Below, one piece after another: positions 1-64,000 of a stretch of DNA of 64,000 nucleotides (within the stretch, counting starts at the first letter, position 1; every line of letters starts with the position of its first letter). The translations under genes and the position numbers were made by a program. The stretch is from Boothiomyces macroporosus (taxonomy: Eukaryota > Chytridiomycota > Chytridiomycetes > Rhizophydiales > Terramycetaceae), in assembly GCA_027604185.1 (NCBI GenBank), contig JADGKB010000019.1, positions 93,432 to 157,431 of the forward strand, given 5' to 3'. Under the pieces are notes generated by a model. The model had not been told where the DNA came from and ran no database searches. It worked only from the letters and a program-made list of their open reading frames with translations.

Positions 1-3000
1 ATTTTGAATTCAAGATTGAATCCACTGACACACTCATTATCACCTCCAAAATCCCACTGATATTCTCCTTTATAGCTTCGCATTCATTTGCAATACTATG
101 CTCATCCTCTGAGTTTAACGTAAGCATAAACTTGCTACGACTCCTTGATTTAGTGTTTCTACTAGTTAGTGGAAAAATACTTCAAGTCAGAGTCCGAAAC
201 TAGATTGAATGCGCTATCAGCCTTTTTCTGCAGTTTGTTTGAAGTTTCTAGTTTTAAAATCATAGGGTTGTGTTGTTGATCTAATGGTGGCCTAAATAGA
301 GCAAATGCATCTTTAAATAGCTGAGAGGCCTTTTTTTCTTGTTCCAGCGTTACAGGTGAATCTGTGACAATCAATTCAAAAAGTATTCCAACCAATGGAG
401 ATAATATCTCCTGTTTACTAATTTCCTCCTTCATCTGGTCAAATTGCTGACACATATGCATCATAAATCGCAAAGTTGTTTGAACAACCATAGATAATTG
501 CTCGATACGTTCCATTTGATCAGCATGCTCTGACTTTGTGCGATCTAGAGCGTTGTAAGTCTTTACGATATTTCTAATTGCGGTGTTTGTGAGACACAAT
601 ATAGTTGGAAGGATTTCAGAACAAAACTTTACATTTCTGACACTTTTTGGATTAAACTTGGCCATTAAATCAGGGACTTCGTAATTTATAACCCAATTGC
701 CATTGATTTCAGTTTGGAAAAATATTGCCCACAATGGAATATACAGCTCTATTAGGTAGTATCTGTTTTGCAGCAGCTTGTACAGTATTGTTAATGCTTC
801 TCTAAACTTGGAGGTTGGGGAATCTGTAGTAACCCATATTTGATAAAATAATCGCAGTGAGGTAACTACAGTTGTAGGGTTTAGTCTTGGAGAAAGCAGA
901 TACGTGATCCACCTTGTTGATAGCCCGCTGACTATATCTTCGCCATATCGAATACCTTCAGAAGTATCTGCAGTGATTTCAAGAAGCATATTGATAAGCT
1001 GATTTCTAATGGTTAAAACATTCGAGGTAGATGCATCATTCTCTTTGTTTGTCCTTACAACATGTGGTAGTGACTGAGGAGAAGTCTGGGCTCTTTGAAG
1101 CTCTGTGTAGTCATTTTCCTTTGGCAATGTGTTAAGAATAAAGGTTCCCAAAACTTTTACAATTTCGGGAGACCAGGCATATTTTGTAAAGATTTTAAGA
1201 TATTGCATCAAATCCGGTAAAAGGCTGGTGTAAATAATTTGTGAATTAAGCATAATTAGGAAGCGTTTGATAATAGCCATTCGATTTAAAGTGGAAATGT
1301 TTTTCTCCTTGTTGGTACTGTGAATAATTAAATCTGAAAGTTGATTGAGATAGTACTTTTGTACATCAATTGATGTTCTCCAAAGATCAATGTCCAAAAC
1401 AAGGTGTCGCAAGGCAGACGGATTATTCACCACCGCATCTTGAGAGTTTTCTAATGAACGGCCCACTAGATTCATGATCACGTCCAAATGTGCGATACTA
1501 ATCAACTCCTTTTTAGATTTTAATATAAAGGATAGCACCTCATACATTTTTCCTCGTTCCATTTCAGCTAAATTTCTCCAACTTCCAGACACACACTCAA
1601 CCAAAATATTTAGTGTGCGATGCAACTCTTCAGACGACTACGTTAAATCCAACTTACAGTGCTATCTTCAATTAGCTTTAGTAAAATTGCACATCCACCC
1701 AAAGTCCATACCTCCTCAACTAGCCGTTTCGGACAAACTGGAATTACCGACCCTTCAATATATGCAAGTGCACTTTTTACATCAGCCTTCAATGCAGGCT
1801 TAGGATAAACTCCATTTATAACAACTTTTTGATTAAAATCGGTAATCTTTTTTCCCAAAGCTGAAGACAATAGCTCGTTTTGCGTAAATCTCGACAGATT
1901 CGTAAAGCTGTTGTGAGCATGAAGGGAGAATAAGATCTTATCTTCTGGAATACCTAAAATATGAGAATTTGTTATTTTTGTTGGGGATAATGCGAATGAA
2001 GCAAGCTGGCTGAATATTGGGGAATGGGTCTCTTCTTCAATTAATTTGTGAGATTTGTTCTGTAACTTGTTATTTCCGACTAAATAGGTAGCCCATGATC
2101 CTTGCCAATTTCCTACATACTCAAATCCAATGTCATATATGATTGCGACTGTTTGGGCATCCAGCACGGCTTCTTCTATTAGGTATGTTGGTCCCAAGTT
2201 AAATATATTGCTGCAGGTTTCATTTGATAGAACGGAATAACCAATGTAGGTTGTAATAGCCCCGATAGTTCCTGGATGGCCAAGATAGCTGCACTTTTCT
2301 TGAACTACCAAATTTCCATTGATGTAAACATCAACTGAACTGGCGGATATAATTGGCTTATGATGAGCCACTGCTAAATGTGTCCACCCCTTTTCTGCAA
2401 AGATTACGTTTTGGAACACGTTATTTGATTTAGCTGTTTTGATGCATAGGTACTTATCTTTATCGATTGATATTTTTAATTTTTCTACATTGTATTGGTC
2501 TACGATCGAGATCAGATCAATCGAATTTTCCTTGTCCAACTTTTCAATTTTGACCCAACACAGGAACGTGTACCCAGTCTGTGGAGGGAAGGATCTTTCA
2601 AAATCTTTAAAAATAATCTTTCCTTTTGTAGAATTAACTGAATGGTCAAAGAGAAAGTAATTTGGCATCTTGCTGTGTTTAAGGGAGTGAAGAATTAGAT
2701 CTAAAAGGAATCCCTTTACTGTATCACTACCTGGAGCATTGTTGGGAATAGGTGGAATAGAATTGGGATTTGACTTTGATTTTTTAGACGTAAACAGACC
2801 ATTTAATTCTCCAGACAAGATATTTGCAACGGCAACTCGAAGTGCGCTTTCTGACATTCCGTGCATCGAGATTTTCTTTACAAAATTCACCAGGAGATTT
2901 GAAACTCGATTTTCCGACTTGATTTCAAAGTTCAATGGTTCGTTAAATTTGCATATCCATCCAATAATTTGCTGAAGGACATTGCTTGAGCAAATCTGAA

Positions 3001-5427
3001 TTAGATTTACCTTATTGGTAAAAGTCAGATTGTAAAAAATTTCCAGGATTGGAATTTGATACTTTGGAATTCCTGGTAACAGAGTAAATATCGATGATAC
3101 AAGTATTGTGTTGTGCATCACTGTATCTGAAGTAAAAGGCGCAGAAAAGCAATCCATTGAAGTGGTTGGATTTCGAGTTATAGACTGGATTATCTCTGCA
3201 CTTTCCAAACATATCGCTACGCACCCGGTAAAAATAAGTTCAACCGTGCTTTCTGACAATAGCATGTTGAAATCATACTCCAATTCGCCGGCTTTAGAAG
3301 CGTTTTCCTTTGAATTTGATATTGATGAATACATTAACAAAAACCATTGGGTTAGAAACTCTAGTTTTTGGATCGAGCCACAGTCGTATTTCGTCAACAG
3401 TGCTTCCTGTAATATTTTGTACCCATTCATACTTTTGAATTTGAATTGCAAGGAAGGAGAGTGTGCTAAAAAATCACCAAGAATTGAAAACAATATTGAT
3501 TTGGACTTTATGTTTTCAGACTTTTGTACATATCGCAGGATTCCCATAAACTCTGGGGTCGCATCCACATTCTCTGGCGACTGGTTAATTAAATGCTTAG
3601 GATTAAATTGAAATTTACCTTTAAAAGAAGCGTAATTCCTTCTTGAAACTCTGGCTCGCATAGAAGAGTGAAATAATTTTCCAGATTCTGCTCTCTAAAT
3701 ATCTGTAACCCCAAACTGGAACAAATTAAACCCGAATATAGTGTCATGAGCAGTATGAAATTTTCCTTGATCGAGTCATCAATGGTAAACAGGGATTTCT
3801 GGTCCGGCTGGGCTACTGCTCTCACCAAGTCTGAAACAGTTGACAACAGTCCCAAATCCCTGAAAATATTTTTCCAAACTGGAGCATTTTCTACCAGGTC
3901 TAGAAATAGTCTACAGATCTTTTGAACTGTTTTCGCAGAAGATTTCCCGTGTAAATGAACCATCAATATTGAAATCTCCTTAAATGGTACGTATTGAATT
4001 GTTACCGAGATATGATACAAGATTGATAGACAAATATCCTGGGATTAAATCCATATACCTGTAATTCGCTATTCAACTTGTCGATATTTTCAACCAACTC
4101 GAAGAAAAGGCTCGATTCGCTTGAAATGATAAAGTAATTAATTGGATTAGATTCGACTAAATCCTGCAACTGCTTCAACAGAGCCACCCGAACCGTTAAA
4201 TCTTTATCTGGCCTGATTGAAAAGAGTGAGAATATTTTAATGCAATTTTTGTTTCTAAATTCCATAGCTAGGTTAATTTCAGACTCACATCCATTGGACT
4301 GTGGCATCATAAAGTCATCTCTTTGAAATGGCGAGTCGCGGTCAAGCTCTACCACTTGTTCCACTAAACTACTGCTTCCTAGAGTACAAAGCTTTCCAAA
4401 TGTTGAACATATACATTCATGAGTCTCTGCGTTGGAGAATTCTAGCAGGGTAGCTATCAATGTATAATTTTTTGAAATGTCAAATAATTTGAACAACTCT
4501 GGATATTTTGTAACAGTGGCTTCCAAAACGTCCACAATAATCTCCAAATATAGTGAAGCAATGTAAGGCTGCTTTCCTTGTGTCGATTCCTCAAGTAGAT
4601 GGATCAAGGTATTAAATTTTCCAGATGTGTCCAACGACATCATCTGGTCCTGTGTAAATCTCTTGCTTTTTATAAAAGTTTTCAAAATTGATAGAACGCT
4701 AAGTCAACAAAAGCGTACTGGACTTTCCATAGTATGTCTGTCTCTCCAGTAAGCACATCAAACAAATCTTTGATGATCAGGTCATCTTTAGTATTCTTCT
4801 TAATCAATCCCTTGATAACATGGGTGAAATTGTTTCCGATTGTTGGGGTTATGTCTTTCGATTCTGCGAGTTCGCAGATAATTGCTACGCATTTTGATAG
4901 GGTCTTTGCTTGATCGAGAGTCGCGATTATCGATTCCTAGAATCAGCTAAATTATACATTATTGCTGCTTAGTAGAACCAGAATCGCATTGATACACAGC
5001 TGTACTATTGTGCCATCGACTGGGGATATGTTGGAGTAAAACACCATTGCCTTTAGCGTAATCTGAATGAATCCTTTGAATTCCAGTTGACTTGCTATTA
5101 AAAGAATCTACCTTTCAGCAATGTGCGTTCCATATCCGATGACTTTGTCGAGAATAGTGTCGATGTTTCTAAGCTTGTCCTAGCGTAAAATTCATAGTAC
5201 TTCCTCCGTCTTGTTTGAATGATTGAATGTAATCATCAAGGACCTGAGATTTTCTTTTGGGCTGTGTTACATTTTGCGTACCTTTGAGATTGGTTGCTCT
5301 GCGCCTTTGGTAACATTGAATTGCTGGCAAACATATTCCCAAAAAGCGATTGCGATTTGTTGCTCTGTTTGGGCTCTTCCTGATTATTCTGCATAAACCC
5401 AAACATATTTTTCATGTTGGAGTTCAT
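1..5427 (-). CDS. WDFY3/ALFY-type BEACH protein, N-terminal part (runs off the window)
   Basis: Giant scaffold protein of the BEACH family; in animals and amoebae ALFY/LvsA act in aggregate autophagy and membrane traffic. Visible here are the alpha-helical armadillo-like N-terminus and a ConA-like lectin (laminin-G-like) domain, about nt 2720-2100, with the motifs YTFLCWVKIE and GWTHLAVAHH, followed by the LIEDS/SSEELHRTLNILVE segment typical of WDFY3. The BEACH and WD40 parts would lie beyond base 1. I join ten exons across nine introns of 19-23 nt, for example 5262-5281, 1638-1657 (GTAAGTTGGATTTAACGTAG), one near 4030-4050 and one of 23 nt near 3595-3620. The last intron near base 160 has two acceptors (19 or 22 nt). 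Start ATG at 5427, only 34 bp from the divergent start of the next gene. The family call is solid; ALFY versus other BEACH subfamilies is less so. Confidence 0.8.
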
Positions 5428-5441
5428 TTTTTTCGAAAATA

Positions 5442-5447
5442 ACGCGT
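5442..5447. promoter_or_regulatory. ACGCGT box in a 34-bp divergent promoter
   Basis: The whole gap between the BEACH-gene start (5427) and the C2orf81-like start (5462) is 34 bp and contains ACGCGT flanked by TTCGAA-like sequence. The hexamer equals the fungal MluI cell-cycle box bound by MBF; that role here is inference. Confidence 0.35.
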
Positions 5448-5461
5448 TCGAATTTCAATTA

Positions 5462-6670
5462 ATGGCAACAAAGGATGACTGGACGTTCCTGATAGAGCAG
5501 GAAGAGGGGGAATTATTCGTCATACAATTGATAGAAGATATCATCTCTGATTCTCAGAAAGTACTATTTAAAAAGCATATTGATGTACAACTATTGCCTT
5601 ATGCTGTCAATTTCGCAAAAACGTCGATTTTAAGTATGATAAATGTAGCTAATCTTAATAATAGTACCATTTCTTTACGAGAGATCCTGGCGATAACGAC
5701 CCTTCACTTTGGATTCCGGATTCAGGTACTTTCCGGTTAAATTAGAACCAAAGAGCATTTCTATTGATTCTTGGGCTAGAGCAGCCGTCCCAATCAAACC
5801 ATTAGCTGCGCATTATAATAGAACTACAGAAAAAGACCTGGAAACTATTGTAAAAGAGTACTAGATAGCGTAACAATAGAATTGCTTTACCGACCTATAA
5901 CCCCAAGAAAACTGAGCCAAAAAAGAAAACTAAACAGGAGGTGTCCATGGTTAAACCAATACATCCTCCAAAACTAAAGCCTCATCCTCCAAAAGACAAA
6001 CCTGCAACCAGATTCAGTGAAGTTAAAATCCCTAGGACAGTTGAATCAGCAAATTCTGAATTAGACCGGGTAATTGCGGACGAAAATAAAAGACTGCTAG
6101 CTAGGATTAACGAGAAGAACGATCCAAAAGTCGATGTGACTTTTGATCAATCTGGGCGTTTGCTCGTGGTAAACAGTCTTCCAAATTGGAATGGAAATTC
6201 TGGGTATGGATTCATTTGATAGTAGTGTCAAGATTAAGATCGTTGGTAGCGAAAAAGCAAAAGAGGAAGTAAAAGAACCTCAAATACCGTTAGTTAAACG
6301 AGGAGCAGTGCGTAAACAAAAACAAAAGACTGCGATTTCTGCGCAAACGAATGTGGATGTAGCCAATGACGGATATCAGGATGACCCCACCTTAAATACT
6401 CCTTTATTGGTATATTTCTCTCATATTAGGCCGACACGATGAAAGTTGCTCCTGGGGTTACACTAAAAGAAGGCGAGTCTGTCAGAGCACGTCCAGGAAA
6501 GGTAATCTAACGGCTAAGAGTAGAAAGATTCTATGCAACCAATTTATCCAGGAATTTCAAATGAAACGGAGCTATTTCAAACTACACAGATAGCAGTTCT
6601 GGAAGAAATTATCAATAATTCAAAGCCAATTTCAAATCAGAGCTCGATATTATTAGAAAAGGGTAGATGA
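5462..6670 (+). CDS. C2orf81-like protein (DUF4639)
   Basis: Resembles vertebrate C2orf81, a protein of unknown function found in lineages with cilia or flagella. Supporting motifs are the N-terminal WTFLIEQEEGELFVIQLI, the SWARAAVPI motif, and near the C-terminus APGVTLKEG. Six ultra-short introns are needed: 5645-5664, 5726-5745, 5858-5879, 6204-6225 (or 6222), 6410-6429 and 6502-6523. The first two replace an open but wrong-looking reading frame with one that matches the family (RDPGDNDPSLWIPDS). Start chosen at the first ATG of the conserved block. It ends 40 bp from the convergent membrane-protein gene. Confidence 0.7.
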
Positions 6671-6710
6671 TCAATAAACTGTAATTTTTTTATCTGTTTA
6701 TTTGATTCCG

Positions 6711-8492
6711 TCAATAGTAGGATTTTCCTTTAACGAAATTTGTCACAAATTTTGGTTTATCCATTATCGTATGGCCCAAATCAGGATCATCTCTGGTTTT
6801 GATTGCCTCACCAACCCTAACGATGAAATCAAACTTGGTCCAAATCAATGGGGTGTCCATAGTTGGATTTACACCAAAAAGAGCGACCAAAGTGCTGTTG
6901 GTCATAACCATAAAGAATACATGGTCTGTTACCAATCTAATCCCAGGATAAATTGGATTTTTACAGAGAAGCCATGGAATAGTTCCCATGAATGATAAAA
7001 TCACCATGATCATTTGCAGTGCAAAGAATATAATGCCAATAGTGAACCCAGCCGTGCTCATTCGCAAAACAATTGAATTCGTATCAATAATACTCTCCGT
7101 ACATCTAGTTGAAGTGTGTGAATAGGATCTTTGCACCCCAGCCCGTCCGAGAATAGAGAATAGTGTTTCAACACCAGCAGAAAGTAGTGCAGGATTAACT
7201 GACTGCATGTTGCTAGAGGTCCACCACAATAAGGGATTAATTGAGCCTTTGAAAGTTTCAGGAAGCATAGTAGAGGTTTGAGCCCCTTCTAGAATTGCAA
7301 CATAGGCTGCATACATCCACGAGATATCAGAAGTGCTCCCAACAGACAAAATATCTGCCTTTTTTGGAGCAATCGAGGCCGGAGTTCCATCAGTCATAAA
7401 GGTAATGCTAATAGACGCAGTTCGATGATCATAAGCAGTAGTTATGCAGATTGGATATCCAATTTGTGAAGGGTCAGTGAGAGTACACACATTAGTTCCA
7501 GTCAAAATTGTATAAATAATTATGGAACTTGTATTTTGGGTGACATAGTTTACCATTGCAGGATAGCTTCCAAGGCCAATTACTTGTGAAGACATGTTTG
7601 AAGCAATAGTGCTTGGAATGGTACCAACATTTGCAATATTGGAAGGGGAAGCAGTGTCTATACATTTGCACGTTGTAGAAATACTAGTTACATACCCACT
7701 TCCAACAATAATGGTGCCATCATCTGCTGTGTCGATTAACTGTGGGGCTGTCACAAAAGTGCTATGTGGAACATCAACTTCAGATCTTAGAATCCCCATC
7801 GCTGAGCCAAAGCATAGTTCAGCAAACCCCATTTCCGCTTTAATTGATGGCCAGTATCGATCATACGGCTGCCCGTTTTGCGTGTAGATCAAGCAGCCGC
7901 GAGTCCCAGAGTATACGTAGTAATTTGATGAAGTAATCGTAGACGCGGAAAAGAGAGGTAAAACCAAAGTGAGACTCTGTATAATCCAAAGTATCGCCAA
8001 TCTACGTAGAAAAGTTCTTGACGGACTACGAAATGAGAGTTTGCTTGCAAAAAAGAATTTCGAGAATAAATCTGATTGGATAAATCCACAAGCAGCTAAA
8101 CTGTAGCCCTGTGGTCGGGTAATCAGATATCCAATGTAGGCTGAAGCCCCTGAGTTCATTGCCTTTTGAGTGGCTAAATAGCAAATGAACATCCAAATCT
8201 CCAAAATGACTGTGGAAGATAATTGCAGTTCGCTCCCCAAAAATCCAATAACAAGCCCGTTCAAAGATATCAGTTCTTGCAAGAATATCAACAGGACAAT
8301 GTTGATTACCAGTGCTATCAATATCCATTTCATAAACGAAAGCTTGTTTTCCACCAACTCCTTACCCAGCTTGTTTGCTCCCTACATTAACACAAGTTAC
8401 GGATGATGTGACACTGTGTTGCAAAGATTCATTATCGCTATTATTCTAGGATTAATATTGCCTACATCAGGATAAACTTTGGCGTTACTCAT
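6711..8492 (-). CDS. Multi-pass membrane protein of unknown function
   Basis: About 580 residues. Three hydrophobic helices lie near the N-terminus (MKWILIALVINIVLLIFL, LSSTVILEIWMFICYLA, RLAILWIIQSLTLVLPLF). A large, Thr/Ser/Cys-containing loop of some 330 residues follows, probably extracytoplasmic. Two further hydrophobic segments lie near the C-terminus (IGIIFFALQMIMVILSF and HVFFMVMTNSTLVALF). I do not recognise a family. The N-terminal 30 residues come from two small exons joined across introns 8446-8465 (20 nt) and 8382-8400 (19 nt); the start ATG is at 8492, with an ACGCGT box 27 bp upstream. Convergent with the C2orf81-like gene. It could be a sensor or transporter-like protein; the topology alone does not decide. 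Confidence 0.7.
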
Positions 8493-8518
8493 GGAAAAAG
8501 GATGAAGTAGTACCATGT

Positions 8519-8524
8519 ACGCGT
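8519..8524. promoter_or_regulatory. ACGCGT box upstream of the membrane-protein gene
   Basis: ACGCGT lies 27 bp upstream of the start codon at 8492. Same hexamer and similar distance as upstream of several other genes in this window. Confidence 0.3.
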
Positions 8525-8634
8525 ATACTAATTATCCATCAGCCATATCTCTTTCGCGGACCAAACTACCGTAATACCAGCAACCCATTAAAAACCAAAC
8601 ACACTTTGTAAGCTATAAGCTTTATTTGCAAATA

Positions 8635-8989
8635 TTATAAAAAGGACAATATCTCTGCCCACTCTTGATGAAATTGAGAGCTATGTTCATTCTTGATCGA
8701 GTGCAGCGTTTCCCTAGTATCGTCTTCCAAGTTTTCGTAATAATTTAACAGAAGCGTTTGATTTTCCTTTACCTTTTTCAAGAAATCTAGAATTTCGGAT
8801 AGTATACATTCGTTCCTCCCGCCCCTACGATTTCTATGTCTTTGTAAAGTGTCTCTACGATTTGCGGTATAGTCACAGCCTATTTAAACGATAGATACCT
8901 CTGCACTTGAATAACTGGCTGTCTTGGTCACTTTTCACGGTGAATTGAGGATCCATTTGATCAGAGTTTATAACCATTGCGATATCCAT
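8635..8989 (-). CDS. Small zinc-finger-like protein
   Basis: A two-exon gene of about 112 residues, with a 19-nt intron at 8880-8898. The spliced product contains FKCRGCDYTANRRDTLQRH, which has the C-x2-C-x12-H spacing of a classical C2H2 finger. The fourth ligand is unclear: the next candidates are a Cys nine residues on (RNRRGGRNEC) or no residue at all. The rest is acidic/helical and ends in EWAEILSFL. Possibly a DNA- or RNA-binding protein; no family recognised. Divergent from GPN3, with 170 bp between start codons. Confidence 0.55.
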
Positions 8990-9159
8990 TTTATACTAGT
9001 TTTCTGGCCCTGAAAAGTGAGAAAAAATACCACTCAAATTTAGAGGCAAAAGTTTGTGCAAGCTAATAGAAAACTTGACAGCAAGAAAGACTTTAATTGG
9101 TGGGTCAAGCAAACTATTATTCGTCGGTGCAAGCTCATTTTTTTTCTTTTTTCACAGTA

Positions 9160-10007
9160 ATGGGAAAGACTTGCCAATTGGTTATGGGACCAGCTGGTTC
9201 AGGAAAGAGCACTTATTGCAGTACTATGGTCACACACTGTCAGTCAATGAAGAGATCGATCCATTTGGTAAACCTAGATCCTGCAGCAGAGTATTTCGAG
9301 TATGAACCGACAATAGACATCAAGAATTTGATCACTTTGGAGGAAGTTATGCAGCAGCTTAATTATGGACCAAACGGAGGTCTAATTTATTGTTTAGAGT
9401 ATTTATTGGAAAATTTGGACTGGTTTGAAAATGAATTGCAGGATTACGATGATGACAATTTGATTATTGACTGCCCGTATGGAATTACTAACTTTTAGTG
9501 GTCAAATTGAGTTGTACACACATAGTAATATCATGCGACAGTTGGTGGACTGTTTGCATAGGCTGGGATACCGAGTATGTGGAGTATATTTATTGGATTC
9601 TCAATTTGTACAAGACAGTGCCAAATTTTTCGCTGGAGTCATGTCGGCAATGTCAGCCATGCTTCAGCTGGGTAATTATTTAGTAATTTCAAGGTATTCC
9701 TCACCTGAATGTCATGACAAAGATGGACTTGATTGACGAAAATGATCCAGAGCTGGAGCGATTCTTTAGCGCAGATACATCGCTGTTACTTGAAGATGCA
9801 AATGCTTCTACCAGACCAGATTTTCATAATCTAAACCAAGCTTTGGTGAGATTGATTGACGAATACAGCATGGTCAATCTAATCCCGTTGAACATCAAAG
9901 ACGAAGACTCTATTCAATATCTCTTGTCTCACATTGACAACGCGATCCAATATGGAGAGGATTTAGAACCAAAGGAAGTGGTTGATGAAATTGAAGACGA
10001 TGAATAA
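9160..10007 (+). CDS. GPN3: GPN-loop GTPase 3
   Basis: GPN GTPases help assemble and import RNA polymerase II. The N-terminal P-loop is GPAGSGKST, the diagnostic Gly-Pro-Asn loop is in NYGPNGGLIYCLE, and the guanine-specificity motif is TKMDLID. The acidic C-terminus is typical of GPN3. Two introns of 22 nt (9477-9498 and 9672-9693) restore the frame through QLGIPHLNVMTKMD. Start chosen at MGKTCQLVMG rather than the upstream in-frame codon, because the P-loop normally begins within the first few residues. Full length, about 265 residues. Confidence 0.93.
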
Positions 10008-10108
10008 AATGTATTTGAAATTGATTTTTGCTCGAATAATACACAACTCCATTCTGCCTAGTTTGATAGTCAAAGAATGTTCTAGTTTAACTTGTCCGAA
10101 AATCAAAA

Positions 10109-12452
10109 ATGGATCTCGAACAGCAAGAGCGAAGACTGAAACTTGAAGAATACAAAAGGAAAAAACTACAGCAAAAGGAAACTATTTTGAAAGAATCGGG
10201 AATTGTAAACAAGACCGTGGTAAAGAAAGCGGAACAGAAAAAAAGAGTTGAACCAGCGCTAGCAAAGGCAGCAGTGCCAAATAAAACAAACTCAAATCTC
10301 ACGAGATCTGTCAAGGCCCCAGCTGATCCTCCGAAAGTGAAGATTGGAGCTCCAAAGGCGGCTGTGAAAGTAACCAAGCCAACTGCAACTGCGATGGCAA
10401 AATATCCTAGGACGAATGTAGAAAGGAAAGACAACCCATCGGCCATTTCAAATAAACCGGTCACCGTCCGCGAAAAGAGGGAGCAACCACCTGCCATTTC
10501 AAGTAAACCGTCAAATGCACGATCTGTAAAAAATGTTGTAGAAACTAAACCAATCTTGAAAAAGCAACCTGGAAGAGCTACCGCGGGATCTACCAAAGCT
10601 AAATATGCTAAATCTGGACTTGCGAACGAATTGGCTCAAGATGAGGAGCGCTCTAGTATTGAACAGCAAAATGGACCTGAAAAAGACTCAAAGGAGCTGT
10701 TGAACCATGCAAGTAGCCCAAAAGATATTCCAGTTGCGGATGACAAGGAGAATGTGAATTCAATATTACATCCCAAGCACTCTGTTGAGGAACCTCTGAA
10801 AGACAAACTCACAGTGGAACTACAACCAACCAAAATACAAGAACAAAAATCAGAAATTTACAAACACAAAATTTCATTTGCCACTGATGCGGCATCTCCA
10901 TTAAGGGCCCGTATTCAAAGGTTAAACACACCAAGGTTTGACAGAACTAGGATTATGGATTTAGATCAATCTGTGAAAAAACTGGAAGAACATTTCAGAG
11001 AGATCAAGTTGGAAACTAAACCAAAAATTAAAGAGGAGGCTGTCCTACATTCTGACACTGTTAGGTTAGATCGTACACCTCAAAACGCTATTCCTAAACC
11101 ACCAGTGACGAGCAACGTAATATTTGATACCTACTCCCCCGCCGACTCGATTGATTCTGAAAATATTTTCGAAGATTCACCTTTAATGCATGTTCAAAAT
11201 CGAACAGCAAACAGTTGGGACTTTAACGATTCACCTATCCTCGAACGTCAAAAATCACCTGCAAGAGAATCCGCTTTCACACCGAAAAACACAAATACCA
11301 GCGATATTTTCAATGAAATATCTGCCCCGACTCCTGGGTCAACGGAAAGCATTTTTGATGAAAGCTCAATCCCAACACAAACCCCAAGCAAAAATTATGA
11401 AATGTCTTTTTCTGAACATGTTCCGGATATGGATATTTCTGTAATGGATGATGAAGGAGACTTGAACCTTTCAGGCTATGAAGATGAGGACTATAAAGAC
11501 ATTGGGGGATTGGTACATGAAACGAAACTGCATTCTTTGGATATTTTAACCAGTGAAGTAATGGATAGCAACACTGAAATCAATGAAATTGTTCCAGGAG
11601 ATGTTGAACACGAGTGGAACTTGAGTGATGCACTAAAGATGGCAGAGGTAAGCATTCGTTAACTTTGCAAAACAATGTAGATTATGCCAGACTAATCTTT
11701 GATAGACTTTTAAAGACTCCTACTCCAGATATATACATTGAGTATGCTCGGTATGAAGAAAAATGGCAAAATTATAGTAAAGTTGCCGATTTGTTTTTCC
11801 AAGCTGCTGATCTCTTTACTAGTGCTAAAGACTTGGAAATAATTGATGAGGCATACAGAGGATTTGAAATTAGATTGGGGCAAGAGTACATGTACTACAA
11901 TGCGGATGATATGCTGGAGTATTCTGTGGAGGAAATTGAAAACGATAAAGCTCCAGAAGGAGACAGTATTCTTAAGGATTTGGACTTTGAGAGCTTTAAC
12001 GAAAGCCCAGTGCAGGTAAAGAGAGAGAATGCTGTGGATTATAAAGTGTTAAAGAAGGACAGAAAAGATGCTGTTAACGAAATAGTAAACTTGCTTGGTA
12101 GGGATTATTTAATCTAGGCGAACTCAAGATATCTAAACCAAAAAAGCCTGTCTATTCTTTTTCCAACATTTCAAAGCCAGAGAAAAAACTCAAAATTGGT
12201 GTGCCTGTCAAACAAGAAGAGGCAAATATCACAATCTTGACTCCGATGAAAGTTAAGCCAAAATTGCAAAAGGAATATGGCACTGATACAGTAATTACTC
12301 CAGCCAGGAGGTCGAAAAGACTATTTGATGAGGGTGAATACCACTGTTCAGCCAACCCTGAAGACGAAGGGGCCAGCACAAAGGAAAAGATTCAGACACT
12401 GTTGAGTGAAAACGGATACGCATATGCTCCAAACAAGGTAGGATCTGATTAA
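10109..12452 (+). CDS. CKAP2-like mitotic microtubule protein
   Basis: A long, basic and low-complexity N-terminal half with many KP/SP/TP sites precedes a C-terminal block. That block contains ARLIFDRLLKTPTPDIYIEY, a helical HAT/TPR-like repeat, then TPARRSKRLF and a terminal GYAYAPNK. This order matches the CKAP2 C-terminal domain of animal CKAP2/CKAP2L, which bind spindle microtubules. Two introns are needed: 12098-12117 (20 nt, canonical) and 11648-11667 (20 nt), which would end in TG rather than AG. Without the second, the frame stops at 11662. Function in a fungus is inference; the domain match is moderate. Confidence 0.6.
11648..11667 (+). other. Candidate GT-TG intron (20 nt)
   Basis: GTAAGCATTCGTTAACTTTG. 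Removing it joins two in-frame coding blocks in phase 0, and its length, GTAAG donor and TTAAC branch-like motif match the other introns here. Only the last dinucleotide is off-consensus. The next AG downstream does not give an open frame. Confidence 0.5.
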
Positions 12453-12516
12453 CAAAGAATATTGAATTTCGTTTAGAATAATAAATTGATTTACACAGCA
12501 GCTTATATTTACACAA

Positions 12517-13951
12517 TCAAACAGCTTCCACCCTTGCAGCTAGAATTTTCAAGTTTTCCCGCCCGTAGACGTTTCTTGGTGTTGGATACATCAAACCTAC
12601 AATTAACTTGGCTCACCTTTCGCGCCTAATTCGTCACCATAGTTCTAAATTAGTAAATTCTTACAGTTTTATCTGCCAGACGTTTAGGTCCCATACCTTT
12701 TCTTCCTGTTGGGTCTCTAATTGTTGGAACGCCAAAGACATGTTCTTGACCAAACTGACCGAGAATACGACTTTTCGCTGCACTGCTTCCTCCAATTTCA
12801 TCTTCCGTAATCTTTTTTGAAATCTTAGAGTCTTCTAATGGACCTAGCTTTGGAACGATATGTCTTTGCAAATCCAAGTCATCGGTATGTTTCATGGTAA
12901 TACCAGCAGGAGGACGTTTATCATTATCAATTTTAACATAGGTTGTAGTATAGTTTTTTGTTACATTTCCTAGTAAATCTGATACGTGGATATCTTTAAT
13001 TGGATGTTTTACTCCAAAGGTATGGTTTGGTGGCAGATGCGCTAGCGTACTCTTCAATCTATATTAACTAGGCTTACGGGTCGAATACTTTTCCGATTTC
13101 TGGTTGATGTCGGTCAAGGAAAGCTGCTAATCCTGCGCTAATGATCTTTTGCTCCAGCTCCCTAAATTTAAATATCCAATACCTTCTTCTGTTTTCTTTC
13201 CAGTATAGAGCTTCTTTGACTTTTCCCCCATCGTTGGCTATTCTTTTCATTTCGACAGACTCTCTGTATTCTGCTGGAGTCCAGTCTGCAGGATAATGCT
13301 TCTTTTGCTCTCCAGGACCGTAAGATCCATGTGATAGAATGTATCTCTGTTTTATTAGCGGGTCTTCTTCTGGTTTCTTTGGAGGATACATGATCTTTCC
13401 GACAGACTCGTCTTTAATAAAACATCAAATACCTAATTGAGTTACCTTTCCAAATCTAAATGAGTCGGTTTTTGTGAATTCTGGCAGTACGGCATCGTTT
13501 CCCGTTGACCTCCCCAGTATCTGATGCTCTTTTCTATGATAGGCACGTTCGCGATTATCCTCCATTTCCTATCGTTACCTCTGCTTACTTGTAACAGCGG
13601 GTTCAATCGATTAGGAGATAAAACATCCACAGCCTAAATCAGATTTTTGCTTACAGAGTCGACGGATTTCATTCTTACCCCATGTGTCAAATCTTTGATT
13701 TTTTCAATTTCATCCATCACATTTCCTCTTTGTCCATACTTTTCCAAACTACTAGCCACATACTTTTCTTTTGAATACTGGATTAGTTTCATTTACGTTT
13801 GTTTTGTAGTTCCAGTCAAAGCAAACCTTTGCGCAAAGGTTTTTATCAACATGCACACTCGTTCCCGCCTTAATTAGCGATAATTTACAGCTGGAACTTC
13901 TGGATGTGAATCAGGTCTTGGCCCCAAGAATCGCTTTGGTTTTAAAGACAT
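12517..13951 (-). CDS. EFHB/CFAP21-like flagellar protein
   Basis: EFHB (CFAP21) is an inner-lumen protein of axonemal doublet microtubules. The spliced product of about 420 residues carries LPPNHTFGVKHP, FGQEHVFGVPTIRDPTGRKG and a C-terminal NYGDELGAKGLMYP, all typical of EFHB. The calcium-binding EF-hand loops of the animal protein are not evident, so this may be a shorter relative. Eight introns of 19-21 nt join nine exons. One assignment was delicate: near 13410 the protein reads through GKVTQLDESVGK, and only the 21-nt piece ending TTAAAG is removed. Start at MSLKPKRFLGPRPDSHPE. It precedes CCDC112-like on the same strand. Confidence 0.62.
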
Positions 13952-14007
13952 TTGCTAAAAAAGTTGAATTTCATGACATCATTAACTAAACGTAATCATA
14001 AAGTATA

Positions 14008-15340
14008 TTAGCGATTAATGTCTTTGGACCATGCAGGAATAGCTCTACCATGGCCATAGATGGGAATGTATAGTAGATTATCCATACTGCTTGCTGAATT
14101 TTGCTTTTGGAGCATACTCGCGGTAGGCTTGAAGATTCTTTCTGGATCGTGTTTAATATTCACTTGCACCTAGTGTTAGAGAGATTCAACTTTTTCTGTT
14201 AGCTTTGCTAGCCTTGCCAGCTTTTCACGCTCCTCTTCCTCCTTTTTCAGTCTAATAGATGCTCTCTTTTCCACATACCGATCTTGCAGCAGCTTTTGCT
14301 TCATTTTCATTAAGCGATGATTCACGCTAGTTTGTTTGACCACTGGAGGCGGTTCTTTTTTCTCCGTCTCTTCTTTGCGTTTCTGCAATAATTGTCGTTT
14401 ATATTCCTGCTTTTCCTTTTCAATTTTTTTCTTTTCTAATTCTGCCTGCTTTAGCTTTTCTTTTAATTCATTCTGCTTTCTTGATTCTTCATTCTTTGCC
14501 TTTCTCCAAAGTAGGACTTGGTATTTTTGCATTTCCCGCTCTTCTTGGGATTGGCTTTTATCAACCTTTTGAGTTTTCTCTTGTTTAGGTATCAGTTCAT
14601 CTTTGGGTTTGTTTTTCCACAGTTGAATTGCGTCTTTGTTTGCCTTGTATTTTTCGTCGTACTCTCTAAACCATTCATCGTGCGCTTGTGCTTCCTCATA
14701 GCTGACCAGTGGTAATTTCTTTGCACAGATTCGATACAACTTGTCGCCTTGATACTTTCTGGCTAATTTCACGAATGCTTGGTGGTTGGAAGTCTCCCAA
14801 CCTCCTTCATGTCCGTATTTTCCTGCAAACTTTTGGAACTCCACAACTTCAGGCAATAAGTTGGAAGTATGCTCGTTAATCTTTCCCAAGGTTGTTGGAT
14901 TCTTTACCAGGGACACACTATCAGCTTTATCTATTCCTGACTGGATTGTTTTTATTTCTAACGACAGCAATCTCTCTTGATCCAGCAAATCTTTCATTGA
15001 ATCTCTTTGATGTTCTTTTAGAATGAGGATCTTGCATTCAATAGCTTCCATCATTTCCTTAATTGAGCCCAAATCTACTATTATCATAAAGTACAATTAG
15101 ACCCAAGTTGTGGGTTCGCGACTACTTGCTGAAATTCTTTAATCGATCTTTGAATACTGTTCAACTGAGTGTTTTCTTCTGGATCTGTGTTAGATATTCT
15201 TACGATTCTCTCCTTTGATCAAATCAAAAGAAGGCGGAAGGATCCCAAGATCAATCAGCCGCTTAAAAATTCCATTAATTTCTTTTTCTAGGAGTGTTAC
15301 TCTTTAATAAACCAAGAAATTACTTTGGTGTGATGGTCAT
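14008..15340 (-). CDS. CCDC112-like coiled-coil protein
   Basis: CCDC112 is a centriolar-satellite/basal-body coiled-coil protein. The central block EFQKFAGKYGHEGGWETSNH and the following HDEWFREYDEKYKANKDAI match the family. A long Lys/Glu-rich coiled coil comes next, and the C-terminus has the family signature: a KHDPERIFKPT motif, then IPIYGHGRAIPAWSKD. Four introns: 22 nt, 19 nt, 20 nt (a 17-nt alternative at a TAGTAG acceptor) and 21 nt. The last has the unusual donor GTTGAA. Start at 15340, immediately downstream of an AACGCGAA motif. Confidence 0.75.
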
Positions 15341-15362
15341 ACAAACGCGAAAAACAAGTTGT

Positions 15363-15833
15363 TTATTCAAGGGATTTATCCTTGTGAAATATACAGTCTT
15401 GGGATATTGATTCATGTGAAGTACAATTACAATTAGGGGTTTGTAACCAGTAGCGATGGAACTCCGAGTTCATTTGAAACCCCCATATATTCTGAATTGC
15501 GTATTCAATCTTTTCAATTGCATTAGATATCAGCTTGCTGCTTTTTATCCTATCCTCGCTCTTGGGCAGCTCATTTATTACTGCTGCTAGCTTAAATACT
15601 CTTTCCATTGCAGTATGAAGTCCTACAAGGTTCTTGATTTGTGACTGAGATAGCTCGTTGCGTATCGCTAGAGCATATCCAATCATTTGCACTCTACCTT
15701 TATGGTCAAAGTAGCAACATGCCTTGGCAATATCATGCGTATATTTTGCGCCGTATTGCTGGCAGAACAGTTGATATTCAGGTGTCGTTGCTAGCTTCTG
15801 TAAATGTTGATCAATTTGGTTTATTTCTGGCAT
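15363..15833 (-). CDS. Small Cys/His protein of unknown function
   Basis: Single exon, 156 residues, ATG start. The body is helical and the C-terminus reads YWLQTPNCNCTSHESISQDC followed by IFH. This gives a C-x-C-x9-C-x2-H arrangement that could bind a metal. I do not recognise the family. It ends 23 bp from the CCDC112-like start on the same strand. The base composition and codon use look like the host genes. Confidence 0.55.
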   Translation of the reverse strand: MPEINQIDQHLQKLATTPEYQLFCQQYGAKYTHDIAKACCYFDHKGRVQMIGYALAIRNELSQSQIKNLVGLHTAMERVFKLAAVINELPKSEDRIKSSKLISNAIEKIEYAIQNIWGFQMNSEFHRYWLQTPNCNCTSHESISQDCIFHKDKSLE

Positions 15834-16478
15834 TTGCTCAAGTTTTTCGTCAAACTTCCATCGTAAATCTCTTCTGACTCATCTCAAACATGTGACATTG
15901 TACAATATTTGAGCATTTGACAGGTCATTTGAGAGGTGTATGGCGACAACTCATGCGCGGATGTAGCGAGATTATCTCATAAGCAAATATAACCGTTATA
16001 GTAGTAAGTTTAAATCTACAGAATTTATGCAACGTGGCGAGACCGTGAACAATTTCAACATCAATGCCGCTCTTCAATGAGACATATTTAGACTCCGAAT
16101 TCATTATAGGCTAAAAGGTAGTGTCAGCTTGTGCTCTATCTGCTCATTCAAGAGAAAGGGCTAGCAGTTGGTTTTTCGGGTAATTCCTGGAAACTCTCAC
16201 CAAGTGATTTCAGTTAGAGTAGTCTAAGGCTAATTTAATTCCTGAAAGCATTTGATAGTGAGGCCAAGCTCCTCTGTTGCCTTATGGATCATGATGGACC
16301 TTGCTCTCAAGTAAATAAAGTTTGGCGGAATAGTATTCTTTGATTTGTACAATGGATATATTGCTTCACGTAAATATTGCATCCCTGCGGCGAGCAGATG
16401 TCACAATAATAATAGTGGACTGATCCAGTGTACTTACCAATGCACTCAGTTGATTGATAGATTTCCTAATTGGAGACC
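15834..16478. other. Gap with unresolved minus-strand coding fragments
   Basis: No complete gene seen. On the minus strand, open pieces at roughly 16240-16390 (REAIYPLYKSKNTIPPNF...) and 16165-16215 (ESFQELPEKPTASPFS, then stop) look protein-like but cannot be joined by introns of the local type. A 59-codon ORF also starts near 16107 on the minus strand. It may be a decayed gene, or a gene with a structure I could not solve. Confidence 0.3.
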
Positions 16479-17308
16479 ATGGATTTGCGGCTGACTTTTT
16501 CTTCCCCAGCAATGTATGTAACTCTGGTTTACTTGGGAGGTAACTATTCCTTAACCAGTAATTCTTTTACCCGCATTGAGTTACTGTATGCTACTCCACC
16601 ATTGGATTTCAAAATTTTCCCTGTTCATTTATGCGCTCACAGTTAGTTACACAGTCGTAAATCTATACAAAAGCGTTAATACAAACCCAGGATATGTGAA
16701 GCAGATGGAGTGTAAAACACCACTTACAGATGCGCTAATGGATGACTTGCTGTCGAAATACTGTCGGGATTGCGATTCAGATAAACCATCCAGGGCACAC
16801 CATTGCCGGAAATGCAGACGTTGTATTCATCGATTCGATCATCACTGTATTTGGATAAATAATTGTGTTGGATACTATAACCAAGGACATTTTATCCGGT
16901 TAATCTATGGTGCAACATTACTCTGCATTCAGTCACTGGTACTATTGGGATATGGTCTGATGCATTTATTGCAAGCTGCTGAGGAGGACTATACATTTAT
17001 TGAGGTACTCTATTCTAATTCAGGTTCTTTTGCTAGGCTCACTTTTAATTTTTCTCGTTCCTACCACAACAATCCTCTCAATGCTTTGCTACAACCAAAC
17101 TATACTTTTAATCAATAATCGAACGACTGTGGAGAACCTATCGTATATCGACGACAAAGAGATGGGAGTAGAGAAAAGTAATCCCTACGATTTGGGTTGG
17201 ATTATCAATGTCAAGCAAATACTTGGTGATAATATATGGCTATGGATGGTTCCAAAAGATATGAAGCCAAAGGGAAACTATGAGTTGGCTGATCCATACT
17301 ACTTTTAA
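16479..17308 (+). CDS. DHHC-type protein S-palmitoyltransferase
   Basis: Attaches palmitate to cysteines of membrane-associated proteins. Order: TM1-TM2 (residues about 10-55), the Cys-rich domain CRDCDSDKPSRAHHCRKC with catalytic DHHC at about residues 114-117 (RFDHHCIWINNCVG), TM3-TM4, then the TTVE and NPYDLG motifs of the family's cytosolic tail. Two 19-nt introns: 16540-16558 and 17005-17023. Start at the first in-frame ATG after a stop; the first exon supplies the beginning of TM1. Which human or yeast paralogue it matches is not decided. Confidence 0.88.
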
Positions 17309-17318
17309 TATAAATAGT

Positions 17319-18944
17319 TTATTGCATTAAATCTCGTACTCTTGGATCACTTTTTAACAGCTCAACTACTGCTTCGTGCCCATTTTCAAGCGCATTCTTT
17401 AGCGCTTCATTATTACCAGCAGTAGGATCAACTTTATCATTTTCTAATAATAGGTTTACAATATCATAATGTCCAAGTTTGGCAGCAGTCTTGATTGAAA
17501 AGTTGTCTTGTGCCGATGCATCTACTCGTTCATCCTGTAATAGTAATCTCACTATTTCTATAAAATCAGGCTTGGCGCGATTGGCATAGTAGCCATATCT
17601 GTCTGTGAAACATTGCACTGCGTGTCTTATTGCATAGTTTAAATTGGCAGAGGGGTCTACTCTTTTGTCTGCCAGCAGTAGCTGGAAAATGTGCAGGTGA
17701 CCTTCATTTGCAGCTGTTCTAATTGGTAAATTATCATCTGCTGCAATATCAACTCTATCATCATCAATAAGTAGTTTGACGATATCATAGTGTCCATGCC
17801 TGCATGCCCAAACTAAAGCAGCGTTATTTTGAGCCGCAGGGTTAACCCTTTGATCTTTGATGAGTAGTTCCACAATTTCAGTGTGGCCATTATGTGCTGC
17901 TGATTTAACAGCTTTATCATTTTCAGCAGACGGATCAACTTCAGGTAATTGTAGTAGATACCGCACCAAATCTTCATACCCTTTATCTGCAGCATTTTTA
18001 ATCAAAAAGTTGTTATTATCGTTTGCTTTTATCCTTCCATCTTTGAGTAATATTTCTAGAACATTTACTGAAATGGTGTTGGTGATCGCGACGTTGTTTA
18101 ATGAAGGATCCACTCTACCGTCTTCTAGTAAAAGTTTCACAATTCCTGTATGGCCCTTGTTACATGCAAATCGAAGAGCAAGATTGTTACTATCACACGG
18201 ATCCACTCTGGGATCTTGAAGTAAAGTTTTCACAACCTGATATTTACCAGTTTGAGAAGCCAGTATGACCGCTGCATTGTGCATAGTAGACGGATCTACT
18301 CTAGAATCTTTGAGGTACAGCTTTACTAATTCCAAATGCCCATATTTAGCTGCATTTCGGATACAGCAATTGTAATTAACACCTGGATTAACTTGAGGGT
18401 TTTCAAGCAGAATTTTGGCGATTTCAGAGAACCCTCGGTCAGTAGCGATTCGAATTGCCATATTATCGTCGAATGTAACATCAACTGGAAAGTACTTTAG
18501 CATCTGACAGACTGCTGAACTAGACCCGCTTTCAACTATTTTCAAGAATATCCTGTTCAGCTCAACTTTATCCACATTGTCAGTATTTTGAATCAAATCT
18601 ATTGCTATCCAAGGGTGGAGTTTAATTTTCGGTTCCAGCAACTTTTTCAGTCCCAATAATTTTGTGTCGTTGACGATAGTCGGGTATTTTAACGACCTTT
18701 TGAATTGACAATAGTGACCATTCACCAAGCAAAACAGAAATGTATCCTGATTTATATCTTCTGATAGCAGTACCATATATTCGGAAGGATCTTTTGCCAC
18801 TATCAATTCGCACGATTGGTAGTAGTATTTGAATCTGAAATGCGGCAGTGAGAAATCGCTTCTAATTGCGAATTTGATCTGCAGGAATTCCAGGTAATTT
18901 AAATGCTTTATGATTATGCCTAATTCGTTGAGTATTTTTTGCAT
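17319..18944 (-). CDS. Ankyrin-repeat protein 1
   Basis: Single exon, 541 residues. The first 150 residues are helical and of unknown type. From about residue 155 there are roughly eleven ankyrin repeats of the style LLLxDxRVDPSxxNNxAIRxAAxxGH. This pattern marks large ankyrin families in early-diverging fungi and in giant viruses. A second protein of the same architecture lies at 49123-51147. It is a binding scaffold; partner unknown. Its start is 56 bp from the left end of the AT-rich island. No intron found. Confidence 0.85.
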   Translation of the reverse strand: MQKILNELGIIIKHLNYLEFLQIKFAIRSDFSLPHFRFKYYYQSCELIVAKDPSEYMVLLSEDINQDTFLFCLVNGHYCQFKRSLKYPTIVNDTKLLGLKKLLEPKIKLHPWIAIDLIQNTDNVDKVELNRIFLKIVESGSSSAVCQMLKYFPVDVTFDDNMAIRIATDRGFSEIAKILLENPQVNPGVNYNCCIRNAAKYGHLELVKLYLKDSRVDPSTMHNAAVILASQTGKYQVVKTLLQDPRVDPCDSNNLALRFACNKGHTGIVKLLLEDGRVDPSLNNVAITNTISVNVLEILLKDGRIKANDNNNFLIKNAADKGYEDLVRYLLQLPEVDPSAENDKAVKSAAHNGHTEIVELLIKDQRVNPAAQNNAALVWACRHGHYDIVKLLIDDDRVDIAADDNLPIRTAANEGHLHIFQLLLADKRVDPSANLNYAIRHAVQCFTDRYGYYANRAKPDFIEIVRLLLQDERVDASAQDNFSIKTAAKLGHYDIVNLLLENDKVDPTAGNNEALKNALENGHEAVVELLKSDPRVRDLMQ

Positions 18945-19000
18945 TTGGGATTAGGGGTGGAAAAAGTCTGGTGAGCTAAATTTTGGTTCCAATTAGAATT

Positions 19001-19049
19001 GGGGGTTTCAAAACGCTAAAATTTTTTAGATGTACAACCAGAAAAATGT
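19001..19049 (+). repeat. Left terminal inverted repeat
   Basis: Begins GGGGGTTTCAAAACG and ends CCAGAAAAATGT. It pairs with 31298-31346 at 45 of 49 positions. A hairpin GTCATGTG-TAAAAT-CACATGAC follows at 19119-19140. Confidence 0.8.
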
Positions 19050-19259
19050 CAGCCACCATCCAAAATTTTTGATTGTTGCAAAAGGGCGTTCAAAACAGAA
19101 TGAAAATTGTTTGTTATTGTCATGTGTAAAATCACATGACATCTTGATTTTGATTGGTCATTTTTTGTGTAACATCTGATGGTGAGGTATTTTTTTAGGT
19201 ATAACTAATAAATATAGAAACACGTGATTTTTAACTATAAAGCTCATTAAAATTTCCAT

Positions 19260-19697
19260 ATGAAAAAAAACATGGATAAAATTAAAAATTCTATCATAAG
19301 ATTGACTGAAGAATATACTCCCCCAAATGACAGGCAAGGAATTTTATCTGGATTGCAAATATGGTTACGAAATTACACTCAAGAAATTTCACGAGTACCA
19401 CCAACCTTTAACGAGATTAGCTTTACTCAACCTCGACCAATATCCGATCATTCAAATCTAGCACAATTTTCACAAATCCCTAACTTACCAATTCCATTAC
19501 AAATTGGGTTTCCTAATATGAATGCTGAAATTTCTCAGATTAATAATGCTAGTGGGACCTTAGGTGTTACAATAGAAACAATGCAAAGATGGTTAAGAGA
19601 TTTCCAAAGATATGATCCTAGATTTGGTTATGTTAAACAATTTGAAATCACTCTTGGAAACAGAACTACTCATGTAGTTTTCTTTAAATCTGAATAA
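19260..19697 (+). CDS. Island hypothetical protein, 145 aa
   Basis: Intronless, starts MKKNMDKIKNSIIRL. A short helical N-terminus is followed by a Pro/Ile-rich stretch and a C-terminal block (GVTIETMQRWLRDFQRYDPR, then LGNRTTHVVFF). No family recognised. First gene inside the left inverted repeat, preceded by a CACGTG motif about 38 bp upstream. Confidence 0.45.
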   Translation: MKKNMDKIKNSIIRLTEEYTPPNDRQGILSGLQIWLRNYTQEISRVPPTFNEISFTQPRPISDHSNLAQFSQIPNLPIPLQIGFPNMNAEISQINNASGTLGVTIETMQRWLRDFQRYDPRFGYVKQFEITLGNRTTHVVFFKSE

Positions 19698-19743
19698 ATC
19701 CAAATTTTGGTATTTAGTGTGTGATATTAAAATATGATTTATA

Positions 19744-19749
19744 ACGCGT
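19744..19749. promoter_or_regulatory. ACGCGT box 39 bp upstream of island ORF 19789
   Basis: ATAACGCGTTTAATG followed by TATAAT-like sequence before the ATG at 19789. The same hexamer occurs at 21909 and 24348 in the island, and at 5442, 8519 and 59706 outside it. Confidence 0.3.
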
Positions 19750-19788
19750 TTAATGTTAAACTTTATTTGTATAATAAAATTATAAGAG

Positions 19789-20001
19789 ATGACAGGTCAG
19801 TATGATATGATGATTAATATTGTAGATGATAATATAACAGATGTATATTATAAGGACGGTATTAAATTAAATAAATTAAATAATGAGGATTTAGAAATAG
19901 AAAAGTTTCTATTAGATATAAATGACAACTCATACTTTGGGGGTATTCATTATGTGAATAACAAGTATATACTTGTATATAAAAATATGACAAAAAAATA
20001 A
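19789..20001 (+). CDS. Island small protein, 70 aa
   Basis: Starts MTGQYDMMINIVDDNITDVY; acidic in the middle, ends YKNMTKK. Its stop codon lies inside the left arm of a perfect 35-bp palindrome. No family recognised. A real gene is plausible because promoter-like TATA sequence and an ACGCGT box precede it, but the length alone proves little. Confidence 0.35.
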   Translation: MTGQYDMMINIVDDNITDVYYKDGIKLNKLNNEDLEIEKFLLDINDNSYFGGIHYVNNKYILVYKNMTKK

Positions 20002-20066
20002 TCGAATAAAGTTAAAATTCACGTGCAATATCACGTGAATTTTAACTTTATTCGATTATTTTTTTG
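19991..20066. repeat. Perfect 35-bp inverted repeat (hairpin), 6-nt loop
   Basis: Left arm 19991-20025 and right arm 20032-20066 are exact reverse complements; loop CAATAT. The arms meet at CACGTG...CACGTG. It sits at the end of the 19789 ORF and before the convergent kinase-like gene, and could act as a bidirectional 3'-end signal. Confidence 0.85.
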
Positions 20067-20199
20067 TGTAACATTGAAGTGTCAGTAAAGGAACCTACTA
20101 AGGATTTTAACCTGTTTCAAAAGCAGATGTATATGAATAGTTGCTTCTTTGGTAAATTATCTTTTGGGAATTCAGTGATGTATTTATGTCCTTGTTTAT

Positions 20200-21141
20200 T
20201 CAATTGTTTAATATCTGTAACAAGCCACCTACACCATGAGGGAATTTATAACCATCATTTTTAAGGATATTCCATAAACACTGTTTGCATTCATTAAGTG
20301 TTAATGGGTTTTGATTATTAATCAAAGAGATTATCTCCGGCGGAACGTCATTAACAAACAGATGATCGTCGATAAAATTGTTCAATCCTTCGCGGTCTCT
20401 TCCAAAATTGCTTATTGCTTCTTCATCAGTATTAGGAATATTGGCATCGTTGAAATCAATGAGAAACAATTGTCTATCATTATCAATCATAACGTTTACG
20501 TTCCCTTCTGTACCCAAATCACTGATATCCTGGTGAAATACTCCACATATGTGCGAAGAAGCTAAAGCAAATATTAACGTTTTAAGCCACAAAGTGCGCT
20601 GATCGAAATCGAAATCAATGGCAATATCCCTACACAAGACCTGGCCGTCAATTCTTTTAAAAAACAGCCATAGCAAGCATCGGTCACTGTCATAGGACCA
20701 ACTTCTGAATTGACATAAGGGCATCCAGTCATATTGTCTTGTCCGAAAATTTGAATTAATTTCGGCAATGGCATAATTCCGACGTTCCTGGTTATAAAGT
20801 CCAGGATAAACCTTCGCAACTAGTGCAATTGGGGCAAACCTATGTGTAGCATTAAAAACAGAGAAGGTTCCACCTTGTAAAGGGTTCGCAAGATCTATGT
20901 GAAAATGGTCTACAGGGGTAGGAACTCTATCGGCTATTATCGTTTCAGGACTTAAGTCCCTACGATATTGAACTAAAGCTTGGTAATAGTTGGCGATTTG
21001 ATCGTCAGCATTTGGATCACCGTTTACTACTTTACCTTCCCAAATTGCATATGCACGCTTCTTAACTTCAATTTCAAAGTTTTCATCTTCAAAATCGGTA
21101 CAAGGGTAAGGTTCTATTCGAGCATACTGAAATAAATCCAT
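20200..21141 (-). CDS. Divergent protein-kinase-like protein
   Basis: Intronless, 313 residues from the ATG at 21141. The C-terminal half has a kinase-like catalytic pattern: VAKVYPG (a possible nucleotide-binding Lys), then GVFHQDISDLG (HxD, with Asp as candidate catalytic base), GNVNVM (Asn) and LFLIDFND (a DFG-like metal-binding Asp). The glycine-rich loop is not obvious. Such divergent kinase folds occur as effector domains in Crinkler-type proteins; that link is inference. The upstream region toward the divergent ankyrin gene (21325) contains TTTCGCGTG. Confidence 0.55.
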   Translation of the reverse strand: MDLFQYARIEPYPCTDFEDENFEIEVKKRAYAIWEGKVVNGDPNADDQIANYYQALVQYRRDLSPETIIADRVPTPVDHFHIDLANPLQGGTFSVFNATHRFAPIALVAKVYPGLYNQERRNYAIAEINSNFRTRQYDWMPLCQFRSWSYDSDRCLLWLFFKRIDGQVLCRDIAIDFDFDQRTLWLKTLIFALASSHICGVFHQDISDLGTEGNVNVMIDNDRQLFLIDFNDANIPNTDEEAISNFGRDREGLNNFIDDHLFVNDVPPEIISLINNQNPLTLNECKQCLWNILKNDGYKFPHGVGGLLQILNN

Positions 21142-21324
21142 CACGTTTCTTTTTTAACAGAGCAAATTGAAAAAATGGGCGTCTTGAAATGAGTGATCTC
21201 TGCGCCACACTATGTGACAGGCCACTCCTACGGCTACTCATTTCGCGTGTCACAGAAGTTAGCATTTTATAAATCAATTAAAATTAGTTTAATTTAAAAT
21301 ATATTTCAATAAAAACATTTAATA

Positions 21325-21870
21325 ATGTTTCATTGGTTAACTTATCTTTATATTGATCAATTCATAAAACATTGTAAAGATGATAATTTAATAAAAGCCA
21401 AAAAATTACTTAGATCTAATACTGTTTCCTATCTTAAATGGTTATATAAAGATTTTACATTAGTTGATTGTGAAAATTATTATTTGATTAAATATGCTGC
21501 TAGAAATGGGAAATTTGAATTATTTTCATTTCTATTTGATAACAATGCAAATATTCATATTAATAATGATTACCCATTAAAACAGGCAATAGTGAATAAT
21601 CACATGGAAATAGTCTATTTTATTCTAGATTATGCTAATAGAAATCAACAAAGTAGGATTGCGTTATTGTTATCAGCGCAATTAGGTAATTTTGAATTAC
21701 TTAAACATATTATTGAAACAGGGATATCACCAGATATTGATGATTGTTCAGCTTTGAAATGGGCTATGAAAAATAAACATTATAACATTGTTAAATATCT
21801 AATTGAAATAGGTGCAAATCCAAAAGTTTTACAACAGGTTGATTATGTAACATTGATAAAGGATTTGTAA
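21325..21870 (+). CDS. Island ankyrin-repeat protein
   Basis: Intronless, 181 residues, AT-rich codons. Four to five ankyrin-like units: LIKYAARNGKFELFSFLFDN, then LKQAIVNNHMEIVYFIL, LSAQLGNFELLKHIIETG and LKWAMKNKHYNIVKYLIEIG. The style differs from the VDPS-type ankyrin proteins of the flanks and is closer to ankyrin proteins of large DNA viruses and amoebae. Role unknown. Confidence 0.6.
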   Translation: MFHWLTYLYIDQFIKHCKDDNLIKAKKLLRSNTVSYLKWLYKDFTLVDCENYYLIKYAARNGKFELFSFLFDNNANIHINNDYPLKQAIVNNHMEIVYFILDYANRNQQSRIALLLSAQLGNFELLKHIIETGISPDIDDCSALKWAMKNKHYNIVKYLIEIGANPKVLQQVDYVTLIKDL

Positions 21871-21908
21871 AAATAAAAAGTTGTATTAAAATTTATTTCA
21901 CTGAAATA

Positions 21909-21914
21909 ACGCGT
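21909..21914. promoter_or_regulatory. ACGCGTTTCGCG motif just before ORF 21921
   Basis: ACGCGT fused to TTTCGCG (E2F/MBF-like) and directly followed by the ATG at 21921. Its position inside the leader makes the promoter role uncertain. Confidence 0.25.
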
Positions 21915-21920
21915 TTCGCG

Positions 21921-22877
21921 ATGGATGAATATACAATATTGACAACAAATAAGGGTGGAATTGCCGGAGCAATATTGCGAGAACAACATCAGAGAAAGGA
22001 AAAAGAAGAGCGTTCTTTATCTCTCTTAGAAGCAAAGATTAAACAATGTATTCGTATTAGAAATGGAAGGTTAGCCACAGGATATTTAATACATTATGAA
22101 CATAATATGCGCGCCTTTAACAATAATTTCATAGTGTCTGATAGTTCAGTATGCGACGAAAATTGTACCCGAGAGTTATGTAAAGGGATACGTACAAAAT
22201 TGTTACCAAATATACAAATTGATGCAGATGGTATTAAATCTTTGCATCTTAAAAAGTGGATTAGATTTGTATATTGGGCAGCATTTGGGATTTTCCTAAT
22301 TATACCAGTCCTTGCTGCAGTCGCTGATTTTACACATTTCTTTCCCGCTCCAATAGCTACACTTATATCAACTGTACTTGCATTCTTTGTTGCCCAAGTG
22401 GCCGGTCAATTGTGTCCATATTGGTTCAAGAATGATCAGATAGTAGATTTGCTTAAAGAAAGGCTATTATTTAGTAGTCTCGGGAGATACGCAAAATACG
22501 CAGGTTACTCTGAAGATGAGATTGTAAAATTATTATGGGCTAAAGATGGGAGACGTGGAGCTTTTATAGGAGAAAATGGCTATGGTTTCATGCAAAAAGA
22601 AAATGGAAAATTGGAATTAACAAATGGAGTACCTATAGATATGTTACGATTTCGTAGCTGGTATATATGTAGATCACAAAAAGGTAATCATGTTTTGGTA
22701 AGAGTTACACATGGAGGACTTATTAAAACAAGAGGACCTATTCTTGATGATGGACCAGAAGTATATTATTGTACTGTAGTCAAACAAATCCCATTAATAC
22801 TTCATACTAAATGGGAAATATATAGAATTTCCGATGAAGAAGCGTGGTTTGAAGTAGCTGAAGGTTATTTAGCTTAA
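21921..22877 (+). CDS. Island two-TM protein, 318 aa
   Basis: Intronless. A charged N-terminus (REQHQRKEKEERSLS) precedes two adjacent hydrophobic helices at about residues 113-135 and 142-165 (FGIFLIIPVLAAVADF, ATLISTVLAFFVAQVAG), then a soluble C-terminal half of about 150 residues. No family recognised. It could anchor to an internal membrane with both ends cytosolic. Confidence 0.5.
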   Translation: MDEYTILTTNKGGIAGAILREQHQRKEKEERSLSLLEAKIKQCIRIRNGRLATGYLIHYEHNMRAFNNNFIVSDSSVCDENCTRELCKGIRTKLLPNIQIDADGIKSLHLKKWIRFVYWAAFGIFLIIPVLAAVADFTHFFPAPIATLISTVLAFFVAQVAGQLCPYWFKNDQIVDLLKERLLFSSLGRYAKYAGYSEDEIVKLLWAKDGRRGAFIGENGYGFMQKENGKLELTNGVPIDMLRFRSWYICRSQKGNHVLVRVTHGGLIKTRGPILDDGPEVYYCTVVKQIPLILHTKWEIYRISDEEAWFEVAEGYLA

Positions 22878-23035
22878 ACGTTTGGAAATCTTTATTTACA
22901 AAAGATGATATTTTTTGATTAAGAATAAAATATAAAAATATACGGAAATTTACTTAATGTTGTTTGGCTTTTAATATTGGTAGAATATTAATAGGTGTGG
23001 CTTTCGTGGAGTAAAACTTTTCTCAAAAAACAAAT

Positions 23036-24199
23036 ATGCCCAAAGTATCAACTAGAAAATTCACTCTCGAACAAATTGACAAACTTCTTTTTCATTTAAT
23101 TTTATTCATGAATTCAAATGAAAATGATACTGAAATAGAGGAATTAATGGAACTCAAAGCTCACATTTTATCATACAGATACTTTGGACCTTCTGTTTCA
23201 ATTCCTAAATCCTTAGAACACAGGGTTTTACTTCTCACTTTACCAACTAATGAATTCCGACAAGCTTTTCGAATGAACAAGGATACTTTCAACTTTATTC
23301 TCAGCAGAATTGAAGACCATCATATTTTCAGGACCGATAACTATCATAAACAACAACCTGTTTGGGTCCAGTTATTACTTGCATTAGAAAGATTTGGATT
23401 TGATGGTAATGCTTGTTCTGTTGGTAAAGTTGCTAGGAATATGGGTATTGCAAATGGAACTGTAATTTTGTATACAAATCGTGTGATAGAAGCATTGATG
23501 TCATTAGAAACTACTTATATCAAATGGCCTTCTCCTGCTAGACGTAAAAGAACAAGTGACTATTTTGAAGCAAATCACAATTTCAAAGGATGTGTTGGTG
23601 TAGTTGATGGCACATTAGTCAATTTATGTCAGAAACCTTCTATTGATCCAGAGACTTATTGGTCAAGAAAACAAAGATATTCGATGAACGTCCAAATTGT
23701 ATGTAATCATAAACGAGAAATAATTTATTATCAAGTAGGATATCCAGGTTCTTGTCATGATGCTATGTGTTTTGGAAATACTAATCTTTGTAAATACCCA
23801 GAAAGATATCTATCAAATGGAGAATACCTAATGGCAGATGGAGGATATTCATTAAGTCCAAATCTCTTGGTGCCATATAGAAATCCTCAAAGTGAAGAAG
23901 AATTGGAATTTAATGCGAAATTATCATCGGCAAGAATAATAGTGGAACATGTAATGGGATTATTGAAAGGGAGATGGAGTTCATTAAGAGGGCTTAGAGT
24001 ACAATTACAAAAGAAAGAAGATACAGAAAGGATTAATAGATGGATAGTATCATGTTTAATACTGCATAATATGGTGATGAAGTTTAGAGATAACTGGGAA
24101 GAAGAGAATACAGAAGATGAAGTAGATGATATAATAATAGAGAATATTGAGGAGACAGGAACAGAATTAAGAGAAAGGATAAGGGAAATGATATTGTAA
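23036..24199 (+). CDS. PIF/Harbinger-type DDE transposase (HARBI1-like)
   Basis: Intronless, 387 residues. The N-terminal half holds a helical DNA-binding region (ACSVGKVARNMGIANGTVIL). The DDE_Tnp_4 nuclease core follows: first Asp in GCVGVVDGTLVNL, second Asp in YLMADGGYSL, and Glu in ARIIVEHVMGLLKGRWSSL. All three catalytic residues and the SCHDAMCF segment are intact, so the enzyme looks functional. Harbinger elements usually encode a second SANT/Myb-like protein, which lies at 26138-27218. No short inverted repeats tight around this gene were found. Confidence 0.9.
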   Translation: MPKVSTRKFTLEQIDKLLFHLILFMNSNENDTEIEELMELKAHILSYRYFGPSVSIPKSLEHRVLLLTLPTNEFRQAFRMNKDTFNFILSRIEDHHIFRTDNYHKQQPVWVQLLLALERFGFDGNACSVGKVARNMGIANGTVILYTNRVIEALMSLETTYIKWPSPARRKRTSDYFEANHNFKGCVGVVDGTLVNLCQKPSIDPETYWSRKQRYSMNVQIVCNHKREIIYYQVGYPGSCHDAMCFGNTNLCKYPERYLSNGEYLMADGGYSLSPNLLVPYRNPQSEEELEFNAKLSSARIIVEHVMGLLKGRWSSLRGLRVQLQKKEDTERINRWIVSCLILHNMVMKFRDNWEEENTEDEVDDIIIENIEETGTELRERIREMIL

Positions 24200-24457
24200 T
24201 AAATTTCAAAATTAACAAAATTTTATTTGTACTAAGAAATATTTGTTAACGTGTCACCAGCTTATTTTTATTTGGTGTAACATGGCTCGAATGTTTTGTT
24301 TATTAAATAAACCAATCAAATTAAATTATAATGGTCTCGTGAATAAAACGCGTTACTAATCAAAATAAAGATCAATCATATTACTAAAGCACGTGTTAGA
24401 ATATTCTCGGCCAATGTGTATAAAAGGATTAGGTTTTCTACATGATCTAAAAAAAAC
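24200..24457. other. Intergenic stretch before the protease gene
   Basis: AT-rich and non-coding. It contains GTGTCACC...GGTGTAACAT, resembling TGTGTAACAT at 19168 and 20064, and an ACGCGT at 24348-24353, 105 bp before the protease ATG. Confidence 0.3.
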
Positions 24458-25096
24458 ATGAATCGTCATCAATTAATGGAAAAAACTTGCTCTGTATGTT
24501 GTAAAAATGGAGAAGAAATAATTTCACTTGCATCTGGGTTTGTTATTCTCAACAAAGGTCAGTTTATATTCATTACTGCAAGACATGTTTTAATGGACGC
24601 TAAAAAGTTGATGATTGAAAAGAAGTTTCAATCACCGTTATTTTTGGTTTGGCCAGAAAGAAAAATTGAAACTACTCTAGACTCTGAACCTTCAAATTGG
24701 AACTTGAATGAACAACTTGATTGTGCATGGTATAAACTTGAAAATATTGAAGGTTTTGATTGGGAAAGTATTAGAATACCGGTAATGAATGAACTATCTT
24801 TTGGAGATAGAACTTTATGGCATTCTGGTTTTCCTCTAGGCGTGGGAAATGGTGCTTTTTCCAGACCTACTATTGTAACCTCTTTTCGTGTTCATGAGCC
24901 TGGATTTTGTTTCACTGTTGACTCGGGAATGGGAGGATTCAGTGGTGGTCCAGTAGCAGTCTTATCAATCGAACAAGGGATTGGTTTTACCTATGAGCAT
25001 CCTACTTACGGTGTAATTGGTGTTCATACAAGTACGCTTACTAGAAATGCTGGAACTATGGGAAGATTTAGTTTGCTCTATAAAATATTGGAATAA
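24458..25096 (+). CDS. Trypsin-fold serine peptidase-like protein
   Basis: Intronless, 212 residues. Catalytic-triad candidates in the right order: His43 in FITARHVLM, Asp88 in QLDCAWYKL and Ser162 in GMGGFSGGPVAV. It has no signal peptide, so probably acts inside the cell or nucleus; its size fits a stand-alone trypsin-like peptidase_2 domain. The 3' end overlaps the opposite-strand ORF at 25078 by 19 bp. Its presence in a transposon-like island is unusual. The domain call is confident; the substrate is unknown. Confidence 0.72.
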   Translation: MNRHQLMEKTCSVCCKNGEEIISLASGFVILNKGQFIFITARHVLMDAKKLMIEKKFQSPLFLVWPERKIETTLDSEPSNWNLNEQLDCAWYKLENIEGFDWESIRIPVMNELSFGDRTLWHSGFPLGVGNGAFSRPTIVTSFRVHEPGFCFTVDSGMGGFSGGPVAVLSIEQGIGFTYEHPTYGVIGVHTSTLTRNAGTMGRFSLLYKILE

Positions 25097-25257
25097 ACTT
25101 GAAACCCCAAATTAGGGATTATTTTTGTGTTATTAGGTTTTAGATAAGAAAGTTCTTTCTTAATATGTTCAATATCAAGTTTTATTTGTTTTATGTCTTG
25201 AGAATGATTACATTTTATTACTCCATCTATAATTGACACTCCGATCTTGTTATCCAT
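25078..25257 (-). CDS. Island small protein, 59 aa (doubtful)
   Basis: An ATG at 25257 gives a 59-residue product with a short amphipathic helix (IKQIKLDIEHIKKELSYL). An upstream ATG at 25314 would add 19 residues, but would leave only 19 bp to the opposite start at 25334. No family recognised. Confidence 0.25.
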   Translation of the reverse strand: MDNKIGVSIIDGVIKCNHSQDIKQIKLDIEHIKKELSYLKPNNTKIIPNLGFQVYSNIL

Positions 25258-25333
25258 TATTATAATAGAGACAATAATAATTTTTTCCTTTTTAACACAA
25301 AAATATCCTGTCATATATAAATACTTATAAAAT

Positions 25334-25504
25334 ATGGTCTGCAGTCATTGCAAAGATCCCACTCACAATAAGACCACCTGTCCTGAACTGGCATTAGTAT
25401 CAACAGGTCAGGCTAAAATAGGATATGTTGCTCAAGATAGAGAAAATAAGGATCATCCAGCTAATAAAGTTGGTGCCAAAGAAATAATAGATGCTAATAA
25501 GTAG
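25334..25504 (+). CDS. CCHC zinc-knuckle mini-protein, 56 aa
   Basis: Begins MVCSHCKDPTHNKTTCPELA, with exact C-x2-C-x4-H-x4-C spacing of a retroviral/LTR-type zinc knuckle that binds single-stranded nucleic acid. The rest is short and charged and ends in IIDANK. It may be a remnant of a larger element protein or a stand-alone factor. The knuckle is seen directly; gene status is uncertain. Confidence 0.4.
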   Translation: MVCSHCKDPTHNKTTCPELALVSTGQAKIGYVAQDRENKDHPANKVGAKEIIDANK

Positions 25505-25611
25505 TACATGCTCCATTTGGCAGAACGTTTTTGCTGAATATTCTACAAATTGATTAAATAAAAAATTATAAAATTGAAAACTGATTTATAGATAATTATA
25601 TTGAAAAAGAA

Positions 25612-25887
25612 ATGCTTCCTAGTGAACTCAATAGTGAAATTCCTAAATCTGTCTTACGTTTTATTTGGTCCACCAAAGTCCTAAAAGCTGGACTTGGCGT
25701 TCAATCTGAAACCGAAGTTAGAGATTGGTTCCATAATAATCCTCATATTCTTCACGAATTTGAAAAATTAAACCATCAATTACTTCTAGGTATCAAAGAA
25801 CTTCAACAAAACGCTATCAATGGTTTGAAAAATGAAACAAGAGATGATAAATTATTCAATTCTAATAAAAGATTTAGAATTGAATAA
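25612..25887 (+). CDS. Island small protein family, copy A (91 aa)
   Basis: Paralogous to the ORF at 27379: both share LPxE, K(S/T)(V/I)LRxxW, LGVxxExExRxWFxxN and HxxFExxN. Copy A continues into GIKELQQNAINGL and ends NKRFRIE. Helical throughout and rich in charged residues. No outside family recognised. A 7-bp hairpin (TCGGACA/TGTCCGA) follows at 25905-25922. Confidence 0.5.
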   Translation: MLPSELNSEIPKSVLRFIWSTKVLKAGLGVQSETEVRDWFHNNPHILHEFEKLNHQLLLGIKELQQNAINGLKNETRDDKLFNSNKRFRIE

Positions 25888-25904
25888 TTTTTAAAAAGAC
25901 CATT

Positions 25905-25922
25905 TCGGACAGATTTGTCCGA
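25905..25922. repeat. Small hairpin TCGGACA-GATT-TGTCCGA
   Basis: 7-bp arms, 4-nt loop, 15 bp after the stop of the 25612 gene. Confidence 0.6.
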
Positions 25923-26000
25923 TCCGTGATTTTATCCAAAAATAATTAGAGATTTATAGATAAAAATCATTAGAATAAGCAAAATTTTTGTTTGTTTCAT

Positions 26001-26037
26001 AATAAATAGTCCTATTGTGAATATAGGACTATTTATT
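26001..26037. repeat. Perfect 15-bp inverted repeat between convergent genes
   Basis: Arms AATAAATAGTCCTAT (26001-26015) and its complement (26023-26037), loop of 7 nt. It lies between the 25612 gene (plus) and the coiled-coil gene (minus). Possible shared 3'-end signal. Confidence 0.75.
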
Positions 26038-26099
26038 ATAAAACATTTTATTATTTTTGTTACTATAAAAAATGGTATATGTTGAAACTAAGCTTCAAC

Positions 26100-26138
26100 A
26101 ATTATATCTTCAGAGACTTTTTCGCTGAAGATATAATT
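26100..26138. repeat. Perfect 14-bp inverted repeat at the end of the SANT/coiled-coil gene
   Basis: Arms AATTATATCTTCAG (26100-26113) and CTGAAGATATAATT (26125-26138), 11-nt loop. The last base coincides with the final base of the minus-strand stop codon. Confidence 0.75.
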
Positions 26139-27218
26139 TACTTTAACAATTCAAGTAATTCCTTGATTTCTTCATGAGATTTCCCCTGAGATATCATCTC
26201 CTTAACCAATTGCATCTTGGATTGTTTCGCTTGAAATTCCATTTCTTCTCTTCGAAGTTTTATATTCGCATCCAATTCTTTCTCTTTGATCTCAACTTCT
26301 TTATCCAATTTAGTTTTATGCAATTGCAATTCTTGTTGCTTGAATTCAACTTCCTTCTCTTTGATTTCAACTTCTTTATCCAATCTTACTTTATGTAATT
26401 GTAACTCCTTTTGTTTAAATTCAACCTCTTGATGTTTGAATTCAACTTCCTTTTCAAATTTCTCTTTTTGCAGTTTAATTTCTACTTCCTTATATTCCTT
26501 CTCCATTACCCATTTCTCTTTTTGGCTAGTTATATATGATGTAGTGAAATCTGCTCTTCCATTCTTTCCTGAAGAGTTTGTTTTAGAATTATTTGGAGAT
26601 TTTGAATTCGTTTGTTCCTTTTCATTAGAAGATGTTGTTTGCTTCTTCTTTGGACTTTCTACAATTTCAATCTCCTCTGGCGTTTTTCTTTTGTTATTAA
26701 CATTGATAGCTACATTATCAATTGGACTAATATGAACTGATCCCAATGAACTACTTAATTCATTTTCATCAACTACTATCTACATATTAATAATTCTTTA
26801 CATTGGTACTTCTTTCAGGAATTTGAATTGGTTCAACAGAGGTTTCCAAAATATTAAATGGATTAATATTTTGACGTTGTCCAAATAATTCATTTAATTC
26901 CTTATAGAAAAAAGGACAGGCTTCTTCAATTTTTTCCATGTTTTCTTCGGTTTTGGACAATTCATTTGCTTTTTTGAATTTTCCAATTAACCAAAGATAT
27001 TTTGCTTTTGCTTGATCTGCATCCAAGTCTGTATTATTCTTTTCATTGATTGCTTTAGCAAGTGAAGCATATGCATCTTTCTTCTTTAACTTCTTTCCAG
27101 AAATAACAGGACTTCCGAATGCTGCTGCACCAGTAATGAGGAGGAAATTGTCTTTGATTTGGAGCCAACGGACAATACTTTCTTGAATAGCAAGAGAAGT
27201 TTTGGTTTTAGGAGCCAT
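26138..27218 (-). CDS. SANT/Myb-like coiled-coil protein (Harbinger partner)
   Basis: Starts MAPKTKTSLAIQES. Residues about 1-115 form a helix-rich, trihelix/SANT-like domain (SIVRWLQIKDNFLLITG, AKYLWLIGKFKKANEL) like the Myb-type second protein of PIF/Harbinger elements. That protein binds element DNA and helps nuclear import of the transposase. A Ser/Asn/Lys-rich linker follows, then a long coiled coil built of repeated EVEFKQ/ELQLHK/VRLDKEVEIKEK units. The two visible frames join across a 22-nt intron near 26778-26799 (GTAAAG...ATATGTAG), the only intron found in the island. Confidence 0.65.
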
Positions 27219-27317
27219 TTTTGGAGAAGAAAAAAACTTGATCAGAAACATGAAACATTACAAACAGATATTCGTTAGATAGGTTATTTCACAAATGGTA
27301 TACTTAATAATCATTAA

Positions 27318-27365
27318 AATCGGTCCGATTATAGTATTTTAATATAAATCGGTCCGATTTATATT
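27318..27365. promoter_or_regulatory. Paired AATCGGTCCGATT palindromes in a divergent promoter
   Basis: The 13-bp near-palindrome occurs twice (centres 27324 and 27353, 29 bp apart). The second extends to 12-bp arms, AATATAAATCGG-T-CCGATTTATATT (27341-27365). They lie between the divergent SANT-like gene (start 27218) and the 27379 ORF, followed by TATAAGTATATACT. They look like an operator or transposase-partner binding site; that is inference. Confidence 0.5.
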
Positions 27366-27378
27366 ATAAGTATATACT

Positions 27379-27686
27379 ATGATAGGAGGATATTTACCCA
27401 AGGAAACACCCAATTCAAAACTTAATAAAACCATATTAAGAACACTTTGGAATAACACTCTTGTTTCAAAGTCATTAGGTGTTAAGAATGAAGATGAGGC
27501 ACGTGAATGGTTTAATAAGAATAAAGATGCTCATGTGAAGTTTGAAGAATGGAACAAGGAACTAGAAAGAAGATAAAAGAGTTACAAAGAAAGGCAGGTG
27601 ATTACCTGTCTTCATTTAGAGAACCCAAGTCTCATAAGAGAAGTAATAAATCACGAATACCAAAAACAAAGAAATCTAAGATATAA
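27379..27686 (+). pseudogene. Island small protein family, copy B (frame-broken)
   Basis: The first frame (27379-27576, 65 residues) matches copy A through EAREWFNKN and FEEWNKELERR. It then stops, while a second frame at 27573-27686 continues with IKELQRKAGDYLSSF, matching IKELQQNA of copy A. No GT-AG intron of the local type fits, so a one-base frameshift is the simplest reading. A truncated but functional 65-residue protein remains possible. Confidence 0.5.
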
Positions 27687-28137
27687 TTCTATGATAATCT
27701 GAAAATCTATCAAACCATATAAATTCATATGAAATTCTCATATTATCGTAAATCATTTGTTTTTCTATCTAAACTCCGAAATTTGGTCTAATTTCTTCAA
27801 AGTATATAATGGCACATGTTGAACTTCCTAATTCTTATTCTATTCTATTTTGTATTTTCTAAACCTTGTTTCCTGATCTAAGAGATCTGAAAAATTTTAG
27901 ATCTTACATCTCGAAACTTTTATTTCGTCTTTTGTCATTTACATTTAAGGAAAATCTTTAGAAAACACAACAGATATGTAAATATAGTTATATAAATGAA
28001 TACTATCTAATAGAATGCATAAGAACAACATAGAATTACACGAAATGTTTATTTAATTGTTTATTACACCAGTCGTGACTGACCTCATTCATTTAAATAG
28101 CGCGTTTTAACATCTTTCTCTTTCTAATTAAATACAA
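27687..28137. other. AT-rich intergenic stretch
   Basis: No gene recognised. It ends in TTTAAATAGCGCGTTTTAAC about 30 bp before the next start, a variant (GCGCGT) of the ACGCGT box. Confidence 0.4.
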
Positions 28138-29607
28138 ATGTTTCTCCTGTCTGTGTTATTCTTGTCTGCCGCTTGTTTCCATATTCTTATGGCTGTCAAT
28201 GTAATGCAAAATGGTACTGCAGTCGCCACTGGTAATTGGACTTCTATTGGCCCTGTTACTAACTTGACCTCTGTCTCCAATTTAACTCTTATAGTTGGTT
28301 CCGCTAACTCGCAGAACTCCTCTGGACTTAACAAAAGAGATACTGTTTCCTACACCATTTATGGCGGTGGTTCTTACACCATCAATTTTAATGCTGCTAC
28401 TTCTAATGTCAATTTTGCTCTCCAAAGTCCTGCTACTTACACTCTTGACTACTACTTTATGCTAACAAGCAATGTTGCTGCCTGTACACAAAACCTGTTC
28501 TATAGTTGTATATATTTCTCTGCCTGTTCATGTATTGGTGTTACAAGCTGTAATATTCAATGTTCTGTGGATACTAGTAAATCTTATTCTTTGGTTATAG
28601 GAAGTCCAAATTATCTGCAAACTACATCATCTGGGACATTGACAACTTATGTATGTGCATCAGGATATTATGGTTCCTCTGGTAATTGTTTATCATGTTC
28701 AGCAGGAAGTTATTCTAAATCAGGTTCTTTATATTGTTCTACTTGTCCAGCCGGAAGTTATTCAAGTGCTGGCTCTTCTTATTGCTATACATGTTCTGCG
28801 GGAACCTATTCTTCTGCTGGGTCATCCTCATGTTCTACTTGTGCAGCTGGAACTTACTCTACAGCAGGATCATCTTCATGTTCTAAATGTGCAGCTGGAA
28901 GTTATGCAATTGCAGGGTCATCTTCATGTACTAATTGTTTAGCCGGAACTTATTCTACAGCAGGTTCTACTTCATGTTCAACTTGTGCGGCTGGAACTTA
29001 CTCGTATCTTGGATCCAGTTCTTGTTCAACTTGTTCAGCTGGGACTTATTCTGGTTCAGGTTCTTATAGTTGTTTTAATTGTGATGCTGGAACTTACTCA
29101 TCCACTGGTTCTTCAACTTGTTCTAATTGTCCAGCAGGTACTTATTCTACAACTCAAGGAGCTACATCATCGAGTGTATGTAATACATGTCAAGCTGGAA
29201 CATATTCTACAGATGGTTCATCATCATGTTCTACTTGTACTGCAGGAACCTATTCAGCAGCAGGAGCCTCTACTTGTTCTACTTGTCCTGCAGGAACTTC
29301 TTCACCTTTTGGAGCTTCATCATGTACTCAATGTTATGCAGGAACATACTCATCTGCAGGTGCTTCTTACTGTCCTGGCTGTCCATATGGAACTACATCG
29401 ACCGCAGGAGCTTCATATTGCTCTTCTACTAGTTCTACTGGATCTACTGGGTCTAATGGCAATACTGGAAATACTAATACAATTGGATCAAATGGAAATA
29501 CTAATACAGCTGGATCTACAGGAAATACAAACAAACCAAGTGGGGCTATTAAGAACGCGTCATTTGGTTTAATTTGGGTATCAGGAGTAGTAATAATGAT
29601 GTTCTAA
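28138..29607 (+). CDS. Secreted Cys-rich repeat protein (GCC2/GCC3, ephrin-receptor-like repeats)
   Basis: Intronless, 489 residues. Signal peptide MFLLSVLFLSAACFHILM, then an N-terminal beta-rich region of about 160 residues. About a dozen repeats of roughly 24 residues of the type CxxCxAGTYSxAGSSxC (ephrin-receptor-like/GCC2_GCC3 fold) follow, then a Gly/Asn/Thr linker and a C-terminal hydrophobic stretch (FGLIWVSGVVIMMF) that could be a GPI signal or TM anchor. Probably a cell-surface or wall protein. Its location inside the inverted-repeat island suggests captured cargo or a host gene caught between repeats. Confidence 0.7.
   Translation: MFLLSVLFLSAACFHILMAVNVMQNGTAVATGNWTSIGPVTNLTSVSNLTLIVGSANSQNSSGLNKRDTVSYTIYGGGSYTINFNAATSNVNFALQSPATYTLDYYFMLTSNVAACTQNLFYSCIYFSACSCIGVTSCNIQCSVDTSKSYSLVIGSPNYLQTTSSGTLTTYVCASGYYGSSGNCLSCSAGSYSKSGSLYCSTCPAGSYSSAGSSYCYTCSAGTYSSAGSSSCSTCAAGTYSTAGSSSCSKCAAGSYAIAGSSSCTNCLAGTYSTAGSTSCSTCAAGTYSYLGSSSCSTCSAGTYSGSGSYSCFNCDAGTYSSTGSSTCSNCPAGTYSTTQGATSSSVCNTCQAGTYSTDGSSSCSTCTAGTYSAAGASTCSTCPAGTSSPFGASSCTQCYAGTYSSAGASYCPGCPYGTTSTAGASYCSSTSSTGSTGSNGNTGNTNTIGSNGNTNTAGSTGNTNKPSGAIKNASFGLIWVSGVVIMMF
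28680..29440 (+). repeat. Tandem coding repeat, units near 72 bp
   Basis: About ten to twelve imperfect direct repeats encoding the Cys-rich units. Conserved cores TGTTC(A/T)ACTTGT and GGAACTTA(C/T)TCT recur with third-position drift. Such arrays are prone to copy-number change. Confidence 0.75.
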
Positions 29608-29725
29608 CGTGATAAGCATACCTTTCCCAATGGGTTTTAATGGTGCTTAATAAACTAACCTTTTTTACGTCGTATAATAATTTTGTTGCGTATAAAAATA
29701 ATATAAAAATTATGTATTCTTATTA

Positions 29726-29902
29726 ATGATGACCGGTTTATTTACTATTAAAAGAAATAATTATAAAAACAATTGTGACCTAATTTGTCCTTTAGAGTTA
29801 GCAACTTGTATGGAAGAACTTCCATACCCAAAAAGTATCAGATATTATGATAGAAGATGCCTTTATTATAGAAAAGCATTAATAGTTCCTATGGTATCAT
29901 AA
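29726..29902 (+). CDS. Island small ORF, 58 aa (doubtful)
   Basis: Starts MMTGLFTIKRNNYKNNCDLI; Lys/Tyr-rich with three Cys. Its N-terminus vaguely resembles MTGYFCVKKEK at 25314 and MTGQYD at 19789, and each is preceded by TATAA-rich sequence. No family recognised. Confidence 0.2.
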   Translation: MMTGLFTIKRNNYKNNCDLICPLELATCMEELPYPKSIRYYDRRCLYYRKALIVPMVS

Positions 29903-29977
29903 CTACCACTTTGTCAGAATTTAAGTCATTCAAATAAAATTTTATAAAGCTTAGAAACTCTAAGTATATCCTCAAGG

Positions 29978-30025
29978 TAATATGAGTAAACCTCTTAGGA
30001 ATTCCTAAGAGGTTTACTCATATTA
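29978..30025. repeat. Perfect 48-bp palindrome between convergent genes
   Basis: Two 24-bp arms with no spacer, meeting at TTAGGAATTCCTAA. It starts 376 bp after the Cys-rich gene and ends 16 bp before the stop codon end of the nuclease-like gene. A bidirectional 3'-end signal or cruciform is plausible. Confidence 0.9.
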
Positions 30026-30040
30026 TATATTTTTTAATTT

Positions 30041-31036
30041 TTATTCTGTAGAAACCCTATCAAACCCATCTTGATCTGATTGTTCAGACCCAAAATGTTT
30101 GGAAATAGCTTCAATGTTTTCATTAATTCTTTCATCGGATAGCTCTGTAGTTGAACATCTTGGAGATATCAATTTCATAGAATTAAAGAACCAATATAAC
30201 CACTTCCAAATTAGCTTCAACGATTTACTAGATTCCCAGGACTTTCCTTTTACTAACTTTATCTCAGAACCTGATGAGTAAACTACACCTTTGATATCAA
30301 TAGCATAAAATTTGAAGAATCTAGAGTTTGTGAGTATCGCAAAGACTGGTGTTTTCTTTCCAGCTTTTAACCGATTCTTCAATAGACATCCTGCTTCTGT
30401 TATTACTTGTGCGACTGCCTGATCAGGCCATTCACGTTTTGCTTCTACAGCTATAATAAAAGAGTCTATCTTTGATGCTGGTGAATCTTTAAACTGACCA
30501 GAACCGATCATATAATCTACAAATCCCCTATAGGAAACACCAGCTGTTTCACAAGAATTATTAACTTCTCCAAACGCGCGTAGTTTGCTTTTTTGTCCAT
30601 TTGCATGTGAACGTAATGCACATGCAAATATTGCATCTATTTTAGATCTACACATAAATTCGTGATTGAAAACCCATACGCTTTCTAACATCTCCAAATA
30701 GTCACATAGTAATTTTGTTGGTACCAGATCTTTTCTTTCTTGTATTTCCATAGGTAAATGAAGAGTGGTTATATCTTCATATTCTTCTGTAACATACTGT
30801 AAATTAAGATGTAATCCATCATCTCTTTCACAATCCTTAAAAGTGGCTTTCGATAATTTAACCTTCTTTTTCTTTTTATTAATATTTTCCTTTTTTAATA
30901 TTCCCTTTTCAGTTTCCTCAAGTTCATTTTCGATTTTTTGAAAATTGAAAATGTCAGTTGTTGTTACAGGTTCTTTTTTGATGTACTTCACAGAATTATC
31001 CTTTTTTGAGATTTTAATAACTTCTCCAGATGTCAT
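30041..31036 (-). CDS. PD-(D/E)XK nuclease-like protein
   Basis: Intronless, 331 residues. A Lys-rich N-terminus (KENINKKKKKVKLSK), probably a nuclear signal, is followed by a C-terminal restriction-endonuclease-like core: GFVDYMIGSG (Asp), then SFIIAVEAKREW (E-x-K) and QAVAQVITEAGCLL (the helix after the active site), with a later strand TPVFAILTNSRFFKFYAID. The order and spacing match the PD-(D/E)XK fold of Crinkler-type and fungal transposon-linked nucleases. Catalysis is inferred from the D...ExK motif. Confidence 0.6.
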   Translation of the reverse strand: MTSGEVIKISKKDNSVKYIKKEPVTTTDIFNFQKIENELEETEKGILKKENINKKKKKVKLSKATFKDCERDDGLHLNLQYVTEEYEDITTLHLPMEIQERKDLVPTKLLCDYLEMLESVWVFNHEFMCRSKIDAIFACALRSHANGQKSKLRAFGEVNNSCETAGVSYRGFVDYMIGSGQFKDSPASKIDSFIIAVEAKREWPDQAVAQVITEAGCLLKNRLKAGKKTPVFAILTNSRFFKFYAIDIKGVVYSSGSEIKLVKGKSWESSKSLKLIWKWLYWFFNSMKLISPRCSTTELSDERINENIEAISKHFGSEQSDQDGFDRVSTE

Positions 31037-31043
31037 TGTTTAA

Positions 31044-31095
31044 TTTTTCAGGTTAATAAAAAAAATTTTTCAATTTTTTTTATTAACCTGAAAAA
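31044..31095. repeat. Perfect 24-bp inverted repeat, 4-nt loop
   Basis: Arms 31044-31067 and 31072-31095, both built around CAGGTTAATAAAAAAAA. It starts 7 bp upstream of the nuclease-like start codon, so unlike the others it sits in the 5' leader. Confidence 0.85.
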
Positions 31096-31297
31096 AATCA
31101 ACCAATAAAATCAAGACATCCTCTAACCTCCCACGTAACTATAACAATCAGTTTTCACTACCAACTTCCTAGTACAAATGAATATTTATATCAGAAAAAT
31201 TCTTAAAATCATATGATATATCACGTGATTTTAAGTAATTTTGGTTGTTTTTCAACATCTGTTTGTATGTCAGTTTTTTGTTTCAGATTTCACATTC

Positions 31298-31346
31298 ACA
31301 TTTTTCTGGATGTACATCTAAAAATTTTTTACGTTTTGAAACCCCC
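31298..31346 (-). repeat. Right terminal inverted repeat
   Basis: Reverse complement begins GGGGGTTTCAAAACG. Four mismatches to the left repeat over 49 bp. An imperfect hairpin with CTTAAAATCA arms lies just inside at 31202-31235. The outer end is 4 bp from the TrpRS stop codon. Confidence 0.8.
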
Positions 31347-31350
31347 AAAT

Positions 31351-32697
31351 TTATTCAATTTTCAATTCTTGCACTTGAGGAACACATGGTTTCATAGAAG
31401 CATCCTTTGGGATTGTTGGGTTCATGAATTGGTCGACCAATTCGTCAGTTACAGTAGCGCGTATCTAAGTTACATGAATAGTACCTCTTGAATACCCTTT
31501 ACTAGTTCTTGTACGACAGCAATACATTTTTGCTTAAGTTGGCCGGTGCTCATTTCACCAGAACTATATTGCTTTTCAATCAATGCAAGTTCTTCATCGT
31601 CTTCCAAAAAGAATTTGAGGTACTGGAAGGAAACATCAACCTCACAGTTTCCACCGTGTAATCTGTGCAGTTCAGCGGTATCTTGACCACCGCTGAATGC
31701 GTATTTGTTGATCTTGTTTTTGATTTGGTTTGGAGTGTCATTAATGAAGATGGCTGAGGTAGTAATAGATGCAGACATCTTTGTACCTGGGCCTTGCAAT
31801 GCTGGGAAGAACCTATCGTTAGACTGTTCTTGAGCAACAAATATAGTGAAACTTACTTTGCATGGATCAACGAAGGCTTGTGGTACTTTAACTTTTGTGC
31901 AACTTCTCTAGTTAATCTGAAATATGGATCTTGATCGATTGCGCATGGAACTAGACATGGAATATTGGCAGTTCCAAAGATATGAGGGAATGAGTTAGAG
32001 AAAGATGGCGATGCTTGCACAGATACGAAATGCAATTTGCCGATATTGTCACTGTCATTAAATCCAAAGGTGGCCCTAGATTGGTTGGTAGTAATTGATT
32101 TGGCAACTTTGATGACATTCTTGTAGAATGGCCCACTAACATGAATCAATAATCACCTCATGTAATCCAAATCGGAAAAGATAAAAGTCTTTTTAGGATC
32201 AAATCCAAATGACATGATATCCTTTGCGTTTTCAATGGCGAATTTGTGAGCATCGTCGATTTTCAAGTCTGGGTTGAAGATAAACTTTTCATCATCAGTC
32301 AATTGGATCACTAATGCTGCACCAAAGACATCCTGCAGCCACTTGCAAAACAAGAACGGAATCATGTGGCCGACATGCATGCTTCCACTAGAAGGGCCTC
32401 TTCCAGTATACAAATAGAAGGGCTTTCCTTTTTCATATAAATCTAGAATCTTGTTGAACTCTCTGAAATTAATACAATGCACCTGTGGGAGAAGAACAAT
32501 CCTCTGCGTAAAAACACATGAGGTCTGACTCCAGTAAGTTTTTCCAATCTGTCTAGCATTGGCTGGTCGATGAGTCTGGTTCCAAATTGGTCCACCAATT
32601 TATTGTAATCGATTGCTTGCAGTTTACCGTCGACAATTTCTCCTTGTACTTTCCATGGGTTTACGGTTTGTCCAGTATTTCCTGTTTGTTCTGCCAT
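31351..32697 (-). CDS. WRS1: Cytosolic tryptophanyl-tRNA synthetase
   Basis: Class Ic synthetase charging tRNA-Trp. HIGH-type motif [10 protein letters not shown] after [11 protein letters not shown], and the KMSKS-type motif GTKMSAS. The eukaryotic-type N-terminus [13 protein letters not shown] and C-terminus are complete (about 410 residues). Four introns: 20 nt, 21 nt, 44 nt (31813-31856, the longest seen in the window) and 20 nt. The last exon encodes [14 protein letters not shown] and stops at 31351, next to the island's inverted repeat, so its 3' UTR must lie in the repeat. Confidence 0.95.
31813..31856 (-). other. 44-nt intron in TrpRS
   Basis: GTAAGT donor, CTAACGATAG acceptor; phase 2. 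Its removal joins IHAK to [11 protein letters not shown] exactly as the family requires. Confidence 0.85.
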
Positions 32698-32769
32698 TTG
32701 CTTTTGTAAAAAATTTCAAATTTTCCCTTTGAAAAAACCTTTGCATTTCGTGATTTGTATCTGACGCTG

Positions 32770-33066
32770 ATGACTCAGGAAGATGACAGTGAATGGCAAG
32801 TAGAGACCGTAATGATAGACTAATTAGAGTCACACATATTACTCGATATGGGCAGTTTAGATTCGACAATATCAGAGGACACGGTAACCCTGCTGGGGAT
32901 CGATACAAAGAAACCCATTCTGAAGATTGGTAATCAAATCTACGCTGGGAGTGTTCAAAGCACGATTGGAACGGGTGTGGTGTTCAATGAAAAGATGGAA
33001 TATGTTTGCAAGTTTGAAAAGAGTCTAAAGTTCAAACGGGTATTAGTTGAGGAAATAAATGCTTGA
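32770..33066 (+). CDS. TFIIIC subunit 6 (Tfc7/GTF3C6-like)
   Basis: Subunit of the RNA polymerase III factor TFIIIC. The conserved triple-barrel segment LLGIDTKKPILKIGNQIYAG then TIGTGVVF matches GTF3C6. An upstream 13-codon exon (EWQVET) joins SHILLDMGSLD across a 21-nt intron at 32809-32829, giving 91 residues; this matches the family's N-terminal strand. It starts 72 bp from the divergent TrpRS start and ends 19 bp before the importin start. Confidence 0.8.
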
Positions 33067-33085
33067 TTTTTAACCTTTTTTTGAA

Positions 33086-36000
33086 ATGACGAATAATCTT
33101 GATCAGGTGTTGGAAAGCTGTCTCAGTCAGAATCAGGAGATTAGAAATCAGGGCCAAACGATACTGTCTCAGCTCCAAGATCAGTCAAGTAGATTACGCT
33201 AATGACAGGTTTTTGTAATGAATTGTTTCAATACGTGATTTCCGACCACCAACTTGCAAAGCGACAGTTGGCTGCAGTCACACTAAAGAATTCTGTCGAT
33301 CAAATCATTGTCATGGATCCAACTTCAAAGGAATATCTGAAAAAACAATTGGTTTTGCACTTGAAAGAATCGAATTCGGCAATTAGGAGCAATCTTGCCC
33401 TCACAGTTTCAAAGGTTGCTCATTTAGAATGGCCGGAACAATGGCCAAATCTATTTATGGATTTGATTGAATTGCTAAAGAGTGATTTACATGCGTGTCA
33501 TGGTGCACTTTCTGTTTTGACAAATTTTGTCCGAGATGATTTATCTGACTTGGCGTTCCCTCAAATTGCTCCGATACTCTTACCTGAATTGTACAAGATA
33601 TTCACTGGGAATGTAACTTATCTTTAAAATAGTATCCTTCAAATTTAAGAGGGAAGGCGGTGTCAATCTGTAAAGATTTTGTGGAAATGATCTATATGGT
33701 AAAGGAAGAATATCCCGAGGCTGTCACAAACTATTTAGTTCCCTTTATCAACTTGTGGATGAATACATTTATACAAATTCTCAAAGAATCGGATGATATC
33801 ATGATCAAGAATCAAGTTCTCTTGATTGTTGTAAAACTGGTAAGGGCTTTTCCAAAAGAAATGGGGAATTATGTAACTATTTTCATGGAAATTATTTGGA
33901 ATGAAGCTACAACCTTAAAGATTCCTTATCAAAAAAATTATATTGAAGAAAATAACGAGTTTGCAGAGGAAGTAGATTCTGATGGAGAAACACATTCAAC
34001 AAGCACAATTTTATATTCATGCTTTGATTATATCCAGCAAGTATGTCGAAAGAAAGCTGTCAAGCCTTTGTTTGAAAAATCACTGCATGATATTTTCAGA
34101 GTTTTGCTTGTATATTTGCAAATTACCAGTGAAATGGAATCAAACTGGAGTAGAGATATGAATCAATTTGTTCAAGACGACGATGAAGAAGCAGCAGCCT
34201 ACAATGTTAGAATTGCTGTTAATCAGTGTTTGATAGTATTATTTGTACTAACGCAGAACCTTATTGATGCCTTTAAAGTCAAGGGAATCACTGCTTTGTT
34301 TGAAGTCTGCTCAGAGAATTTCATTTTATCTGGCGAGCAACGACAGGCAGGGAATAAATTGTGGTGGAAACTCAATGAAGCTAGTCTATTTGCTTTGGGT
34401 AGATTTCCGTCTGAATTAATTGAAAATGCACAATCTCTCAACATGGATTACATTTTTACAGATATTGTAGTGAATAATATGAATTGCACAGGTTTTTACG
34501 GAATTAAATGTAGATCTTCCTTTCCTTCAAGGTAGGGCACTGTGGTTTGCTTCTCAGTTTGCGTCAGATCTACCAGAGCATCTAACAAGCCAGTACTTGG
34601 CAGCATGTGTAGATGCATTAACGTTAACACATATAAACTTTGCTGTTAAGGTATTCGCCATGAAAGCAATCCGAGGATTTTTCTCTTCTGGAAAGAAATC
34701 GCTTGGAGTTGCACACCAAGCAAATATTATTAAGGAACTGGTATCTTTGGCAGACCACGTAAAGGATGACTTGCTTGTTCTTTTACTAGAAACATTAACT
34801 CTAACTATTGGAATTAACAAGGAGATTACAGCACATCATGAAGAAATGCTGACAGATGTATTTATAAAACTATTGAGTGTGTGCTGTGAAGGTAAATATT
34901 ACATAACAAGATCTTTTTATTACTGAACTACTACATGAACTATTCTCGGAATTATCATCAAATGAGCTCATGTCTGTTGCATTTCAAACAAAAATATTCC
35001 CTATTCTCTCTCAAGCAATTGACATGGAGCAAGTCCATAAAAATGCCACTATTTCAGCAGTAAGTACATTTAATATTAGACCGCTTTGGATTTCTTGACA
35101 GAATTGATTAAAAATGTTCCAGACCCTCTTCCAAGCGCCTATACAGTTGATATTTTCCCAAAAGTGATTCAAATGATGTTGACTGTTGACAATTCTGGGT
35201 TGCTGCAGAATGGCCAAGAGACTCTCAAAGTTCTTGTAAACAGGGATCTAAATGGTATAATTCAATGGAATAATGGTACACGAAGCGGATTAGAATACGT
35301 ATTGGAGTTTATTGGCAAAATGCTCGGACCAAACGAATCAGAATCAAGCGCGTTATTTATTGGAAATTTGATTACCAAAGTTATACAAAAAGGTGGCGAC
35401 TTGATTGTACCTTTCATCCCCACTTTGTTGACTGGCATCATTCAACGCTTGGACCATGCAAAGATACCTGCGTTTATCGAAACGCTCGTTTTAATATTTT
35501 GCCATTTGATACAAACTAGAGCAGAAACTGTAATAGATTTTTTGGCTTCATTAAACGTAAACGGCAAAACAGGACTAGAAATCTTTGTCAGAAAGTGGTG
35601 TGAATGCTTTACTGATATCTCTGGAGTATACGAAAACAAATTGAGGTAAGTGTTGAACTTAATTAGTGTTAATGCAATGCTCATATTTTTCACTTCTGGC
35701 GACCCAAGGCTTGCGTCTATAACAGTGACCGGAGATTTGATTGTTACAGAAGCTAGTAAACTTGGAGTTAACATAGAAATGGTGACTAGGTCTAGAGCCA
35801 ACGCAAATCCTGTTCAGTATTCAACTTTGACTTTCCCCCAAAAAGCAATTGGGCTCCTACTTAATGAATACAAAACTCTGTCTCTGCCACTTGCCAATCC
35901 AAGTTCGTTGAAGGATGAACATGTCTTTGAATACGATGGCGAATCTGAAGATGACTGGGAAGGACTTTCAGAGAACGACGATCCAGATCCATTTTCTTAC

Positions 36001-36183
36001 TATCAAGAAGACGCTGATGAAGCAGAAGACTCTGAAAACAAGGACGACCCAGTATTTTCGGTCAATATCAAAGAAAAGATTGAGCAAGCTGTTAAAGGAT
36101 GCTGGAATAATGGAATGCAGAACTTATTTGCCCACTTAAACAAGGCAGAACAGACACTAGTACAACAAATTTTGAATAAATAA
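33086..36183 (+). CDS. Importin-9/Kap114-type karyopherin
   Basis: Nuclear import receptor (histones, TBP, ribosomal proteins). HEAT-repeat protein of about 990 residues with an N-terminal importin-beta-like region (QLAAVTLKNSVDQ, LEWPEQWPNL). The middle segment LPFLQGRALWFASQFA is typical of IPO9. The acidic insertion EDDWEGLSENDDPDPFSYY lies near the C-terminus. Six introns of 19-22 nt join seven exons. The gap to the upstream TFIIIC gene is 19 bp, so the promoter must lie within the neighbour. Confidence 0.88.
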
Positions 36184-36795
36184 ACTCAAATTGAATGATG
36201 ATTTCTAAGCTCATAAAGGTTTGATTCTATGGATTGCATTTTCATCAGTAAGCAGCGTGGTGCATGCATATTCTGTAATCATCGCAGAGAAATCATCATC
36301 AACAAGAAAAAGAACAAGCGACCTAAAGAATTAGAATGTTCTATATATAGACTATGCTCAGTCACAGAAATATGCTATGGCTAGTCATCATCATGATTAT
36401 GACTGGGGCGGCATCAGCGATCATCAGCGCATACAACGAGTGTTATTTACCTTTGTTATTCCTTTCAGCTGTTGTTAAGCGAAACAACAGCTGACACAAA
36501 TGACCAGATTGCAGTTTTTTTTCTAATTTTTTTTTCATTCTGACAGTTATTTAACCTGTTTAGGGCTAGGGCTAAAAAATCTTTTGATTCTTGAGGTTTG
36601 GTTGGAATATCAATTTTCATATTCTTTTGCTATCGATTTACTGCATTATTAGCCAAACGACATCATTGTGCAGCGGGTGAGATTAGATTATGTAAGGAGC
36701 CTCGCTGCTTGGATGAGTAATATTGTCAAGTGTTATCTTGCACTTTATAAAGGGCCGACTCTCCACATAGCTGGAGAAACACTAGGGAATCTCTT
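36184..36795. other. Intergenic stretch
   Basis: No gene recognised. Contains a hairpin with 11-bp arms (CAGCTGTTGTT, 36466-36476, and its complement 36483-36493) and GATCATCAGC/CATCATCATG-type short repeats. No tRNA or snoRNA could be supported. Confidence 0.4.
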
Positions 36796-37389
36796 TTATT
36801 CATTTCGAACAATATACCTTTGTTTGTACTTTATATCATAGCCTTGAACTTCGAAAGATTGCGTGAGGACTGTTGGTGCAATTTTCACTTTTGGTACGGT
36901 ATTTAAGTTATAGACAGTAAAGATGCTGGTCTGCAAAGTAGTAATCATCGAGTTTCGGTCTGACATATCTGTAAGTTTGCATAGAAAGCGATACTCGCCT
37001 GGTGTTTTTATATATAGGTCATTAAATATGAAAAATATCTTTGGACCTCCATTTTCTGGATCTGTTAGTACGATACCCTCAACGGTAGTTCTACCCAATA
37101 TGTTGTCGTGATAGCGCTTGAATGCAGATACACCACCAATGAGGGTATGTTGAATGTGGTTATCCACGCCGACCAGAATTATACTGCATAAAAACGATTT
37201 CGATAAAAGCTAAGTTAAAGGTTTTTAACCTGTTCTCTGGTTAAATTAGACCCAAAAACGATTTCAAATATGGGAATGGGGTTTCTATGGTTAAAGCAAT
37301 ACTTACAGATTGGTTTTAGTGTATGGCTTCGCTAATCCTGCTTCTCGACCCGCTAAGGGCTGCTGCCTCACTTTAAAAACAAAATCCAT
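36796..37389 (-). CDS. Velvet-domain protein 1 (minimal)
   Basis: Velvet proteins are fungal NF-kB-like DNA-binding regulators of development and secondary metabolism. After splicing two introns (22 and 20 nt) the N-terminus reads VRQQPLAGREAG and the core LIGGVSAFKRYHDN, with GPKIFFIFNDLYIKTPGEYR following. The domain closes with VLTQSFEVQGYDIKYKQR. About 180 residues, almost only the velvet domain, as in small VosA/VelC-like forms; which of VeA, VelB, VosA or VelC it represents is not decidable. Start at MDFVFKVRQQP. Confidence 0.82.
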
Positions 37390-37972
37390 CGTTTCTTTTC
37401 ACCTTTTGGAAAAGAGGTAAAACGGCTGTGAGGATAAGATTGGCAAAAGAGATAATACACTTTGGGTAAAAATAAGCCTAATACTGTGGTAAATTTACAC
37501 GCAAAAGAAACTTTAACCTCATTCAATAAAGACTAACAGATTGCTGCTCTTTGATGAGCGGATTCAAGTGCAATTTCCGTTTCCAATTTTATCATTTTGA
37601 TGGTAGGAGAAAATTTTTTTTGGAGGGACTGTTTAAAAAATTTTAGGCGATGAAAGCAATGAAACTAAAATTTGTTGTAATCAGGGAGGCAAATAAAGCA
37701 ATTTCCTGGAACATGAATATAACTATACCAGCTAGTGCGAAAGCTTAAATTCGGTAGCATTCGCCAACAGTTGATGCTGTAAATACCAACAAACATTTTT
37801 TTGAATGGTTTCTTTCCGAATTCACATTTGAAGTTATAAATACAATTGTCTGTTATTGTAAACTTGGTGTATAGTCTGGCAGTTTTGGATAGTGATTTTA
37901 ACTCTCTTAAATTAGATCTGGAAACTAAATTGATCTACAAATGCATTAATAAAGGTACCAAATTACAGTCTT
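37390..37972. other. Intergenic stretch
   Basis: No gene supported on either strand; it contains A/T tracts. Upstream region of velvet 1 and downstream of GPATCH11. Confidence 0.4.
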
Positions 37973-38737
37973 TTATTCATCATGATCCTCTCTTTCATCC
38001 CCAGGACAATTTCTTTCTAGATCAGCTTCATCTTTATATACACAACCACACCACAGGCAATAAAAGTATTTCTCTCGCAAATAAGAGTTGACAATTTCCA
38101 CCTTTTCGTCTACTGGCTTTGATTCAAAAGATTCTTCATCTTTTTCTTCGTCTTCCTCTACTATTTCTGTATTGTATTGCCCTAAAGTGCGAACAGGTTT
38201 CTTTTGAAGATCCGTAGGCCAAAACTCGTTGCTAGTAATAGCATTTTGTTCGTCCATTGTCATACAACTCAGCCGAAGTTTTTTCAAGTCTGCTTCATGT
38301 ATCTTTTCTTTGTACAGCTTTTGCCTGTCATTTAAAAATGTCTTTGTTCCATCTTTGAATTTGGCCTCTTTCAAATTCTTTTCTTTTACAGTTTCAAATT
38401 TATACTCTCTATTTCCAATACCAGACTTGTCTTTTGCGCTTGAAAGCGTTATTTGGATTGGCTCTGTAATTGCGTCTTTGGTATTGCCCAACCCTTGCCC
38501 TTTCTTGTACCCCATCTTTTGGAGCATCTGGAAGCCTTTATTCTCGGATGAAATCTCTGTAGACAGGGCGACATCCAAGTCTTCTCTGCGCTGCAATTCT
38601 TTTGGTTTATTATATCCTTTTTGCTGCTGCTGGTTCAACTGCTTGATTCGCTTTTGCTGATACGACACTTCCGTTGGCTGTTCTTCTACCACAAAATTCA
38701 TATAGTCATCTTCATCATCACTATGGTCTCGTTTCAT
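37973..38737 (-). CDS. G-patch protein, GPATCH11/CENP-Y-like
   Basis: 254 residues. The G-patch domain GFQMLQKMGYKKGQGLG, which activates DEAH-box helicases, is followed by a Lys/Glu-rich coil and a C-terminal DUF4187 with the Cys pair YCLWCGCVYKDEADLE. This order matches GPATCH11. Single exon. Start taken at MKRDHSDDEDDYMNFVV (38737), because the upstream ATG at 38797 would overlap the divergent TIM23 coding region; this leaves a 49-bp shared promoter. Confidence 0.87.
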   Translation of the reverse strand: MKRDHSDDEDDYMNFVVEEQPTEVSYQQKRIKQLNQQQQKGYNKPKELQRREDLDVALSTEISSENKGFQMLQKMGYKKGQGLGNTKDAITEPIQITLSSAKDKSGIGNREYKFETVKEKNLKEAKFKDGTKTFLNDRQKLYKEKIHEADLKKLRLSCMTMDEQNAITSNEFWPTDLQKKPVRTLGQYNTEIVEEDEEKDEESFESKPVDEKVEIVNSYLREKYFYCLWCGCVYKDEADLERNCPGDEREDHDE

Positions 38738-38786
38738 TTGCGGATCTGATGTCAATTTTTGCTGAATTTTTTTTGCAGTAAAAAAG

Positions 38787-39375
38787 ATGAGTTCCAACGA
38801 TGAAATTGAAATGGTTTATATTCAAGATAACCCAATGCTTAGAATAAAGGACGAGGACAGACCAAAGGGATCCTTCTTCTTTTTGCCTATGCGTACAACC
38901 GCAGACAAAATTTGGTACGGGACAGGGACAGCTTATTTCGCAGGTATAGGAATATTAACGGAAAGGATTGGCATATGGTGGTGTATATGGTACAATTAGA
39001 GGTCTGCAGACTGCTCCAGTTCCTCTTTTAAAGGTCCGATTCAACTCTGTTCTTAATCAAACCACTAGATATGGTCCTTGGGCAGCCAATTCACTGGGAG
39101 TAATGAGTATGTTTTATTTAATTGTAGCAATGGCATATACATGCATTGACAGTATCTTTGAAGCGGTTAGAGGAAAGAGTGATTACGGAAATCATGTAGC
39201 TGCAGCCTTCACTGCCGGATTTATATTTAAATCAACCGCAGGATTACGGCCAGCCGTTCTTACTGGTGCTATACTATCGAGTGTTGTTGGCGGTTACGGT
39301 CTTTTTGGATACCTTGGGTCCAAGAAGACAGTAGTTGCGGAACCAAAATTATCCATTTTAGCTGAAAAGATTTAA
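38787..39375 (+). CDS. TIM23: Mitochondrial inner-membrane translocase subunit TIM23
   Basis: Channel subunit of the TIM23 presequence translocase. Four hydrophobic Gly-rich helices: YGTGTAYFAGIG/GLAYGGVYGTIRGL (split by a 22-nt intron, GTATAGG...GGAAAG), then WAANSLGVMSMFYLIV, HVAAAFTAGFIFK and VLTGAILSSVVGGYGLFGYL. N-terminus short and acidic, about 188 residues. Tim17 is shorter at the N-terminus, which favours Tim23. Confidence 0.85.
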
Positions 39376-39441
39376 ATTAAATAAAATCGATTGTTCATTC
39401 AACCATGTTTGAGCTGAGTAATTTTTCTTTTTTTTTAACTC

Positions 39442-40575
39442 ATGACTGCAATTTGCCAAACATGTTCAAAGCCAGCGACACTACGCTGCCCAACCTGCAT
39501 TAAAAAGGGATTGCCTGACGCTCACTTTTGCTCACAGGAGTGTTTCAAATCATCTTGGAATCTTCACAAACTTGCTCATTCACTTACACCAGTTGCAGCA
39601 GACAAGCACAATCCATGGACTAATTATCGATATACCGGATCTCTAAGACCAGTTTATCCGCTCTCTCCTAAAAGAGCTGTTCCAGACTCTATTTTAAAGC
39701 CGGATTATGCGCTAGACCCAAGAGGTTTCTGTTTCTAATTGCAGGATATCCAAAGAGCGAAATGAGTATGCGTGGAAGTACAAAAATTCAAGTTTTGACT
39801 CCGGAAGAGATTGAAAAGATGAGGGTTGTTTGTAAACTTGGAAGAGAAGTCTTGGAAGAAGGAGCCAAGATGATTAAAGTTGGAACTACGACAGACGAAA
39901 TCGATCGAGTAGTTCATGATGCTTGTATGGGTATTTTTTGTGTCTAATTCAGAACGTAACTGCTATCCATCACCATTAAACTATTACAACTTTCCAAAAT
40001 CCTGTTGCACGTCTGTGAATGAAGTTATTTGCCATGGTATCCCAGATCAATATGAACTTCAGGATGGCGATATCTGTAACATTGATGTTTCTGTTTATCA
40101 CGATGGTTTCCACTCTGATCTGAATGAAACTTACTTGGTTGGCAGCGTAGATGAAAATGGTGTGAAGTTGGTAAAGAATGCCAGAAGGTGTCTTGACGAA
40201 GCAATCAAACTGGTAAAACCTGGAGCTTTGTACAGAGATTTAGGGAATACAATCTCCAATATCGCCGAAAGCGAAGGGTTCTCTGTTGTCAGGACTTATT
40301 GCGGACATGGTATCAACTCGTTATTCGTACTTATATTTTAACTCTAGCATGCAGCTCCTAATGTGCCGCATTACGCTAAAAACAAAGCTGTCGGTGTAAT
40401 GAAACCAGGACACTGCTTCACTATCGAACCAATGATTTCCGAAGGTGTTTGGCAAGATGAACAATGGCCAGATGGCTGGACTGCTGTCACTAGGGATGGT
40501 AAAAGATCTGCCCAATTTGAAGAGACTCTTTTGGTCACTGACGATGGCGTTGAAATATTAACAGCCAAATTTTGA
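39442..40575 (+). CDS. MAP1: Methionine aminopeptidase 1
   Basis: Removes initiator methionine co-translationally. The N-terminal MYND-like zinc domain ([30 protein letters not shown]) targets ribosomes. The metallopeptidase core has metal ligands in [20 protein letters not shown], then YCGHGI and FTIEPM, plus a final Glu in QFEETLL. Three introns of 20, 22 and 21 nt. About 355 residues, full length. Confidence 0.94.
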
Positions 40576-40637
40576 ATAAACATGCTCAACATTATATGGG
40601 ACAGATTTTTATTTTTTGCAACACGAAAGGAAATCCA

Positions 40638-41985
40638 ATGCCTCCCAAACGAAAGCTAAAACAAGAGAACTCCCCTGAACTCTCGAGTAAACAGAAACAC
40701 AAGGAAACCGATAGAGACTTGGATATTACAGAAAAAGTACTGACACCAGATCCAAAATCAAAGAGGAGGCTAGTGAAAAACATTACAACCAAAATTAGTC
40801 CCAGCAAGATGGAAAAGCCAGTGCCGGAAACGCCGGCTGGAGGTTACTCATTCGTCGGAAATATTTCACCGGCATTAGATCGTATAATGTCGGTAGTTCA
40901 AAGTGTTTGGAAACCTGGGTCAATTACCAGTAGACTGAAAGAGAGTCAGAGAACAGAAAGAAGACTTACAAGATTATCAGAGCCAAAGAAAACTACTGAA
41001 TCAAAAGAAAAGGTGGAATTTGATAAATCTCCCATTATATCCCAACTGGCCAGGAATTTAAAGAACGATTCTGAATCTGAACTTGACGATAACTCGGGTG
41101 ACAGTATACCAGATTCTCCTATACGCACCAGGAAATGGAATTCGAATCCATCAACTCCAATGCGTACAAGGAGTTACTCCCAAAAAGAATCTCCTTCTGC
41201 TTCTAGCGATAAACCAAACCGAGCTTCTACAAAGAACTCTGTTCCAATCAAAGCACCTGACTTTGAAAAGGCTACGTCAGAAGAACTGGCTAAATACTAT
41301 GGTGATTTACACGAATACTATGCCAGTCTAAGAAGGAAATCCTCTGATAAGCCAATAAACGAACAAAAATCGCCAAAGAAAGGAGTGCAGTTTAGTCCTT
41401 TAAAACCTAGCGGTACCAACGAAGCGGAACCTTTGCTAAAGAAAAGTAAATTATTAGAGCACTTGGAAAAACAGCAAAAAAACTTGCGTGATTTGTAATT
41501 TTAGCTAATGAAAGGCTCGACTATACCGATGACGGGGATTCATCCCAAGAAGATTTGTCTGGCGTTGACGAACTAGATAGTATTAGTGAAAAAGACAGGT
41601 AAATAGGATTGACAATAGTCTGAATGACGATCGATACTACTCCTCTGACATTAAGGAGGTCTTGACCGATCGACTGAATGATAAAGAGCTACTGCAAGAA
41701 ATTGAATATTTCAAAGGGATTGAAGCACTGGTGAACCAGTTCCCAGAGTATTCCAAAGAGGATATTTGCGCTGCACTGTACATGACATCTGGTATTTTCA
41801 GCTTTGCAGAAACCATCTTGCGACATGATTTCCGCTTTACAGAGATTGAAGCTGAGACTCAGAAATTGATTTTCCAACCTGAAGATGATTTAATGTTGAA
41901 AAACGGGAACCTGGTTGGTCTAAAGAAAAACAAGTATGCGATCGATGAAAGATTAATGTTCTTGGGGCTGACTGAACGGGCTTAA
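40638..41985 (+). CDS. Protein with Rap1-C-terminal-like domain
   Basis: A basic, SP/TP-rich, apparently disordered N-terminus (PKRKLKQEN, PDSPIRTRKW, STPMRTRSY) precedes a C-terminal helical domain. The latter reads FKGIEALVNQFPEYSKEDIC then ALYMTSGIFSFAETILRHDF, followed by PEDDLMLK and YAIDERLMFLGL. This resembles the TRF2-interacting/Rap1 C-terminal module that binds telomere partners. BRCT and Myb domains are not seen. Two introns: 41488-41504 (17 nt) and a 20-nt intron near 41596-41615. The match is by pattern only; other adapter roles are possible. Confidence 0.5.
41488..41504 (+). other. 17-nt intron
   Basis: GTGATTTGTAATTTTAG. Phase 1; removal is required to connect the two coding blocks. 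No longer alternative gives an open frame. It is the shortest intron placed with confidence in the window. Confidence 0.65.
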
Positions 41986-42042
41986 TAATACTTTTTTTAT
42001 CTTTTTACCGTGTAGAGCAATTTGTCAATTGAAGAATCTCGG

Positions 42043-44781
<2,739 letters not shown>

Positions 44782-44817
44782 TGTATTTTAAATTAAAAAT
44801 ACCACTTTATTTAAATT

Positions 44818-45182
44818 TCAAAACGTTACTACCCTATCCCAACATTCTTTTGATAGAAATTGACCATCAAATGACAGTCCTTCGTCCGTCAGTTTCTTTA
44901 TTTTTCGCTCGTTATTCATCGAGCCAAAGAAACCATGTGCACTGTATTTTGAAGTAATTACCCGATGGCATGGAACAGAAGAGTGAGAGTTCCGTTTCAA
45001 TGCTTGCCCCACAGCTAATGGTGACGTTTTAAGAGCTTTTGCAATATGTCCATAAGTGCTGAATCTGCCTTCCGGAATCTATATTAATACCTAGACACCA
45101 TTTTGCAAATTTCGAATACTTTGGTTTGGAATGGAGTATCAGTATGCTCCTGCAGACTTTCGTTCAGAGAGGGTTTTGTCAT
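44818..45182 (-). CDS. O6-alkylguanine-DNA alkyltransferase(-like) protein
   Basis: DNA-damage reversal or alkyltransferase-like protein. Helix-turn-helix IPEGRFSTYGHIAKAL with the arginine-finger region, active-site motif SSVPCHRVI with the acceptor Cys, and a C-terminal GFFGSMNNERKIKKL. About 114 residues: the N-terminal ribonuclease-like domain of full MGMT is absent, as in Atl1-like forms, but the Cys is kept. One 20-nt intron starting GTGTCTAGG. Convergent with the kinase gene (37 bp). Confidence 0.85.
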
Positions 45183-45215
45183 TTTGAAGTACCGAAAAAA
45201 AGTTAAAAAAATATT

Positions 45216-47320
45216 TTATTGATTTCCATCTTTTGGTGAGGGCCATACAGTTGGTTCATCTTCTTTTGAGTTTGGCGGAGCCCGTGGGTTAGACCCTGGT
45301 CTTGGATAAGGACTGGAATATCCAGCTGGTGCCGGTGGATATCCTGGATAAGGAGGATATCCAGGTGGTGGGAGAGAGTAATTGTACCCATATGGCGGTC
45401 TTGGATATTCTGAATTGTATGAAGCATCCGATGAAGTTGGCGGTCTTGGTCGGTAGTTTGGTGGAGGTGCGGTTGGATAAGGTGGATATTTGTAATAATC
45501 TGGTGTACCAGGTTTGACGTTTGGGCTAGGAGCATGATGAGGAGGATATGGATAAGGTGCTGCGGCATATGGCGCAGAACCAGGAGGAGGTGGTGGGTAA
45601 GGATAGTATCCATATGCTCCTGGAGGAGGAGGAGGGTAGTAAGACCCATATTGGGTAGGAGAAGGTGCTGGTGGACCTCCGGTTGGACTTGGACGGTTAG
45701 TGCCATTCTTTGCAGGTGGTTGAGAAGATGGTGGTTCTAAAGGTCTTGGCAAATATCTTGAACCTAATGGACGAGCAGATGGCTGAATTTCTGGCAGCTT
45801 GTTGGATTCGGATGGTGCATCTCTGGGTCTGGAATCAAGTCTTGGTCTCTTGTTGGCTTGGCTTTCAGGATCCCAGTATTGCGAGTCTTCTGGCGGGAAA
45901 TGATCCGGATTTGCAGAAATTTTAGGTAAATCATAATTTTGGAAATCTCTTTGCTCTGGAGTGTAATTAGTGTTTCTGGTGGTAGGCGATGGAACATTAG
46001 ACTCTTCTTTTGGGAATGGAAATTCGGATTTAACCTTTTCTTTTTCATGATTCAGTGGACTTGGAGGCTCCTGCGGTCTAGGAGGTGCAGCATACTCTCT
46101 GCTAGCTGGTGGATAAGGAGATTCGGCTCCTCTTGGTGGAAACTCTTTAGAGTAAGTGTCTTGTGGACGAGATGAAGGAGAATATTCTTTGGAGTATGGT
46201 TCTGGGGCTCTGGCGCTGGATGGATACTCTTTAGAATATGGTTCAGCAGCTCTTCCAGTAGCAGGGTAAGGCTGTCCTGGGCGGGCAGGATAATCATAAG
46301 GGTAAGGAGGATAGCCAGGATAAGATGGATATGAAGGATAGTGCGGAGTACCTGCTTGAGTTGGGGTTCCATTGTACGGTGTAGATGGTGGATAGTGGTT
46401 GTACATTGGAGGGCGTGAAGGTGGATAATGATTAGAAGAAGTAAATTCAGAGGAAGCGGCAGAAGGAGGGCGAGATTTAGGTGTTTCTTCTGCTGGCTTG
46501 GCTGCCTTCTTTGGTTTCTTTACTCCTTTGCTAGATAAGGACTCTTCGTCGGAGCTGTCAGAATCTTTCTTTCCTCCGATTCTACTATTAGGGAATAACT
46601 AACCTGGATGGTTTTCGTAGTCTCAACTTCAACCCTTGTTCAGCAAAAGATCTGGATAAAAGGGTAGATGATAATTGCGCAGGGAAGCCTAAATTAGAGC
46701 GTTAGTACTTTTCGATGAATACACTTCAAAAGGATCGGTAAAGATACTAGCTTTTTGTAGAACCTTGCTTGGGTTGGCACTTGGATCTTCGTTACCACCT
46801 GAAATTTTGTACAGGGCAATTTTCAATCTAAAGGTTCCTTCTTGTCTGATGGAAATATCTGGGAAAACAAAGAAAGACCCAAAAGAGTTGTCCTTTTCAG
46901 GATCTTTTAGATGATACAAACATGAAGCAATAGAGCCGGTAAGAATACGGGTAGTTCCGTCGGAAAGGAACGACAACTCTTCATACGTTTGATGATCTAC
47001 CAGAGTAGCATATGCAAACAAGAAAGGGTTGTAAAGAAATCGTGATGGATCGATATTTGAGTCTTGTTCGTCATGAATCTTCAGTTCGACTATTGTTAAA
47101 ATCAAAGCAACCTATGGTGGCAGGGTCTAAAGGTTTCTTATCGCCTACGGTTAGAGATGTATTATACCTATTTTATCAGTTATTGAAGAGACTCTGGCAT
47201 GAACTGGGTTCTGCCTCATAATAAGTGTATAGACCCCCTGGATAGGACTTTCTGGTTGCAAAAACTATTGTTAATCACCCCCGGTCTTACCTGATAGTTT
47301 CCTCTTTTTGATTTGACCAT
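45216..47320 (-). CDS. Velvet-domain protein 2 with long Pro/Tyr-rich tail
   Basis: Five introns (26, 23, 22, 20 and 22 nt) assemble a velvet domain: IMRQNPVHARV and DPATIVELKI, then LYNPFLFAYATLVD, SFGSFFVFPDISIRQEGTFR and LLSRSFAEQGLKLRLRKPS. After a Ser/Lys-rich linker the C-terminal 390 residues are almost only Pro, Tyr, Ser and Gly (YPSYPGYPPYPYDYP-type repeats, EPYSKEY repeats). Probably a transcription regulator with a phase-separating or activation tail. Start at MVKSKRGNYQ. The tail is longer than in typical VelB/VosA. It ends 33 bp from the alkyltransferase start. Confidence 0.82.
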
Positions 47321-48415
47321 TTCACAATAAGAGAATGCCTTTGTTTCTGGTTTTTTGGGAAAACTGCAGGCAGGAAAAAGCCACCTACACGAAAAAAAGC
47401 CACTTCAGTTGTATTTTGGCGTCAGCCTTACCTCCAAGCAAGACTGTCTTATGGTTCATCAATATACTGGAAAGGTGAAACCAAATTATAGTACTTTAAC
47501 CGCATTTACCCGCATGGCAAGAATCGTTGTGTATATTATGCGATAAAATTCCTATCCTTTACCCCCAGTCCAAACGTTTAGATCCCTGAAAATAATTGTG
47601 AAACAAAACAGAAAATTGTAACCATCACTTGCGCTATTCAAGGGTTTTCACTTGCAAAAATCACTGGAATATTACGGTAAATAATAGTTCTCACTTTTGT
47701 AGACTGCTTATTTATTTACTCAGTATCCAAGCGGGTACTCTTACAGAAATTTTTAATCATTTGAGCTGCGCCACATCTCCTTGAGTAAAAGGATGCAAAA
47801 AAAAATTCCACACTGTCTTGAAATTTATGAAAAAGCAAACGCAGTTAGTCAATCATGGTTGTGCCACTAGATCCGTAATATAAAATACCAAACGAGCTCT
47901 TTAGGAACAGTACCGACCTTCTTAATATTAATTCCATGACGTTATAATATATCGAGAAGGCTCCTAAAACAAAATAGCAGTTCGATATAGTCATTTACCA
48001 ATCAATTCCAACCATTAAATTTTACAAAGTAACTCAATGAGCAAGATTTTTTCATTTCTAGCCATTTTGAGCAAGGCTGATTTTCTTGATTTTTCCATTT
48101 TGGGACCAACAATATTTCTGTAATGGGAAATCAAAAATGGTGGATAAACCACTCACATTGTTAGTACTTTTTTGTGGAGCGATTGTAGGCGTGACAAGTA
48201 CAGTATTTATCAATTCCAAATGATTGAATTGATTGAATCTAAATACTTGTAAGATAGAGCTTCTCTCTGAAATCGCTTGCACGATTAGATTTATTATTTC
48301 CAACTGCCGGAATAGGAGCGTCAGTGATAGTGAAGCCGTAATTTGAATGGTATTTTTATCTTTCATGAGAAGATGCACTTTCAGCCAACTTGAATGAAGA
48401 ATGATTTATTTACAG
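47321..48415. other. Long intergenic stretch (about 1.1 kb)
   Basis: No gene supported. A 102-codon minus-strand ORF (48058-48366 from its ATG) has no recognisable features. A short direct repeat AAAAAGCCAC(C/T)T occurs near 47377-47403. Upstream region of velvet 2. Confidence 0.4.
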
Positions 48416-48949
48416 CTATTTCGGAACAAAAGAAAGCATGGTAGTCCAATAATTTTCATTGACTTGACTTTCCGTTATAATAAATGGAAAAGGATCGGAA
48501 TTCACTATTGGAGGAACATGTTCAGCATTCTTTCCGCACTCTACCGATATATACATTAAGCTTTTTTCCAAATCCGCAATCGTTTTGGTTTTCGCTTCTA
48601 TCTGCTCTTTTTCAGTCTTTGCTCTGGTGATATTAAAAGTCAAATTCCACTCTTCCCAGCATTCTTCTTCCTTTTGAAACCAGTTCTTTTTCTTCTTTTC
48701 GAAAAACTGCAGTATTATTACTTGCTTTTGATTTTCTAACAAGACAAAGGTATCCAGCTTGTCTTTGACGACATTTTGCGCTTGTAGTTCGTGGTGTGCT
48801 ATGTAGTAGGTATCTAGGGATTCAATATATTGCTCGGACGGCATGGTATTTGTAAAATTCCGATGAAACAAGATGCTCGACAACAGCGCTGTAAGCACCT
48901 GCTTGTAGTAAAATCTTTCAATAGTCAGATTCAGTTGAAAGGTTTTCAT
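48416..48949 (-). CDS. ATG101: Autophagy protein ATG101
   Basis: HORMA-domain partner of ATG13 in the ATG1/ULK complex, found in fungi outside budding yeasts and in animals. N-terminus LNLTIERFYYKQVLTALLSS, core LQFFEKKKKNWFQKEEECWE, then EEWNLTFNI. C-terminal part EKSLMYI, HVPPI and FPFIIT. 177 residues, single exon, complete relative to fungal forms. Its start codon overlaps that of the opposite-strand ORF within CATG (48947-48950). Confidence 0.9.
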   Translation of the reverse strand: MKTFQLNLTIERFYYKQVLTALLSSILFHRNFTNTMPSEQYIESLDTYYIAHHELQAQNVVKDKLDTFVLLENQKQVIILQFFEKKKKNWFQKEEECWEEWNLTFNITRAKTEKEQIEAKTKTIADLEKSLMYISVECGKNAEHVPPIVNSDPFPFIITESQVNENYWTTMLSFVPK

Positions 48950-49115
48950 GGATCAGGAAAAATCGAATCTTGAAAAAACAATACAAGAAAGGATGGCACA
49001 AATAGAAAATGGGCTAGTGGCTGATCCAGGTGATTTTGTTTACAAGCCTCCGCGTACTACGCAGGATTTGCCAGAATTTGTAAAGAATGGTTTGGAGATT
49101 TTCAAGAGGAATTAG
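48948..49115 (+). CDS. Tiny protein, 55 aa, divergent from ATG101
   Basis: Starts MDQEKSNLEKTIQERMAQIE and continues GLVADPGDFVYKPPRTTQDL, ending FKRN. The mix of a charged helix and a PGDFVYKPP segment looks like a real conserved mini-protein, but I do not recognise it. It fills the gap between ATG101 and the ankyrin gene (7 bp to the convergent stop). Confidence 0.45.
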   Translation: MDQEKSNLEKTIQERMAQIENGLVADPGDFVYKPPRTTQDLPEFVKNGLEIFKRN

Positions 49116-49122
49116 TTTTTAT

Positions 49123-51147
49123 TTAGGTTTCAATAAAGTCGGCTGGTAATAGAGTCAAATCAAAGTTGTTCAAATTGATCTTGGGGTGGCTTACTAATAG
49201 TTGAACGATTTCATGGGCGTTTGCATGAATTGCAACCTGCAGTGCTCTGTTTTCACCTTCACTTGGATTTACTCTTTCATCTTGAAGCAATAGTGCAACA
49301 ATGCGAATATAGTTATCAGAAAACTTTAGATATGATTCACATTCGCATGCGTAAATCAGTGCTTGGTTGTTTGGGATTGCAGGTTCTACCCGTGGATCTA
49401 AAAGCAATCTAGACACAATCGGGTAATGCCCATATTTACACGCAAGCTGTAGAGCTTGATTATTTTCCACGGATGGGTCAATTCTAATATCTTGCAGCAA
49501 TTCATTCAGGATAATGATATTTCCACCCTTACAGCTGTTGAAAAGCGCTAGATTATCCTGGCATGGGTCTACCCTCTCATCCTGCATTAAAATCCTTACA
49601 ATTTCTAGATTTCCCCTATTAGCAGCATCGATAAAGCACCTGTTATTACCAGTAGATGGATCTACTCTATTATCCTGAAGGAGTAACTTTAGAATATCTG
49701 CACTGCCTTGAATACAAGTCGCATAAACGCATATATTCCCTCCGAATGATGGATCAACAGTTTGGCAGGCTAAAAGTAGTTTCGCAACTTGGTAATGGCC
49801 AAAGTTGCATGCTAATTTGATGGCATCATTTTGAGAAGCTGCTGGATCTACTCGCCCATCTTGCAGTAAAATAGAAACAGAAGAATAATGCCCATACTTG
49901 ACAGCACTTTTTAAACAAGCGCTATTGTTATCCGATGGGTCTACCCTTTTATCATTGAGGAGTAAGCGAATCGCTCCATCTTTACCGTTTGAAGCAGCCT
50001 TTCGAAGGGCTTCATTTTTGTTTGCACTGGGATCACATCGAGAATCATTTAGTAGCATATTCAATATTTCTATATTTCCACTTTGAGCTGCTAGAATGAG
50101 CGCCTTGTTGTTGCAGTCGGACGGGTCAACTCTTGAATCTCTAATGAGCATGTTGAATATTTCCAAATACCCATACTCGGCAACAAATGATAGACAAGTA
50201 TTGAAATCTACTGAAGGATCAACTCTGGGATCCATCAGTAGTAGTTGAACGATATCTGTAAAGCCTTTGATACAAGCGTACCTTATTGCAGCATTATCGC
50301 TGTCGCTGGGATCAGATCGTCCATCTAGCAGCAGTACCCGCACTATATCCAAATTACCATTTTGGCAAGCTACTCGAATTGCAATATTTCTATTTGCCTG
50401 TGGGTTTACCCTAACATCCTGAAGCAACAACTTTACTATCTCCAAATGACCACCAATAGCCGCGCTGAACATGCAGTAATTATTATTCGAAGTGGGATCT
50501 ACATTTGGATGGTCCAACAATACTTTAAAGACTTTAAAATTTCCCTTTTGACATGCTGCTCTGATTGCATAGTTGGAATCCACTGACGGGTCCACCCGAG
50601 GGTCGTCCAGCAATAGCTTTACAATTTCGACATTTGCATAGTTTGAAGCACATTTGATTGGGTGATTGTACACCATAGACGGGTCCAAATCGTATTTAAC
50701 TAACAAAAACTTTACACTTTCGATACAACTGAACTCTATACACCGAAGGAACAGCTCTGACATCTTGTTAAACTTTGCAAGGAAATCTTGTGACAATGAA
50801 TGCAGTAGCTTTACTGCGATTATTGGATTGAATTTCAATTTGTGGTTGATGCACGTCGAAAGGACTTGCAGCCTGGTATCCATTGAAATGCACTTTGAAC
50901 CAATGATTTTATCAAACATTTCTGCATGCTGATTATATACAATGAAGGCGAATGATTGATCATTGAGGTACTCCAGAGATAATGTAAAGGCGGGGATTTT
51001 AACAAGCTGGCATGACTCTTTGTACGCTTGAAATGTGAGTGCGGGTCGGGATGGAATATCTTTGATTGCCTTGTATAATTCATAGTAATCGAGTAGCTTC
51101 AAGTGTTGCGTTATCCAACCCAATTCCAATGGTATTTTCTGAAACAT
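49123..51147 (-). CDS. Ankyrin-repeat protein 2
   Basis: Single exon, 674 residues from the ATG at 51147 (MFQKIPLELGWITQHLKL; in-frame sequence upstream has only a non-ATG start). The first 170 residues are helical, possibly F-box-like. About fourteen ankyrin repeats of the form LLLxDxRVDPSxxNNxAL follow. Same architecture as ankyrin protein 1 at 17319-18944, so the two are paralogues on either side of the island. Confidence 0.85.
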   Translation of the reverse strand: MFQKIPLELGWITQHLKLLDYYELYKAIKDIPSRPALTFQAYKESCQLVKIPAFTLSLEYLNDQSFAFIVYNQHAEMFDKIIGSKCISMDTRLQVLSTCINHKLKFNPIIAVKLLHSLSQDFLAKFNKMSELFLRCIEFSCIESVKFLLVKYDLDPSMVYNHPIKCASNYANVEIVKLLLDDPRVDPSVDSNYAIRAACQKGNFKVFKVLLDHPNVDPTSNNNYCMFSAAIGGHLEIVKLLLQDVRVNPQANRNIAIRVACQNGNLDIVRVLLLDGRSDPSDSDNAAIRYACIKGFTDIVQLLLMDPRVDPSVDFNTCLSFVAEYGYLEIFNMLIRDSRVDPSDCNNKALILAAQSGNIEILNMLLNDSRCDPSANKNEALRKAASNGKDGAIRLLLNDKRVDPSDNNSACLKSAVKYGHYSSVSILLQDGRVDPAASQNDAIKLACNFGHYQVAKLLLACQTVDPSFGGNICVYATCIQGSADILKLLLQDNRVDPSTGNNRCFIDAANRGNLEIVRILMQDERVDPCQDNLALFNSCKGGNIIILNELLQDIRIDPSVENNQALQLACKYGHYPIVSRLLLDPRVEPAIPNNQALIYACECESYLKFSDNYIRIVALLLQDERVNPSEGENRALQVAIHANAHEIVQLLVSHPKINLNNFDLTLLPADFIET

Positions 51148-51432
51148 GATCTCTAAATATGAAACTATTTTCCGTACCAAATTGGATAAAGTCAATTTTC
51201 AACCTTCAAGATCTAGCGGGGTAGGGATTGGCGAATTGTATCAATGTCTGTCGATGGCAAACATCCGAATGAGACGTGTAAAGACAGTCAAAGCGAATCG
51301 AGTTAAAGACATTTCAAAAATATTAAGTAACCGTAGTCTTAAGGTAACATTGATTCCAATTTGATAACTGTCCTTCAATGCAATAGTCCGAACAGATTGT
51401 CCGAATTTCGTGTGAAAACTTGCCAAAATAAA

Positions 51433-54400
51433 ATGAAATCTCAAAAGAGCACGCCAATCCAAAAGAAACAAACCACTCTGACAGATTTCTTTTCTCCGAA
51501 AACACCAAAGACCCCGACCCATCCCAAGACGCACAATGTGTTGAGTGATCAGAAGAGTAACTTGCAAACCGAAAAACCTCACAAGAATGTTGAACATCAA
51601 CTTGAAGATCAACCGGAAATTGGAAATCCGGCAAAGAAACACAAGCGCAATGTCATTATCAGCGATGATGAAGGTGAATGCATTTAACCGCAGATATGGA
51701 AGAACCAGAAACTAAAAACACTACTGCTACTCCAAAGATTGACTTGCAAAGCTTCAAAATGACTCCGTCCCCATCCAATCCAAAGTGTAATGGATGATTA
51801 ATTCTAGTTACTCCACGTAAAATTGAAAGTACACCATCGAAATTAAAAACTGCAACGAGAACTGAAAAGTTTAAAGAAAAGAATGAGGAACGATATTCGT
51901 GGCTCTTGGATGTCCGCGACGAAAACAAGCGACCAGTAGGAGATCCAGATTATGATCCAAGAACACTATATGTTCCAAAGAGCGCTTGGAATTCATTCAC
52001 TCCATTTGAAAAGCAGTTTTGGGAAATCAAATGCAAACATTGGGACACTGTTGTATTTTTCAAAAAGGGGAAATTCTTTGAACTTTACGAAAATGATGCA
52101 GATATCGGCCACCAACAATTTGACTTGAAATTGACAGATAGAGTAAATATGCGAATGGTAGGTGTACCAGAAAGTAGTTTCCATCACTGGGCATCCCAGT
52201 TTATTGCAAAAGGTTACAAGGTTGCAAAGGTTGAACAAATGGAAAATGCTATTGGAAAGTCTATACGTGATAAAGAAACTCCTTCAAAGAAGGAAGACAA
52301 GATTATTAGAAGAGAATTGACTTCTGTCCTAACCTTGGGCACAATCGTTGACGGTGGACTACTCACCACCGATATGAGTACATTTTGCATGGCAATTAAA
52401 GAAGATCAACCAAATCCAAATTTGCCGCCTTCATTTGGAATTTCGTTTGTCGATACTGCTACTTCAGAATTCAATGTTTCCTACTTCCAAGATGATTTCA
52501 ATCGGACTCAGTTTGAAACTCTAATTACCCAAATAAAGCCAAAGGAGCTTGTCTTAGAAAAGGTTCAATATACTAATGCAAGGGAGGAATTTCAAAAGAA
52601 AGCATGAAGATTTTGAGAAACAATTTGGATAATCCACTCTACAACTTTTTAACAAAACAAACAGAATTTTGGAATGCTGAAATTACCACCGACGAATTAA
52701 ATAGAGGTATCTATTTCAATGGCGAGAATGATATGGATGTCGATATGGATGACTCTTTAAAGTTTAGTATTTGCTATTAATTATAGAGTGTTGGCCAGAG
52801 GCAATTCAGAAAATTAGTCAAGAACCAGTAGCGCTTTCTTCTTTCGGAGGGCTCCTCTCTTATTTACGAACAGTAAAACTCTTTAATATGTAGTTGAAAT
52901 TAGACCGCTCTCTCGTGTCTGCTGGAAATGTCCACACTTATGACCCCGTAAGATCGTCTAGCAGTCTCATTCTCGATGGACAGACTCTGATAAACTTGGA
53001 AATATTCCAAAATACCAATGACGGTGGAGAAAAGGGCACCTTGTTCAAACTTTTAAACCATTGTGTTACTCCATTTGGAAAAAGAATGTTCAAAAGGTGG
53101 TTATGCTATCCATTGAGATCTGTTGAAGCAATTAATCAGCGTTTGGATGCAATCGAAGACTTAAATGAAATTTCAGCGGCACTTGGTGATATAACCCTAA
53201 CTCTAGATGAACTAAAACTGTCAATGAAGAAGCTTCCAGATCTGGAGAGGGTAATATCAAGAATCCACTCTGGAAATTGCTTGGTCAAGGATTTTGTCAA
53301 CGCATTGAAAGCGTTCGAGTCAATCAAAGATATCCTCTCAGAACTTCAGCAACATAAATCGAATTTCAAGTCAAAAGCACTTTTAGCCATTTTGAATTTC
53401 AATTTCCCGTCAGTTCTTGAAAAGTCTATTGAATATTTCAAGGATTCTTTCGACCAGAAATTGGCATTTGACACTGGAAAAATACAGCTTAACAAAGGGT
53501 ATGACGAAACGTATGATGAAATGGTGAAAACCATCAATGAAGCAGAGGGAAAACTCGAACAGTACAAGAAGGAATGCGAAAAGAAAATAGGTTGCAAAAT
53601 TGTCTATAAAGATATTGGAAAGGAAATATACCAATTAGAAGTCCCGCTAAAACAAAAAGTTCCAAATGATTGGAGCTCCATGTCAAAAACCAGTAACGTA
53701 AATCGTTACTACACATCAGCTTTGCGAAATTTGATCAATGAGTTGCTTGAAGCTAGAGAGCATTGTGAAGCAGCAATGAGAACCATCAAACTGCAGGTTT
53801 ATCAAAAATTCGATGAACACTACAACGACTGGTAAGCGGTGACTAATCTAAGGATGAAGATCATCAGCAACATTGCACAATTAGATTGTTTATTCAGTCT
53901 TGCACAATGTACGAAAAACCTCCAAGAACCAGTATGTAGACCAGAATTTGTTGAAGGGGGTGTTAGCATTTTGGAAATGGAAGATATGCGCCATCCATGT
54001 GTGTTGGAGTCTATTGGATCAGACTACATCCCAAATGATGTTAATTTAGGAGGGGAAAATTCGACTATGATACTTCTTACAGGGCCAAATATGGGTGGGA
54101 AATCCACCCTCTTAAGACAAGTAACTCCTAACTAAAGTAGACTTGTATTGCCGCGATCATGGCACAGTTGGGATGCTTTGTCCCTGCTAGCAAATTCAGA
54201 TTGACCCCATTCGATAGGATTTTCACTAGGATTGGAGGTATCTAGTATCTAAAATAGCAAATGATAATATTATGGCTGGCCAATCTACATTTATGGTTGA
54301 ATTGTCAGAAACGTCCAAGATCTTGAAAGACGCTACTCCTCGATCCTTAGTCATTCTCGATGAACTAGGCAGAGGAACATCAACATTTGATGGCTATGCT

Positions 54401-54799
54401 ATTGCCTATGCAGTATTATATCACCTGATCATCAATGTTGGCTGTTTGGGTCTCTTTAGCACGCATTATGGAACTTTGACAAATGAATTTGAAAGCAACC
54501 CATTAGTATCCCTTAAATACATGAGCTTCCATGTAGATGAAGAGAGTAAGCAGGTTGTGTTCTTGTACAAACTAGTTGATGGGAAATGCCCAGAATCATA
54601 TGGTATGAATGTGGCAAAAATGGCCAACATTCCTGCATCCATTGTAGCTTATGCAGAACAAGTAGCTGAAGAGTTTGAAAAGACTCAAATACTAAAGGCC
54701 AAGGAAGTTGAAGCTGATCTTAGCCTCACTACATTGGCTTCTTTCAAAGGCATCGTGAATGGTGAAAGCATTTCAAATATTTGGAAAAGTTTGCAATAA
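51433..54799 (+). CDS. MSH6: DNA mismatch-repair protein MSH6
   Basis: MutS-alpha subunit. The N-terminal PCNA-binding PIP box QTTLTDFF is at residues 13-20. MutS domain I carries the mismatch-reading motif [10 protein letters not shown] (Phe-x-Glu). After the connector, lever and clamp domains comes the ATPase: Walker [11 protein letters not shown], Walker [15 protein letters not shown] and FSTHYGTL. Eight introns of 20-21 nt, one of which (GTTCAATATACTAATGCAAG) explains an apparent frameshift at [13 protein letters not shown]. About 1060 residues, complete. Confidence 0.95.
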
Positions 54800-54887
54800 A
54801 AATTAATATTGAACATAATACATTCTGAAATATTGTTGTAGCTTTATAATTCTGAATTTGGAAGAGGGGGAGGAGCTAAACCTATGG

Positions 54888-55793
54888 TTAACGAGAATTA
54901 CTTTGCCGTCTTTGCTGATCGTACTGATCAAATATAGAAGTAGGATACCCAGGTTTTGTGCCTGGTTCCTCACTTAGATAGTTGTCTATTATTTTTGGTT
55001 CATCAATCAGCGAATCTTCACTATAATTTGGAACCTGCGTGGTTGGAACAGCAACATAGGCAGGTTCATAGTAGTAGTTATTTGGGTGATCATATTCCTG
55101 CCCTCCATAAGCATGGTATGCTGGATAGTCTTCATAGTAACCATCATTGGCGTACAGTGGCGATCTTTGCTGGCTATTTTGTCTATAAGCTGTTCCATTA
55201 TTTCCATTTACTCCTACAGTGGTCGGGAAATATATTTCTTCTGTAACCATACCTCCTGTTGTGGAGGGTGAGCTAGCCCCCTTTTCAATGGCAACTATCC
55301 TTGGAGTTGAGCTGTGCCCATTATTTGCCATTCTGAAAATGTCATTAAAATCTCTTTCATTGTCTTTGGATTTCACATACATTCTTACCCCAAATACTAC
55401 CCCAGCAAGGGCCAAGACACCAAATGCTACAAATGCAATAATTATGATAAAGGTTGTGCTGTTTGCTGAGCTTGAATTTTGAGCGACACTGGAAGTAGAG
55501 GCAGTAGGGGTAACTGCAGGATAGTATGTAATATAGTTTGTGAATGTATATGGCTGGCCGAGTGAATTCGTAGCGAAAACGACTACTTGAGATACCTGTG
55601 GAGCTTGGGTGATTACAGGTGTTTGCTGCTGGTTGGGAGGGTTGTTGGTTACTTCTGGCACCTTTGTTACCGGTGGTGGTGCGGGAGTTGGATTCGCTTG
55701 AGTTGGTACAACCTGATTGCTAGGCTGGGTAGAATTACTGTTTCCCTGTGCCAACAATCCGTTAATTAGTATCAGAAGGAATACAAGTTTCAT
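54888..55793 (-). CDS. Single-pass mucin-like membrane protein 1
   Basis: 301 residues. Signal peptide MKLVFLLILINGLLA, a Thr/Pro/Gln-rich ectodomain (TQANPTPAPPPVTKVP), one TM helix FIIIIAFVAFGVLALAGVVF, then a basic KSKDNERDF stretch and a Tyr-rich cytoplasmic tail of about 120 residues. Unknown function; wall-sensor or adhesion receptor architecture. Single exon. Start chosen at the ATG that begins the signal peptide. Confidence 0.6.
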   Translation of the reverse strand: MKLVFLLILINGLLAQGNSNSTQPSNQVVPTQANPTPAPPPVTKVPEVTNNPPNQQQTPVITQAPQVSQVVVFATNSLGQPYTFTNYITYYPAVTPTASTSSVAQNSSSANSTTFIIIIAFVAFGVLALAGVVFGVRMYVKSKDNERDFNDIFRMANNGHSSTPRIVAIEKGASSPSTTGGMVTEEIYFPTTVGVNGNNGTAYRQNSQQRSPLYANDGYYEDYPAYHAYGGQEYDHPNNYYYEPAYVAVPTTQVPNYSEDSLIDEPKIIDNYLSEEPGTKPGYPTSIFDQYDQQRRQSNSR

Positions 55794-56013
55794 CTGAATT
55801 TTTAAAAAAAATAATTTCAAAGATTTACCGATGGTGGCCAAATTTGGATGATGAGTAAAAATAAAGGTGAGAAAAGACTCCACCAACCAAAAATAAAACC
55901 ACAATCAACCCCGCTATGCACCAATAAATATTGCGGTAAATGGAAATAAATAGAAATAAAACCCGATTTGGATGGTAAGCCGAAAATGCTTGATGAACTA
56001 TAAACAAATATAT

Positions 56014-57060
56014 TTAATCGCGAGAGATGGTCGACCATATCTGAGAGATATGCTGCTGTTCGCTTTGGTTATCGCTGAAATAATTGGTGTAAAGATTGTC
56101 TGATTTTCTTTGTGTGGCAATGTAAGAAAATTCATCTTCATCACTAAAAGGATTTTCAAAATCAATTTTGGTTTCGACTTGCTTTCTGGTTATGGTCTGC
56201 ACCGTTTCAACTGGGACAGCTTTGATTGTTGGTTCGGATGTTGGCTGCAATGGTGAACAGCTCGATGTTGAAATTTCTGGTCTTTCCGGCAAGTCTGACC
56301 TTAATTGTGACCTAGGCTCTCTTTGAATAGAATTTTTGATGGTATCTCGCTTGAATGTCTCGTATTTTGACATGTACCCCTCAAAATCCCTCCCATCATA
56401 CACCTTGTCAAATTGATTTGGATATTTTTTTGGGCCATAAATGGAGCCAGTTGAGCTTTCACGTTCATCAAGTTGGACGTTGCTTTTTTTAGACGAGCTC
56501 CTTGTTGCACTCAGGACATAGATCTTTGGATCTTTTTCGATAGGTTGTAAAGGCACAATCTCGAAAGGATCTTCGTCGTACGTTGGTTTTATCATCAAAC
56601 TGAGTCTGTCTGACATTGATAGTCGTTTGTGATCTGCTCCCGAATATTCTTCATAAAGCATGTTCTTTCTTCTGCAAAACATTACCAGCATAACTGCAGC
56701 AATAAGAAATACAACTATTCCAATTACTATAGCAACGATTATTGGAGTGGTTAGTTGTGTTGACTGAGAATTTAAAGCTGAAGAGTCCGTTGGAAGAATA
56801 GGATCTGTGGATGTATTTACAGTTGGCAAGTAGTCTTGGGTTACAGTGTTAATCTGAGCATTCTGAACTGGAAGTGTTTGTGCTGGTGGAGTCCAAGTTG
56901 GAGCTGCTTGTGTAAATGGTAATGGCTGATAGATCGTTTGAGTGCCTTTGTTCGAAGCTGAAATCAGGCTTTGTAGGGCTGGAACTGCCCAGTATACATC
57001 TGTGGTGTATTGATTTACCGACTGTGTTTGAGCTTGTGCTGTTCTGGAAATTTGATACAT
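56014..57060 (-). CDS. Single-pass mucin-like membrane protein 2
   Basis: 348 residues. Gln/Thr/Pro-rich N-terminal region without an obvious cleaved signal (MYQISRTAQAQTQSVNQY), one TM helix (TTPIIVAIVIGIVVFLIAAV) ending CRRKNM, and a long charged, Ser/Thr-phospho-site-rich tail (SMSDRLSLMIKPTYDEDPF). No introns needed. Same layout as its neighbours. Confidence 0.55.
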   Translation of the reverse strand: MYQISRTAQAQTQSVNQYTTDVYWAVPALQSLISASNKGTQTIYQPLPFTQAAPTWTPPAQTLPVQNAQINTVTQDYLPTVNTSTDPILPTDSSALNSQSTQLTTPIIVAIVIGIVVFLIAAVMLVMFCRRKNMLYEEYSGADHKRLSMSDRLSLMIKPTYDEDPFEIVPLQPIEKDPKIYVLSATRSSSKKSNVQLDERESSTGSIYGPKKYPNQFDKVYDGRDFEGYMSKYETFKRDTIKNSIQREPRSQLRSDLPERPEISTSSCSPLQPTSEPTIKAVPVETVQTITRKQVETKIDFENPFSDEDEFSYIATQRKSDNLYTNYFSDNQSEQQHISQIWSTISRD

Positions 57061-58032
57061 TCGCTAAATACAAACCTCAATCGAGAATTTGCAGTTGATG
57101 CTCTTTTTATCATCCGTTGATTGATTAAAACCCAGATTTTAATTTCCTACATTAAAATGTCAATGTGTCATGACCATATTAAAAGAAAACCATGTTTTTA
57201 TTTCGAATAGAGAAATGGAGGAATAAAGTCACTATGGGAGCCGCTTGCTATTGCTGTTGTTCTTTTGACTGCTTACAATCAAGTGATCTGTTTTTTAACA
57301 AAGTTGTGGTGACAGTGATTGTACGTGTGCTTTCAATTCTTGCGCATTCGAAACTTTATTCAAGCATTATCCAATCATGTAATGAAAGAATGTTGCCTCT
57401 AAACAGTGCATAGTAACTGTTAGACCAGAAAAGTATGGACACTGGTCAATGATACGGCTATGAAACTGGCATATTTACTCTGCTGCTATACCTCATTGTG
57501 GGAAGTGATCCAAAATACTTGGGATTGCACTGTACTTTGGCTGCTAAAAAATCATTGAAAGCCTTTCCTTTATGAGTAATTGATATTTCATTACATGAAA
57601 CGGTATGAACTAATTGCACCTTGCATAATTTCATTATTGTGTAGCTATGCGACAAAGATATGACGTCTGTGGAATACAGAGCAAGCTCATAACCCGGGAT
57701 TAAATTCATGTTTCATCCCATACTTGAAAAAGAGTTTGTTGGTCGGTAAATTTTGTGAATGAAATCCAAATATTTAACTTTGTTAAGAAAGGACTGAGAA
57801 ACCATCCACTTCTAGATTATATTTCACGTTGAATTCATACTAAACGGAATGAGCTCATCTTTTCGGCTACCTTTAAATCAATTTATCTTGAAAGTCTACG
57901 ATATTCCGAGGACAGACTAAAGGGAGATTGTTCTTGAACAACTATTTAAAAGTTGTCCAAGAATAAAACGTCAATAAGCAAAAGAATTTGACTGAATCAA
58001 TTGTAAAACCAGACTAAAACTATATTAAAAAA
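57061..58032. other. Intergenic stretch between membrane-protein genes
   Basis: Two short ORFs (plus 57192-57413; minus 57458-57709) overlap no recognisable domain and lack supporting introns or promoters. I see no solid gene. Confidence 0.35.
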
Positions 58033-58672
58033 TTAATAGCCAATGGAATGCTTTTTCGAGCGTCCGATAGTATTTGAAAGTTCTCGCTGCATTGTTGGAA
58101 ACCGGCTCTCCGATTTATTTTGGTGCTCTATGATGAATGTGCTCAGCGTGTAGTGATTCCTGTCCTCGTGCAAAAACCCAGGTTCCATTTCAATCTCATG
58201 GTTCGATCCGGTAGATATCCGCTTAATTTCCTCAAGAATTCTGTTCCGTTGATCTTGCAGATTCACGTCAGTCTTTGAACTTTTTTTGAATAATTTCATG
58301 GATTTCTATTTTAACCACAATTACATTTCCTTTTTGTTTCATCCAGAATATTGCTATGGCTCCCAAAAGTAACACCACTCCAACAAATATGATGAATGAA
58401 GTGAGGGTGAAATAAGACTGATTATTGGAGTTATCTGCATCGCTTGTATTAGTCTGCACTGCTAATGGAATGTCCACAGATGTAGATTTGGGCATATTAG
58501 CAGTGAATAAAACCTTTTCGGTAACTTGATTGTGATTTGAAGTGGTGCTGGGAACTAAAGGTGCTGGATGCGTAATTACCGCGGGTATCTGGGGAGCTGG
58601 TTTAATAGTCGAACTCTGGTTATTGCTCGCTGAACGGGTATGAGAAATTCTGTATGCAGTAGTATAATTCAT
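58033..58672 (-). CDS. Single-pass mucin-like membrane protein 3
   Basis: About 206 residues. Ser/Thr/Pro-rich N-terminus, one TM helix (LTSFIIFVGVVLLLGAIAIF) followed by WMKQKGN. Then a 19-nt intron (GTAATTGTGGTTAAAATAG), then KSMKLFKKSSKTDVN and a charged tail. The intron immediately after the TM/basic junction is shared in position with proteins 4 and 5. Confidence 0.55.
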
Positions 58673-58815
58673 AAAGAAATTAATTTTTTAAAAGTCAGCT
58701 TATTAGTTGACACATTGACTTGCTATTTTGTTCCCCTCGAAATGGAGTAAAAATAACTCAGAAAAACGGAGTTTGGTTGGTGATAAAAGATGATTCCATT
58801 AATTTTCCTGCCAAA

Positions 58816-59584
58816 ATGACTTCAAGCTCAACTAAATTTAATAGCACCACTTCAAGGTCAACTAGATTTGCAGAGAAAACCATGACCTCCGTTATAACCA
58901 CCACAACCCCAATTTCGGACATTCAAACTCCCAGCGGAATTCCAACAGTCACACCAACAGCATTGGCAAACACCTCAAAAACGGATATTTTAAATTCTCT
59001 AATAGATTTATGGTCCAAACCAGTTGTTAGAATTTCGATATACGCAGGAGGCTCATTGATTATATTATCCATTATATTATGCGTTGCATTATGCTGTTAT
59101 AAGAAGGTAAGATCAATCTCACCATTTGAAATCAAGCAAACCCCATATTAAAGATATTGGAGAGCCCCAAACATTTGAATATGCAAATCACCTTGCGCGT
59201 TATGATACAACATCCAGGAGAATGAAATACGAAGACACGATAGTGAATCAGGAAATACCTCACTCAGAGAGCGATTACTTGGATTACGACAGAACTTCTG
59301 ACATATTTGAACATACCGAACACTTTTCTCGTGAAATACCGGACAACGATCTCATGGATCTCCATTCAGTAACCACGGATGATTCACTATCTGGAGATTA
59401 TATCCATCAATATGGAGCTAACAGAGATTCACTCTATTCTGAAATTTCAAGTTGGCAGAGTCCTAGGATATCTCATCACGAACAGAGCCGTTCAAGTGCT
59501 ATAGATAAAAAGACCTTTTCTATTACTAGCAAAAAGGATTTGTATGTCCTTCGTGAATCTAGAAAAGGGCTTTCTGAATTTTAA
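58816..59584 (+). CDS. Single-pass mucin-like membrane protein 4
   Basis: About 248 residues. Ser/Thr-rich ectodomain (MTSSSTKFNSTTSRSTRF), TM helix SIYAGGSLIILSIILCVALC, basic CYKK, then KSSKPHIKDIGEPQTFEY and an acidic, Tyr/Ser-rich tail. The two parts join only if the 22 nt at 59107-59128 are removed; that stretch starts GTAAG and ends TTTG, i.e. a GT-TG intron. A frameshift is the alternative. Confidence 0.5.
59107..59128 (+). other. Candidate GT-TG intron (22 nt)
   Basis: Starts GTAAGATCAATC, ends CACCATTTG. Length class and donor match the other introns, and the join falls at the same juxtamembrane position as introns in two neighbouring paralogues. No AG acceptor restores the frame. 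Confidence 0.5.
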
Positions 59585-59705
59585 TAAATCCTAGATCTGA
59601 GCAATTTTGATAATTCAGCCTAGTACTAAAATCTAATGTTATCATCAATCATGATTGTACTTTCTACTGATTTATGCAGAGTGAATGATGATTTGTTTAC
59701 GCAGA

Positions 59706-59711
59706 ACGCGT
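59706..59711. promoter_or_regulatory. ACGCGT box 29 bp upstream of membrane protein 5
   Basis: CAGAACGCGTAAAAG before the ATG at 59741; same hexamer and spacing class as at 8519 and 19744. Confidence 0.3.
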
Positions 59712-59740
59712 AAAAGTCCAGCCTTGATTTTTAACATTAA

Positions 59741-61470
59741 ATGAAACCATATCTTACCTCCACATTAATCATATTGTTTGAGAATAGGATGCTCATACAA
59801 GCTCGCGTATTGGACTCTTTAAATAGTAAACCAGTTTTAATCTTTAGCCAATGTGTCAAACCCAAGTCGGGTAGTTCAGCCAATTTCACCGCAAGGACAG
59901 CTAGCACCCACCAATCCAATCGACCAAAACGTCCAACATGTTCCAACGAATATAAACGAACAAAATTTTCCTGGCCCAACTATTCCTTTACAGCAAATCC
60001 TTCCAACTGCACCAACATATCCAAAAAATCCAACGCTACCAACCCAACAATTGTTACCCACAACCAATCCAGTAGTCCCTCCAGCTACTACTCTGCCAAT
60101 AGTAACCACTCCTCCATTGGCGACCGCTGCAACTGTAGCTACAACAAACCCTATTATAACTATGCCACCAAGTACAACAAATAAGGAACAAACACATGCT
60201 CTATGGACAACTTCGCAGCCACCGGTTCCTACAGTCACTTATATTGTACCAACCGTTTGGACAACAGCTAACCAGCCAGTTCAAACCAGTATAATCCCAA
60301 CTACTCCAATAAATGTAATCCCATCCCTTGTGACATCTATAAATACTGACAGTTATTCCGTTCAGAACATCCCATCTACCGATTACAGCACATTTACACA
60401 AAGCTCCGATTTACCATTCAACACAACTATCGCGCAAGCCGATGGTTCAACAACAGGAGATACTATAAGACTTGGGTTAATTATCGGAGCATGCGGAATA
60501 TTTCTCGCAGCTCTAGGCATCTTTGCATTTCGAGCAATTAGCCTTAGAGTAAAAATTGCTAATATAGGCTTCGGACAAATTCAAAGCTAGATTAGATGAT
60601 CCAATCGATTCGAGAGAATACGACTCGGCTCCATTCCCAAAAAGAAATCCTCCTAATCAGTATGCATTTCCTTCTACTTCAAGAGAAAATGGATCATACT
60701 TTTCTGCTGACAGCACACCTAGGCCTTCGATAGATTATTCATCTAATTCAGCTCCACCTCAAACTATGATGGATTACAACAACAGACAGTATCAAAGTGT
60801 ATATGCCAATGAATCACAAAGACCGTCCTTTGATTACACGTCAAACGAATCAATTTCGCCACCAACTAACGGCAGTGATCAAATAAGTAACGCCCCTGCA
60901 GTTACAGCATATCAATATCAAGGTTATACCAGACCAGGACCATATGCCCCAACTTCGGGAAGTTTGTCTCCGTACTTTTCTACAAACGCAGCTTCAAATT
61001 CAGCTCCAGGGTCGGACACATACAGTTACGGTCCAAACGCTTCTAATACTAGCTCACCAGGGGTGGGCAATTATATCCCAGTAGCACCAGCGGATATTAC
61101 CCCAAGAACTTCGTTTACATATCCGCCAATTGTGCCAGGAAACAGTTTTTCAGTGCACAATCCTCCGTATAACTGGAAAGGAAATGATCCAAACAAGAAT
61201 TTCAATAGCCCAGTTGGCACTTCATATAGCAGACCTAAACCGTATGAGCAACCAGAAAATGCAGAAATACCAATCCTTGATCAGTCTGAAAATGCAGAAA
61301 TACCAATTCTTGATCTGTCTGAACAGGCGGAAATACCAGTAATTATTAAAAAACAGAAACAGGAAAATGAGCATAGGGTTGAAGGGGTATCTCAATCGGC
61401 TGTTAGAGAAAATGAAGGCAAAGGGGAGAACACTATAGATATGCCACCCATAATAGATTCCAAGAAATAA
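59741..61470 (+). CDS. Single-pass mucin-like membrane protein 5
   Basis: About 560 residues. Hydrophobic N-terminus MKPYLTSTLIILF, a Pro/Thr-rich ectodomain of more than 200 residues (TTNPVVPPATTLPIVTTPP), TM helix LGLIIGACGIFLAALGIFAF, then FRAISLR, intron and ASDKFKARLDDP. A long Tyr/Ser/Pro/Asn-rich tail follows, with the repeated NAEIPILD(Q/L)SE motif. Two introns: 22 nt in the N-terminal region and 19 nt (GTAAAAATTGCTAATATAG) directly after the TM. The TM/juxtamembrane block matches protein 6. Confidence 0.6.
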
Positions 61471-61551
61471 ATCTCCATGTTAACTGATTTCCGATATTTT
61501 GGTGGTCTATAAACAAAAAGACACGTCCAAACTTTGATAAAAACAAAAAGG

Positions 61552-62333
61552 ATGACAACAACCGTAAGCAATCCAAGTCCAATTCAAACTACCCAGCAAA
61601 TAAATATCCAGACTAGTGTTCAAGTGACAACAAGGCTTGTGATTCAACCAACAGATATAAATCAACCTTCATCTGCAGTAACAGGTGTTACAACCAACAA
61701 TGTGAACACAGCGCATACTGGAAACACAACTCCAATATCAAATCCAATTGTAACTACTTTTCAAATCAATTCATTAACACAGGTTAACGGTATGGCTTCA
61801 CCTTATGCAACAACGTCTGGATCAAATAACACACTGGGCGACCAATCCAACTCTTCACTGCCATTCGATCTCAAACTGGGAATCATACTGGGAATTTCAG
61901 CTATAGCAATCGCAGCACTTGGAATATTCATATTCAGAAAGATGTACCTGCGATCCTCAGACAAGTTTCAGAATAGACTGGGTGGTACTACATTTGGCAC
62001 CTTACACCAAGACAGCTTTCATCCGTTTGTCAAAAGAAGTGCGGTTCAGTATGAATCTAGTTCACTGGATACCACTCCAAACGCGTCTGTGGTTAGACCT
62101 AGTAGTGACTTGCTCTATGACAACAGCTGGCGAGGGTACTATGAGCCTGAGCTTGTTGCTGAAGGGCAGCTTAGCCACGATGTTGACTTGGTTCATCCTT
62201 CTCATCATGCAATAACCACGAGGATCGACAGTTTTGGTAAATATAATTAATCAAAGGGAATTATGTGGCAGAGGATGAAAGCATACTTGAATCTCCAAAA
62301 TCTTCGCTTTCTATTCAAAGACCACCACCGTGA
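61552..62333 (+). CDS. Single-pass mucin-like membrane protein 6
   Basis: About 253 residues. Thr/Asn-rich ectodomain, TM helix LGIILGISAIAIAALGIFIF, then RKMYLRSSDKFQNRLGG, clearly paralogous to ISLR/ASDKFKARLDD of protein 5 but without an intron at that point. One 20-nt intron (GTAAATATAATTAATCAAAG) near the 3' end adds NYVAEDESILESPKS and a PPP terminus. Start taken at MTTTVSNPSP. Confidence 0.6.
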
Positions 62334-62375
62334 TTGTACCAGGTTTCTTTAAAGAAAGCAGCTTTTATTGCAAAA

Positions 62376-63781
62376 TTATAGATATAAACCTTCTGGAGTT
62401 CCTTCGTTTTTGCGGTATAATACCTTTTCTTTAGCCTTTCTAAAGTCATCAGCTAAAACTTTCATCCTTCTTTCTCTCAGAGCAAGCAAACCAGCTTCAG
62501 TACATACAGCCTTGCATTAGCAATTATTACCTTGATATCAGCACCAGACAAGTCATCTTTAGCCATAACAAATTCTTCTAAATCGACATCATCACCAAGA
62601 GTCATTCTGCTGGTATGAATATTAAAGATTCTTCTCTTTGTTTTTACATCTGGAAGTGGGAATTCAATTTTTCTGTCAATTCTACCAGGACGAATGAGAG
62701 CAGGATCTAATGATTCAATGCGATTGGTAGCCATGATAACTTTGACATCGCCTCTGGAATCGAAACCGTCAAGCTGATTGAGTAATTCCAACATGGTTCT
62801 TTGAATTTCTCTTTCACCACCAGAGGTAGAGTCATAACGCTTTGAACCGACAGCATCGATTTCATCGATAAAAACAATGGATGGTGCATTCTCTTCAGCA
62901 ACTCTGAACAGCTCTCGAACCAACTTTGGACCATCACCTAAATATTTTTGGATTAATTCGGAACCGACGATACGCAAAAAGGTGGCCGATGTTTGATTAG
63001 CGACAGCTTTAGCCAAAAGTGTTTTTCCTAGAAATCAAAACTGAAATACCTGTACCAGGAGCACCATACAAAATTACACCTTTTGGTGCTTTGATACCCA
63101 TTTCTTCGTACAATTCAGGGTGCGTAAGTGGCAATTCAACAGCTTCCTTGATTTCTTGAACTTGGGCCTCTAAACCACCGATATCTGCATAAGATTCTGT
63201 AGGTGCTTTTTCCAATTTCATTACAGATACCATTGGATCAACATCATCCTGCAAAACCCCGACAATCGCAAGTGTCTTGTGGTGTAGCAACACTGAACTT
63301 CCAGGCTCCAACAAGTCTTTGTCGACAAAGGACATGATGCTAACATAATATTCTGGTCCTTGGTTTGTAGAGATAATCGCATGGTCATCATCAATAATTT
63401 CTTCCAAGTTTCCAACATTCATAGGAGATCCTCTTAAATCATCAATCTTTCCACGCTCTTCTTGGTTCTTTTCTTCCTGTGGTTTCAATCTTTCCTGGTT
63501 TTGAACAAATTCCTCCTCCAAGAGCAAATAGTCCTTGATTCTTTCATTCTTGAGGAGCTTCAATTTACATCTTGTGGTTGGGAATACAGCAGGGAGCTTG
63601 GTAGTTGAATCTGGTCCCTTCTTCTTTTTCTTTCCTACACGAGTTGGAACTGGTGGTTCCCACTTTTTCTTTTCTTGCTGATGGTTAAGTAATAGTAACC
63701 TTTTCATCCTTTTTATCTCCTGGCGGTCCGCCTGGTAATCCCGATTGATTTTGTCCCTGGTGTTACTCAACTATTTACCAT
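62376..63781 (-). CDS. RPT2: 26S proteasome regulatory ATPase RPT2 (PSMC1)
   Basis: AAA+ subunit of the 19S base. The N-terminus after splicing is MGQNQSG, the N-myristoylation motif of Rpt2, followed by [20 protein letters not shown], a coiled coil and an OB domain. Walker A GAPGTGKT, Walker B IVFIDEID, sensor MATNR and arginine finger [12 protein letters not shown] are present. The C-terminus EGLYL is the gate-opening tail. Four introns of 22, 22, 22 and 20 nt; the first follows immediately after the ATG, so the first coding exon is three bases. Complete, about 440 residues. Confidence 0.96.
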
Positions 63782-64000
63782 TTGAGATTGAAAATTTTCT
63801 ACAAGGGTTTCTGAGAAAAAATTACAACTGGAAAAATGGTCTACAGATGGTGTCTCTCTGATACAAGAATAAAATAAATCAGCTGTACGACTCTCCTGGA
63901 TACATTCCAGAATACCTGATTACTCATCTTGAGCTAATTTCTCCCCCCACACAACTAGTAGAATCAAGACCCTTATAAAATCAATCGCAAAACTTTTGGA
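63782..64000. other. Upstream region of RPT2
   Basis: About 220 bp to the window edge; no coding sequence recognised. Confidence 0.4.

Follow-up and report, generated by a model that had tools for sequence, protein, structure and literature searches.

In the available literature, genomes in which tiny introns are the norm belong to ciliates, to reduced parasites and to a nucleomorph. The introns of the chlorarachniophyte nucleomorph are 18-21 nt long (PMC10245619), those of the heterotrich ciliate Stentor 15-16 nt (PMC10245619, PMC9505925) and those of the mikrocytids 16-17 nt, with 224 in Mikrocytos mackini (PMC10245619). Lengths of 21-29 nt in Nyctotherus and 20-33 nt in Paramecium have also been described (PMC2633312). 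Here we describe such introns in a fungus, Boothiomyces macroporosus, in which they had been predicted from a 64-kb stretch of DNA (the window). The precedents named in the original prediction (the Bigelowiella nucleomorph, heterotrich ciliates and Paramecium) stand, but the mikrocytids were missing from it.

To judge from the available text of these reports, the nucleomorph introns nearly equal those of Boothiomyces in length and narrow spread, although the nucleomorph, what is left of an endosymbiont's nucleus, has only about 300 genes and Boothiomyces is a fungus with a 15.2-Mb assembly. Stentor shares tiny introns as the norm, and snRNAs, U2AF1, U2AF2 and SF1 are listed in the Stentor paper; the Boothiomyces introns, however, are about 5 nt longer, the lineages are unrelated and stacks of introns go unmentioned in the available Stentor text. 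Mikrocytids likewise show a very narrow length range and a conserved motif, but Mikrocytos is a parasite in which the spliceosome is reduced, 17-19 of its proteins having been found, whereas Boothiomyces has thousands of introns together with SF1 and U2AF2. In Nyctotherus and Paramecium, as in Boothiomyces, tiny introns occur throughout the nuclear genome; in the two ciliates they tend to hold in-frame stops or to have lengths not divisible by three. No branch motif is reported as found in Nyctotherus in the available text (PMC2633312), whereas TAAY sits at a nearly constant position in about 70 percent of Boothiomyces introns.

Length and number of the introns

The draft assembly of this chytrid (Chytridiomycota) comprises 15.2 Mb in 216 contigs, from which the window and 20 further stretches, one from each of 20 contigs, were analysed (264 kb). 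An unsupervised gene finder was permitted gaps of 14-80 nt with GT-AG ends in its main run, the ceiling over all runs being 160 nt. After training, 363 of 369 GT-AG gaps were 18-24 nt long, with a mode of 20. The trained length model sharpens this peak and the flat-length run is noisier; with flat lengths and no motif model, 99 of 178 GT-AG gaps fell at 18-24 nt and the remainder were thinly scattered. Seven other end-pairs, trained in the same way as decoys, gave no comparable peak, so that a strong length peak was seen with GT-AG only among the eight; the biggest pile at any one length in a decoy came from TG-AG, with 22 of 225 at 26 nt. When 256 end-pairs were tried on the window alone under a weak coding model, two other pairs outscored GT-AG, and 15 of the 20 GT-AG gaps were 17-22 nt long, a cluster absent from the other 11 pairs reported.

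Within the window the trained run called 88 introns of 18-24 nt, and the non-overlapping gene models contain 77, of which 75 measure 19-23 nt and the other two 18 and 44 nt (Table 1). This agrees with the earlier count of about 85 introns, almost all 19-23 nt; the broader norm of 17-26 nt claimed at the same time was right in that tiny introns are the norm, but the core range is corrected to 19-23 nt. All three phases are used, as claimed (32, 29 and 16 in the 77; 146, 126 and 91 in the 363). In further loci (66.6 kb), all but two of the 94 gaps were 19-24 nt long. Genome-wide, the intron motif gave 7361 matches against 1576 in a reversed control, which would imply roughly 18,000 tiny introns. 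The length peak, the motif count and the further loci thus all place the genome-wide norm in the narrow range of about 15-30 nt. At least one likely stop-free intron of a length divisible by three, in MSH6, was missed, and the models are therefore no guide to how common such introns really are. Coding sequence held modestly fewer cryptic tiny introns than expected (at score 3, 93 observed against 118.3, sd 9.5; at score 5, 14 against 19.4, sd 4.4); the gene finder itself may cause this weak avoidance, which is not used as proof. Judged from sequence, it is very probable that the ordinary introns in the nuclear DNA of B. macroporosus are GT-AG spliceosomal introns of 19-23 nt.

Table 1. Genes and introns located in the 64-kb window
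Feature	Position	Strand	Basis and remarks
Gene model w0, 8 introns of 20-23 nt	162..5427	-	1699 aa; Laminin_G_3 match
w0 intron, 20 nt, GTAAGTTGGATTTAACGTAG	1638..1657	-	gene model; sequence unique in window
w0 intron, 23 nt	3596..3618	-	gene model
w0 intron, 20 nt	4039..4058	-	gene model
w0 intron, 20 nt	4699..4718	-	gene model
w0 intron, 21 nt	4937..4957	-	gene model
w0 intron, 21 nt	5091..5111	-	gene model
w0 intron, 21 nt	5180..5200	-	gene model
w0 intron, 20 nt	5262..5281	-	gene model
Tryptophanyl-tRNA synthetase (TrpRS) gene, 4 introns	31351..32697	-	gene model, solved-homologue alignment
TrpRS intron, 20 nt	31465..31484	-	gene model, alignment
TrpRS intron, 44 nt, GTAAGT donor	31813..31856	-	protein continuous; sole window-model intron >23 nt
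TrpRS intron, 21 nt	32136..32156	-	gene model, alignment
TrpRS intron, 20 nt	32463..32482	-	gene model, alignment
Methionine aminopeptidase 1 (MetAP1) gene, 3 introns	39442..40575	+	gene model, alignment
MetAP1 intron, 20 nt	39725..39744	+	gene model, alignment
MetAP1 intron, 22 nt	39931..39952	+	gene model, alignment
MetAP1 intron, 21 nt	40327..40347	+	gene model, alignment
Velvet-domain gene, 4 introns (23, 22, 20, 22 nt)	45216..47219	-	gene model
MSH6 gene, 8 introns of 20-21 nt in the model plus a likely one of 21 nt	51433..54799	+	gene model, deposited proteins
MSH6 intron, 20 nt	51674..51693	+	gene model, deposited proteins
MSH6 intron, 21 nt	51787..51807	+	gene model, deposited proteins
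MSH6 intron, 20 nt	52563..52582	+	gene model, deposited proteins
MSH6 intron, 20 nt	52767..52786	+	gene model, deposited proteins
MSH6 intron, 21 nt	52873..52893	+	gene model, deposited proteins
MSH6 likely ninth intron, 21 nt	53186..53206	+	insert against P0002, P0003, P0005, P0008 and 2o8b_B; not in models
MSH6 intron, 21 nt	53832..53852	+	gene model, deposited proteins
MSH6 intron, 20 nt, GTAACTCCTAACTAAAGTAG	54121..54140	+	gene model, deposited proteins; unique in window
MSH6 intron, 20 nt	54238..54257	+	gene model, deposited proteins
26S proteasome RPT2 gene, 4 introns	62376..63781	-	gene model, alignment
RPT2 intron, 20 nt	62511..62530	-	gene model, alignment
RPT2 intron, 22 nt	63028..63049	-	gene model, alignment
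RPT2 intron, 22 nt	63678..63699	-	gene model, alignment
RPT2 intron, 22 nt	63757..63778	-	gene model, alignment; start codon immediately before

Longer introns and stacks

Two single introns rule out a hard upper limit on intron length: one in TrpRS (44 nt) and one in SF3B1 (48 nt), each backed by continuous protein and each with a GTAAGT donor (n = 2). The 44-nt intron could be read as nested, and a hairpin of -5.5 kcal/mol is predicted, by folding only, for the 48-nt intron. These two introns, and the modelling ceiling of 160 nt, favour the view that the tiny introns are real but form one class only, common long introns having been missed by the method. A looser penalty proposed 33 single gaps of 26-150 nt in the 264 kb, most without other support, and 38 long gaps came out of the flat-length run to 160 nt; many of these resemble intron-exon-intron merges. 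Under a moderate penalty that permitted gaps of 26-150 nt, however, there were 360 short gaps and 7 long ones in the 264 kb, two of the 7 being stacks and one looking like such a merge, and 21 other loci gave 92 short and 2 long gaps, one of the latter a stack. A missed class of common long introns is therefore improbable.

Among the longer gaps, some resolve exactly into two to four tiny introns stacked with exons of zero length between them, for example in RPT1 and MCM7, and these head-to-tail stacks appear, from their sequence, to be the element of the finding that is new here. The stack pattern as such was counted 53 times against 35 in the control, which is weak; the signal lies in stacks whose two units both have a branch motif, of which there were 19 where composition predicts about 1.6. 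If introns were placed at random, roughly 4 such pairs would arise (arithmetic from the motif counts). Eight stack loci were picked as stacks and are uninformative on stack frequency. A structure search with one stack-bearing gene (L052) gave alignments that, as far as displayed, cover the ankyrin part alone, and is uninformative on its stacks. In stwintrons and at recursive splice sites too, as described in the available accounts, more than one splicing reaction takes place at a single location. Zero-length exons likewise feature at recursive splice sites. In a stwintron the introns are nested, one lying within a splice signal of another, whereas the units of the 16 listed stacks lie end to end, each with its own donor and acceptor, and no internal intron was found inside an outer splice signal. 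We suggest tentatively, as a possibility rather than an expectation, that the introns of this fungus multiply and grow in whole units of 19-22 nt, up to four abutting with zero-length exons and some by tandem duplication, and that removal is unit by unit because the spliceosome handles gaps above about 25 nt poorly without a full GTAAGT donor.

Splice signals and spliceosome parts

The GTA donor of the original prediction was seen in 322 of the 363 introns in the 264 kb, and 306 of the 363 end in TAG or CAG. A TAAC or TAAT motif, preceded mostly by T or C, is present in 255 and absent from 108; the claim that it lies about 4-8 nt from the AG is supported, since in 215 of the 255 the second A precedes the final G by 5 or 6 nt. 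The predicted branch A is mostly 13-15 nt from the first G of the intron and 5-6 nt from the last. The donor consensus is GTAANT, with G at +5 in 66 of 328 tiny introns (0.14 in an untrained set of 99) and a full GTAAGT in 19 of the 328. A conserved +5 G is usual in U2-type donors but not defining in every lineage; it was not found in either set, whereas the GT-AG ends and the U2-pairable branch motif are those of U2-type introns.

U1, U2 and U6, with their usual recognition sequences, were found in the genome's contigs, as U2-type splicing requires; U1 scored 68.8 bits, slightly below the gathering score of 69.5, and both U2 copies found contain GUGUAGUAUCUG. SF1 and U2AF2 are present with domains that look conventional (U2AF2 read exon by exon gave 230.7 bits, below the curated cut-off of 310.3; the spliced model has three RRM stretches), as is an N-terminal part of SF3B1. 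Loss of these parts is consequently not the explanation; the original prediction had named U2AF, SF1 and SF3B1 as factors to inspect for loss or change. No U2AF1 was recognised by eye among 17 zf-CCCH matches, 12 of them given as loci, and RED (PF07808) gave zero matches in a search whose controls likewise gave none.

The T or C ahead of TAAC/TAAT would suit a genome in which most introns belong to the minor (U12) class, TTAAC being found in U12 branch sites as well, but GTAANT does not fit the U12 donor and only 5-6 nt separate the branch A from the final G, which makes this most unlikely. Just as little can be said for removal by a non-spliceosomal route: DNA elimination and ribosome bypassing do handle short inserts in all phases elsewhere, but the GT-AG ends, the TAAY close to the acceptor and the conventional U1, U2 and U6 speak against such a route, and DNA elimination would need a second version of the genome. 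For spliceosomal introns of 19-23 nt, we propose that the major spliceosome would take them out by intron definition, with a fused branch-acceptor block read by SF1, U2AF2 and U2. Given the lack of enrichment for G at +5, some of the pairing normally made by U1 may be replaced by the fixed spacing to GTA. Where two to four introns abut, they would leave unit by unit or as one.

Protein continuity and significance

At all 11 introns of RPT2, MetAP1 and TrpRS the spliced proteins are ungapped against solved homologues, gaps existing elsewhere. Deposited Boothiomyces proteins match most of the predicted splicing: RPT1 of Boothiomyces sp. JEL0838 is identical to the partial model throughout its 302 residues, and the B. 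macroporosus RPT1 matches the model at four of five introns, including a 41-nt stack. In MSH6 the JEL0866 and Terramyces P0002 proteins run unbroken through 52767..52786 and 52873..52893, as do P0001 and P0002 through 53832..53852. The likely ninth MSH6 intron, stop-free, divisible by three and outside the 77, is read as 7 residues in the deposited B. macroporosus protein (P0004), an insert relative to P0002, P0003, P0005, P0008 and structure 2o8b_B. Both introns quoted in the original prediction occur once each where Table 1 places them; the name BEACH given to the gene holding the first is unconfirmed, the two exons scanned matching Laminin_G_3 and, weakly, TPR_RNF123 only. That the interruptions are assembly or sequencing errors or pseudogene decay, for which no positive support was found beyond the data being one draft assembly of 216 contigs, is exceedingly improbable, since they carry GT, TAAY and AG at narrow spacing in essential genes and the deposited JEL0866 (MSH6) and JEL0838 (RPT1) proteins are joined identically there.

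In the literature we found no report of introns of about 20 nt as the norm in a chytrid, and the reading of spliceosomal-type introns of this length as the norm in a fungus is supported from the sequence. It bears on gene annotation, because deposited B. macroporosus proteins are broken at some tiny introns. The conventional U1, U2, U6, SF1 and U2AF2 suggest that 20 nt can be reached without loss of these parts. The spacings of 13-15 and 5-6 nt supply precise distances for modelling the structure of the spliceosome early in its assembly, and the stacks offer a direct test of intron gain and of the order in which adjacent introns are removed, which would make this fungus a test bed for minimal intron size.

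Length peak and controls

The two introns quoted in the original prediction were each found once. The source assembly comprises 15.2 Mb in 216 contigs, with the window at positions 93432-157431 of contig C19. In a simple motif count covering both strands, each length from 19 to 23 nt had 15 to 24 matches, whereas lengths of 15-18 nt had 4 to 6 and those of 24-30 nt had 6 to 15. An unsupervised gene finder was built, in which the codon score was taken from long open frames and gaps were left unconstrained. Its training sample of 264 kb consisted of the window and 20 further stretches, each of 10 kb and from a different one of 20 contigs. The trained GT-AG run on this sample returned 369 gaps; all but six measured 18-24 nt (363), and 154 were of 20 nt. 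GT-AG training gained approximately 1500 score units, against approximately 150 to 340 for seven decoy end-pairs, the biggest single-length pile among which was 22 of 225 (TG-AG, 26 nt). A run that modelled neither motif nor length placed 178 GT-AG gaps, 99 of which were 18-24 nt long. With a weak model and the window alone, GT-AG ranked third of 256 end-pairs by score and showed a length cluster that was absent from the other eleven end-pairs printed. A further 21 loci (66.6 kb), fetched for other reasons, gave 92 gaps at 19-24 nt and 2 longer; five overlapping loci were excluded and two of those kept overlap by approximately 0.3 kb.

The gene models place 334 introns across 201 kb of coding sequence. 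Two long ankyrin-repeat frames in the window, with no or one intron in the models, contrast with the intron-rich housekeeping genes. An intronless transposase frame adjoins the window's AT-richest segment, and a cysteine-rich ephrin-receptor-like frame is also present (table). Elsewhere in the assembly, paired matching hits were seen on C20 (74242/119309 and 43123/88190, both 45,067 apart), C36 (45043/87227) and C2 (305867/348463). Such pairs, approximately 42-45 kb apart on one contig, suggest large duplications or assembly doubling.

Intron anatomy and protein continuity

A GTA donor is present in 322 of the 363 introns, with A at 0.57 in position +4, T 0.38, A 0.24, G 0.19 and C 0.19 at +5, and T at 0.58 at +6; the acceptors include 240 TAG and 66 CAG. 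The untrained set of 99 introns is concordant (+5 G 0.14). In the kept models the usual distance of the second A of the TAAY branch motif is 13-15 nt from the first G of the intron and 5-6 nt from its last G, the extra bases of longer introns falling on both sides of the motif. Retention would introduce an in-frame stop for 226 of the 363 introns and shift the frame for 113, leaving 24 with neither effect; these counts are biased, since introns of a length divisible by three and with no stop are more difficult to find.

Spliced RPT2 aligned end to end with the RPT2 structure 12bm_B; the alignment has two small gaps, and neither falls at any of the 4 introns. Alignments of MetAP1 (3 introns) and TrpRS (4 introns) had gaps elsewhere and none at introns. 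The MSH6 alignment covers residues 140-1031. In comparison with relatives, the MSH6 model has seven residues too many where the DNA is GTGATATAACCCTAACTCTAG. This segment is most likely a ninth MSH6 intron, stop-free and of a length divisible by three. It was kept as coding both in our model and in P0004, the MSH6 protein deposited for B. macroporosus, and agreement with P0004 is therefore no proof at that place. Since the models missed it, stop-free introns divisible by three are undercounted; introns of this kind are easily missed.

The nearest deposited proteins are from Boothiomyces and Terramyces, and the organism is classified in the Chytridiomycota, Rhizophydiales, Terramycetaceae. P0004 matches the model at the first three MSH6 introns, omits the exon that separates introns four and five, and ends near the sixth modelled intron. 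The MSH6 of Boothiomyces JEL0866 (P0001) reaches the end of the protein, with 18 residues missing in the region of the probable ninth intron. RPT1 as deposited for B. macroporosus (P0151) matches at four of five introns, including a stack of abutting introns, and is without 16 residues at the fifth and without its end. These comparisons indicate that the public annotation has many tiny introns and misses others. The truncations or missing residues in P0004 and P0151 adjoin tiny introns.

Stacks of abutting introns and rare long introns

A number of the longer gaps resolve exactly into stacks, in which two to four tiny introns follow one another head to tail with zero-length exons between them. 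Three stacks lie in stretches not picked for stacks, and eight loci chosen for them (L048-L055) gave 13 (table). The raw parse of the 16 stack sequences gave 7 two-unit, 7 three-unit and 2 four-unit stacks, one three-unit parse including a 4-nt piece and being better read as 21+20. The protein is unbroken across the RPT1 and peroxidase stacks. At score 3 there were 4 candidate pairs with zero gap, whereas gaps of 1-40 nt averaged 0.85 and Markov sequence gave 0.33; at score 5 the count was 2, against 0.125, and at score 7 there were none. One of the four score-3 pairs (L016) is not a stack in the gene model. Pairs with a branch motif in both units number 19 genome-wide. One of the stacks in L048 begins with two identical units of 19 nt, and this identity points to a tandem duplication. 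Stacks may be removed unit by unit or all at once.

Both supported long single introns start with GTAAGT, against 19 of 328 tiny introns, a comparison only suggestive of a link between this donor and greater length.

Introns, stacks and other frames (positions in the window, or in a fetched locus where an L-number is given)
Feature	Location	Strand	Description
TrpRS single intron	31813-31856	-	44 nt, GTAAGT donor
SF3B1 single intron	L047 from base 2405	+	48 nt, GTAAGT donor; 7-bp hairpin by fold prediction
Most likely ninth MSH6 intron	53186-53206	+	21 nt
Methyltransferase gene stack	L007:1313-1369	-	three units of 19 nt; stretch not picked for stacks
MCM7 stack	L009:89-131	+	21+22; stretch not picked for stacks
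L033 stack	L033		21+19; stretch not picked for stacks
RPT1 stack			21+20; among eight chosen loci
Cytochrome c peroxidase-like gene stack			20+22; among eight chosen loci
Four-unit stack	L053		82 nt; among eight chosen loci
DDE_Tnp_4 transposase frame	23015-24199	+	intronless
Most AT-rich part	24001-28000		GC 0.299
Ankyrin-repeat frame	17319-18950	-
Ankyrin-repeat frame	49123-51198	-
Ephrin-receptor-like frame	28132-29607	+	491 codons, no introns in models

Genome-wide estimate and splicing machinery

The pattern GTAAN{7,10}TAAYN{2,3}AG has 7361 matches genome-wide, compared with 1576 for the reversed pattern, and is fitted by 104 of 328 modelled introns; by extrapolation, approximately 18,000 tiny introns are therefore implied. 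Among the matches listed in a literature search covering few subscription papers and no bioRxiv preprints, no paper reported tiny introns in a chytrid. Two Chytridiomycota species are listed in an intron reconstruction (PMC8476143).

The U1 5' start is AUACUUACCUG, both U2 copies found contain GUGUAGUAUCUG, and U6 contains ACAGAGA. Loss or change of U2AF, SF1 or SF3B1 had been raised in the original prediction; U2AF2 and SF1 look conventional, and SF3B1 is present, with an N-terminal part of it seen. U2AF2 has an arginine-serine start, three RRM stretches and a tryptophan motif of the type used for U2AF1 binding, and its own gene has 5 tiny introns. SF1 has helix-hairpin, KH and zinc knuckle regions and introns of 24, 22 and 21 nt. 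The signals and spacings of the tiny introns are found alongside conventional snRNAs and factors. Recognition would be by intron definition, through a compact branch-acceptor block, with reading of the donor probably relaxed at +5.
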